Shown here piece after piece: positions 1 to 64,000 of a stretch of 64,000 bases of DNA (its first letter is position 1; the number at the start of each line of letters is the position of its first letter). Where the stretch lies: contig JAJEKV010000080.1 of assembly GCA_021234155.1 (NCBI GenBank), positions 4,133,953 through 4,197,952 on the forward strand, given 5' to 3'. Below the pieces are notes generated by a model that did no database searches, had not been told where the DNA came from, and saw only the letters and a program-made list of their open reading frames with translations. A program made the position numbers and the translations under genes. The DNA is from Isoetes taiwanensis (Eukaryota; Streptophyta; Lycopodiopsida; Isoetales; Isoetaceae).

Positions 1-38
1 AACCGCTGTGCATCATCATGTGAGCCAGAAGATGTTGG

Positions 39-1119
39 TTATGTCTTAGATGACATGTTTGTACCAAAATCAATCAAGCTTATAGAATCCAACTTCCTCG
101 TAACTACATCAACATTGCCCAACCTATCATTCCTAGCAAACAACCCCTGTCTGTAAAATATGAGACCTTTTCCTTGTCCCTTGTTTCATCCTGTAGTATG
201 AGAAAATATAAACATTCAAATATGAACAGAACTCAAAATTTTAAGTAGATGCCTTACCGGGGGCTCCAATAAATGAGGCATACTAGCACTATTTTTTAAA
301 AGCCTTGCAACTCTTGACTTTGTGAAAAGGCCCTCATCTTTCTGACCTTGCAAAATGCCACTGCTTGTCATTGATCCTTTCTCTGGAATATGAAGATGGT
401 CATTCTGATGTCTTGATGCCTTGTCATAACAGCAACAAACTAAGACCTACTTTTAACCAAGAAGCCCTGAACAGACCCCCTTAACTGAGCATCTAACAAG
501 CAAGAAAATATCCCTATCTTAACCAACAACCAACTTTATTTATCATTTACTTCAGCAGATGCACCCCCTGTATCCAACAAGACTTGCGTGATAAAAATGC
601 AAATAAGTGTAGTCATGAAGATACATACCTTATCTCCAGCAGCAACACAGAGATAAACATAGTCCAATCTAGCCAAGTTCTTCAACAACATGAATTCCTT
701 TGTCATCAGAATTAAGGTTTCGCAAAAGGAAAATGAAGAAAACTTTTTGTTACAATTAAGCTTGATACATCATCTAAACATTTTCAACCCTGACTAAGTC
801 GCAACATATTAAATTAAAAAACAGAGAACGACATCATCTAAGAATACCTCTCCTTTAAAGGCATCCAATATATATTCCTTGAGATGTTGAAACTTTCCAT
901 CTGAATCAAAAGCTTGTCCAACAAAAGCAAAGCAGGGCTTTGAACCTTCTTGTGGTGCGAATCTCCCAATGAAGCAATAGACTTGTATTGTTCAACGCCA
1001 ACTTCAAGTAAATCATAAATGTGGAAACCAGAATCAAGTTGTGTGGACGTTTCTTTGTAGAGTTCAGAAAGCACTCACCTCCGGATATATGCCCCATTCA
1101 AATTTCGGCAAACCTGCAT
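39..1119 (-). CDS. Small five-exon gene, function unknown
   Basis: I do not recognise the family. On the minus strand, short open stretches are joined by GT-AG introns in compatible phases: exon 1 about 1119-1079 (ATG at 1119), exon 2 962-848, exon 3 697-629, exon 4 419-258, and a last exon starting at 190 or 179. The phases agree across four exons, which argues for a real gene. Seen in it are the peptides PCFAFVGQAFDSDGKFQHLK (exon 2), EFMLLKNLARLDYVYLCVAA (exon 3) and GLFTKSRVARLLKNSASM (exon 4). The last exon is ambiguous. The strong acceptor at 190 gives a 28-residue tail ending at 104. A weaker acceptor at 179 gives a longer tail ending at 39. The protein would be about 160-190 residues, with no visible signal peptide or membrane segment. 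The exon 2 acceptor lacks a strong pyrimidine tract, so that boundary is the least certain. Confidence 0.5.
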
Positions 1120-1747
1120 AGCCGAGTTGCGAAAGGCACGGCAGAGAATTTTTAGAGTTTTCTAATTTCCCTGGCCGTAGGATTCGAAATTAGAGAATCT
1201 GACGGCTCAAGTTGATTTTGGGTGACGTGGCGCGACACGTGGCATAGCTAGAATTGCAGCCTTTTGTGCAGGGGGGGTTAGGCAACCCTGCTAAAAAACC
1301 TCTAGAATTGCCATGTTGTTGGCATGCAGGTTCTCTTCTGTTGCGTTAGTTCAGCAGTATTGGTATTTTCTGATCACTTCTTCAGCGTTGTTCTTTCACT
1401 TGTGACACTTTTTCTAGCACTACTCAAATCCTTCCTAGCCATCTTATTCTTTGCCTATACCTTAAGTGGAATCTCGCCCTTAACTAAAAGCTCCATATCC
1501 GAGATGCCGTTGCAGGAATGGTTATCGCTTAATTGACACAGCCAAATCCGCCAGTGGAATCCTGGCCTAGGAGATAGCTAACTTATGCTCAGCCCTTAAT
1601 TTCATTGTAAAGGCGTAAGGGAACACCTATTTGATGAGATGATTCTGTGCGAAATAGAGTTTTGAAATGTTAGGGAGGTAACTCCAAGCCAGGATGAGAG
1701 ATCAGTCCTTTGCGCTGTGCAGGTTCGGTGGTGTTTTCTTGCTTTAA
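1120..1747. promoter_or_regulatory. Divergent interval with G-box-like site
   Basis: This interval lies between the minus-strand five-exon gene and the plus-strand PPR gene. It contains a CACGTG core (1236-1241) inside GACACGTGGC and a nearby TGACGTGG (1223-1230). Both match known plant bZIP/bHLH site types. A 70-codon ORF at 1324-1536 is hydrophobic and low in complexity and I do not count it as a gene. Promoter use is inferred from position. Confidence 0.3.
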
Positions 1748-4537
1748 ATGATGGCTAGCGCATCTATTGGATTATTTGAACCTATATTTGATATCAGTAG
1801 AGATTTTTATGATCTTAAGCATGCTCAATTCAAGGAATTTTCTGTTTCCGAAGAATGTGCATGTAATTTGTGGCATAAATCAACCAAATCGGAGCTATAC
1901 ACTTCTTGTGGAAGTTTACCTGCAGCTAGCAAGGCTTTTAGAGAAATTTATAACCCAACTCAGCTTTCATGGAATGCAATTATAAACATATATGCCAAGC
2001 ATGAGAAAGGTGAATTAGCCCTCCAATTGTATGATCACATGGTGCAAGGAGGGAGAAAGCCAAATAAGTACACATTTCCTGGCGTGTTGAAGGCGTGTGG
2101 GAACATGATGGCCTTGGAGCAAGGAAGATGCTTTCATATGCAGATCATGGATGAAAGACTACAATCTGATACCGTGGTGGGGAGTACCATTGTGAACATG
2201 TATTTTAAATGTGGGAACTTGGAAGAGGCACACAGAGCATTTAGCAAATTGCTGACTCCAAGTGTGATTTCTTGGAATACCATGATCATGGGGTATGTCC
2301 ATCACGGAGACAATGATCTTGCATTGGATTGTTTTGACAGAATGCAACACGAAAGAGTGAACCCAGATCGAGTCACATTCCTGGGCATCTTGAAAGCATG
2401 CACTACTATAGAGCAAGGCAGGCACATCCATGAGCATATCCTTGATTGTCTGCTACAATCTGATATTATGATAGAAAGTACACTTGTGGACACGTATGCC
2501 AGACGTGGGAGCCTGAAGGAATCCTCCAGAGTCTTTCACAAAATGTCCACAAGAAATGTGGTTTCATGGAATATAATAATTGGAGGTTATGTTATGAATG
2601 GACAAGGTAGGCTTGCCTTGGAATGTTTTGAGAATATGAAGTATGAGCACATCAAGCCAAGCAAAGCTACGTTCTTGAGCATCTTGAAAGCATGTGGCAA
2701 CGTAGGGACCAGAGAGCAAGGTAGATGCATCCATGAGAAGATTTTAGATTCTGGTATTCAGTTTGATATTATGGTGGGGAGCACACTTGTTGATATGTAT
2801 GCCAAATGTGCAAGCTTGGAAGAGGCATGTAAGATCTTTTCTAAACTTCCAACTTTAAATGTTGTTTCATGGGCTGCTATGATTGCAGGATATGTCCAGC
2901 ATGGAGAAGGTCATCTTGCCCTTGATTGTTTTGACAGCATACACACGGTTGCAAAGGCAGACATGGTTATATATATTAACACCCTGAAAGCATGTGGTAG
3001 CATGTGTGCACTGCACCAATGTAGGCGTATCCATGAGCACATTGTTGAGAATAGTTTACAGTTTGATATAATGGTGGGAAATACACTTGTTGACTCATAT
3101 GCTAATTGTGGTAGCTTGGAGGAAGCTAACAGGATTTTTTGTAGCTTACGAAGCAATAGCATAGTCTTATGGGGTGCTATGATCAAAGGTTATGCCCATA
3201 ATGGAGAAGGGTGCCGTGCACTGGAGTGTTTCGGTGATATGCAACATGAAGGCATGAAACCAGATAGAATAATCTTTTTGAGCATTTTAAAAGCATGTGG
3301 CTGCATGAACAATGCCATAGAACAGGGCAGATGCATTCACGAAATGATATTTGCCAGTGATCTGCAGTTTGACACTATGATAGGGAGCACCCTTGTTGAT
3401 ATGTATGCAAAGTGTGGGAGTTTGGAAGAAGCACGTGGAGCATTTGACAATTTGCCAGATCAAAATCTGGTGTCATGGAATACAATGATTGCAGGATATG
3501 CTCAATGTGACGAGGGGCTTCTCGCTTTGGACTGTTTTGCCAGCATGCAATGCAATAGAATAAATCCAGACAAAGTCACATTCTTGTCTCTTCTGAAGGC
3601 ATGCGCTGGCTTAGGTGTCATAGAGCAAGGAAGGTGCATGCATGAGCTGATTATTGAGAGTGGGTTCCAAAGTAATGTTATACTGAGAAATATTCTTGTA
3701 GATATGTATGCCAAATGTGGGAATCTGGAGGAGGCATGCCACAGTTTTCGAAATTTATCAAATCAGAATGTGTCATCTTGGAATACAATTATTGCAGTAT
3801 ATGCCCAATATGGGATATATGTTCTTGCTTTCAGGTGCTTTGTAGAAATGAGGCACGACGGACTAAATCCTAGCATAGTTACATATTTAAATATCCTAAA
3901 AGCCTGTGGGACTATAGGTGCTGTAGCTCTAGGCAGGTATATACACGAGCAGATCATCGACAATGGGCTCCTGGATGACATCATACTAGGGAGTGCAGTA
4001 GTGGACATGTATGCTAAATTTGGAAGCTTGGAGGAGGCGGCTGTAGTATTTAGAAAGCTGTCAAGTCGAAACGTGATATCATGGGGTGCAATGATTGTAG
4101 GATATGCACAGGCTGGGGATGCTGGCCTAGCTGTGCAGTGTTTTGATGATATGCAATTAGATAATATTAAACCAGATGATCTTGCCTGTAGTGGCATTCT
4201 CAACGCGCTCAGCCATGTGGGCTTGGTGGATGAGGGGCTCAAGTATCTGAGGTCTATGAGGGATTCCCATAATATTGAACCAAATTTATATCATATTAAT
4301 TGTGTCATCGATCTTTTAGGTTGTGCTGGTTTGTTTAATGAAGCAAAATTGTTACTTGAGGCCTGTAATATAAAAGGTAGTAGTTGTCTGTGGATGACAT
4401 TGCTTAATGCTTGCAGGATGCATGGCAACGTGGAGCTCGGGAGACAGTGCTTTAATAAACTTATTCTTTTAAGTCCATCTTCTTCTGCAGCATATTTCCT
4501 TATGGCAGATTGCCTGCATATGTATCAAGGAGGTTGA
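1748..4537 (+). CDS. PLS-class pentatricopeptide repeat protein
   Basis: An intron-free 929-residue ORF made almost wholly of PPR motifs in P-L-S triplets of about 100 residues. Typical lines recur throughout: SWNTMIAGYAQ, KPDRIIFLSILKACG, IEQGRCIHE, VDMYAKCGSLEEA. PPR proteins of this class bind single-stranded RNA in plastids or mitochondria, often for C-to-U editing or RNA processing. The last part (about residues 820-929: NCVIDLLGCAGLFNEA, then LWMTLLNACRMHGNVELG) resembles the E motif. The frame stops soon after it, so no E+ or DYW deaminase domain is present. It would therefore need a partner deaminase for editing, or act in another RNA step. The start is the first of two adjacent ATGs. 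The N-terminal residues before the first PPR motif (about 1-70) are the place for an organelle-targeting peptide, though it is not strongly typical. The organelle and the RNA target cannot be read from sequence. Confidence 0.93.
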   Translation: MMASASIGLFEPIFDISRDFYDLKHAQFKEFSVSEECACNLWHKSTKSELYTSCGSLPAASKAFREIYNPTQLSWNAIINIYAKHEKGELALQLYDHMVQGGRKPNKYTFPGVLKACGNMMALEQGRCFHMQIMDERLQSDTVVGSTIVNMYFKCGNLEEAHRAFSKLLTPSVISWNTMIMGYVHHGDNDLALDCFDRMQHERVNPDRVTFLGILKACTTIEQGRHIHEHILDCLLQSDIMIESTLVDTYARRGSLKESSRVFHKMSTRNVVSWNIIIGGYVMNGQGRLALECFENMKYEHIKPSKATFLSILKACGNVGTREQGRCIHEKILDSGIQFDIMVGSTLVDMYAKCASLEEACKIFSKLPTLNVVSWAAMIAGYVQHGEGHLALDCFDSIHTVAKADMVIYINTLKACGSMCALHQCRRIHEHIVENSLQFDIMVGNTLVDSYANCGSLEEANRIFCSLRSNSIVLWGAMIKGYAHNGEGCRALECFGDMQHEGMKPDRIIFLSILKACGCMNNAIEQGRCIHEMIFASDLQFDTMIGSTLVDMYAKCGSLEEARGAFDNLPDQNLVSWNTMIAGYAQCDEGLLALDCFASMQCNRINPDKVTFLSLLKACAGLGVIEQGRCMHELIIESGFQSNVILRNILVDMYAKCGNLEEACHSFRNLSNQNVSSWNTIIAVYAQYGIYVLAFRCFVEMRHDGLNPSIVTYLNILKACGTIGAVALGRYIHEQIIDNGLLDDIILGSAVVDMYAKFGSLEEAAVVFRKLSSRNVISWGAMIVGYAQAGDAGLAVQCFDDMQLDNIKPDDLACSGILNALSHVGLVDEGLKYLRSMRDSHNIEPNLYHINCVIDLLGCAGLFNEAKLLLEACNIKGSSCLWMTLLNACRMHGNVELGRQCFNKLILLSPSSSAAYFLMADCLHMYQGG

Positions 4538-4624
4538 GAGACGATTTTGAATCCTGCAGAAGTGCTATCAACGAACCCGACTTTGAAGTTGATAGGCAAG
4601 CTGATGAGCTTATACTATTTCACC

Positions 4625-4726
4625 GAGCAGCTGAGAACATGTCACTGGCTGATTCTTGCAAACAGTATTCGGGCTGAGCAGCTGAGAACATGCCACTGGC
4701 TGATTCTTGCAAACAATATTCGGGCA
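4625..4726. repeat. Tandem duplication, 51-bp unit x2
   Basis: Two adjacent copies of a 51-bp unit starting GAGCAGCTGAGAACATG (4625-4675 and 4676-4726), differing at only a few bases. It sits just 3' of the PPR stop codon. The unit is a multiple of three, but the frame that reads across it has no family match that I recognise. Confidence 0.85.
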
Positions 4727-5159
4727 ACCTTTATGACCACACGGCAATGGGAATCTGATGAAGGATCGAAGGTGTGGCATCTGTGATTAAGTGGCTGACA
4801 CAATTCTCATGGTTACTCGTATATGCAGTCTCGTGCTGCAGAAAGTGATGGAAACCAGGAACTCGTTATCATGTTGCAGCGATGTCATGACATGAGAAGG
4901 TTCCTTGAAAGCAAGTTAAATGCTATGCAGATTCAACTGGTGTTTTCCTTTAACTTCTGTTAGAAGAACGTATGTATATATGAAGGTAAGAAGACAGATG
5001 AAGACGCCAATCAATGGCTGATAGACTCTTAGAGATGTGAATCAACTAACTAACGTGTCTTAGGTGTTTATATACACATCTGGACACGGACAATACTATG
5101 CTCAGTCATCTATACTAAAATATGTACATATTTTATAGTAACATCCCCCCTAATGACCA
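4727..5159. other. Non-coding 3' flank of PPR gene
   Basis: AT-rich sequence with no supportable gene. It contains TATATATGAAGG and TATATACACATC stretches near 4975 and 5070. It may include the 3' untranslated region of the PPR gene and the outer edge of the Copia element that follows. Confidence 0.3.
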
Positions 5160-8100
5160 GCATAGTTGTTTATGACAGAACTGAAATAAAATGAGCAACA
5201 AGAAAAAAAAACAAATTGATCTCATCCCCCCTATTTGCGAACAACATCTGAGAGATGAAGGCTTTGCTTTAGTTGAGTAAAGCTTGCTTCGGAGAGAGGT
5301 TTAGTGAAACCATTTGCCAACTGATCTTTAGTAGGGCAATGGTGAAGCATCATAATCCCAGTCTCCAAAGGTTCACGAACAAGACAACTTTATATCGAGA
5401 TCAGATGCATTTTATAGCCTTTGGCATGTGAAATGCCTCCACTGTTGTCACGAAATAAATGTGCTGGCTTGATCAGCACTCCCACATCTTCATGCAAGTG
5501 TATGAGCCAGAGAAGCTCTTGAATTGTCATAGTAAGTGCCTTCAGAGCTTCTGTAATACTAATATTATTGGATGCATGTTTCTTTGATCTCCAACTAACT
5601 GCATTGTTCCCGTAAAAGGACACATATCTGGTAAGACATTTTCTCTTTTGCAGATATGATGAAGCCAACCAAAATCTGAGTACAACACTAGCTTAGGATC
5701 ATGCATATGAGAATAGTAAAGACCTTCTTTAATAATGCCTTTAAGATACTATAGTATTTTCTTAGCAGCTTTCCAGTGTGGCATTTTGGGATCAGTCATG
5801 AACCTTGAGAGAACTACTATGTAAACAATATCAGGTCGAGTATTTTCAACATACAACAAGGCTCCAATTAATTGCCTATATAGAGGCGGGTCCACTGCCC
5901 CTTCATCTAATGCAAGTGTGAATGATAACCTAGATCACAAGGAATAGGAGAGGCCTTGCAATCTGTCATATGAAACTTATTCAGACATGTATTTCTGTTG
6001 TGTAAGAAATTCCTTGAGAAGTTTGCCAAACTTCTAAGCCAAAACAGTAAAGCATCAACCCTAAATCAGTGACTTCAAAACTAGCTTTTAGGTCTTCCTT
6101 TGTGCTATCAATAAGAGTTGGTGCATCCCCTGTCATTATGGTGTCGATGAGTGGTATCTGCAAACCCAGGAGGCTGCTGCATAAAAAAGTCTTCTTCTAA
6201 CTCACCATTGAGAAAAGCACACTTGAATTCAAGTTGATAAACATGCCATTTCCTATTGGCAGCCAATACCAAGATAGCTCATAAAGTGTCCAACCGTACG
6301 ACTGGTGCAAACACTTCACCATAATCGAATCCTTCTCTTGAGTATAACCTTTAGCTACTAATCTAGCTTTATATGTGGAAACAGTGCTATCTGCATGATA
6401 TTTGATCTTGAAAATCCATTTAGCACCAATAATATATTTGTCTCCAGGTGCTGGAACTAATTCCCACGTTCCTTGTTCAGTCAGCATGCCCAACTCCTCA
6501 TGCATAGCTTTTTTCCAATGCGGATGCTTTGCAGCCTGGTAACAATTAATAGGTTCTTTTTCAGCCAGTACCTTAGCCAGCAAGGCATAATTGCAATGAA
6601 TATTGGTAAATGAATAATCTACTGTAGGCAAAGCAGCTATTCCTAAAGACCTTCTAAAAGGAGCAGATGAAGCATCGTCAGTTTCAACAGATTTAGGTTG
6701 CTCAATCATGTACAAATTAGGTGATAAAACAGTGGTGGCATATTTGCAAACTAAAGGTTGACTTATTTCAGAAATATCAGAGAAAATGTCTCTATATGGG
6801 TTTTATGTGGGAGCCAATGATGAAGGAATAGAGCAAATTTGTTGGGGTACTTCAATTGGAATGTGACTATATGTGCCTTCTGAGATGTTTGAAAGGTTTA
6901 TGGCAGAACTAGATATTTTAGCCATAGAAGGTACAGATGATAAGTCTTGTTGCTCTTTACAGTAAGCATCATCTTCAAGAAGATTGCAAACAGTCTTAAG
7001 ATAATCAATACTGATATGGTCTGTGGGGTATGGGATAAAGCCTTGGAAAGGTTGGGGCCCATTGGATAATGATTTCCTTGAAGGATCCGCCCTTTTGATC
7101 TTGAAGGATCCGCCCTTTTGATGTGGTGGTTATCACTTGAGGTACTAGTGCGTAACATTTGATCCTCCTCTTCCTCGAGATGCTTGCCCTCAAGCATGTG
7201 GAACACACCAATGTTGCCTGCCACGAGGAATTGAACCTTGGCTCTGATACCAAATGTTACGCACTAGTACCTCTAGTGATAACCACCACATCAAAAGGGC
7301 GGATCCTTCAAAGAAATCATTATCCAATGGGACCCAACCTTTCCAAGGCTTTATCCCATACCCCACAGACCATATCAAATACCATTCGAACTGTAAAACT
7401 CTGGAGAATACATTGCGTCTGCAACAAAAACAGTTCTTGAAGAGAATGCTTGTTTACGAACTGGATCATAACACCGCCACACCTTCATATTAGAAGGATA
7501 ACCTATAAAAATAACTTTTGATCACGGTCAGAAAGCTTACTGTTCTTTTGCAATAGTTCCACAAATAAGTGGCATATGACAAACATCCAAAAACTTTGAG
7601 ATGTGAAATATCAGACTTGACACCATAAAACTTTTCAAATGGAGAAATATTGTGAAGTGTTTTGAGAGGTGCTCTATTAGACACATGTGCCATTGTCATC
7701 ATTGCCTCAGACCCAAAAATTTGAAAGAATGGAATAGAATAGAATAGAATAGTTTTTTTTAACGTCCACGGAGACCAATAGGTCATGGGACCCATACAAT
7801 GGGCTAGTACAATCATTACTACTAGGATTAAAGAAGCCCCTTGTGTTTTAGCATGCTCCATATCAAATCCATCAAGGTACGAGTTTTTTGCTCAACCACT
7901 CCATTTTGAGGATGAGCATATGGAACTATCAACTGCCTATGTACCCTTTCTTTCCAAGGTAATTTTCAAACTCAGATAGGTATTCCTTAGCATTATCTGT
8001 ACTTAAGGCTTTGATAGTGGAGGAAAATTCGTTTTCTATCAATGAGCTGAACATTTTATATATTTCAAAAGCTTGAGATCGAATCTTAAGTGATTATACC

Positions 8101-9640
8101 CAAGTATATTGAAACATGTTCTCTCCAAGAGAAATAGTCGGTAAATAGCAAAATATCAGAATGTACAAGTTGAAGATGAAAATTCAGCAAGAAATTCAGC
8201 TTCAGATGGATAAGATAATTGGACTTGCTTGCCCAACCTACATGCATGACAGTGTGGCTTATGAATTTGAGGGAAGGTAAGTCGTTGACCATTTGTAACT
8301 TAGATGCTTGTGCTAAAACAATAGTAGCCACGTGTCCATATCTGGCATGCCATAACATCTCAGGAGTTTGTGAAACTGCAACAGTCATTGAGGATATTGT
8401 GCTGGAATTCAAAGACTTAGAAGTATTCATTTGAATAATATAAAGTCCATCCTCATTAAGACATCTTTGTACTACAGGATCAAGCCGCTCTAGATCAACA
8501 TAAAGCAATGGATTTTTCTTCATATTATGCAAAAACTCTCCAGTAAACAAGACCAAGAACCCCAACTTCTTGTCAAACTCGCGGACATTGAGAAGATTTA
8601 TTAACAGTCCGGACACTAAAATAACATCCTCAAGTTTCAACGTAAGACAATTTGTTGCTGGAATTTGAACTGTACCTTTAGCTTTGGAACTAGTAACATT
8701 TCCATCTACCATTTTTACCAAGACTTGGTCATAAGATTTAAGCTGATCAAACAACTCTTCTTTCCTTGTCAAGTGCTTGGTTGCTCCAGAATGAACCAAC
8801 CACATGTTTGATGCATGAATGTTCTCGGCCGCAAAGTTAAGATATTGCTTCTCAATATGTTCAATTGTAATATGAGAAAATTTGAAGTAGTTTTTTATAT
8901 TTTAGCTATGTTAGTTCCTTCTGACTGCTCTTGGGACTTGAGATTTGGCTGATCTTTAACAAATTGGGTGAATGCCTTCTTGAGTTTATGGAAATCTCGT
9001 TTTGCATGACCCTGACTTCATCTCAGAACTTCTATAGTTGTAATTCTGATTTTGAGACAAATCAGGTTGTTGTGTTTTAGAGTAATGAGCTGATACTTGT
9101 ACATTCTTCTTCTTGATGTTCTTCTTCAAATAATTGTTGTTGTAACTTGCTAAAGGAGACCTTGATTTCAGACTGATATTGATGATGTTTCTTGATAGAT
9201 ACATAATCACCTGACAAACCATTCAAAGCATAAAGAATCGCTTCACATCTTCCATATCAACTCCAGGTTCAAAATATTTATCCTTCAATGTTTTCAACTG
9301 TTGCAAATAATCTCTCATATTGGCACAGTCTTCTAGTTTCAAATTTTGCATCTATCCTTGCAAGGCTAACTGCTGACCATCACCATGAGTTACACAATCT
9401 GAACGTAATACCTCTTTTGTGAAACTTGTGATATCTCTAATATCCCTAAGAAAATCTAAGCAGATGCAAATTCTGAGATGCTGCAAAGCAGAAAATTTTT
9501 TTTGTTCTCCTCATCAGAAAAAGGCTTCCAATCAAGTGCCTTAACTTCTCCCAAATCCTTGACGGGCAAATTGGTCTGAAAGGCATCTCTCAAAGTGAAG
9601 TAATTATCTGCATCAAGAATAAGATGCTGAAGGTATCTAA
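5160..9640 (-). mobile_element. Copia LTR retrotransposon, decayed
   Basis: A fossil Ty1/copia element read on the minus strand. Parts in order from its 5' side: a Gag-like tail (about 9600-9240), a zinc-knuckle/linker area, protease to pre-integrase (WLVHSGATKHLT near 8800-8770), integrase (7861-7490, with HLKVFGCLSYATYLW), reverse transcriptase (6715-5981, with WKKAMHEELGMLTEQGTWEL and WIFKIKYHADSTVSTYKARL) and RNase H (5668-5390, with NNAVSWRSKKHASNNISI). The domain order is Copia, not Gypsy. It is broken by many changes and is clearly old. I could not define its two LTRs. A foldback derived from another LTR element sits inside it at about 7010-7377. Confidence 0.88.
7010..7377. repeat. 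LTR-derived foldback with a tRNA-Met primer site
   Basis: Two inverted arms, about 7010-7160 and 7250-7377, share a segment that includes GGATCCGCCCTTTTGATGTG and its complement. Between them are about 90 bp that include TTGGCTCTGATACCA (7235-7249), the reverse complement of the usual plant initiator-tRNA-Met primer binding site. The left arm also carries a short tandem duplication of the GGATCCGCCC block. It looks like a miniature, non-coding LTR-type remnant whose end repeats lie in opposite orientation, nested in the Copia fossil. Confidence 0.6.
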
Positions 9641-12399
9641 AAGGATATGTACTTGCAGCAACCAGTTCTTAGATAATAAGAGATCAAGATTGGAAAATTT
9701 GTAGAGATAAGAGAAGAAACAATGTTGTAGCAACAAAATTCTATTAAATTCTTTTAGAAACAAAAGGGTCAATACAAGAACCATAGATCTAAGCAGATCT
9801 ATGCTGAAAAAGGATAAACTCGCCAGAAAGTCATTAATTGATGCAAAGATTATATAAAGCATCAATCTTAAGCAAGTGTAGACGCCAAAGAAAGCTTACG
9901 TCCAAAAAAAAAAAAACATTTTAAAATCTGTACAAATAGACTTTTACCTTCCATAGACTTTTGCAAAGACCACTTCGGGCCAATTAGCAGCCCCAAAAGA
10001 AAACAAGTGCCCTTCTCTTTTAGGCCTAGACTTGATCACATGTTGAATATTCATATTTAATATAGTGAGCTTATTAACTTTACTCATGAGTGGCAAATAT
10101 GAATAAATAGACATGTATATCCTCTTTTCTTCAAATAAATTGATAATTAAAGTCATGATTCCATAATTTCAAAGTAAAGTAAAATTATCATAATGTCAAA
10201 GAATTAATACATATTCATGCAAACCATAATAAGCTGATTTGGTAATCTCATAGGTGGATAAAAGGCATGTGTACCTGTCTCATATAGACATACTCCCTTT
10301 GTTTTACGAAAGACCCATAAGATATTGCAAAATAGAAACATCTTCAGTTTCTTCCTTCTTTGTATGTGGAAAATGAAGATCTCGTTTGTAGCAAAAGCAT
10401 TCACGCACTTAAAAGCTGGCCCAACAAGCCAATTCAAACAATGCTTAAATGTGTAGCCATGAGTGGAGTAAATAAATATTGTCCTGCATTAAGACCGAAT
10501 ATCTTGGAATAAGATTTAGTCTTGCTCTGTTGGCAAGACATATGAGACTATAAAGTTTAAACAACTTATCTGGATCTTGGAAATCATGATAGTATATAAC
10601 AGTCACAGATCATAACACCATCCTATACGAACAAAAACAAGGAGGTGGAATCCCGGTTACCTGCAGCCAACCAGACAAATGTTAGCCTAAAAAGGGTAAC
10701 AATGAGATGGCCAACAGGTAAGCTATGGAACCCCACGGTTTATCACCATCATCGTGCTCTTGTTCAAAATATAAGCATTGACAACATCAATATTCAAATG
10801 TTGAGATTATCCAAACACAAAGCGAGTGTATCTAAAATTTCAAAGATGATGCATGCTTATATAAATTAAAACCTTTGAAATAACGTGTTACTTTAACATG
10901 CAACTAGAGATTTCTATTGCCAAGAAAGGTTTGCATCCATAAAAAATATAATATACATGAAAGATAACTTACATGTAATATTATTCTACTTGGATGACAA
11001 TGCTTTATAGCAGTAACACAGATATGAAGTTTATGCTAGTAAGAAATAAGCAGATTTTATGGTATTTTTTCCAATAAAACCATACAACCTATATAAGAGA
11101 TGTCTATATATGTCATTTCTCACATATTGAACTATTTTAAAGGCATATTTGGGGAAAAGTAGTGTCTTTTTCTACGAACCAAAGAAGTATATATGAAATT
11201 TTATGTGGTCTATTTATATTATGGCATGGCTAAATTTCACAACATCCACTTGAATTCATCAATAAACATCACTAACTTAATCATTGTGGAGTTTTGGACC
11301 TATAATTATGGAGTTGACCCAACTTTTTGTGCTCTAATGTGTTAATACGGCTATTGTACATCATGTTTGAATTCCAAAAATTGCATGGTTACATCCTAGT
11401 TACACTATATATAAGTTGATAAGAGTTATGTTCTATGTAGATATAAATAGAATGCATCATTTATTACCCACATGGCGTTATGGATGGTTGTTATTAGAGC
11501 ATTTTAACATATACTTTTGTCCAGAATTCTGTATAGTAGATTCTTTTAGTAGATATTGAGGTTAACATGACTTATGAGCACTCCAAAAAATCATGAAACT
11601 ATAGCTCATATAGTTAGCAACTCATGGCCACAAGAATTAAATCAAAACTTATTATAATGAGAGAGTAACAATTCTTGAACCTCAAACAGCTTTTTTGACC
11701 AAAATAGGGTTTGGCAGCTTCCACCAATGTCAGATGATAGCAAGAAAACATGGGAACATAAAACTCAATGTGTTCTATGATAAATAGGCAAATACCTCCA
11801 ACTTTAGCAAGGTTTAGGTCACTTTATGCTAGAAATATTGAAGAAGGCAGTTCTAGACTGGTGCAAAAACTGCCAAATTCTCCAACGTTTGAGCAATCAC
11901 CACATGAGCCCATTGGTCTTGAAATTCTCAGAGATCATTAAGAAATAAGTGAAGACTCAAATGATGGTGGTATATTATTAAATTGAAATTTCTTTCGTGA
12001 GTTACATGGGTTTAAGTGGCAGAGGTCATAAGGGCCAGTTTTGATCCATGGATCAGGAATGGTCCCAGGGACAGGTCTAGTGTTAATCAATATTGTGATA
12101 CGTTTTTGACAAAATAATGGCAATGCCCATGGTTATGGTTTCTCCTTGTTATCAGGGATTCAAGCTTTGTTGTTGCGACGTTATTATTATCTATCTAAAG
12201 CCAATTTTTATCTTTAACTTTGGCTGAATTCTATAGATCATTAGCAAGGAGGGATTTGGAAACCCCAACCATCTAACTTGGTGGCTTCTGAACCTTCATA
12301 TCCGAAGATTGGCGGCTCCTTCGGTGTCAATTTCTATGAAAAGTGCATAAAATGCTTAGACATCATGTGACATGCCATATCATCCAATGAAATGCCAAG
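9641..12399. other. Gene-poor AT-rich interval
   Basis: No coding region that I can support. The ORFs are short and of low complexity. The stretch near 9905 has a run of A, and the remainder is unstructured AT-rich sequence. Its left end (about 9641-9900) may hold the untranslated leader or an LTR of the adjacent Copia fossil, but I could not show it. Confidence 0.4.
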
Positions 12400-12432
12400 T
12401 CACCACGAACAAGATTGCGTATTAAACGGGAG
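12400..12432 (+). repeat. Element 1 left inverted terminal repeat
   Basis: Starts TCACCACGAACAAGATTGCG and ends ATTAAACGGGAG. It matches the reverse complement of 20842-20874 with few differences (TCACC, GAACA, GATTGC and ATTAAACGGGAG are shared). The similarity stops outward of TCACC, which marks the likely element edge. Confidence 0.6.
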
Positions 12433-12789
12433 CAAATCATTGAAACGAGAGCAAAAGGAATATTCCGCAAAGATTCCCTTTTTTTTTACGAAAAAGGGGG
12501 TAAAATGAGGTTAAAAAAAAAAAAGATGCATGAAATTCTATTTTGACCCCCCCCCCCGAAATGACTAAATTTTTTTTGCAACGAAGGAATTGGCTTTTTT
12601 AAAGTGTCACTTTTCTTAGCAAAAAGAATGTTCTTAAAGTATGTTTTAAGAGAGAAACTCTAATTTCAGAGGATAAAATATTTAACAAAAAATTGAAGTA
12701 AGTCTGTAATTGAAACTGTAGTATTCTCAAAATTTGAAGATAGAATCTTCATATTCACATCAAAATTTCATCTTTTTCTAAGACTCCGC
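12433..12789. other. Subterminal region with homopolymer runs
   Basis: Between the left terminal repeat and the first coding remains. It contains runs of T, A and C of about 9-12 bases (12479-12557) and a partial second GAAACGAGAGC block. No gene is seen. The homopolymers make base-level errors likely here. Confidence 0.4.
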
Positions 12790-15700
12790 TTATGTGCAAA
12801 AGTGTGAGGAGTGATGAGAGAGGGATCCGGGGCGCCCTCATGTTCATTTATGCCATCGTCATCACCTTCACTTCTTTCATTGTCCACTCGAGGAAGTGCT
12901 TGAGTTATCTTCCTCATCACTATCAACGCATCGGTGAAGCATTGTCACCACCTTCTTCATCATCTTCTTCATAATTACAAGCTTTTTAAGCAAATTGATA
13001 GTCTTCCAAGTAGAGACGATTGTCGATTTCAATTTAAAATCATAGCACAATATAGTCACGCCATTAAGGTTCACTCGTCCCTACAACCCACCTTCTTGAC
13101 TTTCTCCCTTTTCCTTGGCTTCTCATTTCTAACTCATATCTACCTTCAAAAGCATTTTCTCGAGCGTGTTGCAAGCCAATGAATCTTGAGTTTAGTGACT
13201 AAGCCTTCCTCCTTGATCGTGTCAAGCACTTTTGCTATCCGTAAGCGGTCGACCTTTGTCATCCTCCCTCGCCGGAAGAGCAATTAGCATACCTTTGGTA
13301 ATTTTCGTGATATTACCTTGGGGCTCATTCCCAAGCGCCTTGGTCCGAGGTACATGACCGGTCCTCCTCGTCTTCTACTTCAGGTGCAAATGTAGCTTTG
13401 CTTGGACCTCGCTTGGTCTTTGGGGTTGATGGAAGGTGTTAGGCCATTGAAATGGTTCTTGCAACCTGCCTTAGAGCTATGTTTTGTACAACAATTTTCT
13501 GTTCGAGAAAGAAATTACTCCACCACATCCGATCTTCTTCTAAGAAGTACTTAAAGCCTCGAGGAAATTCCATTTTCAATGGCTTTTAAGGATGACTGGG
13601 GTACTTTTCTTCCGCTTGGACTCCTTAGGATTTTTGAGAGGAAGTTGCTCAAAGACGCTCTATGAAGGAAGTGTCCGGAATATATTTAAGGAAGCTGTAA
13701 TCCCTCCTCATGGACTCCAAATCCTTAGTTGTGGTATACTTCTTCCCCTCAGAAGAAGCTTTGGCCATCCTTCAAGTAGAACTTGATATGATGTTGAAAG
13801 GTGAGATCATTCAACTTGTTCACGCCTTTGTTCTCTGTTTGAACGCTGAGAGAAAACAAACTCTCTCGAAATCAGCAGTCTCTTTAAGAAGATCGACCAA
13901 TCGGAGTAGGAGTGTAAGAATCTTCAATAATTGAACTAAAGAAGGAAGGAAGACAAAGCCTTCTTCCTTCTAAGGCGCACAGAAAATCTGCTGAACATTT
14001 GGTCAATCTGATCATGAGTGTGGCCTACAAGTAAGAAACCGAGCTTCACTTTTCTAAAGATCCCTAGCTCCACTAACATGGCACAGTACGCAAAGAGTGT
14101 TTGATTCTTGTTCTCCCTTGTAGTATTGTCAAGTTGCAGATAAAAAAGCACGGTGGTAATTGCTTTTGCTCGCACAGACCTTGTTAAGAATTGTAATTGT
14201 GAGGTTGGGGTCACCATGCAAGTTTGGATACGCCAAAAAAACTTTGCACCTTAGACTTCCTTTGAAGACCATAGCTCCTACAAGGTGGACCTTAACAAAA
14301 CATTCCTCCGCACATCTTTAGGAATGTTCAAGAAATGTGGTAGAGTTGTTGTTTTTTTTTTGGTCCATTCCATCAATCACAAATGCATATGTATTGCAGT
14401 GGACGCTCAAGAGCTTTTTTCTATGCTTGGCAAGCTTTCTTCTCTCTCACGCTTGTTGTTCACTTATGTCCGGCAAGGTTCTCATTTGCACAATATCTCA
14501 GAGAAGAAATCAGGTCAAAGCATTTTCTCTAAAACAAGTGAGAGATTGGAGAACATGAACTTACTTCTTTCGACCTCCTGCCTTTGCGTTTCTCGTTGAC
14601 TCTTTAATTCTCGCACACCTCGAGCAAAACAGACATTCTATGTTTTCTAGGAATTTTCACAAGACCGAATTCACTTTTCCACACACGGTGAAGTGTGAGT
14701 AAGAGATGTCCAAGCCGAGTGCAAGTCTCTTTGTACTCATTAAAAACATCTTTTTGGTGATGTTATCGTTAAATGATACATGTTGTCTGTTAGGTAGCTT
14801 CTCACATGTTTCTCTAAAATATTTCTCCATCCAGACAAAGAAGAAGGGCATGCATGGTTACAACTCTTCTTGGTCCACAATGATCATCGATTGCTGGATT
14901 TTTGTCCAGTCTTTTGTGTATTCTAGACATTCTTGTGGACCCTAAACGGTGGACAACCATAAAACATTTCTGGCAAACTTCTTGACGGTTAATGTAGTGC
15001 AAGAAGGTGTTGCGGTCTGGTCTTACATGATAAGCTAAGTAGGCATTCTCGGTCCGCCAATGTCATGGAATCAGAAGTTGTCTCTAATCGCCGTAATTTA
15101 GCCATGTTAAGTCTGTTGATGCAACCCAATGAGCAAAGATTTAGTTCTCAAAAGTCTCCTCATTTTCTGTTCATCCATAAGATTTCTTCTTCTTGCAGAG
15201 GAGCAAGCCCTCAAACCAAAATCCACCTTGAATTTCTTTGAAGATTGGCTTGAGAACATGTAATCTCTTTGTTCCTCGTTGGTGTCTTCATCTTCTGATG
15301 AAACTTCTACTCTGGGGGTGACTTCCTCTGTCCTGAGTGGTGTGCTTGTAGAGGAAAACAGACCACGTGAAGTTGTTCCCGGAATAGGCGGGGGTACAGT
15401 GTTAAAGGGTGGTGATGGCCCATAAGAGGTTGTGGCATCAGCTGTTCTTGTACCATCTTGAAAAGGAGTTCTTGCAAACATCTCCTTTAGAGCGGACTGG
15501 AATTCTCAGAATCCATGTGTCACAACCCTTGTTGTGTGAAGAGGAGTGCATGCCGGAGCTTGGCCCTCATTTGTAGTGAAGTCTGGTGAGAGAAATTGTA
15601 GTGAATCTCACAGTCTTTCAGGTTTTCTCGTGTTCCTTGTATGTTTGCACGGAAGGAGGCTAAACTACAAAAGGGGGGTAGCTTGTTCTTGAGCACCCTT

Positions 15701-16116
15701 TGTTGTGGAGCTTCGCAGTCCCGGGATGGAGCAAAGGGTGGTGGCAGCCCGCCCCAACTAGTGGTGATTCTTTGGAAGGAGATGCCGCAGGCCGCCTACG
15801 TGACTTGGTGACGGTTGGAAGGGTGGTGGAAGTCTGTTACGTGCTGGACTCGGTGTGTCTTCGAGAAGCAAGAACGATGAAGCAGAGGTAGGAGTCGGAG
15901 AATTCCGGTCTTCAGAAGAAACGACGTTGGTCCCAAGCGTGTCCTCGTAACCGCACGAGCTTGAGACAACGAAAAGGTGGTGGAAGTTTGTTGACGGCGG
16001 TTTGTCATCTTAAGAACCGCAAAACAAGTGTAGAGTTTAGATAATGTTTTCATCGCAGAGCTTTTCTTATTCCGTATCACAAGCCCGCCTACTAAAAGTA
16101 GAACTTCCCGCAACAA
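12790..16116 (-). pseudogene. DUF7869-type transposase-like gene, broken (element 1)
   Basis: Fragments on the minus strand match, in the expected order, plant and invertebrate proteins with the DUF7869 domain. They are an acidic N-terminal part (15481-15107), an N-terminal domain with HYINRQEVCQKCFMVVHRLG (about 15002-14950), then VIDGMDQ (near 14372), LQLDNTTRENKN (near 14130) and VGHTHDQIDQMFS (near 14000). Spaced aspartates of this type fit an RNase-H-fold DDE/D-like catalytic core. That reading is an inference, and the domain has no agreed function. It is broken by several changes. The same gene in better state is found in element 2 at 48303-50611. Confidence 0.65.
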
Positions 16117-16390
16117 TTAAGTTTAAAGGCAAACTAAAAGCTATTCCCGAATACACTAGAGCAGTAACAAGAAGGCCAAACGTATTCCACTTCACATAGA
16201 AAACGAAAGCAAGACGGAATGGACACCTTAAAAGGAAATTTTGGCGCTTTCGGGCCATGTGATTCCAGTCCTCGAGCCGAAGTCGTGCCGCTATTTCTCC
16301 AATATAATATTCGTGAGTCAGATTCGATACTCATAGAGAAAACATGGAGAGGTGAGTAAGAAAGTACAAGGTACAATCATTTGTGTGTCG

Positions 16391-16720
16391 TTTTTATTCC
16401 GAATACATTTTATTTTTCCTCGAAAGTGTATTTCGAATACACATTCGCCTTCCCTAAAAAGTAAAGTGTATTCCGGAATACAATTCGAATACACAGGGAA
16501 GGCTAATGTATTCCGGAATACACTTTCGCTTTCGAGGGAAGGCTAAGTGTATTCCGAATACACTTTCGCTGAGAGAAGGCGTAAAGTGTATTCCGAATAC
16601 ACTTCGCTTTGAGGAAAGGCTTAAAGTGTATTCCGGAATACACTTCGCTTTGAGGGAATGGTAGTATTCCGGAAACACGTTCGCCTTTCCTCAAAGGCTT
16701 AAAGTGTATTCCGAATACAC
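16391..16720. repeat. Tandem palindrome array, GTGTATTCCGGAATACAC type
   Basis: About ten copies of a 16-18 bp palindrome (core TGTATTCCGAATACA or TGTATTCCGGAATACA) at about 16395, 16426, 16466, 16484, 16506, 16547, 16586, 16626, 16661 and 16704. The spacing is roughly 40 bp. The spacers share a TTCGCTTTGAGGGAAGGC motif. The array sits between the divergent DUF7869 and ParB-like genes, where a shared promoter would lie. Confidence 0.9.
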
Positions 16721-16959
16721 TTTCGTGTTCTTTTGTTTTGTAAGTTTGTTTTTCCGTGATTTTTGTAGTGACTTTAGGTGTTTTTTCTGCTTTTAAAACT
16801 TGTTTAGACCTGTTTTTTTGTCAAGATTGCAGTGTTGTTTTGGCATTTTGGTCCTCTTTTTGCCCTTGTTTTTTCCTTTTCGCAAGACATTTTGTATTCT
16901 GGAATAGTTTTTTGCCACTGCTTTCTCTAACAAGATCGTGTTTACACACAATTTGCACA
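16721..16959. other. T-rich upstream region of the ParB-like gene
   Basis: T-rich sequence 3' of the palindrome array. It probably holds the leader or a first intron of the plus-strand gene. No defined exon is visible. Confidence 0.3.
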
Positions 16960-18626
16960 GACAAGAAGGCAGCAAGAAACAACACAAGAGGACCGTTAAA
17001 ATCCCAAACTAAAACCGCACCACAGAGAAGGGTTGAGGAGACATCTGCGCCTGCCATCTACGAAAACTTTCAAACTCAATGGTTTTTTACAAGGGGTACT
17101 TCTGGAAAGTACAGCACACTTACTTTCCTACATGTCTGTCGGAGTGCTGGAGCAAAAAGGTACGATGAGAGGGAATTTGTTTGCATGGGCACCATCCAAA
17201 TTGCGGAGTGAAGTAGCCGGGGAGTCCGCCCGAGGGAGACCGCCTTTTCAGACATCCCAAGGCTTTATTCATGTTGATGAATCCTATTTTAGAGTGGTGA
17301 AAGTAAATCCTCGCCCTCTCAGACAAGTATGTTGCTCACTACATCAAGAAGAGGTCGCCGCTGCCATCATCAACTATGTTCGGCACAACGAGCTTAAGAC
17401 TTCCCTCCCCAAACAGTCCCGAGCCCGAGGAAGAGGATGAGCAACCGAGTGCCCGAAAGCAGTTCCTCATCACAACTGGGAGTCCATCACAACCGCGAAA
17501 GGCCACCGCCACCACCACCAAAGAAGCGCCAAGGGACACAATTGTCGCTAAAGAGCCTAAAAAAGCAGACGGCCTTAATTGCAGAGGATATTTCCGAGGA
17601 ACCTAAGAAGAAGAAGGGGAAGGGTAAAGCACCGGTGTTGCTATAAAGGAAAAAAAAAGTTGACAAGACAAATTGAAAAGATGGAAGAGATTAACCCGCA
17701 CAAGTTTGTGCAAGGTGTAATTTATTTGCCGGGCCACTTCAATGAAGCTTCCAATCAAAAATGAAGTCGGTGAAAGGCCACTTCAGGTTCGCAAAATTTA
17801 TGCCGATCACTTAAGGAACCCGAAGATGTAATAAGGAGCAATCCAAATGCTCATGTGGCCCCAATAGTTGTCCTTGTTGATGTGGAAGAGTGCAAAACCC
17901 CCCAGACTATGACAGAGAAAACGCAGAGACCTACACTCACTACGCCTTGGGAGGCAATCACGCCTTTAAGGCAAGAAGGCAACTTTATAAAGAGAAGAAG
18001 AACCCGAGGTACCTCTCCGCCCCTCCCAAGCGCAAGCGCATCGGGTCTTACCGATGAAGAAGTTTAAAATCGCTGCCAACACCCACAATGCCGATAAACT
18101 AATATAAACTAAAGATGAGCTTCACGACAAGATCCGGGCTCATGCAATGTGGAGTAACGTAATATTCAAGGAAAAGTACGGTGAGGACCAAGAAGCCAAA
18201 GATTTTCCTTGGAGCTTAAGGAGGCGGTGCTATTGAATGTCGCCGAAATATGACGAGGCCAACAAAAGGCGCCTCTCATTGGCCACGCACAAAACCGGTT
18301 CCAGCTTAGCTTTTAGAGATGGCAAGGTAAGCACAAAATGTATTCCGTAATAGCAAATCAACTATTTAACGTGAATCTTCTTGAACAGATTTGGGAACCT
18401 GTGACCGAGATATTTACAATGTTCGAGCGAGGGAGTTAAAGAGCAAGGGAAAGGAGAGACAGCTAAGAAAAAAAAAGCTCGACGCACTCCAAAAAGAAAT
18501 GACCATTACCGCCCTCAAGGGAAATGTGGCTTTCTCCGACACGGAGCTTCTCGAAAGAAATTTTCTCCAAAAAGTTGTTGATAAGGAGTTTAGCCTAGAA
18601 GAAATGTCAAAGGAATTACACAAGTA
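16960..18626 (+). pseudogene. ParB-like domain gene, 5' part (element 1)
   Basis: Plus-strand coding remains in several frames. Around 17763-18065 the order of motifs resembles a ParB/sulfiredoxin-type domain: GERPLQVRKIYADHL, then HVAPIVVLVDVEECK, then YALGGNHAFKARRQLY (the conserved GG-N/Q-H signature) and GLTDEEV. Upstream is a proline/glutamate-rich, basic linker with PEPEEEDEQPSARK. Downstream, a frame at 18391-18627 (LQKEMTITALKGNVAFSDTE) ends at a good splice donor, AAG|GTAAGT (about 18627). ParB-family domains bind DNA and, in bacteria, CTP. Whether this one does is unknown. It is broken by several changes. The same domain order is seen at 54.3-55.4 kb in element 2. Confidence 0.5.
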
Positions 18627-18689
18627 AGTTCTCTCGACACAAACATTAGTTATTGCATGTTAGATTCCCAAAAACATCTAAGGTATATA

Positions 18690-18972
18690 GTAGTGTTCTA
18701 GAATACACATGCCTTTCTTTACACGGGCAATGTGTATTCCGAATACACATTGCTTGTCTCTAGAAAGGCATTAGGTATTCCGGAATACACATTGCCCGTG
18801 GTGAAGGAAGGCATGTGTATTCGAATACACATTGCTCCTCCGAATGTTGGCCTGCGGTATTCGAATACGCATGCCTTTAGAGAAGCAATGTGTTTGTCCC
18901 GTAGTAGAACTATTTTTCTCGCATATTGTTTCGAGGTAGCATCACAAGTTAACCGGTTTGTATTCCGTAATA
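18690..18972. repeat. Intron-borne palindromes, TATTCCGAATA family
   Basis: Within the intron that runs from about 18627 to 19054 are at least six palindromes of the element 1 family: GTGTTCTAGAATACAC (18693-18708), a 27-bp one with extra arms GCAAT/ATTGC (18727-18753), and others near 18775, 18815, 18857 and 18958. The CCGG/CCG/TCGA centres vary while the arms stay complementary. A further copy lies near 18340 in the preceding small intron. Confidence 0.85.
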
Positions 18973-19054
18973 CAATTAGCTTGACTTGTATTTGTTTTTC
19001 TTTTACGTTGCCTTCATTCTTTCGCTTAAACTCATTGTTTCTTTAACGCCTTGC

Positions 19055-20513
19055 AGCCAAAAACGCCATAACATGTCAAACATGTTTGATGGAGCAGCTA
19101 AACGCCGACACATGGGAAAGGTGCAAGGAACTCTACCCAATTGCCACATCCGACGAGCGCATTGTCCAATATTCACCAAATTTTGAGGGTCGGGTAATTA
19201 CACTTAGAATTCCTTCTCTCCAAGACAAACGATCTCTTGACAGCTTGTTGTTTTGTTTTTCTTAGAGCAAAAAGAAAAATAAAGACCTACCCGAGGGCTT
19301 TATGAATTTGGTTAGAACAAAGACGGAAGAGAGGTCGTTAATGAAAAAGAAGAACTGTTGAGCCGTAACCATCCGACTACTAGAGATTCTCGCATGTTTG
19401 ATCAAAACAATTTATATTCAATCATTCATGGTGATTGCAATCTAACCTTGTCGGAACGGTTAAGCCACAGGACTTTACTTTGGTTATTGCTGATCTTCCC
19501 TATGGGTTTAAGCTTAAAGACGCCAGATAATAATTCACCAGCCCTTCAAATTTTCAGAGTTTAATGCTTTTATTGAAGGAATTAAGCAGATCTCAACGGC
19601 CAAACATTGGCGTTTAGTTACGCTCCATTCGAGCATGCAAACCGGCTTGGTGGAATCAGCTTTCAAAAATCACTTTGGTTCTCCGGTTCAGTGTGATATG
19701 AAAACCTTTGTCAGAAAGTCTTATTCCGAATACAATTACTTTTCTCTTTAATTACGAGTGTGTATTCCGAATAGTATTTCCTGCTTCTGGTTTTCAAGTG
19801 TTTTCTTTGTTTTTTGCTAATATCACTTTATATGCTTCACTAGGTACAAAACTAACATCAACTACCATGGTGGAGGACCAAGGTTGCTCAGCAAGGTAGA
19901 GTACCTTCATGTAGCTTATTGGAGTTTTGATGGGAAGAGGACCATGGATCACTTTAACACTGCCTTTGGCCAAAACTTTTCAAACGCCCTAGAGTTTCCA
20001 AAGTAGCCTTACGTAAATTGTAGGACCCAAGTGCACAAGGCAGATTGTGAATCACTACCGTAAACCACAAAGCTCATCAACCATCTCCCCGACATGTTCT
20101 CGCCGCCCGTGAGATTGGGTACTTGATGCTTTCTCCGTTCTCGGGTACTACTATCGCATGTGCACTTAAGAAGGGCCTGAACCGTAGCCGTGGATATTGA
20201 TAAGGAGGTCAGGCATTTTGTGAAGATGAGATGCTGCCTTTTACCTACTTTACCAGATGAAAATCAGGAGTTAGGGGCCAAGTCTTCATCTGATTATGCT
20301 AAACTAACGTCCTCAGAGATACAGCCTCCATTCTCCAGCTCACTAGACGATGAGGCAACCTTTGCAGAGCTTAAAGAAGTAGCTTTAGCTACCATTCCAG
20401 AGAACAAGGAGGATACAAAACTCAAGTCCCCAGTAAAGGAGCAGATAGAACAGAAGGACGAGATGGCAGAGAGCAGCAAAAAGAATGAGGAGGACTATGA
20501 TGTAGATCTTTGA
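19055..20513 (+). pseudogene. Beta-class DNA methyltransferase-like domain (element 1)
   Basis: The 3' part of the plus-strand gene, in two or more exons. Motif IV appears as QDFTLVIADLPYG (19468-19507), preceded by IIHGDCNLTL. Then comes HWRLVTLHSSMQ (near 19610), and last the AdoMet-site remains DAFS / SGTTIACALKKGLN (about 20124-20180) followed by VAVDIDKEV. Motif IV before motif I is the order of beta-class amino-methyltransferases (N6-adenine or N4-cytosine). The Leu in DLPYG replaces the usual second Pro of DPPY. An acidic, lysine-rich tail ends at 20512. Introns near 19190-19265 and 19720-19842 interrupt it, and the latter carries palindromes. The domain is broken by several changes and is probably inactive here. 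Confidence 0.55.
19720..19775. repeat. Two palindromes in a methyltransferase intron
   Basis: TATTCCGAATACA (about 19722) and GTGTATTCCGAATAG (about 19759) lie in the intron that ends CTTCACTAG at about 19842. They belong to the element 1 palindrome family. Confidence 0.75.
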
Positions 20514-20822
20514 CTATTGCATATTAAAATTATCATTATTTATTACAATGAATCTTCAATATTGATGTACAACAATTTATTAAAAACATAGTACTTTTTT
20601 TTCCTTTCTATTCTGGTGCTTGTTTTTTGTAATGCTTTCAGTCTCTTCAAGTCTATGCCTAAATTTTGCTATTTTTATGATTTGTGTTTCATAAGTACAA
20701 AGTTTTCGTCTAATAATGGGCCAAAATGGCATGAAAAAAAAATGCAAACCTCTAGAAATTCTTAACAACTATCAAAAAAGGCTTATTTTAGAAACTTGGT
20801 GTTTTTTTAAAGGGAATCTTTG
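20514..20822. other. 3' flank of the methyltransferase-like gene
   Basis: AT-rich sequence with TATTAAAATTATC and similar stretches, likely the 3' untranslated region and right subterminal DNA of element 1. No gene is seen. Confidence 0.3.
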
Positions 20823-20850
20823 AAACGGGAGTGATGCAACACTCCCGTTT
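20823..20850. repeat. Terminal hairpin of element 1
   Basis: AAACGGGAGTG and its complement CACTCCCGTTT are separated by six bases (ATGCAA). It overlaps the inner edge of the right terminal repeat. A hairpin of like form, AAAGTGGG/CCCACTTT, lies near the right side of element 2 (60949-60976). Confidence 0.8.
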
Positions 20851-20874
20851 AATTTGCAATCGTGTTCACGGTGA
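20842..20874 (-). repeat. Element 1 right inverted terminal repeat
   Basis: Reads TCACCGTGAACACGATTGC on the minus strand and continues into ATTAAACGGGAG. It is the partner of 12400-12432. Confidence 0.6.
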
Positions 20875-22499
20875 AATATGCTTATTCTAAAAAATTGCGA
20901 AGTTGGCTAGGCAAATTCTTCATATTTCCACCCCTTCGTGTTTTGCCACACCATCACTCATCTTTGCCTTTTCACCATGCTCATGCCATCGCGAAATGGG
21001 ATGAACTTGGGATGAAAACAATAACCCTATCTTTAACTTAATGGACTGCACAAAAGGAAGAAACTCAGGAATCGACTGGAACTATTGTAGAGCCTACATT
21101 GTTTGTACAATCTGGGCAATCTATAACACAACCTTTCATCACTAGATGAGACTCCAATTAATGTAGCCCTTAATGTCATGTGACCTGAACTAATTTGTGT
21201 TGTTGGAACTATGTACAAAGGGTCGAAAAAAACAGGACATGGACCGTGCAATAAGATTTTTCGCACAATAAATGAAAATGGCTTGGATGAATTTTCTGCA
21301 GGTTGGATGGATCATCTACTCATCATCAAGAGGGATACTTATCTACGTGGGGTAGTGATCTACTAATTTGAAAGTCCATCTTCACACCTCGTGCATGGCC
21401 AAGAAAGATAGCCTGATGGAGATTCAGATCCGTCATTGGTATTTTAAGCAAGAATTTGGAAATATGTACCTGCATTTAAACAAAAATCACGCAGGCAGAT
21501 AGGCATACAAGCAAACAGAGTGGAGCCTTGGCAACAATCTGGCAGAGTTGGGGGCCTTTACCTTGAGCTACACATGCCTTTCATTGGCCACGAGCTTCTT
21601 CATATTAAATATAATTGTGAGGTGAGTTAAAAAGCTACCAGACGGCCTTTCTTCTGTGACCCAATCTGCAGACCTTGGGATGCTAACCTCCGGCAAGGAG
21701 CATATCGTCGAACCATCGAAGCTCAACGCAAATAAAGAGCGATAGCTTATTTTCCAAAGGTTTTTAATTTTTCTAGCCATAGATTAAATGTATCCATTGG
21801 TAGATGAAAAAACTTACTGATGTAAAGCCTTACCCAGGTGTTTTGCTATACTATAACTGCTCTATCTGGCATAAATCAGATTCCTTTAGAAGGAGGTTGC
21901 GGTCCACGACATAGTCGAATGGAAATTCGTAAATCAAACTCCTTTAGAAGGAGGTTGCGACCCACGACATAGTCGGATGGAAATTCGTATACTACAGCAA
22001 ATAAATAAACAACAATGTAGGGGGAAAAGAAAGAATAGAAGAAAATATAGATTGAGGTCGAGCCAGGCAAGGCGAGCAAATCCTTTGCATCCGTCAAAGA
22101 AGGGGCTTAATTTTGAAGGGTTTTTCTATTTTTTAGAACCGTTCAATTAAAAAATAGCAGATCTTATGGTTAAGATTAGGACACGTCACAAACTTATGTG
22201 GCATGCTAGATGGATATGCTAGAATTATAAGGATTGTTGTAAGGGGGAAGCAAGCCTGCTAAAAATCGTAGCTTTTTAAGAAAACTATATTGTATCCTTG
22301 AAAAGCCACGCCTCCACATACGTATAGTTTTTTTTTTAATAATTTAAAAAAAAAAAAAAAAAACCCGTCTTTTATTTTTATTATTGTTTTCGATTGTCGA
22401 CCAAATGTGGTGGGGGAGGGGGGTGCGTTAATAAGCATAGTGAATAATCACATGAAAAAATCTTAGCATCTTTGCAAAATTTAACATGCTTCTCGAACT
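20875..22499. other. Gene-poor interval with a 58-bp tandem duplication
   Basis: No supportable gene. A 58-bp unit holding CCTTTAGAAGGAGGTTGCG is tandemly duplicated at 21873-21930 and 21931-21988, with few differences. A/T homopolymers lie near 22328-22362. Confidence 0.6.
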
Positions 22500-22990
22500 A
22501 ATAAGAAAAACTCAATAGAATACAAAATTTTTTATAACTAGCATGTAAAAGCATCCAATATTATGATATTAAAAATGTATATAGAGAAACCATTCCATAA
22601 ACTAATGATGATTTCTAAAGACCATTGTAAAATCTAAAATTCATATAATTAAATATATTGCAGATTAGCATTGGTTTTGCACATCAATATATAAATTATT
22701 GTACAACTGTAGAATTCATGTAACTAAACATGATATAAACTAGCGATGATTTTGGTATCTAGAATTCATCTAATTAAATATAGTGCAGATCGGCATTGGT
22801 TTTGCAAAATCAATATATGCTTAAAACACATCTTTTAAACTATTGATGATTTCAAAAAGTTATTGTACGACTGTAGAATTCATGTAATTAAACATGATAT
22901 AAACTAGTGATGATTTTGCTAAATCAATGTACACTGAAAAACAATCTTATAACTAGTAATGATTTCTAGAAACTAGCTTAAAATTTCGAA
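22500..22990. repeat. Degenerate AT-rich tandem repeat
   Basis: Phrases such as TAGAATTCATGTAATTAAAC, ATGATATAAACTAGTGATG and GGCATTGGTTTTGCA recur with a loose period of roughly 100-150 bp. No coding content is seen. It looks like a decayed minisatellite or transposon subterminal region. Confidence 0.6.
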
Positions 22991-24559
22991 TTAGTACAAA
23001 AAATATGATATGGACTATTATGGGTTTTGTAAAACCAGGAAGGACACATGGTTTTTTTTTTTACATTGTGGATTGTCGTCTAAGAAAACCACATACATAC
23101 TGGTTTTCATGCTAATTTTTTATACAAGTTCATTTTTTGGGGCCTTGTGCCACTTCTGCAAGTTTTCTTGCATCAACCCTAGGGTATCCCTGAACTTGTG
23201 TTCGGTTCTTATTTCGTTTAGTTCTCTAGACGATCGGTTGACAAGAACTTCATCATTGTCGTAAGTTCCCACTTACGGACCCCTTTCAAGATTCTACTTG
23301 CTCGAGCGCTCCTCGCATCACTAAAAACCGCGATTAGCGCGCACTTGCAAAGATTTGCATGGATAGCACCTATGTGGTCGGTCACCGCATCGGAGCAAAG
23401 ATCGAGGGTGCAATTTCGTCCAAATCGAACTTCGGGCAGTTCATCTTCCGGATGAATGTTCTCGAGAGCGTGGTATTATGCCGCCTTCTTCGGGCGGATG
23501 CACCGTGCAAACCGTCAATTGGTCTAGCCAGGCATCAGGTGTGAGGTTCAGCCATTAGGCTCGATATTTCTTATAAAGACAAAAAATTTTCCAAAGGAAA
23601 ACCCTTGCCCGCGTTGCTATGCCGGTCAGAACCGCCCACACCTTGGATCCTAGATCCCCCTCACTGACCACGACAGCTTGCTACTATGCAAAACCACTCA
23701 CACAGACTGGATCCTTCCAGAGAATTTTCCTTGGATGAATGGTTACCGTCTGGCCAAGCTTAGTCCGCTCCCCGGCAAGAATAACTGCCTTGGAGCCACA
23801 CCTACGACTTTGGAATCCAAATCCGAGCTCAAGGCCCAGCTCTTGAATCAATTAGCCAAGTCTTATAGCAGAATTGGCTCTCCTATTCTTCTGATCCAAA
23901 TTCGTGCCCTCAACTAATACTTCCTCCCAGCTTTATAATACAAGCTATGGAGTTAAGTATCAGTCCTATATGCCCAAAACCGGCCAGATTAAGTTTTTAT
24001 TTGATCCAAATCCCTTCTCTACAACTAACCCATCGATCTGGCAGCCGGATTCCTTCACGAATTGTCTCCTCCGATCAATATCGATTTCTATGACCCATCG
24101 TAATCCTTTGTCGCCATCGTGTCTCTTTAATGGTTTATTAAAACCATAGCTAACATATTTATCTTTCATGTTAATAACATTGGCCCCTAGTGCCTATACA
24201 AGTTACATTAACATTAATATAATAATGTTAACCATGCAACCATATAGGCCTTCTGCCTCGGCAAACTCTGCTAATATTTAGTAATATTAGTGCCCCATAG
24301 CGGACCATTACCCGCCGCTAGCCATTACTACCCTTATTCCGCTTCGCCGCCATAGCGGTTCTGGGTCAATATGGCCCATTAAATCACAACCGCGACAAGA
24401 ATCGTGACCAATAGTACCCGTGCTCATGAACGCCCATCAAGGGCCGATTTGCTATGCCCTTGGGAGCACTCAGAACAAATATTGTTTATATTGTTTATAT
24501 AGTACCATTAAAACCATGATAGTCTAATTAAAAACTATAAAATGTTTATTTGCAAGGTT
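22991..24559. other. Unassigned interval, less AT-rich in part
   Basis: Between about 23260 and 24430 the sequence is noticeably less AT-rich than its neighbours (for example GGACCATTACCCGCCGCTAG near 24302). Only short frames are present, and none matches a family that I know. It may be non-coding transposon DNA. I see no organelle gene in it. Confidence 0.3.
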
Positions 24560-25111
24560 GTTTCCCTCATATTAGTTTGTGGCACTTTTGTGTCAAACTT
24601 AGCCCTTTTTATGTCAAGATATCTATGTATTTCTACTTAACAATGTCACTACATTGACACTTTTTTGACACAATCACAAGATATAAGTGCCACAATCTAT
24701 AACAAAAAGTTGACGTAAAATTGCCATTATATATGATACTACAAAATGATGCAAAAGTTCTACAAAAGGTGACAAGAAACTATCACAAAATGTGCCACAA
24801 ATGCGTAACAAAATCGACCCAAAACTGTAGAACTGATGATGCTATAGTGGAAACAAACCTATTGCTACATTGACTTAAATTATGTCACAATCTTGTTGCA
24901 ATAAACGATGTAATCATCATTATAAAAGCTAACGAAAAAATTCCAAAATTTTGACCATAAGAATGACGTTGTTATTGACACAATTGTATTGACACAAGTT
25001 CTGACGCAATCAAATTACTTTGTGTCACTTTCAAGCTTCTGACACAAATCTGACAAACCTTAGAAGGTAATGACGCAGGGGTTGACGCAAAAACCCTATC
25101 GTCTTGTAGTG
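24560..25111. mobile_element. CACTA (EnSpm-type) transposon end
   Basis: The segment ends in CTTGTAGTG (25103-25111), the complement of the CACTACAAG terminus typical of plant CACTA elements. The preceding 500 bp are full of TGACACAA/TTGTGTCA and GTGTCAA phrases in both orientations, as expected for CACTA subterminal repeats. No transposase gene is seen next to it and the other end was not found, so this is a fragment or a non-autonomous copy. Confidence 0.6.
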
Positions 25112-25499
25112 GTGCTGCTAGTTAACAGCAACATTTTAGGTAGTATTCGTCACTTTTTGCTATATCATAAAAGACACAGAAACAATACCCATGGCATATG
25201 TAGTTGTTCGTATTATATGGCAATTTTATACGGACGCGTATAAAGTGGCGTGCAGGAGGCACCATGGCTGGAGTTGGGAGTTCACATGTTCAAGTCTCTA
25301 AAGTTCGGTGGTGCAAACATTTTTTTCCTTTTTGGTATTATATGGCATTTTTATACGGACGCATATAAAGTGGCGTGCAAGAGGTTTTTTGCCCCTTAAA
25401 ATTGAATTCTAAATCCCTTTTTCCCTGTTCGCTCTATTTTTTGCGAATCTTTGATTAGAAGCGTCTCTCCATGGGGCTTTTAGAAGGTTTAGCTAATTC
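25112..25499. repeat. Direct repeat, about 49 bp x2
   Basis: A unit starting GTATTATATGGCA and holding TTTATACGGACGC and ATAAAGTGGCGTGCA occurs at about 25211-25259 and 25336-25384, with few differences. The rest of the interval is non-coding. Confidence 0.7.
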
Positions 25500-26005
25500 A
25501 AGTGTTCCGTTATGGCCTCCCAGAGCGTGACCTCTTTCTGCCAAAACTGAACACACTCTCTCCTTTCTCCTTAACATTCCTATTCCCAATTACCCCTATT
25601 TTTTGCCTAGAGAAGCTACTTGGGCATACTATATAGGGCTTAGAAGAATTTTCTACGTTAGTACTCCCTATTAACTCTTTTGACCTAATGAGTTTGGACA
25701 TGGCCAGCGATATGATCTGGGCTACCAAGATTAGTGCTCTGATACCATTGTGACCCTTCCCGAATCTATACAATGCTCCCATCATATAAATACGAGAAAT
25801 TCCCCTCCATGATGACTCCATCGCCATGAAGATGCCCTCCGTCTGACTCGGACCACTTGTGATGGGCAAGTTATCCGAGTGAAGGATACGGCGGTGTCAT
25901 TCGTCCCACGTCTTCTATGGGTGTCCTATATAGCGGAAGCATACATACATGTTAGCACCTGGCAACAATACAAATAAATAATATACCACCACGAAGGGTG
26001 GTCCA
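25500..26005 (-). mobile_element. LTR retrotransposon fragment
   Basis: A fossil. On the minus strand the sequence TGGTATCAGAGCAC (about 25735-25748) matches the plant initiator-tRNA-Met primer site and directly follows what looks like an LTR end (…GGGTCACAA). The LTR body would lie at about 25750-26005 and contains a TATA-like stretch. Internal DNA would run towards 25500. No protein domain remains. The family cannot be told. Confidence 0.5.
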
Positions 26006-29000
26006 TCTGTCATCAATACAACATTACATAATAATAATAATAATAATACACATAGAAAATGCATCAAGAATGAAGGTTCTACCCCTCCAAGGGGGTCAAC
26101 TGACAGTCAGATTCTTTGGATAACAACAGACGGAATCATGACAATGGAGGGTCTGAAGGCTTAGCACAAGTTCGATTGATTTCAAGGAAATTTGTCTAGA
26201 TATGGATGCAGAACACGAGTTTTGTCTGTTGTCTCCCTTCTCCCCTTTACTCGATTTTATTTATCTATTATGTTTCCGCAAAACCCCTTTGGCACACGCT
26301 TTTTCCTGCAGAAATTTGAACCGAATTTATTGTCAAGAGCCAATCATATTACTCTGATTGTCTTTGAACCAATGTATCTTTGGCATATCTTACTACTGTT
26401 TGCTTCAGCTTTAAATAAAGGAATTTATACTAGAGTACTTCCAGCCATGTACTATATTCTTGTTAGTCTCTATAGCAGTATATATACTTTAGCTAGAGGT
26501 GCGAGGAAGGTCAAATGGATGTGCCCCTAGATCTACAATTTCATTTGTCTAATGCACACTAAGCACAGAGAATTTTGAAATAAAAGATCAATCATACAGT
26601 TATAATGCTGAATCTCGTAGAATGTGATATAGTATGGTCTTATGCCCTCATGTTTGCATTTCTTTGATCCATGTTGAGCATATATTAGCATCCAATAGTC
26701 CAACAGCTGTTCTAGCTCTTGAATATGCTACATGCCTATTCCATACTTCTAGGCTTTGCATATCTGTCAACAAGTGTGTTCCATAGAGTAGCATCTAAGG
26801 TTCTCCCCATCTTGAATAATATGATGGATGTAGAAGGAGATTATCTTTAAAGGCCATGTTGATCCAGATTTAGGGCACCTGCCTATATGCCCTACCTTGG
26901 GTAACATGAAAAAGATATGGCAGTTTGGAGCCAAATTTCATGGCATTCCAGAAGTCTATGTGAGGCAATCCATAGCAGCATGTGAATGTAATGCCCTTCA
27001 CGTGAATCCCATCTGTAGAGAAAGCCTATTCGACCGTGAAGAGAAAGTTCCATGTGACTTAGTAGAGAGCCGTGTAGAGCAGTTATAAGTGGAGCACAGA
27101 GTGAGATTGCTTCGACGTCATATTAGGACCCATGGAGATGGCACAACATGTGTAGATTACATTTGCCATCGAGTGGGAGACGCATGAAGGCATGGCATAC
27201 GAGACGGAAGACAGACAAGAAGAAGCTTCGAAACTAGATGTGGATTTTGCCTTCATACAATGATGCCAAGCAACAATAGCAAAGATGGTTTTGCCAGCAT
27301 ATACATACGTGAAGGGCATGATGGCCACAATCCATTGCCTGAAAATGATGAATGGTCTCGTCCCTTACATCCTTCTATTGCAGGAGGCAACAAACATGCT
27401 ACTAGACACAAGAGACTTCCAGGCTGTATGGAGTAATATGACGGAGAGGGGAAAAGAGATGTGTAGTACCATGAGACCTATTGAAAAAGGCACATGAGGA
27501 CACGAGGTCGGGATGACAGCGATACAACTTGCAAGGGCTGCAGTGGCAAATGAGGAGGAGCTCCAGCAAATTATCCAAGAGGTCTGACGAAATGTCAGAC
27601 TGTTAGGTTCCGTAAATAACCCTACGCCCGTGAAGTTTAAAGGCTCATATGCACAGTCACAGGTTGCTGCTCGTGCACCCCTTTTTCAAGCTAGGCAACC
27701 AGGTCCACTGTGACAACAACTACCCTTGCAAACTGGCAGTAGGCCAAGGGGTGGGTCTAGTGCACGCGTCCAATTTCCAAACCATGAAGGGTTATGATGG
27801 CTTATGGTAGTGCTGTTTATGTTTTACCTATGAGGTACTCTATGTGTGATGACAAATATTTAATGTAATAGTAACGTCAACGGAATGTAAAGCTAATATT
27901 ATTTAATAACAAAAATACCAAAATGTGTCTTGTGAGGCACAAAGCCATATCAGTCAGACATCAAAAACCTAGTGTAAACCTAGTGTAAATGTGGGCACTG
28001 TAACATCACTGAGTCCTGCGTCTGCTATGACGAAGACACAATGCGTACTATAAAGCAATCACACAAGAAAGCACTTGTCGCTCCTTTGGAACCACGACGT
28101 TAGTCTGGAACCAATCTTCTCCAACCTAGCGAGCAAAATATATGACAATGTTAAACACATCATTCTTAAACTAAATTGGACGGTTATTCATTCTATCTGG
28201 AGCGCTCTGCCACTTGCATCTCGACGGGGACCTGATAAGAAGAGAGCATCCTCCAACATCCGCATCAACAAAGCCACGTGCACACCACAAGGAGATCTTA
28301 GGCTCCAACTTATTTTCTTACACTGGCCACTAACCACTGGAACATGCCGAATATGGCTGGCATTGCATTGGGGTTCTCAAAAAGGGGTGACCCAAATTTC
28401 TATTCATGAATCGAAATTTTTGAGCTCTGTCATCTCTATTTGAGCGCCACAGACTGCAATTGCAGCTAATGTACATGTGAATTTGCCCCTTCAATGATTA
28501 TTTCACTGGTACGATTTTGCAGGAACTCATTCAGATTCGCTTTCAGCATCATTTCTCCCTGCCTTTAACATTAAGTAAACGTTTTAAGCCCTTTACAAAC
28601 CAAAGTCTTGTCAACAACTGAATAGCCCCAAATCGGAACAGCCCAAAAAATGGGCTTCAACATGCATTCGCATTTTTTGGGATACTTTACCAATCGTGCT
28701 AAACAACATACTGGCCAATTCATGATGGGGAAGTAACCTTAACATTGCCTCTAATTCATTTCACCTCTGCATCATAAGCGCGAGCTATTTTGTGCTTACG
28801 ATTCGGAAGGTTTCCCCTGTTTCTAGCCTCTGTGGCATCAGCTCATAGTTTTGTTTAAATTTGGATGCCTGGTTAACTCCATTGATGCAACATTTTGGGG
28901 TCGAATATGATTGAGAAACACAGCCTGAGCATGCATAAGAAAGGGTGTCATGCTACAGCAGATACGAAAGCGCCCAAAATGTAGTCCATCTTTAGTGCAA

Positions 29001-30033
29001 ATCCTTTCTTCCCTGAAAGTTTTAAAGTGAAGTTGTGTATATCTCCCTCGCATTTTGCCAAGCGTATTTGAAGAAAGTAATAAAGTCATTGCTGCAAAAG
29101 CTTCACCATGCATTCGTATTTTTTTTGGCATGTTCAAGCCGTTACCAATAGCCTCATGTTAATCCAAAGCCCTTCTAGCCTAATTTCAACCTGATTGGTA
29201 ATTGGAACTGTTTCAGAAGTCAACTGTGTTATAGAACACATTTGCACAGCAAAGGATAAACCGATAGGCAAGGCTCTGAGAAACCGTGCACAGCGAAGCA
29301 TGCCAGACATGGCTGAAACATCCGACAAACAACAGCTGACAAAAATAGAGCAAGAATCACAGCCACAGTCATGGCCCTGGTAGCGGTGCCGTAGGAATCA
29401 ATCCCAGGCGTTGTATGCATCCCTTTTCTTTTTGTTTTGTTCCTTTTTCTACCTATTGTTTCCCCACGAAACACAAAATATCCTAACTTTATACGTGTCA
29501 ATATGTACTTCAAAAGGCATCTTGCCAATAAGAATTACATAAGTTAGATGATCCTCTTAGTGGCCAGGAGTAGTACATGGCTATAGCAAATCAAAGATGC
29601 TTTTGGTCTTGTGGCCCAAAAATTATAGCTGCAATAAACCCTTAGAACTTTCAGAATACTAAAAGTCTGTTTTGTGATTAGAGCAATCAGGTAATGTGTA
29701 GATACTGGTAATAGCTCAAGTCCATTTTGGGAATAGCTCAGATCATGGCACATTACAGTGTATTCTGCAATTGAATGAAAATCTATGCTATACAAGAGCC
29801 AACCATTGACAGATTATATCACAAGGCAAGGGAACATTTATCGATTATTATATTCTGATATTAATGCTCGTATACAACTCCCGAAACATTGACAGCTTAT
29901 ATCACATTCGGAGGACTCTGATGGTTTCTCTAATATTCCTGAAATCTTCTGAATCTTGAATTGAACTAGTGTTGTATGACTTGTTGACAGCCAACCAAAG
30001 TCAGCAGTGTTAAAGACCAATGAAAATAATGTC
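26006..30033. other. Long interval with only unassigned ORFs
   Basis: Contains an (AAT)n microsatellite at about 26030-26048. ORFs at 26192-26530, 26897-27088, 27285-27497 and 28075-28443 (plus) and 28838-29137 (minus) have no family match that I recognise, and their composition does not clearly favour coding. The last few hundred bases are probably the 3' untranslated region and downstream flank of the CDKG gene. Confidence 0.35.
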
Positions 30034-32927
30034 TCAACCAAAAAGACCTCCTGTCCCAAGATCGCTGCCTTGGCGGAGTTCACGCTTTCTCTGTTCTTCT
30101 AAAGGATCCGGACTTTTCATCAGCCTTTTCAAGCGCCTGAGGAAGACAAGAAATATTAATTAGCTTCTAAGACAATCAAATGAAGGAAACGTGGGTAGGA
30201 ATTTCCATAAAGGTAGAAGCACAAAGCACATTCAGAAAGGCTTACCGGTCATGGTCATTACGAACAGGGAAGGTTGGCATGAGTTCCTTCATTTTTGGTA
30301 GAGGCACCTCTTGGAACCAATTGTGCTGCAGAGCTTCTTCTGCAGTGATCCGCTGCAAGTTCCAATCGAGTTTGTTAGCCAGAAAATAGGTGTACCCATA
30401 TCCACTCGAAATACATGTGGCTTGTTTAAGAATACTTAGACTTGGTCTCACCTTTAAAGGATCATAGGTTAAGAGCCGGTTAAGAAGGTCCATGCCATTT
30501 TCAGAAAGCAGAGGTCGCCCAAAGAATGATGTAGATCGAAATTTTTCTCTTAACTTATTGTACCTACAACGAAAGAAGAACATAGTAAGGAATAATGTTA
30601 TTAATAACATCTGACAAAATAAACTGATTTAATGATGTACCTCCAGGATCCACCCAAGTTTGATTCCTGGAGTAAAGGTCTCTATTCTATAATTGTGGAT
30701 AAGTAATCCAAGATAGGAGTTTACTACTCCAAAAACCCCACTTGTGTGGTCCTTGAGATCCATAAAACAAATGAAAAAAAGAAAAACTGAGCTCTTACGG
30801 ATGGTTCTTGAAGTTGCATTTTTTAACTGCAGGCAGATTAACATAATCAGGCCATATCTTCTCATTGGGAGTTCCCAAGGTCCTGAAGATCTGGAAAAAC
30901 ACCACATTTTTTGGTCATGTTCCTGCCACGTACCAGTTTAAAGCAGATAAAATATAAATGTATACTCACCTTGTCAATCTGTTCTATTTCTGATTTTCCA
31001 TTGAAAAGAGGCTCCTTTGCTAAAAGTTCTGCCATGATACAGCCTAAGGACCACATATCGATTGCAGTAGAATATTTCCTTGCTCCAAGGAGCAGCTCAG
31101 GTGCCCTGTCATTGAGCAGATCATAAATTAAAAAATAGCAGAAAGAGAAAGGAAAGTTTTCCCGTTCAAGATAAAAGATATCATACCTATACCAAAGTGT
31201 AACAACTGTCTTAGTGTAGGTCTTGAGAGGGCTACCATACTGACGAGCCAAACCAAAATCACAAATTTTCAACTCTCCTCTATTATTCAAAAGCAGGTTG
31301 GAAGTCTTCAGATCTCTGCAGATTCAATCATAAAAGTCAATAGGTGATAGTTTGAAAAGACATTGAAAAAGTGTTTTTACCTGTGAAGAACCCAATTATC
31401 ATGAAGATATTTCACACCATTAAAGAGCTGAAGCATTAGACATTTTACTTCGCTTTGGCTAAAAGGCTGCTTCATACTTTCCATCAGCCCCTTTAAATCA
31501 TGTTCCATATACTCCATAACCATGAAAATGCTATCCAAACTGTTACCTACCACAACTTCTTTCACATCCACCACTGAAGGGTGATGAAAGGAAAGAAGCA
31601 CATTAATTTCCCTCAAAGATGTCATGGGAAACCCATCCCTTTCCCTCTCCATCTTCACCTTCTTCAATGCCACAATTTCACCAGTTCTTTTATCTCGTGC
31701 CCGATAAACTACACCATACGTGCCCTCGTCAATCTTATTCAAGCGCTCAAACGCATCAACACTTCTACAGCCTCTCAGCATATCAATAGCTCGTTGTTGA
31801 GGTTGAGGAGGTGTAAACGGTCCTTCTTCACTTTCAGGATCTAATTCAGGCTGTTCCTCTTCCTCATCAGCTTGTCCCTCATCCTCGTCCTCGTCAAGCT
31901 CCATAAGCTCTCTCTTATTCAGGTCTTCTTCATACTCCTCATCTGCAACATTGTTGTTCTGGCCTTCTTGTATTTCCCTGTCATCATCCGCCCCTGGCTT
32001 TATCTCCTCTTCTTCGACAGTCTCGCTCTCTTTTACATACTCACCAGGTTCAGGGGATGTGCTCCTTTGACTGCCTTCCTGTGATTCACTGCCTGAAGGT
32101 GTAACCATGTCCCCACCATCTGTGCTCACAGACTGCTGAACACTAGGTATTGACTTTGCAGGTGAAGGCGAGGGTGAGTGAGCTTCCTCTGCCCATCTTG
32201 ATGCTGCTATAGTTGGAGGCAGCTCCTGTTCCCCCTCAACAGCTTCTACATCTACCGTAGGTGGAGGTATTTTAGCTCGCTCTTCTCTTTCCAATCTCTC
32301 CAGTTGTTGAGGGGAATTTGAAATTTGCCCAGCGGAGGAAGCCCGTGAAGCCATAAGATGGGATTCAGAAGGGGATGCCTTGCTTGGCTTAGCACCATCT
32401 GGATACCGTTGTTTAGAAACAAATTTAGAGGATTCTGGAACTTTCGATGGCTTATGACGTGCTTGTTTATCATCAAGATCCCACACGATTGGAGAATATT
32501 TCCTTTTCTTCTTGTGCACAGGACTCAAGTCACCATCTTCTGACTTGCTACCACTAGAAAGCTCTCCCGGTTCCTTATCCTTGCCAAATTTTGCAGCCCC
32601 AATTGCATCTTGACTATGTCCTCCACTACTCTGGCTTGGCGAATACGACGTGATACTCATTGCAGAATCTGGTCTAGAAGGAACATTTTCTTCATCCTGA
32701 TATCGTATTGAGGTTCTAAGGGGTCCATTGCTGGCCATATCCCTCTCATCCCCCTCCCTGCTCCCTCTGTCTCGAAACCTATCCCTCTCCCTATCCCTAT
32801 CCCTGCTTTTTTCCCTACTACCATGGTTGTGTTCTCGTTCCTGGTCCCAGCCATTATCACGACGATCCCTTTCAGAAGTAAAATTTGGAGCTGAAGAACG
32901 AGAGGATGCATGCCGACCAGGAGCCAT
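30034..32927 (-). CDS. CDKG2: Cyclin-dependent kinase, CDKG / CDK11 (PITSLRE) type
   Basis: Seven coding exons on the minus strand with clean GT-AG junctions: 32927-31381, 31315-31187, 31105-30970, 30890-30799, 30563-30452, 30352-30246 and 30136-30034, giving about 741 residues. The first half is a disordered region rich in RD/RE/SR dipeptides and then acidic stretches ([20 protein letters not shown]). The kinase domain starts near residue 390. It has [14 protein letters not shown] (Gly loop), [22 protein letters not shown] (Lys and the PITSLRE-equivalent helix, here split by residue numbers 422 and 434-440), [40 protein letters not shown] and [13 protein letters not shown]. All catalytic residues are present. 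CDKG kinases partner with L-type cyclins and act in the nucleus in splicing and meiosis. The assignment to the CDKG2 branch rests on length and the PMTSLRE form. Confidence 0.95.
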
Positions 32928-33330
32928 AGCTACAGGTGAGGATTTTCAGCTGTGACAACTAACCCTAAAACTTTTGCAATTTGTACATGGAGAGAGAATT
33001 GGTAAGGCAGGCTCTATCGTACCTCTGATACCTGAACTCCGAAGCCTCGAGAACCCCTTTCCGCCATATAGTCTTTCAGAATAGTCGGAATTCTCACAGG
33101 CTGCGTTGCCTTTGTTGTTCTTTTCTACGGCAGCCCATCTCCTCTACGTGGCGGTCAATTTTTTGGGTTGCCCGACGAGGGAAATAAAATGGGGCTGAAA
33201 TTGTAAGCCGAGAATAAAATATTTCAAAAAATAGGTTGGGTATTTGGCTTGTATAATATAAATTTTTCAGGGAAAAAAAATCAAAGTGTCCACTTGCGTT
33301 TGTGCAAACGTGCTAAAAAACTAGCAAGAC
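32928..33330 (-). promoter_or_regulatory. 5' flank of the CDKG gene
   Basis: Upstream of the CDKG start codon. It contains C/T-rich and GAGA-like stretches and probably the 5' leader (the complement of CTCTCTCCATGTAC near 32983). No TATA box is obvious. Leader and promoter are assigned by position only. Confidence 0.35.
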
Positions 33331-33697
33331 ACACACAAGAAGACTTTAGCAAGGTAAGACTTGTTAGGTTTTATTTAGGCTTAGTTTTTTGGAGAACAAA
33401 TAATGCTAAGATTAATTTGCTTTAGAAGAAAATGGCTTGGTATTACTAGATTGCGATTAGTGTTTAATTTTTTCCCTTTGTATTTCAGTTGAAGCATGGT
33501 TTTGCTATGCATAGATAGGTGATAGCGTTTAAAAGGAGCTAAGTATGATCTATTTTATGGAATGGTTGTCAAAAATCGTATTCTTTTGATGGCACAAATT
33601 ACAATGCTATTTTGACATATTAGATTTTTCACCTTCACAGAGGGAACTAGTATTTCTTGGACTTGCTATGAGTTGAGTTGAGGTTGTTATAGCCATG

Positions 33698-33930
33698 TTA
33701 GATGACTTGGTGCTTTTGAATTAGATTTTTTTCTATTGTCTGTGCTTCCGTTTGCGAGGTTGTGGTATAGAGGATGCCGATCTCGAAGTAGTAGTCGAAA
33801 GGTTTATATTTGCAGACATCTGGGGCCATTTTCTTGTTTGGATTTGTTTTGTGTTGGTAAATCCTTTGCTTTAAGTTTCTCGTTTGACCTATATATTTCT
33901 TCATAGTTGATCTGCACATTATTGAATATA
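33698..33930 (-). pseudogene. GIY-YIG endonuclease domain
   Basis: The minus-strand frame reads KKYIGQTRNLKQRIYQHKT, then PFDYYFEIGIL and EKNLIQKHQ. This is the second half of the GIY-YIG signature, the arginine of helix 1 and the catalytic glutamate. The GIY strand itself is not clear upstream. It follows the helicase on the same strand, about 450 bp downstream. GIY-YIG nucleases are known in Penelope elements, homing endonucleases and repair enzymes. A relative lies at 62049-62255. Confidence 0.6.
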
Positions 33931-34359
33931 TTGTGATATGTTTGTGTTCTTTTTGGATTGTACCTAATTGAACATTTAGAATTTTGTTTTAGTTGTTTAT
34001 TAAACAATATCATTTGCAACTATGACACATGAAAATGGATTGAGACTAGAAACTATGTGTTCGAATAGAAAATTGACAAACATATAAGTGTTCAAGATTT
34101 TTTCGTAGATGATTTTAAGAATTTCAATGTAAACATGGTGGTGTGATATTTTCATCTCGATTCTTAGAAACCTACATGAAAAAACTTGGAGGTCTTAGTA
34201 ATTTTTTTTTTTTTTTTTTTTAATACAGTGATAGAGCTTTATGTTATACTTTATTAATGCTTGGTTTTACCTGAGGGTTCGGGATTGGGGAAGAAGTAAG
34301 TTGCGGTCAACTATTTTTCCTCTCAATACATGGATTAGTTCTTCATTAGTTGGCTCCCT

Positions 34360-35060
34360 CACTCATATGATATCGAGGAATGTACCGTAGTCTTTGACTT
34401 TGTCTGATGAGTGTCGAACAGAATGCTGCAGGTGGTATTTTTGTGCTTGTTGGTGGTGGATGGAGGATGACAAGGGACATATGTGGCAGATTTCATTTTC
34501 TTGCCTTCTATGGTGGCATATTGGAGGCAATTGGGCATGGTCTCCAAACAGCAGTAGACATTTCTTTTGAAGGAGTTGGTCAATAGACCAGGTGGTTGTC
34601 TCGGAGATTTGTCTTAGTATCATGTGCAATGACAAGGCGGTGAGCATTGACATCTCATCAATTATTAGCACATCAAACATCTTGAGTTGTTGATACTTGA
34701 TACCTGTTTTTGAAATTGTTTGTGGCCATTGACTTCTTGCAGGTAATGCAAATTGATAGTGAACTGTTATTGCACCTGTACATATCCTACAAACTGCTAT
34801 CCCTGTGGTGGTTGTTACTAGAAAGAGCTTTTTCGTAATGTTTGAGTAACTGCTTGATTAAGAAAGTTTTTCCACTTTCTGGGGTTCCATAAATAACGTA
34901 CATTCCTTTTGGGCAATTTGACAGTGCAGAGAATATTATTTCTTGGTCCGGCTTCAAGGTTCCTTGGGATATTTCAATGTTGCTGCTTGGAATGGATGTT
35001 TGTGCTTGAGTTGGTTTTTTCTCTGCATTTGATGCGTCTATGGTGAACTCGTAGATTGGA
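34360..35060 (-). pseudogene. Pif1-family helicase of the Helitron
   Basis: Walker A reads KGMYVIYGTPESGKTFLIKQ (about 34912-34853), Walker B reads VLIIDEMSML (near 34670-34640), and motif III reads LLLFGDHAQLPPICH (near 34555-34510). These are the marks of Helitron-encoded Pif1/RecD-like 5'-3' DNA helicases. The C-terminal helicase motifs are not found in one frame, so the domain is partial or disrupted. Confidence 0.7.
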
Positions 35061-35068
35061 TGTAATTT

Positions 35069-37153
35069 CTAAATCATTGAATTTAGCACTTGGGATTGGT
35101 CTTCATGCTCTAGAAGGTGGTAATCGGTATAGATGCTGACATATTTTAGGATGTCTTCTTCACTTTCTATCAAACCTCGTAGTTGACACTCATGGAAGTA
35201 TGACATTGATGTATTGTTAGGAGACAGTAGGTCGCTCTCCTTTGTAAATGGAATTTCTTGCAGGAGAATGTTGTAGAAGCACTCTTCGCAATGGTGCAAT
35301 GGACGGTAATCAGTGAATCTGACAACACGATTAGTTCTTATGATAGTATTTCCATAACTATCTGTTCAGGCAGAGTTCCTAGTGTTGTGTTTCTTTATGA
35401 CTTCGAACGATGACCAGAAATCTTTGAAGGTCAAGGCATGCATGGTTGTTGGTCTACCACAGTAATAATCCACGACATATAAGTTTGGGGTTGATCCTCT
35501 TACAATTACTTTTACACGAGACGCTGGAGTTGAGGTGTCTATGTGTGTGACATACTCTAATCTGTGGATAAAAGGGATTCGTAAGCATGTCAATAATGCC
35601 TCTGTTGTAGATAAGGGTTTGGAAAGGATCATTGCTGATAGGATTTTTTATTTCACTGTATCCAAGCCCTCTATGTCCAACTTTCTTATATCATCTCCTT
35701 GTAGGTTTAAATTTCCATAGGGCTCACACTTTACAGCGTATTTTAGAAGATAAAATGACCAGCTTCCATTCGTGATTCTTTGTAAGTTCATGTGGGCTCC
35801 CATAGTAGGTATGATATACCCACCTTTGGGACTCTTCATCAAGAGTTGCGTCAAGTGCATCACATGGACTATAAGGGAATCCATATTTGCATCAGGTGAT
35901 TCTAGAATGCTTGTAGCAACTTGGTCTACATGTATGTATTTATTTCTGTTTAACAAGTTCTCGTAGCTTTTGGATGCTGTGTCATCTGACTTTGCTGGTA
36001 TGTATGCATCTATTTCGTTTGTGATTGCCTCAATCTAGTTAGCTGATACCCATAAAATGATATGAGCATGTAAGGAGTGTCTATTTTGTATCTCATATAT
36101 GATGACGTAGGGTTCTATCCACACAGTATATATTTTCCCATGAATGTTGGTAATCTGGTGTGGAATAAAATTGCACATTCTACTGGGCAATCTGTCCAAC
36201 ATAATCTGTCATCTATAGATTTGACAATGCTCTCTATGTCAATGATCTCCTGCCATCTTGTGCTGCTTACTTCATCTGCTATTAGTGTTAGGAAGAAGGA
36301 TGGTATTCCCCATTTTGTCACCATAGCTAGCGAGTCCTTTAGGTGCCTTCTATGCCATGATGGACTATTAGGTATTGTTTTTGGGACAATAAACTTTATA
36401 ATGTGTCGTATGGCCTCTTCTTTTGTGGATATTGGATGTGTTCTCTGATAATTAGCAATGTCCTCTTCAAGGTAGCATTTTTTAGGGAGGTTGCAATAAG
36501 GTTGTCTTGGCATATCTGGTACATGATCATGAGGTAGGGCTTGTACAATGTGTGAAGGGAGAACATGCAGCTGATGCGTTTCTTTAGATATTCATAAATG
36601 TTGCTATTTTTGTCGAGATGACCGTTACTATGAGGGATCAGAATGGAAAGAGACAAGATTCTAGGGTCAATGGCGGTAAATTTGTGTCAGCATCAAGTGC
36701 GATTCCAACCAAATGTCATGTATCTTGCATTTTCTAGTAAGGTTCCTTGTTCAGTTTGTAGTTATGATATCTGGTGTGCTGAAAAATTGTGAGCACATCT
36801 TCCAGGACAGAGAACCCATGTATGTTTGCTTCTTCCATTGTTGAGTATGTCATTTTTGACATATAGGAATCCAGAATTGTATTTATTGCATTTCTTGATA
36901 GGATACAAATGCCAGTTCGAGGGTTAGGCCTTTCATACAATGTTTGGAACTTCTTTACAAACTTATTGTGTGTAAGTATGTATCCTAAAATGTTTTTGAT
37001 CCTAGTATGATTGGTGTTATTAATTTCTTCATTATCTTTCTCTGACAAGATGACTAATAGATTGTCGAACAAGCTTCCTCTTTGAGGTGTTCCAGTGGCA
37101 ATATAGTTCATATAGTTGTTGACATTAACAGATACATCGACTAGTGACATCAT
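35069..37153 (-). pseudogene. Helitron Rep protein region
   Basis: Consecutive minus-strand frames cover a Rep region: an N-terminal part (37153-36734, with GSLFDNLLVILSEKDNEEIN), a frame 36656-36396 (ILIPHSNGHLDKN), then 36513-36115, with LAMVTKWGIPSFFLTLIADE and WTDCPVECAILFHTRL. The Rep nuclease motif follows, as YVIIYEIQNR then SLHAHIILWV. In Helitrons the two HUH histidines bind metal and downstream tyrosines cut DNA. The tyrosines may be in KYVSIYTDYHLLEH (near 35150), which I cannot confirm. Confidence 0.65.
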
Positions 37154-37695
37154 CTAGATGTAAAACATTGGTGCCAATAGTACGTTTCTTATGTAAGATG
37201 GTGAAAGGGAAGTCCTTTGGCACAGTTCTGTTTCACTAGTGTAGCATTGCGGCACAATAATGGACTATTTGTTGATTCGGTGCGAATGAATTGGTACAGA
37301 AATGGATTTCATAAACTATAGGGTGGTATCTCTTCACTACGCCACTTGTTGAAAATGCATCGACCCACTGGCGTTCATCCTAGAACGCTAGTGGATGGTT
37401 TCAAGTTCATTTTCCTAAATCTGGGTGTTCGTTCCCTAACTTCTTGGTGTTCATGTTTATTTTGTAGGTATGCTCCCTGCATTACCTAGAATTATAGGAC
37501 GGTCTCCATTAACTACTAATTACAATAGAGGTATATATTACATACTTTAAGATATGATCCACGTTTTCTTTGTTATGTCTATTGCAATACCATATACATT
37601 TAGTGTGAAAAACAAGACATGCCGATTTGGCAAACTGCAATTCAAATTGCCTGCAAAGATTTTGACAAGGCAAAACTTGTTAGGTGTTTCTAGTT

Positions 37696-39202
37696 GGTGA
37701 CATTAGTATTCAATGGTGCAATTCAATTTAGGTTGGGATTAAATTTATCTCTTTATTTCAAGATCCAAAGTAGAGCAAATTAATATAAAGGTCTAGACAT
37801 CCTTTGACATCATATAATGTATGTCTACATGCATCATGAAGCCAACATCTATATTCTGGCACAAACAATCTGGTTTCTTACGGTTTGATTTGTAAGCTCA
37901 TTTCATTGATTGTGATAATAATATATTCAACCTTTGTTTTTAGTTCTTTTAAATGAGGGGAACGCATGTTATGGCCTATTGTTGGACATTAGAAGAAATT
38001 TTCTCATTGGTTATAGGAGGTCGTGTGAGGTGTACAAAAGCAAGAAAAAATATCGAGGTCAAAGGTCTGATGATTATGCATGTCCATAATTGTGACATTG
38101 GAATTTGGAACAGTCAAGGGTGGCAGAGTAAACATAAACAATTAGTTCTGATCGACTTGCATTTTTATAATAGATACATATGTTCGGTGCCAACAGAGCC
38201 ACTTAGCCTTATACAACAATGTTCGATTAACATCTATTATGAAGGTTGCAGAGTATGTCAATAGGGTCTTTGTTTAATAAACGTTTGTTCGTGTTGGGCA
38301 TAAGGGATTCATGTTTTTCCTGTAAATTGTTGGGCTCCAATAGTCTAGGATTGCATTACTAGGAACGATGGGACTATAGCAACCTCTTAGTGCTGGCGAT
38401 ATTGACAATGTTGGCAACTGCACGAGCTTGTACAGATTGGGCATACTTTGGTATATGTCAAATATCCCTTGTAGTCGCCCTAAACCTGTTGTTGGAGAAC
38501 CAATAGTTTTTAAAGTTTATCTTGAATCGTCATGATATTTTAATGCATGCCAGAATTAGAAGATTTTTGAGGACTTGAAAGTCATATGGAAGTTAGTTTC
38601 CAAATAAGACAAACAATTGATGCCAAATTTTCCTAAAGTTTTGTGCCAATTTCTGATGGGCATAATTTTGCATACTTAGATAGAGCTAGTAGGTTGGAAA
38701 GTTTTTCCTACTTCCCCAGACCGTTGCAAACATAATGGTTCTGTGATATTTAACATAGAAAATTTCATTGATAATATTTACCTGATGGCCACATTGTAGT
38801 TTCAATTAATTGCATAAAGCTTAAAATGGTGAAATAATTGTATCCAAAGGAAGAGAGACCTCATCAACATGGCTATCAAGTATTTGGCATTCAGAAATGC
38901 CTACGTTGTAGAGATAAATGGCCTCCATAATTTGACAGCAATGCAACCCTCATCTGGTTGGGCCTTGAATTTTGGGGCCTGTAGTTATTAATGCTTATAG
39001 ATTTGCATTGCAATTCAGGAACTGGTTACTCTTAAGAAAAACAAAGCTACTCCAACATTCAATTAGGACTTGTAAGATTCTCAATGGAAGAATCATTTTC
39101 AAGAGCATTTTGATTTGGAGCTCCATTAGGCAGCCAAAGTTTGTTCAACTCTCATAAAATTTGCAAGCAAGATAGTCTTGTTGCCCGATGCTTAAATGGC
39201 TG
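37696..39202. other. Interval without a supportable gene
   Basis: AT-rich. A 103-codon ORF at 37953-38264 has no recognisable family. The remainder shows no structure beyond short A/T runs. Confidence 0.35.
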
Positions 39203-39452
39203 TAGCAGTAGCACAGTGATATTCTAGGGGAGATGCATCTTTGACAGAACCACTATCTAGGCCTGTGCATTTTATCAAACCTGGTAGACACTCTGGGGCC
39301 TCAGTTGACCTAGCAGTTTTAGCTCGCCTTCCTCCCATAAGCATCTTAGGTGAAGCACTAAATGATGAAGAGAGCCCACGCTCACAGTTGCAAAAGTTAC
39401 AACAATTTGCAAGGAATACAATCTACCTATTGTATCAAATCTTGATCAGGTA
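39203..39452 (+). pseudogene. Exon-like fragment, unidentified gene
   Basis: A frame reading YSRGDASLTEPLSRPVHF, then PGRHSGASVDLAVLARLPP and LGEALNDEESPRSQLQKLQQ looks like a genuine coding exon but matches no family that I know. Just upstream in the same frame is a TGA (39215-39217) where the related copy at 44099 has CGA. The first 37 bp (39203-39239) are repeated at 44099-44135 on the far side of the LINE, so the fragments probably belong to one disrupted or duplicated host gene. Confidence 0.4.
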
Positions 39453-39956
39453 GAACATTCACAAAATATATCTTGCTCTGTATTCTTGTCAATGGCACTG
39501 CAAAAGGATATTCCCATGCACCCAGTTCTTGGAATTCACATTCACATGAATTACTGCCGAGGTACAAAAATTTGAACTTCCAGGCTTAAATAAGAATCGC
39601 ATTTCCCAATCGCACTTAGAATCTACATTCTTATACAAAAACATGAGGGTATCATCATATATTCACCAAACGTGAATATTGGATTTGACAGTGATATGTA
39701 TAACATTGCTGAAAGTCATGCTAACGATAGGAGATTTACTGCCCTTTTTTATGTTACTGTATCTGCACAGTGCATGGCTATATACGTTGATTCTCCAAAG
39801 GATAAGAGGAATTATTTGCATGTCTAGTTCAGAAATTGGTGGTTCCGTACTTACCATAAGAAAAAAAAAGTAGGTTCGAAAAAAAGGAAAAAGGGGTCCA
39901 GCGAACAGCCCAAGGTACAGTCCAGAACGGAACTGGTGGCCGGATTTCTGTTATAG
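39453..39956. other. 5' region of the LINE
   Basis: No gene is supported. It includes the probable 5' untranslated region of the LINE that begins before 39957. The left edge of the insertion is not clear. Confidence 0.3.
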
Positions 39957-40784
39957 ATGCCACCGAAGAAAACAGTTACAGATACAAAAACCGATGAGGG
40001 AGATCCGATGATGGACAATATGAACCTGATTAAAGGCCTTTGTGATGAATTTCGTACTGCCAAAGATGAATTGCGTATTGCCATAGCAGATCTTAGAACA
40101 GCAAAAGATGAGCTACTTCTCACAAAAGAAGAATTACGGTCTGCAAAAGATGAGATAAAACAGTTAAACAAGACAATTGGAGACTTGCAGCATACAACAC
40201 AAAACCTGGAGTCTGGACAAATGAAGATTATGGAATCAATTGCAGAGTTAGAAGATCAGCCACCAGCAGAAGGCTATGCAACAGAAGGATATGGCTCAGC
40301 ACCACCATCTGAACAAATGGTGGAGCAAATTACTTCTAAAATTGAACAGCAGATTGCTAATCTCTTTAACCAAAGACAAGAGAGAATTGCTGAACACGAA
40401 GACCGAGCTACCAGAGCACAAAACATCCTTGTTACAGGAATTGTTGAGCAAGAAAACGAAGACACAAAATCAACAATTGAAGTATTTTTCAAAGATACAA
40501 TGCACCTATCTGATCTAGGCTTCACCTTTTGCAAAAGAATTGGACGTAAACAAGAAGGTAAGCATCGTCCTATTATTTTGAAATTTCAAAGTCTAGAAAA
40601 TAGAAACCGCGTTATGCAGCATAGAGGACACTTGAAAGGTCACTGCATCTGGCTCAATAATGATTTGACTGTACAACAGCAAAAAGAGCGCATGCAATTG
40701 ATGGATGAGGTTCGTAAAATGAAAGCTGAAGGGAAAAATGCTTTTATTGTGAGCAATCGGATTGTTGTTCGCAATAATGCATAG
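39957..40784 (+). CDS. LINE ORF1 protein, coiled-coil RNA-binding type
   Basis: 275 residues, open from ATG to stop. Residues about 25-105 form heptad repeats rich in E, K and L (TAKDELLLTKEELRSAKDEI), a strong coiled coil. The second half (about 150-270) contains NILVTGIVEQENEDTKSTIE, FCKRIGRKQEGKHRPIILKF and QRMQLMDEVRK-like helices. This matches the RRM plus C-terminal domain layout of L1 ORF1 proteins, which trimerise and bind LINE RNA. Confidence 0.8.
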   Translation: MPPKKTVTDTKTDEGDPMMDNMNLIKGLCDEFRTAKDELRIAIADLRTAKDELLLTKEELRSAKDEIKQLNKTIGDLQHTTQNLESGQMKIMESIAELEDQPPAEGYATEGYGSAPPSEQMVEQITSKIEQQIANLFNQRQERIAEHEDRATRAQNILVTGIVEQENEDTKSTIEVFFKDTMHLSDLGFTFCKRIGRKQEGKHRPIILKFQSLENRNRVMQHRGHLKGHCIWLNNDLTVQQQKERMQLMDEVRKMKAEGKNAFIVSNRIVVRNNA

Positions 40785-40788
40785 GAAG

Positions 40789-43700
40789 TAAAGACCCTCA
40801 GTCTACTGGCTTGGAATATACATGGTTTTAATGAATCAAAGATTCTTAGTAATATGGAAATGTTTGAACAGTTTGATATCTTGCATTCAGTGAGACATGG
40901 GAACATGAAACAAACAGATTGATTCCCATCCATGGGTTTACACTGCTTGAGACCGGGCGGACTTGCACGCTTTGTTAAAAATGAAATTTGCAATGCGGTT
41001 AGCGTGGTCAAAATATGTAAACATAAGCAGTATATATGGATTTGTGTAAATAACTGCATTTATGTGGCAATAGTATACTTTGCTCCCTTGGATCCCTATC
41101 CCGTGCGGATCTATAACAGCCCAGAGCTTGCTGCGAATAACCCATTTTGTTACCTCTCTGCTGATATTGCGTTCTATAAAACTAAAGGAAAGGTTTATGT
41201 AATAGGAGACATGAATGGCAGGCTCAAGAATAAGCAAGCTACTGTTTTGGCTCATGAAGGAAATCATTTGTGGCTTATGGAACAGACAGACCCTTTGTTG
41301 TCATGGCCTAGGACCTCTTGTGATATGCATTTGAATAAAATGGGAGAACACATTCTTGACTTATGTGAAGCACATGAATTAGTTGTGTATAATGGTGCTG
41401 CTGTATTTCCAGAATCCAGCAAATACACATGTTTTCAGCCCAATGGAAACAGTACTGTGGATATGTTATTGGGAAGTCCAGATGATGTGCACTTGGTGAC
41501 TAGTTTTGAAGTTCTTCCTCAGCATGAGGACTCTGATCATGCCCCTCTTGTCATAAAATACAAGATGAAAGTCAAATGTACGGGGAAAAGCAAAAAACAA
41601 GCCCCACCCAGGTTTAAAGTGCAATATAAACTTGTTGGGCAATATGAGAAAGCAATTGATTCAGGCTTAGAAGGAATTCTTTGGCCTACAGATGATGTTG
41701 AAGAAATGCATACACTGCTTAAAGCAGTCCTATCGCAAGCCGCTGCAAGTGTCTTTGGACTTACTAAACCAAGGTCAGCTAAATACCATAATAAAAAGTG
41801 GTTTGATCACGAATGTATTATAGCAAAGCGCGCATTCCAAGCTGCTATAGACAAATGTGCTGCCAAGAGAGGTTATAAGAATCTTGTCAAGCATAAAAAG
41901 CGAAAATGGGAAAGGGAACACCTGCAAAAACTTCTAGATGATATTGCAGTGGATCCAAAATGTTTTTGGACAAAACTGCAACGTCCCATTGAATTTGGAG
42001 AGATCGCACAAGAAAGTTTGCTTGAATGGATAAGAGAATTATACACTGTTGCTAATAGCAATGAAATGCAAATTGGTACTGCCTATACTACACTCTTTGA
42101 TAAGAGTGATGTTACATATGCTTTACAAAGGATGCAAAATGGGAAATCCTTAGACCTAAATGGGTTCTGTGCTAAGCTGCTTAAATGGGGAGGTGATCTT
42201 TTAAATGACAAGTTGGTTGATATTTGTAACTTGGCTTTCCATTGTGGCTTTCCACAGGAATGGTATTTAAGCAAGGTGGTTCCTATTCATAAATCCGGTG
42301 ATAAAAACCAGGCAAGAAATTATCGGACAATTTTGGTTAGCAATGTATTTGCAAAACTCTTTGCAACTATGCTTGAGAGAAAGCTCTCTAATTGGGCTGA
42401 TGAGAAGAACGAGCGCGCTTATGGACAAGCAGGTTTTCGCCATGACCATTCCACTGTTGATCATTTAGTCACTTTAAGGGTGATTAATGAAAGCGCAAAG
42501 GGTACTAGACATAATCAGTTTTTGGCCTTCATTGATCTAGCAAAAGCTTTTGATAGAGTTGATCGAGATGACTTGCAGAATAGGCTAGAGCTGCTACAAG
42601 TTCCTCCAGAGCTCCAACAGGCAGTTGCGCGTCTATACCAACAGGTACTCATTGAACTTTCATTTCCATTTAAAAGCACTGAACAGGTCCAGAGCACGAT
42701 TGGGGTGAAACAGGGGTGCCCTTGTTCTCCCACTCTCTTTGGACTTTATATTGATGAACTTGAGGGGTGGCTTGCACGCATGGGAGGAGTTGGAGTCAAT
42801 GGTAGATATCTCATACAGGTTTTACTTTTTGCGGATGATATAGTTTTGATTTTTATAACTGCTGCTGGTCTCCAACATCATTTGGATACTCTTCAGGGAT
42901 TTTGCGATCAAAAAGGTATGGCTATCAATGTTGCAAAATCTAAAGTCATGATAGTTGGCACAAAAAAACTTTTCGATTCACCATTGGGGAATGTGAGTTA
43001 GAAACAGTGCATAGTTATAAATACCTTGGAATAGAGGTGGCAAGTAATTATTCATGGAAGCTGGCAGCTGAAAAACACGCTTCTGGTGGGCTTAGAACCC
43101 TTTATGGTATGTTCCATACTTGTCGTGTGAATAACTTATGGCATTGGAAACTCAGGAGATTACTTTATGACACTCAAGTTAAGGCGGTCGTTTTATATGG
43201 CTGTCCAGCTTGGGCCCCTGGACTTGATCGGCAAAGCTGTGCAGAAACGATTTCTCATGGAAGAGCTTGGAACTAAAATGCAAACTTCATACTGCATTAT
43301 GCTTGCAGAAACTGGATTGATTCCCCTTGAAACTGAAGCTTTATGCCGTACTATTACATATGTAAATCGGGTGAAATTGCTCCCTTCAGATCGTCTCCCT
43401 TTCCAGGCTATGCAGCAATCCAAAGTACGAGGATGGTTCTCTCAAGTGATTCAATGGGCAGAAAAGTGCGGTGTAGATGATTCTGCTTGGCCAGAGTCGA
43501 CCAAACTAAAAGAGGTACGCATACAAATACTTCCAAAAGTCTTGGGCAAATTGTGGGATCCAAATGATATTGCTATGAATTTTTTTTTTTATAAAGATGA
43601 TATTAATAGTATGGCTGCATATGGAGAACAATCTTACTTGCTATCTAATATTAGCAAGAAAAATAGAATCTTGATTTCTCAGCTACGAACTTCGTCTCAT

Positions 43701-43900
43701 CATCTGCACATTGAGACAGGAAGATGGTATGGAACTCCTCGACATACAAGGTACTGCCCGAGCTGTCTTGACCCTAAAATTGAGTCAGAGGTACATACTT
43801 TTTTGGAGTGTCCTGCCTATGAACATATAAGAAGTAAGTATAACATTTCAGGATTCACATTGTCAGAGCTTTAGTACGCCTCCAAATCTCCTTAGTTCAT
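40789..43900 (+). pseudogene. LINE ORF2: endonuclease and reverse transcriptase, frames broken
   Basis: AWNIHGFN (near 40812) starts an APE-type endonuclease, which goes on as VYVIGDMNGRL (41195-41225) and EDSDHAPLVIKY (near 41530). The reverse transcriptase follows in the same long frame (40932-43001): RNYRTILVSNVFAKLFATML, GQAGFRHDHSTVDHL, FLAFIDLAKAFDRVD, IGVKQGCPCSPTLFGLYIDE and VLLFADDIVLI (42820-42852). After a stop at about 43001 the coding continues in a second frame (HSYKYLGIEVASNYSW) and then in a third, 43167-43874. This ends in a zinc-knuckle-like CPSCLDPKIESEVHTFLECP. There are at least two frame changes in the 3' third and one near the 5' end. Confidence 0.85.
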
Positions 43901-44098
43901 ATCTCAAGGATGTTTGGAAGGAACGAGCTGACATAATGGAGTTGTTTGTTAATATGGAAATACTTGAAGCTACAGGTGCCCTTGTTTAAGCGCCTTGTGG
44001 ACTATATATTTCTTGTACTATCTTCGCCATATGGACCCGAGGGTCTTAAATGGCGTGATTAATATATTATTATCATAAATGAGCCAATTGAGCTAGTT

Positions 44099-44491
44099 TA
44101 GCAGTAGCACAGCGATATACCAGGGGAGCTGCAGCATTGTATCAATGCACATACTTAAGGGAGGTTGATGTTTTGTCAAGAGCGCATCAAACAGCTATGC
44201 ACATACTTAAGGGACGTTGATGTGGTTGTACCAAACGATATTGATCTGTTTGAGATATTGGGCTATGCTACTAGAGCTTCTAAACCAATGCACATTTGTG
44301 TATCTTCTCCCTGTAGTGAAGTTTCAAAACTACTTTCAATGAGTGATTGCTCTACCGTTTTGCTCACTGCATTAGCCTCCAATTCATCATCATCTGAATT
44401 ATTAGAAAACTTTGTTATAGTTGCCGGAGGAATAGAAGTTTCACCGTCCTCTAGCCTTGTGGAAGGTGCATCTCAAAGCCATTTACTGTGA
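44099..44491 (+). pseudogene. Exon-like fragments of an unidentified gene
   Basis: Two frames look coding. The first (44099-44220) reads AVAQRYTRGAAALYQC and REVDVLSRAHQTAMHILKGR. The second (44165-44491) reads LRDVDVVVPNDIDLFEILGY and LLENFVIVAGGIEVSPSSSL. They overlap in different frames because a 27-bp unit (ATGCACATACTTAAGGGA…) is duplicated at 44145-44171 and 44197-44223. The first 37 bp repeat 39203-39239. I do not recognise the gene. Confidence 0.4.
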
Positions 44492-44716
44492 ATTGTGAAT
44501 GAAACTCATATCCTCATCACAAACTCGGTTGTTCATGTCCACAACATTTCTATCTAGGTCACACAAGTTTGCAGCAAATAGTTCTCTTTGAAGGTCTTTA
44601 GCCATTTCCCTTCTCTCATTTAAAGGTCCATACAATATTGCCTTCGCAAATTGCTGATTAAATATCAACCAACTTACTGCCTCCTGAAGCTGGTCTCTCT
44701 TCACAGGCACAGGCAT
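44483..44716 (-). CDS. Possible exon, unknown protein
   Basis: A 77-residue minus-strand frame of good complexity (MPVPVKRDQLQEAVSWLIFN, then AKAILYGPLNERREMAKDLQ and DLDRNVVDMNNRVCDEDMSF). No family is recognised. It overlaps the plus-strand exon-like fragment by a few bases, so at most one edge of each is right. It could be part of a minus-strand gene or a transposon fragment. Confidence 0.3.
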   Translation of the reverse strand: MPVPVKRDQLQEAVSWLIFNQQFAKAILYGPLNERREMAKDLQRELFAANLCDLDRNVVDMNNRVCDEDMSFIHNSQ

Positions 44717-46354
44717 AAATTAAGTACTTGAGGCACTCTACCTTGCATCTGCAAAGATGTTGTAAAAAGGATTCTTATACTTCCTACTAAATAATCACTA
44801 TGAGTTCCATCAAATAGCCCGGAATCAATAAATATTAGTTATTATCTCAGCAATAATAAAAAAGGCAAATTAAACAAAACTGGAAGCTTGGTTATGACAT
44901 ATCTGCTAGGCATCTAGTGAAACTTATCAAACAAAACTGGAAGCTTGGTTGGGACAATTCTTTACTGATAATTTGCCCAGAAATTAAGTATGAGACACAC
45001 CAAGTTCTCAAGATTTGGAATGGAAGAACCATCATTATGAAAGATATGGATGAATATGTGCAAGACTATATTTGACACAAGGAAAATTAGAATCTACACT
45101 AACCAAGAATGTGAGGGTACCAAATCTGAGATTGCTGCAAAAATCACTGTATAGCATGTTATTGAATTGGTAGAGGTTCAGAAACTACCCAGGCTTCAAA
45201 CCGGATCAGTTACTACAAGAGCTTCTGCATCAAATTGGGTGTCGATCCTGGTAGCAATCTCAGTTGGGCGTAATCCACTCCTAAAGTTTTGTTGATGGTC
45301 AGAAATGCATCTCTATTTTCGCTCTTAGCATGATGGACCAACGTATTAAATAAGAGCTCTTTTACTCCATTTAACCACCTTAAACTCAGATAAAGGAATA
45401 TCCAGACTAGAAGAGGGGCACAAAACAGAGAGGTATCAATATGATTTGATAGCCTTTATCAAATATTTAGCATAATGACAGGGTTTTTTTTTTTTTTTTT
45501 TTTTTTTAATACGTTTTTTCACATGGTTTTTCTATGATTTCATTGTTTTATTCGTTGTATTTCTAGAGTGCACCCATTATGGGCCATTGATTTTTTATTG
45601 GCTGAAACAATCCGATGATTGTTATCTTTCATCACGCATGAACACATTGTGCATGTATATCCATCCAGTCCCATACCCTTTTCCCTCTATATTCTTGGTG
45701 CGGGAGTGGAAGAAGAGCTCTAGATATTCTGTTCTATTGGTTTGATAATCTAAAGCAAAAGATGTACTAGTTCTACATGACTTAAGTTTCCTCACCTTTG
45801 TCAAAATACAGGTTTAAAGCTAGTTTTGAGATTTTTTGTTTTATTGCTTTTGTAATGTAAAGCTTTAGATGTTTTAGTTGTACAGCACAGCACTGCAAAA
45901 CCGACTCCTGTTCATGTTTCCTGTTTTTGTAATGGTTGTGTTTCAAAGCCTAGTTCTAAGTTTTGCCTTTAGATTAAGTTCGATTGATCCCAAATCCACC
46001 CATAATTTCAATCCCCCGATCTTGCTTTTCCAGCAAAATAAGGAAAAAGGTAGGGCTTCATCATTGATTCTCATTCCCACATTCTCGAATCATGCTTTTC
46101 GTTTGAATGCATCTTACTCTTCCAGAGTCCATGCATGCAGCTTTTTAAACTTGATAATATCTGTTAGATTGCTTGTTGTTTTTTATCATCTGCGGAGGCC
46201 TAACTAGAGCTCTCTTTTCTGCAGGGGCATGGAAGCAGGTAGATTGAAGTTATAAATGGATGATGTATTAAAGCTTGCGCTGTATGATCGGCAAAGGCAG
46301 GAAATCAGATTCAGCTTCAAGTCACCTAAAGGCCTCCTGAAGCATCACTTCCGT
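44717..46354. other. Non-coding interval with a poly-T tract
   Basis: No gene is supported. A T run of about 23 bases lies at 45485-45507. The last 500 bp are plus-strand T-rich sequence with small GT-AG-like signals and may be intron DNA of the phosphorylase fragment that follows. Confidence 0.35.
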
Positions 46355-47460
46355 TTTACAAGCAATAGCAGCAGGCCACAATCAACTAGCCACTATTTCA
46401 GTTGCAGAACCTATTGTGCAAGCCAATGACCTTTCTCAGCATATCAGTTATGTGCTTGTTTTCATGTTATTGATCATTGTTCTGTCATATAATACTGCAC
46501 GAATTAAGAAGGGGTATGGTGAAAGTTTTCTATATAAGGTCTCTAAATTCTCTTTCTTGCCTTTCATTCTATCTGAGTTCATATTCCCAAGCCATGAGCA
46601 TTCAGATTACTATTTCCAACATGATTGGCTAGATCTTTACACGCACATAAAAGTGAGGTGCGTTTCAGGCTTCTGCAATTCTTTTTACTCAAATCATATA
46701 CGATGTGTTGAATGCCAGATTAGCTAGGACCGAAGCGTCAGGTACTGGGAACATGAAGTTTGCCATGAATGGATCTCTTATCCTGGGTACGATAGATGGA
46801 ACTAATGTTGAAATCTGCAAACAAATTGGAAAGGAGAATATGGTATACAACCTTCTCATTGTTTGATAGCTTATTTTCTCTGAATGTGTCTGAAGTGACT
46901 TAAAATATTGTAGACTTGTGCTTTATGTCCAAAGAAGGCCTTCCAGAATTTGGAAGGTGCGAACTAGTTCATTTTCCAAGATTAATAGTTTTCTCCACTG
47001 TTCCAGTTTATTTTTGGTGCACGAGTAAATGAGGTGTCGCAGCTTAGGGCAGACAAGAAAAAGTTTCAACCTCCTAGGGAGTTCCGTCGTGTTGTTGGGT
47101 ATGATGGTTTAATTTTAAAGGAATGTGATTGATCTACATGTTAATAAGAATGTGCTTGTTCTATGCATGCAGAATGATCCGAAACGGATATTTTGGTCAT
47201 GGTGATTACTTCCAGTCATTATGCGACTCTATTGATGGTGCGGGCGGCGATCAATACCTCTTAGCAAATGACTTTTCAAGTTATTTAGAAGCCCAAGAAG
47301 GCTAGAACAGTAAGTTGTTCAGGTTCACGCCAACATGCTCATGTCGTTGTTCATTGCTATGTTTTGCAGGCAGCAGCAGACAAAACTTTTATTGATAAGA
47401 AATGATGGACAGAGATGAGCATTTTGAGTACAGCATTCATCACCCCAATCAAACAACCAT
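46355..47460 (+). pseudogene. Alpha-glucan (starch) phosphorylase fragment
   Basis: C-terminal exons of a glycogen/starch phosphorylase, a PLP enzyme that releases glucose-1-phosphate from alpha-1,4-glucan. The exons are about 46355-46447 (ISVAEPIVQANDLSQHIS), 46728-46842 ([20 protein letters not shown], then IDGTNVEI), 47007-47098 (FIFGARVNEVSQLRADKKKF) and 47173-47305 (RNGYFGHGDYFQSLCD, DQYLLANDFSSYLEAQ). A further stretch from 47370 reads WTEMSILSTA. The introns have GT-AG ends except around the first junction. In-frame stops at 47303-47305 and 47403-47405 and the absence of the N-terminal two-thirds show a broken or captured gene fragment. The PLP lysine region is not visible upstream. 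Confidence 0.8.
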
Positions 47461-47814
47461 TCATCACTACCTTTTTCTTAAAGTATAGTCATCATTTTCT
47501 TGTCTTCTTTTTTTTTTTTTTTTTTTTCCAAATTTACACTTGCCTTACCATTTTCTTATGTATAGTCACCTTTGTTTATTTTCCGTGCACAGCTAACACT
47601 GAGAAGAATGGGATGAAACAAACGAGGAGCAAGCTGATCGGCATGAATAAAAGTGGTGCAGGCAAAAGGCATCACAGACGAGATCAGTCAGCTGTAGATG
47701 TAGGTCAAACATGTCAATAAAATGTAAGCAATATGTCTATAAATTATTACAAATGTTTTTTACTTTGTTTATCAATCCCTTGACAATTCCTAAGGCCTCG
47801 AAGGGGCCGAAAAT
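47461..47814. other. Short non-coding interval
   Basis: Includes a T run (about 47510-47528). A 101-codon ORF spans it, but half is low-complexity and it is not supported as a gene. It ends at the left copy of the element 2 flanking repeat. Confidence 0.3.
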
Positions 47815-48160
47815 TTTTTCAGTCAACACAACCAATAAAACCCCCTAAAAACTTCCTTTCACACAGGGGTGGCTCCAGATAGCAATTCAAAGGCCATTAA
47901 TGATTTTTTGGAGGCCCCGAAGGGGCGAATTTTTTTTTAGGTATAACACAAACCATTACATTCCACACTTAAAAATTAAATTCCCCCTTAAACTCCCTTT
48001 GGGTGAATATTCACACATGGGGTGACGTAGGGCAACAAGAGCTGTTGGATAGGTGTATATGCCCTTTATTCCTCAATCTACACCGTAGATAGTGATCCCT
48101 GTTTGTGGGGTATGCCGTTTGTGGGTTTGTGAAGTTGAGGCATCTGGAAGCAGGGGTGAA
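47815..48160 (+). repeat. Flanking direct repeat B, left copy
   Basis: A sequence of about 345 bp starting TCAGTCAACACAACCAATAA and ending GCATCTGGAAGCAGGG. It recurs in the same orientation at 61209-61516 with small deletions. It contains GGAGGCCCCGAAGGGGCGAA, a short near-palindrome, and no coding frame. The two copies bracket the DUF7869 / ParB-like element. Confidence 0.85.
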
Positions 48161-48302
48161 AATGGGACTCACACTATAGAAAAAAAATTTCTGAATTGAT
48201 TGCTTGAATAGAATTACACATCACACACAAAGAATTGGGTAACTTGTTTTCCTCATAAATTTTATAAACTACTAGTTGAGAAAGTTTTCAAGCTTCTCAA
48301 TA

Positions 48303-50611
48303 TTATCTACCCTCATACAATGATATAGCATGGAGGTTGCTCATGGCTTTGTCCATCTCCCTTTCTGGGATCTTGTGTGTGTTGTCCTTTGCAATGTGAG
48401 AACTTGGATATGACCATACCACACACTCCACTAATTCCCTCATTTGAGGATCAGTCTTCTTCTCCCAGCAGTCGGTGTATTGCTCCTTCAAGTTGCCCTT
48501 CTTGTGTCTTCCAATGGGCTCCCAATATTGAATTTGAAATCCAGGACACAACTCCTCTCCATCAGCCATAGTGGTGGTTACATCAGAGAGTGCCACCCCT
48601 AACCATATTGGACAATCCTCATCATCAGGCCTTACTAGCACAAAGTATCCTTCCTTGATGTCCTCAAAGGGATCCCACTCAGGAAGATCAAACCACTTCG
48701 GCTTTGAGGCCTTACTTGTCACGTTTTCTCTCTTGAGCTTGGTGGAGAAAGTTCCAAAGAATGCATCTATATCATCATGCGTATGCCCAACCATCATGAA
48801 TCCCACTTTCACAACTTTGAATACTCCCACTGCTGTCAAGTATGACATTGCCCCAAACATCCATCTATTCTTGTTTTCTTTCCAACAGTTGTCCAATTGA
48901 ACACATAGCTCCTCTGGCAGTTGTTTCTCAAGTAAGGGGAAATCATCCCAAGTCCTCCTTGATTCTGGATGTGAGCTTTTTTATCTGCCTTTGGTAACAA
49001 AGCGGTTGATCATCCATCAAAGCCTCAAAAATGGGTGCTGATGGGGAATACCTCCTCCCTTCTATCGATCCTTTCTCTAGTATTCTCAAGCACTTGAAAA
49101 TAGAGCTCACATGGAAGTTTGGATCATCCCTCCATAGATCAAGCACAAAATGACCATAGGTTCCAGTTCCATGACCATGTGTTAAGATACCCGCCAGACT
49201 TACTTTCATCTGAAAAGCGTTTTGACAACGCTTGGGTAAAGGATCTATAGCTTTGGCAAAAAAGTCTTGTGTTGGTCCATCTTATCATGAATTATACACA
49301 AAAATCTGTTAGGCTGCATCTGAGAAAATGTTCTCCACTGCCAATACAACTGTCTACATGATATTTGGTCCCTTTGGTGATCTGCAAATTGTTCCCTAAT
49401 TGCCATTCTTTCTTTCTCTATTGCAGTTGATGCAAGTAGCAAGTGTTGCACTTTGAGAATGGCATGTGTTGCAGGACACTCACGTCTGAGAAGTGAGTGC
49501 TCCATAACTTGCTGAAATGTGATTGAGAAAGAGACCTACCTCCAGTAGTTTCTAGGATGGAGTTGATCTCTTTAAGGCACTCTTTTTGGATATCCACTCG
49601 CACACCGTGCTCATTCACCTTCGACTTCTGGGGCATAGATTGAGACATGTATCTCACAAAGCTCTCGAAGACTGCAATGGCCTTGAGAGTGTTTGCTCTA
49701 GGTTTCAAAGTGAGTGCATTGCCATGTTGGAACAAACTGTGCCCTTTTCTAACCTGCTCCCAGTATCTGTAGAATGAAGACTTGCTCACGCCAAGAATCC
49801 ATCTCAATGCTCTTATACATACCTTTAGGCCCCTCAATTGATATAGTAACCTTCCTGTGTCTTCATCATAGCTGGAATTCCTACACAAGGAGTAGATGAA
49901 ATTAATCCTATCTTTTTGAAGCTGTCCAATGTATTGGGACCTTATCTGCACGAGGTCATCCACACTGTACTGGACTGTGCAATCTAGGTTGCAACACTCT
50001 TGTCCCCTAATTGCCTCTAGGTTTTCTTTGGTTGGGGCCATACTTTCCATCCTTTCTAAATATTTGTCACTTCTAGGCCTCTTGGGCACCCTTGGTTTCC
50101 TTTTATGAAAAATATAGCGCCTCTTCCTTGTGATCAAAGGATGCTCATCCACCACCAAATCTTCCACATGGCCTGGGGTGGACCTTGGGGTATGTAGTTC
50201 AGTAGGGCATTCCAAACTATCACCATTCTTTTGTGTAATATATCTAATTGGCCATCTTAACTGTGTTTGGGACTCCAACAACCCAGAGCACACAATGCAA
50301 TCATTAGAGCTTCCCTGGGACATGATTGTATCAACTTGGATAAGAAGCTTCACAATGCCAACTCCAAGATGATCATCTCCCAGCCTTTCATCATTCACAC
50401 TATCAAAAGGATCAACTGCAGTTATGATGCCCTCTGCAAATACTGTCTCGTTGCAAGGGTGCAACAACAAGCAGGCCATCTTCCTCCATTGGAGCCTAGG
50501 GCAATGTCCTGTGCTGGGCTTCCTTGGCTCCATTTTGCTCATCTCACATGCTCCCTGAATGAAAGAGCACACATTAAAACCATATACAACCATTAAAACC
50601 ATTAAATCCAT
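48303..50611 (-). CDS. DUF7869-type transposase-like protein (element 2)
   Basis: Read on the minus strand. A long N-terminal frame (50611-49418) has a cysteine cluster (GQECCNLDCTVQYSVDDLVQ) and GLKVCIRALRWILGVSKSSF, the usual N-terminal part of these proteins. Next come CIIHDKMDQHKTFLPKL (near 49310-49250), MKVSLAGILTHGHGTGTYGH (49209 on), and the C-terminal frame 48896-48303, with LDNCWKENKNRWMFGA, VGHTHDDIDAFFGTFS and an acidic/tryptophan-rich tail. D-M-D-Q, L-D-N…N-K-N and H-T-H-D-D-I-D are the conserved blocks and fit a DDE/D-like RNase H fold. The coding runs across three frames, by introns or two or three shifts. It diverges from the plus-strand gene across the 50.6-51.1 kb interval. 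Confidence 0.75.
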
Positions 50612-50870
50612 TTAAACCACTAAAACCATTTAAACCACATAGAACCATTAAAAACATTACAACCATATAACCATTAAAAGGATTAAAACTATATAACCAT
50701 TAAAAACATTAAAACACTATAACCATATAACCATGTAACCATTATAACCATTAACCATTAGAACCATTAACCATTAAAAACATTATAACTATTAACCATT
50801 AACCATTAAAACCATTAACCTTAACCATTAAGAATTAAAACCATTGTAACCATATAACCATTAAAAACAT
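50570..50870. repeat. AACCATTAAA minisatellite
   Basis: About 300 bp of degenerate tandem AACCATTAA / AACCATATAACCATTAAAA units, immediately upstream of the DUF7869 start. Unit length drifts between 9 and 18 bases. It is absent from element 1. Confidence 0.9.
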
Positions 50871-51240
50871 GGCCCACGTGGCGCCTCGTCAGCAACTGCT
50901 GACATTGCCACGTCAACAATCCGGACACCCAGGTCACGGACCGCATGGCCCACACGTGACAGGGTGTCATAATGGCACTTTATCGAGGTTCGAGGGTGCA
51001 GCCTGAAATAACTGCACCCTCTTCCTCTTCCCCCGTGACCCATTCATCCATTCATTCTTTCTCTGTTCTGTTTTTCCATTCCATCTCTGGAGCTCCGCCC
51101 TTGGCGATCCTTCCAATCACTCAATTCCGACGTCTTCTTATGACAGCAGCCTGGTCGACGGATCGGGACGCATCTAGCGCCGAGGTTTTTGCGCAGTTTG
51201 AGTGTTCGTGCGGGCGTTACTGCCTAAGAAGAAAGTGAGG
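50871..51240 (+). promoter_or_regulatory. Divergent promoter and possible first exon
   Basis: GC-richer than its surroundings, with GCCCACGTGGCGCC (a CACGTG G-box core at 50874-50879) and CCACACGTGACAG (50950-50962). Downstream, ATGACAGCAGCCTGGTCGAC (51138 on) opens a 33-codon frame ending in YCLRRK next to GTAAGT-like signals at 51249. This would suit a short first exon of the plus-strand gene, whose recognisable exons start near 54.1 kb. The link is inferred. Confidence 0.35.
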
Positions 51241-51880
51241 TTCTTCTCTGTAAGTTTATAGCTTTTTTTATTGCTTCTTTTTAGTTTTTACGTAAGTCCT
51301 TTCTTGCACTCTTACTTATATTCTTTTTATCGGAGGTTCTTACTATCCCCTATTTCAATTTCGGCTGACAAATCCCTATTCTCGCTTTGCAAGCTTTGTT
51401 CAAACATGGAATCAAACCGCGGGGAGCTTCCTCGCATCCCATAAAATCTACCGGTATATTTTTTAATATGTTCTTTTTGTCTCCATTTGTTTCCTCTATT
51501 TCACATCTTTTCACTGTTTTCTGTTTTGCTTTTGTTTTGTTTTCTGTTTTTGTTTTCTTCTTCTTAGTTTTTGTTTAATTGAATACCTTGTACAGGCATA
51601 AGTAAGACTAGTGCTAAGACTAGTGGCAAGCAACCGAACTAGGAATCCTCAGAGACAGGTGATAGGAAGAAAAAAACTATAGAGCAGTAACAGAACATTA
51701 CTATGAATGATTCACAACAGAAATTGCAAAACTTTCTATGAATGTTTTATAACAGAACATAACTATGAATGAATGTTTCTAACTATGATCTAAGAACAGG
51801 ATTTGCTTTACAGCAAATGCAAATCTTTCTAACTCACAGAATATCCTCCCTTGCAGGAAAGGTGCAGACTACACCCGGCT
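51241..51880. other. T-rich probable intron
   Basis: T-rich sequence following the possible first exon, with TTTGTTTTGTTTTCTG stretches. No gene is supported. Confidence 0.3.
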
Positions 51881-52875
51881 TTCTCGACTCGCGAGTCGAG
51901 AATGCCTCAGCTTGCCAACAATCCAGGAAGTACAAGCCTTCTTCTCGACTCGCGAGTCGAGAATTTCTCGACTCGCGAGGCGAGAACAGGGAGTGTACAC
52001 CCTGGACTGTTGGCTGGTTGAGGCAATCTCGAATCGCGAGTCGAGAATGCAGACAGCTACCCAACATCTTTCTAGTCCTCGAAAGCCAGCCAATGCCTTT
52101 GTGCATTCTCGACTCGCGAGTCGAGAATGTCATACACAGCCAATGGCTCTGTGTCCGGTCGCAGGTGCCTCCACCCAGTCCGAGCCACTCTCCTTCGAAC
52201 CATCTTCGTCGAATATTGCGAAGGGGACTGGCTCCGACTGGGTGGAGGCCTCTACGACTAACCACAGACGTGCTGGCTGTCTTCTCGACTCGCTAGTCTC
52301 ACACAGCATTCCCGGCTCCAGTGCATTCTTCTGTGTCTTGTCCCAGGCGCCTGCAAACAGTCTTAGCCACTCTCCTTCAAACTATCTTCCTCGAGTATTG
52401 CGAAGGGAAGTGGCCCTGATTGTCTGCAGGCCTCTGGGTCTAACCACAGGGGGTTTTCTCGACATGTTTTCTCGTGCATTCTCGACTCGCAAGTCGAGAA
52501 TCCCTTAACCGACCAATTCTTACGTAATGCGGTGCGTAGGTTCCTCGACCCAGTCAGAGCCACTCTCCTTCAAACCATCTTCCTCGAATATTGCGAAGGG
52601 GAGGGGCTCGGACTGGGTGGAGGCCTCTGCAACTAACCACAGGGAAATGCATCCTTAAGGCCTCAGCCACCCAACAAGTTTATTCTCTACTGAAGACTTG
52701 ATAATGCCATAGGTTGGCTTGCTGTCTGCATTCTTGACTCGCGAGTCGAGAATGCCTTAACAACCGGCACTCGGGGAGTACTACACTGAGTTTTTGGCTG
52801 GCTAAGGCATTCGACTTCAGCGAGTCGAAGAATGCACGACAACTTTCTTGGGATTCTCGACTCGCAAGTCGAGAA
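51881..52875. repeat. Palindrome cluster, CTCGACTCGCGAGTCGAG family
   Basis: Ten copies of a roughly 22-bp palindrome (TT + CTCGACTCGCGAGTCGAG + AA and variants) at 51881, 51942, 51965, 52027, 52106, 52282 (degenerate), 52479, 52731, 52809 (degenerate) and 52854. Variants include GCAAGTC and GCGAGGC right arms. Long frames that read through this cluster (51912-52508 plus, 51834-52265 minus) are by-products of the repeat and not genes. Confidence 0.95.
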
Positions 52876-53039
52876 TCCCTTAGCCAACCAATTCTCCTGT
52901 GCCAATTCTCCTACCCACAGGAAATCCATCCCTTTTGTCGAGGTTTAGTCCTAGGTGCCTCTAGCCTGTCTGAGCCACTCTCCTTCGAACCATCTTCCTC
53001 GAATATTGCGAAGGGGAGTGGCCCGGACTGGGTGGAGGC
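52167..53039. repeat. Four 83-bp foldback repeats
   Basis: Units at 52167-52249, 52349-52431, 52543-52624 and 52957-53039. Each has inverted arms of about 32 bp (GCCTCCACCCAGTCCGAGCC and its complement GGCTCCGACTGGGTGGAGGC in the first copy) around a loop of about 20 bp holding TCGAATATTGCGAA. Each is followed by TCTGCGACTAACCACAGG or a close variant. The second copy has different outer arm bases (GCCTGCAAACAGTC) matched by changes in the other arm. Confidence 0.9.
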
Positions 53040-53202
53040 CTCTGCGACTAACCACAGGGGGATGCATTTGAACTGCATCCCTAAGGCCCTAGACCTAGCA
53101 TGATCTATACACAACTAGCATGCCTAACAGATACTCAGACCGGATGGATCCCTTTGCTTCTAAACAGAATGGAAGGCATTCCAAGCAAAAATACAGACAG
53201 AT

Positions 53203-53478
53203 GAAACTGTTCGCGAGTTGCTCCGATTTATAGTTCCCTTGCTGAGCATCTCTCAACCTAGAGAGTATCTCGACGCTGAAATATGCTCAACAAGGAAACC
53301 ATAAATCGGGCGAGCTGTCGAACAGTTCCATGATCAAAACAGGGAGCTGTTCGCGTGTTACTCCGATCCATTATTTTCGTGCCCAGCATCTCTCAACACA
53401 GAAAGTATATTTCATCTCTCGACGCTGAAATATGCTGGACAAGGAAACAATAAATCCGCCGAGCTTTCGAGCAGTTCC
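53203..53478. repeat. Two tandem 130-bp hairpins
   Basis: 53203-53330 and 53344-53478 each fold on themselves with arms of about 45 bp. For the first, AACTGTTCGCGAGTTGCTCC … CTTGCTGAGCAT pairs with ATGCTCAACAAGG … GAGCTGTCGAACAGTT. The loops hold CTCTCAACCTAGAGAG and TCTCGACGCTGAA. The copies are about 75-80 percent alike, and both keep arm pairing. Confidence 0.85.
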
Positions 53479-54123
53479 ATGTTCTATACACATCTGGCAT
53501 ATTCTACACACATAATGAAACATGAATATCTGAAACTCACCTCTTCTCGCAAGAACTCCTTGGGCCATTGTATCACAGATCCCGCAGCCTCACCAAGAGT
53601 CTTCGCTTATTCCGTTGGCCTCATCAATAATGCATCCCCATCAAATACTTGTATCAAAGCGATTCTCGCGTATCCCTCTTCCATGGCGCTGCAGTGAAGT
53701 GTTCCCGTGTCTTGGAGCTCATATCCGCTTGCTACCTTAGCCCCGTGCACATCGATCAAATCAACTATTTGCAAAAAGACATGCAGTTAGAACTAGACAG
53801 AGAGTACATCGCTGTTAGGAGCTTACAGCGTCGTGGTGCCATCCGTGAACAGTCGATCTCCGCCTCCAGTTGCTGTGCGCCCCAAAGTCGCCAATGCCGC
53901 ACTAAAACTAAGCACCCGAAAATCTCCACTGCGCTCACCAAGTCCCTGGAAATGAATGAATTTCGAATTGGTGTTTGGGCGTGTTAAAGTTGGCCGTGCT
54001 GTACCCTTAGCCCGTTTTTTTGCCTTGAATGATTGTGTGTCCTTAATTTCAAATTTAAGAACACGCCCGACCTTTTTTACGTGCAGTCCTAAAACCTCTA
54101 AGGCACGGAAGAGGCTCAATTTA
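53479..54123. other. Probable 5' region of the ParB-like gene
   Basis: Several overlapping short frames with no family match. It may include one or more small exons or an intron upstream of the basic exon at about 54124. I cannot choose among them. Confidence 0.3.
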
Positions 54124-57100
54124 CAAGGGAGTTCGAGCAGCAAGAGGATGCGGGGGCATACAGATATGACGACTCCATCGAGGAAGCGAGGCACCGGAGT
54201 GGATGCTGGTTCTAGCGGGACCAAGAAAAGAAAGACAGGGACTCTAAGTGAGCTCTTGTGTTCGGTGAGGATACCTTCTCTGATCCATCCTTCTGTCTTG
54301 CAGCATTCACTGCGGAGACGCTAGTGATCACTGGCAGAACTCCGTTCTTCGTTATTGAGGGATTGGAAACAGAGCTACTTGATACACCAGCAGATTCTTG
54401 GTGGTATGTCGAAGTATCAACAAGTGGGAAGGAGAAAGATCTGTTTCTGTGGCAAAGGGATAAGAAGAGCTCCAGCGACAAGTACAAGAAGGTCGGTGTT
54501 GTGCTCTCCGTCTCTGCGCCAGATTCGAAGCATCTAACATTGTATGTGGAAGACTGCATGAAGGGTAAGTTCTACCACACGAAGAAGTTATCAGTATCCA
54601 ATTACTCTCACTCTTTAATGAGCAAGTCGAAGGGGACCGACAAAAGGCCGGCGCCTTTAAATTGTCAGAACCTTGGGTGGAAAGATCTGGAAGGGATGAA
54701 GGAGGCTGGAACCCTGACATCCAGGGAGCTTGGAATGGAGATTTCCAGGGTGAGGGCGAAGCTGTTCAACACCGGGAGCTTTATGTCCAGCGTGCTAAAG
54801 ACTCTAAAGCACTCGGCAGTTACCAAGGATATTGTAGTTCAGAAAGAAAAAACTCCGGACAGGAATGCAGATGCAGCAGATGAGAGTACACGGGAGGATT
54901 CAGATGCTGAAGAAGAGGAAGATATAGTCGATTCCCAATTCTTGGATCCAGATGAGCAGATTAGGAAATCACAGAGAGGGGCCCAGAAGATGGAGCGGCT
55001 GGCTCAGTATTACCCATTAGGGATATCACACAAGCTGCTGCTGGACATCAGACGCCTGAAGGTTTGCACTGGAGATGCCGTCTTGTTCAACCACAGGGAA
55101 TTTAATCCAGCACACATGCTGGAGATTCTGAACTTGATGGTGCGACATCCTGTTGCAGACCCAATGCCTGCGGATGTCATACCATTCAGCAGATCGACCG
55201 GTGAGTTGTTCAGTTGGAAGTCTGAGGAAGATCTGAAGGGAAAAGACGTCAGGTTTTGGGTTGTGGACGGCCAGCATTCAGTGAGGGTAGCACAAGTATT
55301 GCAGACAGAAAAGGAAGTGACGCAAAGGATCAAGGACAGATATTCCAAACGAGAGTGCAGAGTTCTTTCAGCGGACATGCCACCGACAGAGCTCGCCAGC
55401 ATTAGCTACTGTCAGAACACAATAGCAGCAAGTGCCAGCTACATAAGGTAAATTACTGTCTCTGATTCAGGGCTTTCTCGACTCGCGAGTTGAGAAAGCC
55501 CCCGCATCCTCCGATTTCCCGAGTTCGACTGGGGTTGCCCTTTCTTGGTGTTCTCTTCTTCTTCTCGTCTTCATCCTCTCCCTCATCATCTTCCTGGCCT
55601 TCCAGAAGAACATATCTGCAGAGTTTCTTGAAGGTCTTCCACTTATCCGAGGGAGCCCTGTTTCCTTTAGGATGCTGAGGACAACCCAATGCTTTCCACT
55701 GTTGCCGAGCGTGTATGATCTGGTCAGGACACGGGCTGCATTCAGTAAACGTCACAATGTCAGAGCATGAAAGTATCTCCTAACACCCGAAGGAACCAAT
55801 AAATAGGAGGATGCAGGGGTTTCTCGACTCGCGAGGCGAGAATACCCACATGAGACGAGAAAACATAGGAGAGTCAAGGCCAGAGCAAAAGCATCGCGCA
55901 TTCCCAAATCTTTGCTTTCACGCCTCTTCGAACGATGCAACTTAGGATATAAACTAAGCGACATTGCCCGAAGAGGCGGGAAAAGAAAGATTGGGAAGGC
56001 TCGATGCTTTCACTCTTCAACCATTAATCTCTAATGTTCTCTCTATTACCCTGGAGTTTCTCGACTCGCGAGTCGGGAAAGTCAGAGGAGCACAGGAGAG
56101 GAGAAGATTGAAGGGACTTTCTCGACTCGCGAGTTGAGAATACCCACAGGAGAGGAGAGAACATAGAAGGAGAGTGAAGGCCAGAGTGAAAGCACCGCTC
56201 ATTCCCAAATCCTTGCTTGCCCCGCCTCTTCGAACGATGCAACCTAGGATATAAACTAAGAGACATTGCCCGAAGAGGCGAGGGAAGAAAGGATGGGAAG
56301 GCTCAATGCTTTCACTCGTCAACCATTAATCTCTAATGTTCTCTCTATTGCCCTGGGGTATCCCGTTTTGTCTCTGTCTTTCTCGACTCACGAAGAGAAA
56401 GTCCTTCAACTTTACTTTCTTTACTGTTCCGGGCTGAACAGAAAGCCCCCGTGATCCCTCGATTCATTTCCTCCTGGCTTTTCGGGTTGGAATGAGAAAG
56501 CCCCGCGATCCTCATTTCCGAAATTTCGATCGGGAGTTCGGGGTTACCAATAACTCCGAAATCTGAGGATGCTGGAACCGAAGTCTCGGATCGCCACAAA
56601 TCCTCTGAAACGATATGGCTTTCGACTCGACCGCGAGTCGAAAAAAGCAGGAACAGGAAACAGGCGCGGGCTTTCATCTCGCCAGTCGAGAAACCCCAGA
56701 GAAGTAAAGAAAAGTAAAGATTGAAGGGACTTTCTCGACTCGTGAGTCGAGAAAGCCAGAGACAAAACGGGATACCCCAGGGCAATAGAGAGAACATTAG
56801 AGATTAATGGTTGACGAAAGTGAGAGCATTGAGCCTTCCCATCCTTTCTTCCCTCGCCTCTTGAACAATGTCGCTTTAGTTTATATCCTAGGTTGCATCG
56901 TCAAGAGGCGGGGCAAGTAAGGATTTGGGAATGAGGTGCTTTCACCGCCTTCACTCTCCTTCTATGTTCTCTCCTCTCCTGGTATTCTCGACTCATGAAG
57001 TCGAGAAAGTCCTTCAATCTTCTCCTCTCCACGTTCTCCACGACTTTCCGACTCGCGAAGTCGAGAAACTCGGTGGTAATAGAGAGAACATTAGAGATTA

Positions 57101-58680
57101 ATGGTTGAAGGTGAAAGCATCGAGCCTTCCCAATCTTTCTTTTCCCCGGCAATGTCGCTTAGTTTATATCCTAAGTTGCATCGTTTGAAGAGGCGTGGAA
57201 AGCAAGGATTTGGGAATGCGGCGATGCTTCGCCTCTGGCCTTGACTCTCCTATGTTTTCCTCTCGGTGGTATTCTCGACTCAAGGAGTCGAAACCCCCTG
57301 CATCCTCCTATTTATTGGTTCCTTCGGTGTTAGGAGATACTTTCATGCTCGACATTGTGATCGCGTTATCGGTCGCAGCCGCGGTCTGACCAGATCATAC
57401 CACTCGGCTGCAAAGTGGAAAGCATTGGGTTGTCCTCGGCCCTAAAGGAAACAGGGGCTCCCTCGGATAAGTGGAAGACCTTCGAGAAACTCGGCAGATA
57501 TGTTCTTTCCGGAAGGCCGTGAAGATGATGAGAGAGAGGATGAAGACGAAGAAGAAGAGAACACCAAGAAAGGGCGGGGAATCTCGGACCAATATGACCT
57601 CATTCTTAGCACTGAGGCGATCCTGGGAGAATGGACTGAGATATGGGCTCAATGGACAAGAGGCAAGCTGAAGGACAGCAATGGAGAATTGTCAACCAGG
57701 ATGGACCCAAAGTTGTTCGACAAGCAATTCATGAAAAGGATACAGGGCCTGGCGGACAAGGAACCTGGGGGGTGCACTTATACATAAGGGGGGTATGGCA
57801 TCTGCGTTCGGAGGGTAGCAAAAAACACCCCATTGTATACGCAATTTTAAAAGGCAATTTGACCCCTTTGTGTATAGATTGCTCCAAATCAGTGCCTAAA
57901 AACACCCCTAACCCCTACGTATACGTGCGCAAATGGTCCAAAAAACACCCCTCCGTGGAACTCTCATGGGTTATACGCTGATCAAAGGTGAATCCCCCGG
58001 GACAAGGAAACGCTTGATCTACAGGGTAGAATCCTGGATGGAACAATCCTGCTAAGGAAAAGTAGAAGTTCAAAATTGCAGGACGCAAAGGATTACGCCA
58101 CAATCCTAAAGAGACGGCGTGCATTGGAAGAAGGCATCACAGAGTTTTGCAATGTTGCCTCCAATGCATGCCATGATTTTGATTATTATAAGGAGAAGGC
58201 TGCGCTTGATGAGGAAGACATGCAGGAGTTGAACCGTCTATGTCAACCCTACATCAACACCAAGCTAAAGCGTAACGTCAAAACCCTCCCCTTCCCTGAA
58301 CGTGCTATGGCAATTCTAAAGAGGAAGCTTGGATTCGGGGTGGTCCCATTTAAGACGGATGATAGCTCCCCTCCATTCCTGGTAACCTTGGGACACAAGG
58401 GGTTTGGTGGTCTGGAACTGGCATCTGGGCCCGTGGCACTATTTGCCATGAATATGATCGAAGACCCCACCCTATTTTATGAAAAACCTGACATTGAGCA
58501 GTGGTACAAGACGTGTCTGGACATGACCGAGCTGGATACTTTCAGTTTCCTTATCTTTTGCATGGACGATGATGACGAAGACAAACCTGACAGCCAGGGA
58601 GAGAAAGATGACGGAGACGAGAATGTCCAAGGTTTAGACGAGGATGCTGCCGAACAAATTCTGGAGAGTCTGAGATTGAG
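54124..58680 (+). CDS. ParB-like domain protein, multi-exon (element 2)
   Basis: Exon 1 (about 54124-54260) is basic (GTKKRKTGTLSELLCS) and looks like a nuclear signal. Exon 2 (about 54303-55447) ends at ATAAG|GTAAAT. Exon 3 runs from 57379 (after CGCAG) to about 57780. Exon 4 (58082-58680) lies between TTGCAG and GAG|GTGAGT. Exon 2 holds the ParB-like part: AVLFNHREFNPAHMLEILNL, FWVVDGQHSVRVAQVL (55255-55305) and then LSADMPPTELASISYCQNTI. The DG-Q-H box followed by an acidic-lead helix and an N matches ParB/sulfiredoxin-fold proteins, and the same order is seen in element 1. Exons 3 and 4 are of unknown fold, with an acidic tail (MDDDDEDKPDSQGEKDDGDE). Palindromes lie in the introns. Exon 3's frame has small breaks. 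Confidence 0.6.
55474..57620. repeat. 2.1-kb inverted duplication inside an intron
   Basis: About 55490-56540 is repeated in reverse orientation at about 56545-57610, with the centre near 56545. Each arm holds the start of exon 3 (GGAAAGCATTGGGTTGTCCT on the right, its complement on the left) plus upstream intron DNA with a shared block TTAATCTCTAATGTTCTCTC present twice per arm. Eleven CTCGACTCGCGAGTCGAG-type palindromes lie inside it (55474, 55821, 56057, 56118, 56379, 56620, 56672, 56731, 56985, 57045 and 57272), several degenerate. Only the right arm is in the sense orientation for splicing. Confidence 0.85.
57788..58081. other. Probable intron between exons 3 and 4
   Basis: Non-coding. 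It contains three AAAAACACCCC phrases (57820, 57898, 57938) with ATACG-type spacers, and ends in TTCAAAATTGCAG, a good acceptor for exon 4. Confidence 0.45.
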
Positions 58681-58696
58681 GTGAGTTCACTTTGCT

Positions 58697-58778
58697 CTCG
58701 GAGTGTTTCTCGACTCGCGAGTCGAGAAACCCTCCGAGTCTTTAACTTTTTCTTTTCTCGACTCGTGAGTCGAGAAAA
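58697..58778. repeat. Two perfect intron palindromes
   Basis: In the intron starting at 58681. The first, 58697-58738, is a 42-bp palindrome with a single mismatched pair: CTCGGAGTGTTT arm, CTCGACTCGCGAGTCGAG core, AAACCCTCCGAG arm. The second, 58753-58778, has the core CTCGACTCGTGAGTCGAG with TTTT/AAAA arms. Confidence 0.95.
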
Positions 58779-58859
58779 CGCTTTCCTATCGACGTCTTTC
58801 ATCATTCCGGGGACATCGATGCGAACGATCGGGATCATTGACAATCTCACACTGCGAAT

Positions 58860-59668
58860 CTTTGGCGGTTCATCACGAGGAGGATCTTGGATCCAAGAAA
58901 AAAGGCCAAGAGCAAGACAAAAGCGGGCAAAGAAGAAAGGACTCGAAAAATAATGATCCCGCATATGGATCCCGATCAATCAGAAATCTGGTCAGAGCCA
59001 AACTCTAACTGGGATCCAGCGGGTCCCATCAAGCTTATAATATTTGACGTCAATGGAGTATTAGCTGCAGTATACCACGATAAAGACGTCCCTGAGCTTA
59101 ACACCTCACAGATCCCGACAAAAACAGGGTCTAAAATCGTGTATCCTCGACCTAAAGCAAAGGAGATTATTGAGTGGTGCGTGGAACGGGGATTCCAAGT
59201 GGCCATATGGTCTTGTATGGCAAAGAAAAATATTATCAATGTCCTTGGTGTTCTCGGCCTTCCAGTTTTGATGTTCAAGTTTGTTTAAGGAAACGAAAGG
59301 GTCAAGCATGTGTCAGACCTCGATCCAGCCATTACAAAGAGGAAGCCTATTATGGTGAAAAGGCTGGACAGGGTTTATGAAGCATACCAGGACTTAACAA
59401 ACACAACACGCTGATCATAGACGACTCCGCCTACAAGTGCTATCATAACTCGCACAATATAATCATTGCCAAGAGTTATCGACCAGAAGAGTATGAAACG
59501 GATAGGTGGTTGTCTTTCAATCTCGTTCCTGTCTTGGCGGAATCCCTGTTTGCCATACTTGTGGCCGATGTGATTAGGAACTATCCGAACCTCAAGGAGG
59601 TCGATCCAGAGAGCAACACGATCATGAAAGTTATGGACGACAAATATTTTGGTGATCAAGAAGAGTGA
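58860..59668 (+). pseudogene. FCP1/NIF-like HAD phosphatase domain (element 2)
   Basis: A lysine-rich lead (DPRKKAKSKTKAGKEERTRK) is followed by a HAD-superfamily domain of the plant FCP1/small CTD phosphatase-like type: LIIFDVNGVLA (59033-59062), VYPRPKAKEIIEWCVERGFQ, VAIWSCMAKKNI, KPIMVKRLDRVYEAY and NTLIIDDSAYKCYHN (59404-59448), ending at 59668. Motif I is DVNGVL instead of DLDGTL/DxDxT. The nucleophile Asp is kept, but the second acidic position is Asn, which may weaken or abolish phosphatase action. The motif III pair DD is kept. Within this copy there is about one stop and one frame change. It follows exon 4 of the ParB-like gene by one palindrome-bearing intron and may be its 3' part. 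Confidence 0.65.
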
Positions 59669-60183
59669 CCTCTGCTTTCAGATAGTCGAATTGTGTGAAT
59701 TTTGTAAAGAAATGTGAAGAAATGTACTATAGTTTGTAATGAATATACTTGTACGTTGAGTTTTCGCTGGCTTTCTTGACTCGGGAGTCGAGAAAGGCAT
59801 ACTTGTCCTATTGATGAAACCATTTGTATGTTTGTTTGTGTGACTGGATGCAGCCATATTCAGTAATGATAATGGTTGTACATTGGGTTTCCTGGGCCTT
59901 TCTCGACTCGAGAGTCGAGAAAGGCAATCGCTATCTCGTTGATCAAAACCATTTGTATGCTTCCGTGTGTGATTGGATGCAACCATATTCTAATGAGAAT
60001 GGTTGTACTTTGACTTTTCCGGGCCTTTCTCGACTCGCGAGTCGAGAAAGGCACTACTTGCCACGTGATTGGATGCAGTTATATGGAATGAATGTTCTCC
60101 ATTGTATTTTGAATTCACCATTCTTTTCTTCGTTTTGACTAATGATACCATAATTGTTAATCATAGACTTTCCTTGCTCCAGG
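59669..60183. repeat. 3' region with three long palindromes and a loose repeat
   Basis: Three palindromes with GCCTTT/AAAGGC arms lie at about 59770-59797, 59896-59925 and 60023-60052. The last is perfect over 30 bp. They sit in three loosely repeated segments sharing TTTGTATG…GTGTGA.TGGATGCA and GTACATTG-like phrases about 125 bp apart. Probably 3' untranslated or intron DNA. Confidence 0.85.
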
Positions 60184-60547
60184 TGGTTCAGGCACGGATC
60201 CCGCAAGAAGCCACAGATCCCTGATTCGGGCATCACGAGACCAGCTCCGGTGGCATAGATCCCGCTCAAAGGCGGCGAGAGATACCGTTTCGGCACGTAT
60301 CCCGCCACGCTACACTCTTACCGGCCTTTGGGATAAGGTTGCTCGTGAATCTGAGGCGCCATGCACACGCTTCGGGATAAAGAAGGGGAAGAAATTTGAG
60401 ACAGTCCGAAAGCTCAAAGCATCATGCAAGCATTGCATAACATCCACGGAGGTTGGGGAAGGAGCATATTCGATGAAAAGCTGCGGGAGGAGAGTGGAGA
60501 AGTCGGGTGGGACAGGTGTTGGGGTGGCTCGAGGCACCTCCTCGTGA
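60184..60547 (+). CDS. Exon-like frame with a Cys pair, unknown
   Basis: After a good acceptor (CTTTCCTTGCTCCAG) a frame of about 120 codons stays open to a TGA at 60545-60547. It is basic and serine/arginine-rich, with TLTGLWDKVARESEAPCTRF, then KKFETVRKLKASCKHCITST. The Cys-x2-Cys pair could be part of a BED-like zinc finger, but the histidine half is not evident. It is in the element 2 plus-strand direction and may be its last exon. There is no family match. Confidence 0.35.
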
Positions 60548-60948
60548 GGCATTCCACACTTTTCGAGGTTGCCCCAAGGCTTACAAACGGCATGAAGAAG
60601 CCCGCAAGTTAATCCCCTAAGGTGGACCACCTACCACGATGATGTAACTGTAGTGACAGCAAGACCGCCATGGTCTCTGCGACCGATGTAAAATACATTG
60701 TACCTATTCAATTTATTAATAAAAATTCTTTTTCAACTAGAACTTTGGTTTAATTCTTTTTCAACTAGAACTTTGGTTTCAATCTTTAATGAATTTCCTT
60801 TGTTTGAGTTGTATTGTTCTTGTTCTCGACTCGCTATCCGAGAAAACTGGGAGAAAGCTCGAACCCACACTAAGAGACAAATATTCGAATTATGGACAGT
60901 TTTCGAGTCGGAGCTCTCCTTTTTGTGTAAAATAACAGGGTTCCGAAA
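60548..60948. repeat. 3' flank with 28-bp tandem duplication and a last palindrome
   Basis: ATTCTTTTTCAACTAGAACT plus TTGGTTT occurs twice in tandem (60725-60752 and 60753-60780). A degenerate palindrome of the element 2 family lies at 60823-60845. No gene is seen. Confidence 0.75.
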
Positions 60949-60976
60949 AAAGTGGGAATGGAATGAGACCCACTTT
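60949..60976. repeat. Hairpin near the right end of element 2
   Basis: AAAGTGGG and CCCACTTT with a 12-bp loop, followed by AATTAAATATG. It resembles the terminal hairpin of element 1 (AAACGGGAGTG / CACTCCCGTTT followed by AATTTGC). Confidence 0.6.
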
Positions 60977-60989
60977 AATTAAATATGAC

Positions 60990-61208
60990 TTCTACATCAT
61001 CGGGACAGAAGCAAAAGAACTAAAGCATTTCCATAAAGCCGGATCAATAAAGTCTTGCGAGAGAGAAGGTTCATCAGGGAAATGCGAAGAATGGGTTCGA
61101 TTGGACCAGGAGAAGAATTGATCACGCAGAAGGACACGACCCATTGCATCTTTGTATATATTTTGGTTCAATTTCTAATTTTCATAACCGTTAGATGGTG
61201 AAAAGTTT
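60990..61208 (+). repeat. Direct repeat A, copy 1
   Basis: About 215 bp starting CTACATCATCGGGACAGAAG. It recurs at 61564-61780 with roughly 90 percent identity. The two copies bracket repeat B. Confidence 0.85.
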
Positions 61209-61516
61209 ATCAGTCAACACAACCAATAAAACCCCCTTTCACACAAGGGTGGCTCCAGATAGCAATTCAAAGGTCCCTAATGATTTTTTGGAGGCCCCGA
61301 AGAGGCGAATTTTTTTGTTACGTATAACACAAACCATTCCCCCTTAAACCCCCTTTGGTTTGGGTGCATATTCACACGTGGGGTGACGTAGGGCAACGAG
61401 AGCTGTTGGATAGGTATATATGCTCTTTATTCCTCAATCTACACCGTAGATAACGATCCCCGTTTGTGGGGTATGCCGTTTGTGGGTTTGTGAAGTTGAG
61501 GCATCTGGAAGCAGGG
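61209..61516 (+). repeat. Flanking direct repeat B, right copy
   Basis: Matches 47815-48160 over its length with small deletions, beginning TCAGTCAACACAACCAATAA and ending GCATCTGGAAGCAGGG. A spacer of about 47 bp separates it from the second copy of repeat A. Confidence 0.85.
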
Positions 61517-61563
61517 CAAATCCAAATTTGCTTGGAAGAATCCTTTTGAAACGACAAGGCAAA

Positions 61564-61780
61564 GCCCTACATCATCAGGACAGAAGCAAAAGAACTAAAG
61601 CATTTCCATAAAGCCAGATCAATAAAGTATTGCGAGAGAGATGGTTCATCGGGGGAATGCAGAGAATGGATTCGATTGGACTAGGAGAAGAATTGATCGC
61701 ACAGAAGGACACGACCCATTGCATCTCCGTATACATTTTGGTTCAATTTCTAATTTTCATAATCGTTAGATGCTGAAATT
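61564..61780 (+). repeat. Direct repeat A, copy 2
   Basis: The partner of 60990-61208, starting CTACATCATCAGGACAGAAG. The A-B-spacer-A order looks like a tandem duplication of about 575 bp or an insertion with flanking duplication. Confidence 0.85.
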
Positions 61781-62048
61781 TTTAGATCCAACGGCAAACT
61801 TCGAATTTTGTTGAAATGGAAGTGCTATGTGGATAGACTAGAATTGCAAGGAAGGCTGTAGACGCCAGATGTTATAAAAAATAAAGGCATTAGAAATAAA
61901 GGCACAGGAAAGTTAGGGCAAGGTAATTGGATAGCAATAGATAATTGAATTGTCTTTGTTTTTTCAAATCATTTGAGAGCGTAATTAGGGCAAAATTGCG
62001 TTGAAATTTATTGTCCATGATAGAAATAGCATATGTTGTTTGGATAGT
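61781..62048. other. Short interval, 3' of the GIY-YIG fragment
   Basis: No gene is seen apart from the frame tail of the GIY-YIG fragment (minus strand) that reaches to about 61985. Confidence 0.3.
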
Positions 62049-62420
62049 TTAGATGATGCCCCTGCGTTTAAGGTACCAGTATTTCTTAGTTTTGGAAGGG
62101 CAGGATATGAGGTTGTTGTAGCCTTCTTTGTTTGTGTTGTAAAATATGTAATGTCTTTCGATTTCATTTGTCGTTTTCTTGCTTTTGGTTTCTTCTAAGA
62201 GGTCGATGTGGAAGTTTTCTTCATGCGGTTTGTGCTTGTCAATGTCTGCTGCCATTTCTTGTTGTTCTTATTGCACGTTAGGCATCCATATTTTGCTCCT
62301 CATACTCGCTTACATCCTACTTTAAAATTACATTGTGCTGCCTTGCATCCCCATCGATACAATACCATCCCCTGCCAAAGCACAAGCATAATGTTGATAG
62401 CACATGTCTAGTGTCAAAAC
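62049..62420 (-). pseudogene. GIY-YIG nuclease fragment, C-terminal part
   Basis: The minus-strand frame at 62255-62049 reads HEENFHIDLLEETKSKKTTN, EIERHYIFYNTNKEGYNNLI and CPSKTKKYWY. This is the end of a GIY-YIG domain (F-x-I/E-L-L-E strand, catalytic E, YN-x-G box), here as EGYNNL. The 33.7-kb copy ends in the same phrase in decayed form (GYNNLNSTHSKSKKY), so they are relatives. The YIG half is not readable upstream, and the frame changes near 62255. Confidence 0.5.
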
Positions 62421-63259
62421 CATAACTATTAAAGTATGATGGATGAACTTACAATATTTTGCCAATAAAAATATTCTATTATGATCACCTGCCAGATACC
62501 TGAATGTTGGGCTTCCATCATTGCTGGTATCAATCTTGTTGACATCATCTTACCATGTTGCATGTCTTTGTACTCGAATATATGCATTTAAGATGCAACA
62601 TACTGTCTTACAAAGGATTCGTTTATGGCAGTTTAGGAAAGTTTTCTAGGATAAACCACCTGAATGGAATCATCTTCTAACATGACAAGACAACACTTAA
62701 TAGGTGATAAAAAGTTGTACTGCATGTTTATGAACTATTGTAAAGGTTTTAGCTTTAAAGATTATATGTGCAGGTTTCCCTGATAAAGTGTGCATAGCGA
62801 TTTAATGTTACCAATAAAAAATATTGATGTATATCCCCATGTAATCTCAAGAGATTCTTGATAAAGTTTCGCAACTAATGTGTAAGAGATGAACGAATTG
62901 TCTTGTTATATCCTACATCATACTCATAGAAACAGATACAAAGAACTTACTTTTTATCAACTCGTCTGCAATAATCCTTTCCAAAACATGCTTTAGGGAT
63001 TCATAGCATTTTTCAACAGCACAATGCATGTACTCATCTGACTCAATTCTTTTCTAGAGGAGACTATATTTATGTTCTCCTTTACTGTCAAACTCTTTTG
63101 CCATCTGTACAGCCATTGGCACCCGGAAACAAGACTTTTTCAGTTCACTAAATTATATGCTTCACACAACAATCTGGCACATTGAGGCAAAAGCGTTTAA
63201 AGTACTGTCCGTACCTGTACGCATCTGTTTGCTTGTACACCCCAACGTGAGAAGCACTG
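62421..63259. other. Interval without a supportable gene
   Basis: AT-rich sequence with no coding frame above 60 codons that I trust. Its last part probably belongs to the 3' end of the LINE on the minus strand. Confidence 0.35.
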
Positions 63260-64000
63260 AGCTTGTTTGTCCTTCTAGGAGGTTTTGAGGCGTTGGGGAC
63301 CCATCCCTACGGCCAAAGCAAGGTTGGGCAAACGTGTATCACCCATAGCGACCACCTTCTGGAAGTAAATAATATGGCATTCCAATGCAGCCCGTTGAAG
63401 GGGTAAAAAGCCTGTCGCCTAGTCAGATCTGGTACGGAATTGTGGACTTTATCCCAAGGGCTCGTGCCAAGAAGCACCTGCTCAAGGTCATTCCAGGTGT
63501 TGAGGGATATCACTGGACCCCACACTTCTGCCCCATATAAGAGGACCAGCTCGACCAAGGCCCTAAACAAGTGTGACTAGTGGCCCCAGGCATACAACTC
63601 TGCCTTGTGGCTGTTGTTCTGCATGTCATATAGTGCTTTACAACCCGCCGTGACCCGCAACCTGATGGCAGCATCCCAGTAGGTGGTAGCAGAGAACTCG
63701 ATCCCCAAGTACTTGTAGGTCGGAGCCACTCTACATCTTGTCCCTGGTAAGTGAATGAGGGAAGCCTTGGCTGATGGGATGATGAAACTAGCAGCACCCT
63801 AGTTTTGGCCAAGTTAACTCGCATGCCAGTGAATCGGCAAAAAGTGTTAAGAGCATCCAGGTGACGTTGCATGTCCTCTGGAGTATAGGCCAGGAGGTTG
63901 ACATCGTCAGCATATATCCGGATTGTGTGATGCATGAGATGGGTGCCCACACCTCCGTGCTCAGAAATCCAATCTTCCAACTGGTCAATATATAGGCCAA
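63260..64000 (-). pseudogene. LINE reverse transcriptase, 3' part, runs off the window
   Basis: Minus-strand frames read LEDWISEHGGVGTHLMHHTI, IRIYADDVNLLAYTPEDMQ (the YADD active site, about 63920-63865), HLDALNTFCRFTGMRVNLAK, then in a second frame LVLLYGAEVWGPVISLNTWN and RRQAFYPFNGLHWNAILFTS. This is the catalytic and thumb region of a non-LTR reverse transcriptase. It differs clearly from the LINE at 39.9-44.1 kb (FADDI), so it is another family. One frame change is seen. The 5' part is beyond the window end. Confidence 0.8.

Follow-up and report, generated by a model that had tools for sequence, protein, structure and literature searches.

Two elements, A and B, in a 64-kb window of the Isoetes taiwanensis genome (GCA_021234155.1, contig JAJEKV010000080.1, forward strand, 4,133,953-4,197,952; the window is the whole stretch analyzed) belong to a single modular class of DNA transposons. 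As the preliminary description had noted, both have a DUF7869 gene on the minus strand and, across a palindrome-rich gap, a divergent multi-exon gene on the plus strand that encodes a ParB-like domain (Table 1), and a genome search found the same order in further copies. It is strongly supported that A, B, and their relatives are cut-and-paste DNA transposons, together with decayed copies, and equally that the divergent second gene encodes an enzyme behind a ParB-fold domain, which is tentative for B. Our overall reading, to which we give a probability of about two in three, is that DUF7869 is the transposase of these cut-and-paste elements and that the ParB-like protein of the divergent gene binds the palindromes of its own family and delivers the enzyme to them; the binding is suggested by the co-occurrence of gene and palindromes.

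Table 1. Features of elements A and B, in positions of the 64-kb window
Feature	Position	Strand	Basis
A, left target site duplication, CACG	12404..12407	.	duplication test; perfect 4-bp duplication in sister copies too
A, left terminal inverted repeat AACAAGATTGCGTATTAAACGGGAG	12408..12432	+	similarity among copies stops outside it
A, decayed DUF7869 transposase gene in several frames	12880..15505	-	core motif near 14.0 kb
A, divergent gap, array of GTGTATTCCGGAATACAC-like palindromes	16141..16727	.	palindrome search
A, degraded multi-exon gene for a ParB-like domain plus N6/N4 DNA methyltransferase in beta order	16977..20512	+	sister copy L012
A, further same-family palindromes in second gene, mostly intronic	18334..18982; more at 19721-19783	.	
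A, right terminal inverted repeat	20842..20866	-	copy comparison
A, right target site duplication, CACG	20867..20870	.	duplication test
B, whole extent; right terminus intact, ~50 bp lost at the left together with the inverted repeat	48158..60991	.	sister copies
B, DUF7869 transposase gene	48306..50611	-	PF25273 exon 48306-48980; upstream exon 49421-50611
B, divergent gap, 8 palindromes TTCTCGACTCGCGAGTCGAGAA	51881..52875	.	palindrome search
B, ParB-like exon WVVDGQHSVRVAQVL	54252..55448	+	open frame, profile comparison
B, 5 palindromes 3' of ParB-like exon	55475..56753	.	likewise in 3 sister copies
B, 230-aa open frame between ParB and HAD	57992..58681	+	Pfam scan
B, two non-coding palindromes	58707..58776	.	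palindrome search
B, exons of FCP1/NIF-like HAD phosphatase, with DVNGVL as motif I	58979..59665	+	Pfam, reading
B, four more palindromes	59773..60844	.	palindrome search
B, right terminal inverted repeat AAGTC...TTTAATTAAAGTGGGTC	60967..60991	-	sister copies

Of the two intervals described earlier, that of A is refined to 12408-20866, whereas the right edge given for B, 61.2 kb, gives way to 60991. The expected termini and target site duplications (TSDs) were found in full for A, which has 25-bp inverted repeats at both ends and the duplicated CACG. Perfect 4-bp TSDs are present in 10 of the 10 A sister copies in which both ends could be read (11 were tried; L011 was unreadable), which with A itself makes 11 of 11 readable copies, and they occur in the C family as well. 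C also has inverted repeats at both ends, whereas the left and right ends of the B family were found in different copies. B itself retains only the right one, its homology to the other copies beginning near 48158. A simple B unit of 48.2-61.2 kb between flanking direct repeats (47809-48155 and 61200-61516, 85% identical) was rejected because the sister copies end at 60985-60997 and, in the three whose left end was read, begin about 50 bp outside the left edge of B.

That DUF7869 is the transposase had been suggested from its spaced aspartates. A structural model (P0007) predicts an RNase H fold plus a BAH-like domain and, with the inverted termini and the 4-bp duplications of the A and C families, strongly supports this predicted function. 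The modeled core carries an acidic triad, as in DDE/D cut-and-paste transposons, with Asp336, Asp417, and Asp459 as the likely catalytic residues. The structure comparison covered mainly residues 268-492 of P0007, plus two rows for the BAH-like domain. Because neither this model nor that of the ParB-like domain had a Foldseek match at E ≤ 0.001, both fold assignments are based on consistent ranking. The DUF7869 protein of B matches PF25273 (E = 2.6e-28). In A the gene is split over several frames, in which the motif GFLLVGHTHDQIDQMFSRFS can be read at about 14 kb, and the degraded gene has the same motifs as a more open gene in L001/L039; the DUF7869 proteins of A and C share a core motif. Database searches also found the family in a liverwort, a fern, corals, and molluscs, and a literature search found no paper that names DUF7869.

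The ParB N-domain fold was recovered in a structural model of modest quality (pLDDT 66.8). No Pfam ParB model matched these proteins in Pfam scans, the only match for the region being DUF6551 at E 0.014-0.025, below the cut-off. Comparison of B with C by hhalign set DGQH on GGTH with an E value of 7.8e-4 in one comparison, a weak match given a probability of 25 and a low Neff. The B ParB exon used as a protein query returned one fragment. Two Chara proteins have the same ParB-methyltransferase build.

The third module differs between the elements as described, with PF01555 (N6_N4_Mtase) in A and PF03031 (NIF) in B. The evidence for A comes from its sister copy L012 (E = 6.3e-18, 66 bits; cut-off, 26.7), A's own copy being broken, and L039 scores 56.4 bits against the same cut-off. 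The enzyme resembles prokaryotic N6_N4_Mtase in its beta order, motif IV (ADLPYGF or ADIPYGF) preceding motif I (DAFSGSGTT), but here it follows a ParB-like domain in a transposon of a plant. In B, the two joined exons cover PF03031 almost completely (E = 2.5e-9, 37.5 bits; cut-off, 21.8), each exon singly falling below the cut-off. This predicted FCP1/SCP-like phosphatase sits behind the ParB-like domain where the methyltransferase would otherwise be. Motif I of FCP1/NIF HAD phosphatases is expected to contain DxD, and in the window copy the second Asp is Asn. For the 230-aa frame between the two modules of B, a Pfam scan found no family above the cut-off.

By family, the methyltransferase is found in A, C, and D and the phosphatase in B. 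Among 110 listed C-type ParB loci, at least 50 have a methyltransferase, and at least 29 same-strand pairs connect 104 listed B-type ParB loci with 150 listed FCP1/NIF-like HAD genes. The enzyme lies downstream on the same strand in all of these pairs (50/50 and 29/29), and no mixed pair occurs among the C-type and B-type matches listed. Enzyme type therefore follows ParB type among the matches listed, which, with the repeated gene order, bears out the proposal of a modular class with an exchangeable enzyme. The counts are lower bounds because only the best of the first-look candidates were scored (150 of 9902, 110 of 4193, 104 of 5421, 150 of 2564, 150 of 4387, and 40 of 2320). Before counting, 5 of 109 rows in one comparison and 1 of 41 in another were removed as secondary pieces. 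Shift controls displaced loci by 0.1-1.5 Mb along the contig, contig ends being ignored. From 12 loci drawn at random, three were read, hand-picked from a set of eight.

Within the window, the palindromes are confined to the elements. A's two motifs have 17 sites at ≤2 mismatches and the B motif 19 at ≤3, with none elsewhere in the 64 kb, and three mononucleotide shuffles, run for one of A's two motifs (≤1 mismatch) and for that of B (≤4), gave 0 matches. The shared order, which had been called unlikely by chance, is thus not a chance arrangement, and the notion that such palindromes occur throughout the window was rejected. Most families read carry palindromes of their own. In A, B, C, and D, a palindrome of 14-22 bp that differs from family to family lies in the divergent promoter gap, and in A, B, and C it recurs in introns of the second gene. 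In A, 1 of 16 sites lies at the edge of an exon (bounds set by hand; site 16894 left out), and several copies have at most two exact palindromes. Since the introns around the B palindromes are already 79-88% identical between copies, the extra conservation of the palindromes is modest evidence. The association of ParB gene and palindromes is a trend over three families that shared descent alone could produce; at L055, where both a ParB gene and DUF7869 are present, the 5 kb read contain no repeated palindrome, and L056 has palindromes with no DUF7869 within 5 kb.

The most likely explanation is that the palindromes of an element are bound by its own ParB-like protein, which carries the enzyme to them. 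Many transposases and helper proteins bind internal repeated motifs, such as the CACTA subterminal repeats, and the palindromes could be sites of the DUF7869 transposase for autoregulation or transpososome assembly, the ParB-like protein being a passenger with its target elsewhere. The core motif common to A and C would suit such a role, but we consider it unlikely: in the elements read, the palindromes occupy the promoter gap and the ParB-gene introns, not the termini, and an adjacent B-like DUF7869 element at L040, a single case that may be truncated, has no ParB gene seen and no repeated palindrome. Slightly more improbable still, in our judgment, is that the palindromes are host transcription-factor sites or nested foldbacks and that the enzymes are captured genes that play no part in mobility. 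Transposons often capture genes, and the introns of B contain large inverted duplications, so foldback sequence does accumulate. However, the palindromes are family specific, are found again in many copies, and follow one another in A at intervals of about 40 bp; the one-sided ParB-enzyme pairing among the matches listed also argues against captured genes, as do the ParB-methyltransferase genes reported from transposons of algae, whether brown, green, or red (PMC12477816), a build repeated in the Chara proteins.

It is somewhat short of an even bet that the elements belong to the Sola1 superfamily with its known ParB-methyltransferase accessory gene, in which case little would be new except the host and the copy number; such membership is compatible with palindrome binding by the ParB-like protein. 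Sola elements are large and have 4-bp TSDs (PMC10741241), the length found in Isoetes, and are reported from the moss Physcomitrella. The Ectocarpus element Sola1-1_Ec32, also a large DNA transposon, encodes a ParB-like domain plus N4/N6 DNA methyltransferase on the other strand from its transposase, but it measures 21.5 kb against 8.5-13 kb for the Isoetes elements, which form several families, and the available part of its description makes no mention of palindrome arrays or a HAD variant (PMC12477816). Neither feature was found in our literature search. The fit to Sola is one of TSD, size, and gene layout.

By analogy with the binding of parS by ParB, the ParB-like protein and the helical part behind its ParB domain would bind the family palindromes and so bring the enzyme to the promoter of that same element. 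There, the putative methyltransferase would mark the promoter by methylation and the putative phosphatase would tune RNA polymerase II, for self-regulation or escape from host silencing. The bacterial systems (ParB, Noc, KorB, PadC) differ in that the Isoetes version belongs to a eukaryotic transposon and has a methyltransferase or HAD phosphatase behind the domain. More tentatively, and as a possibility that we would not yet favor, this might be a eukaryotic ParB-parS-like self-recognition in which each family's ParB loads at private palindromes, spreads over the element, and delivers a swappable effector, so that an element could tell itself from the host and from rival families. If so, each ParB and its palindrome would evolve together as a matched pair, and the effector, a DNA methyltransferase or a polymerase-II-tail phosphatase, would be interchangeable.

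These results propose a transposase function for DUF7869 and describe, in a plant genome, the exchange of one effector for another downstream of a single presumed DNA-targeting domain. The published guess that transposon ParB-methyltransferases bind and mark their own element becomes testable, with candidate sites from four families.

The transposon class of these elements, their termini and their gene order are established. In the 1.658-Gb assembly containing the window, at 4133953-4197952 of contig C1090, a search with the whole of element A yielded 88 matching pieces in the best 20 of 4473 candidates (window included), among which were four near-full-length copies (91-92%). The region 12400-20874 is flanked by a 33-nt inverted repeat (85%). 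Because the similarity boundaries of the copies (left, AACAA(A/G)(A/G)TTGCGTATTAAACGGGAG; right, ...CTCCCGTTTAATTTGCAATCGTGTT), together with the 4-bp target-site duplications (TSDs), place the ends slightly further in, the interval of the preliminary description was refined to that in the table. A perfect 4-bp TSD was present in 10/10 sister copies with both ends readable (CCAA, TATC, GCAA, TGCA, CCAC, TATT, ATGC, GTGG, AGGT, TTCA); 11 were tried, and one locus (L011), whose left end was unmatched by the end pattern, falls outside this count. The TSD of the window copy is CACG. The genes of the window copy are split across several frames, and longer gene pieces are retained in a sister copy (L012).

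Element C was found by fetching 18.5 kb around the best match to DUF7869, the presumed transposase gene (joined loci L039+L040). It is 9466 bp long, has the ends AACAACGT.../...ACGTTGTT and is flanked by the TSD CTAC, so that 4-bp duplications are established in families A and C. On its minus strand, the DUF7869 gene is open over two long frames. Palindromes are also present, and the second gene, on the plus strand, joins a ParB-like to a methyltransferase part and is interrupted by at least one in-frame stop. About 3 kb away, at 12475-16253 of the joined loci, the plus strand carries another DUF7869 element, similar to B, for which neither a ParB gene nor a repeated palindrome was seen in the stretch fetched.

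The DNA search with element B gave 52 pieces in the best 8 of 7095 candidates, and both the DUF7869 and ParB parts were covered in 3/8 copies (on contigs C963, C1058 and C834). The left ends of three other copies read AAGTCGCATTTAATTAAAGTGGGTC or nearly so; the right terminal 361 bp recurs in 40 scored candidates of 2320, window included, and the ten right ends read terminate in ...GACCCACTTTAATTAAATACGACTT or a close variant. Matching termini were found for B as for A, the left and right ends of B coming from different copies, and no TSD could be discerned for B. The window copy is without its first ~50 bp at the left; its right terminus is at 60991 and not at 61.2 kb as first proposed. The right end adjoins the second of two direct repeat families around B, and the first stands in place of the left terminus. 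As Asn occupies the second acid position of motif I, the FCP1/NIF-like HAD phosphatase of the window copy may, judging by its sequence, be catalytically weak.

Features of the window discussed in the text
Feature	Position	Strand	Remark
Pentatricopeptide-repeat (PPR) frame, presumed	1748-4537		open, 929 aa
Copia-like fragments, presumed from motifs	6197-8901	minus	reverse transcriptase, integrase
Element A	12408-20866		8459 bp; similarity boundaries and TSD
A palindrome GTATTCC(G)GAATAC	16141-19774		17 sites at <=2 mismatches, all inside
CDK-like protein kinase gene, presumed	30862-32945	minus	N-terminus long, low-complexity
Helitron/Pif1-like helicase fragments, presumed	34363-36591	minus	
LINE, presumed	39957-43874	plus	gag-like, endonuclease, reverse-transcriptase frames
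First direct repeat pair around B	47809-48155, 61200-61516		85%
A-rich minisatellite	50572-50870		5' end of DUF7869 open frame of B
B palindrome TTCTCGACTCGCGAGTCGAGAA	51881-60844		19 sites with up to 3 mismatches, 16 of them with at most 1; all inside
Long imperfect inverted duplication	55565-57549		downstream of ParB exon of B; parts of matching region flipped in three sister copies
HAD motif I of B	58979-59285		DVNGVL
Second direct repeat pair around B	60992-61209, 61567-61784		91%

The enzyme module is swappable, and the pairing of each enzyme with its own ParB is established by comparing at least 110 C-type ParB, 104 B-type ParB, 150 methyltransferase and 150 HAD loci. A listed methyltransferase lies within 10 kb of 50/110 listed C-type ParB loci (shifted controls, 0.16), and 29 B-type ParB-HAD pairs within 10 kb occur among the 104 x 150 listed loci (control, 0.3); the enzyme is downstream on the same strand in 50/50 and 29/29 of the listed pairs, respectively. 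Among the loci listed, no methyltransferase was found within 20 kb of a B-type ParB and no HAD within 15 kb of a C-type ParB. The listed loci also include 15 pairs of B-type ParB and B right end within 30 kb (15/15 in order by strand) and 16 of HAD and right end, all in order. The proposed shared order, with DUF7869 divergent from the ParB-like gene, recurs in 14 of 15 listed pairs within 20 kb (control, 0.5), and 21 of 23 listed DUF7869-methyltransferase pairs within 15 kb are likewise divergent (control, 0.54). A listed partner is present for 27/150 listed DUF7869 loci; these 150 have no listed B-type ParB within 20 kb, and two HAD-DUF7869 pairs within 15 kb were found among the loci listed.

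The best named protein matches of DUF7869 are from the liverwort Riccia and then the fern Adiantum, with corals, molluscs, amphioxus and acorn worm ranking lower. The genes of the window, among them those for a PPR protein and a CDK-like kinase as well as retroelements, suggest a land plant as host, presumably a non-flowering one. DUF7869 is absent by name from the mostly open-access literature searched, and no report was found there of palindrome arrays or, in one narrow search, of the phosphatase variant. Sola elements are reported to have 4-bp duplications (PMC10741241).

That the palindromes are private to their families is also established. In element C, GGTATGAATTCATACC recurs nine times with no more than 2 mismatches, and CGGTATAAATTTATACCG of family D is repeated in two loci (L054 and L056), with no repeats in a third (L055). 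Among the A-family loci examined, many retain at least three exact palindromes that share a core, whereas the number is lower in others. The palindromes are placed in the divergent gap and the non-coding parts of the second gene: 0/19 B sites fall inside its six coding ORFs, and 1/16 A sites tested is at an exon edge, with exon bounds set by hand. Among the copies of B, three whose ParB shares 63-69% identity with that of the window keep six perfect 22-bp motifs in 2.7 kb, and one has a centre altered on both sides with the palindrome preserved. Since the surrounding intron is itself 79-88% identical between copies, this conservation is supportive but not decisive.

DUF7869 is predicted to be catalytic. 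The ParB-like protein would bind the palindromes, and local methylation or dephosphorylation would act at the shared promoter. This is by analogy with bacterial ParB, which binds palindromic parS sites on its own replicon. The preliminary description holds, as does most of its interpretation. Our confidence in this explanation is about two in three; it was lowered from 0.68 to 0.67 in view of the three families from which the trend linking ParB and palindromes is drawn. The most interesting part of the analysis is that the palindrome-rich gap is a candidate for a family-specific address system.
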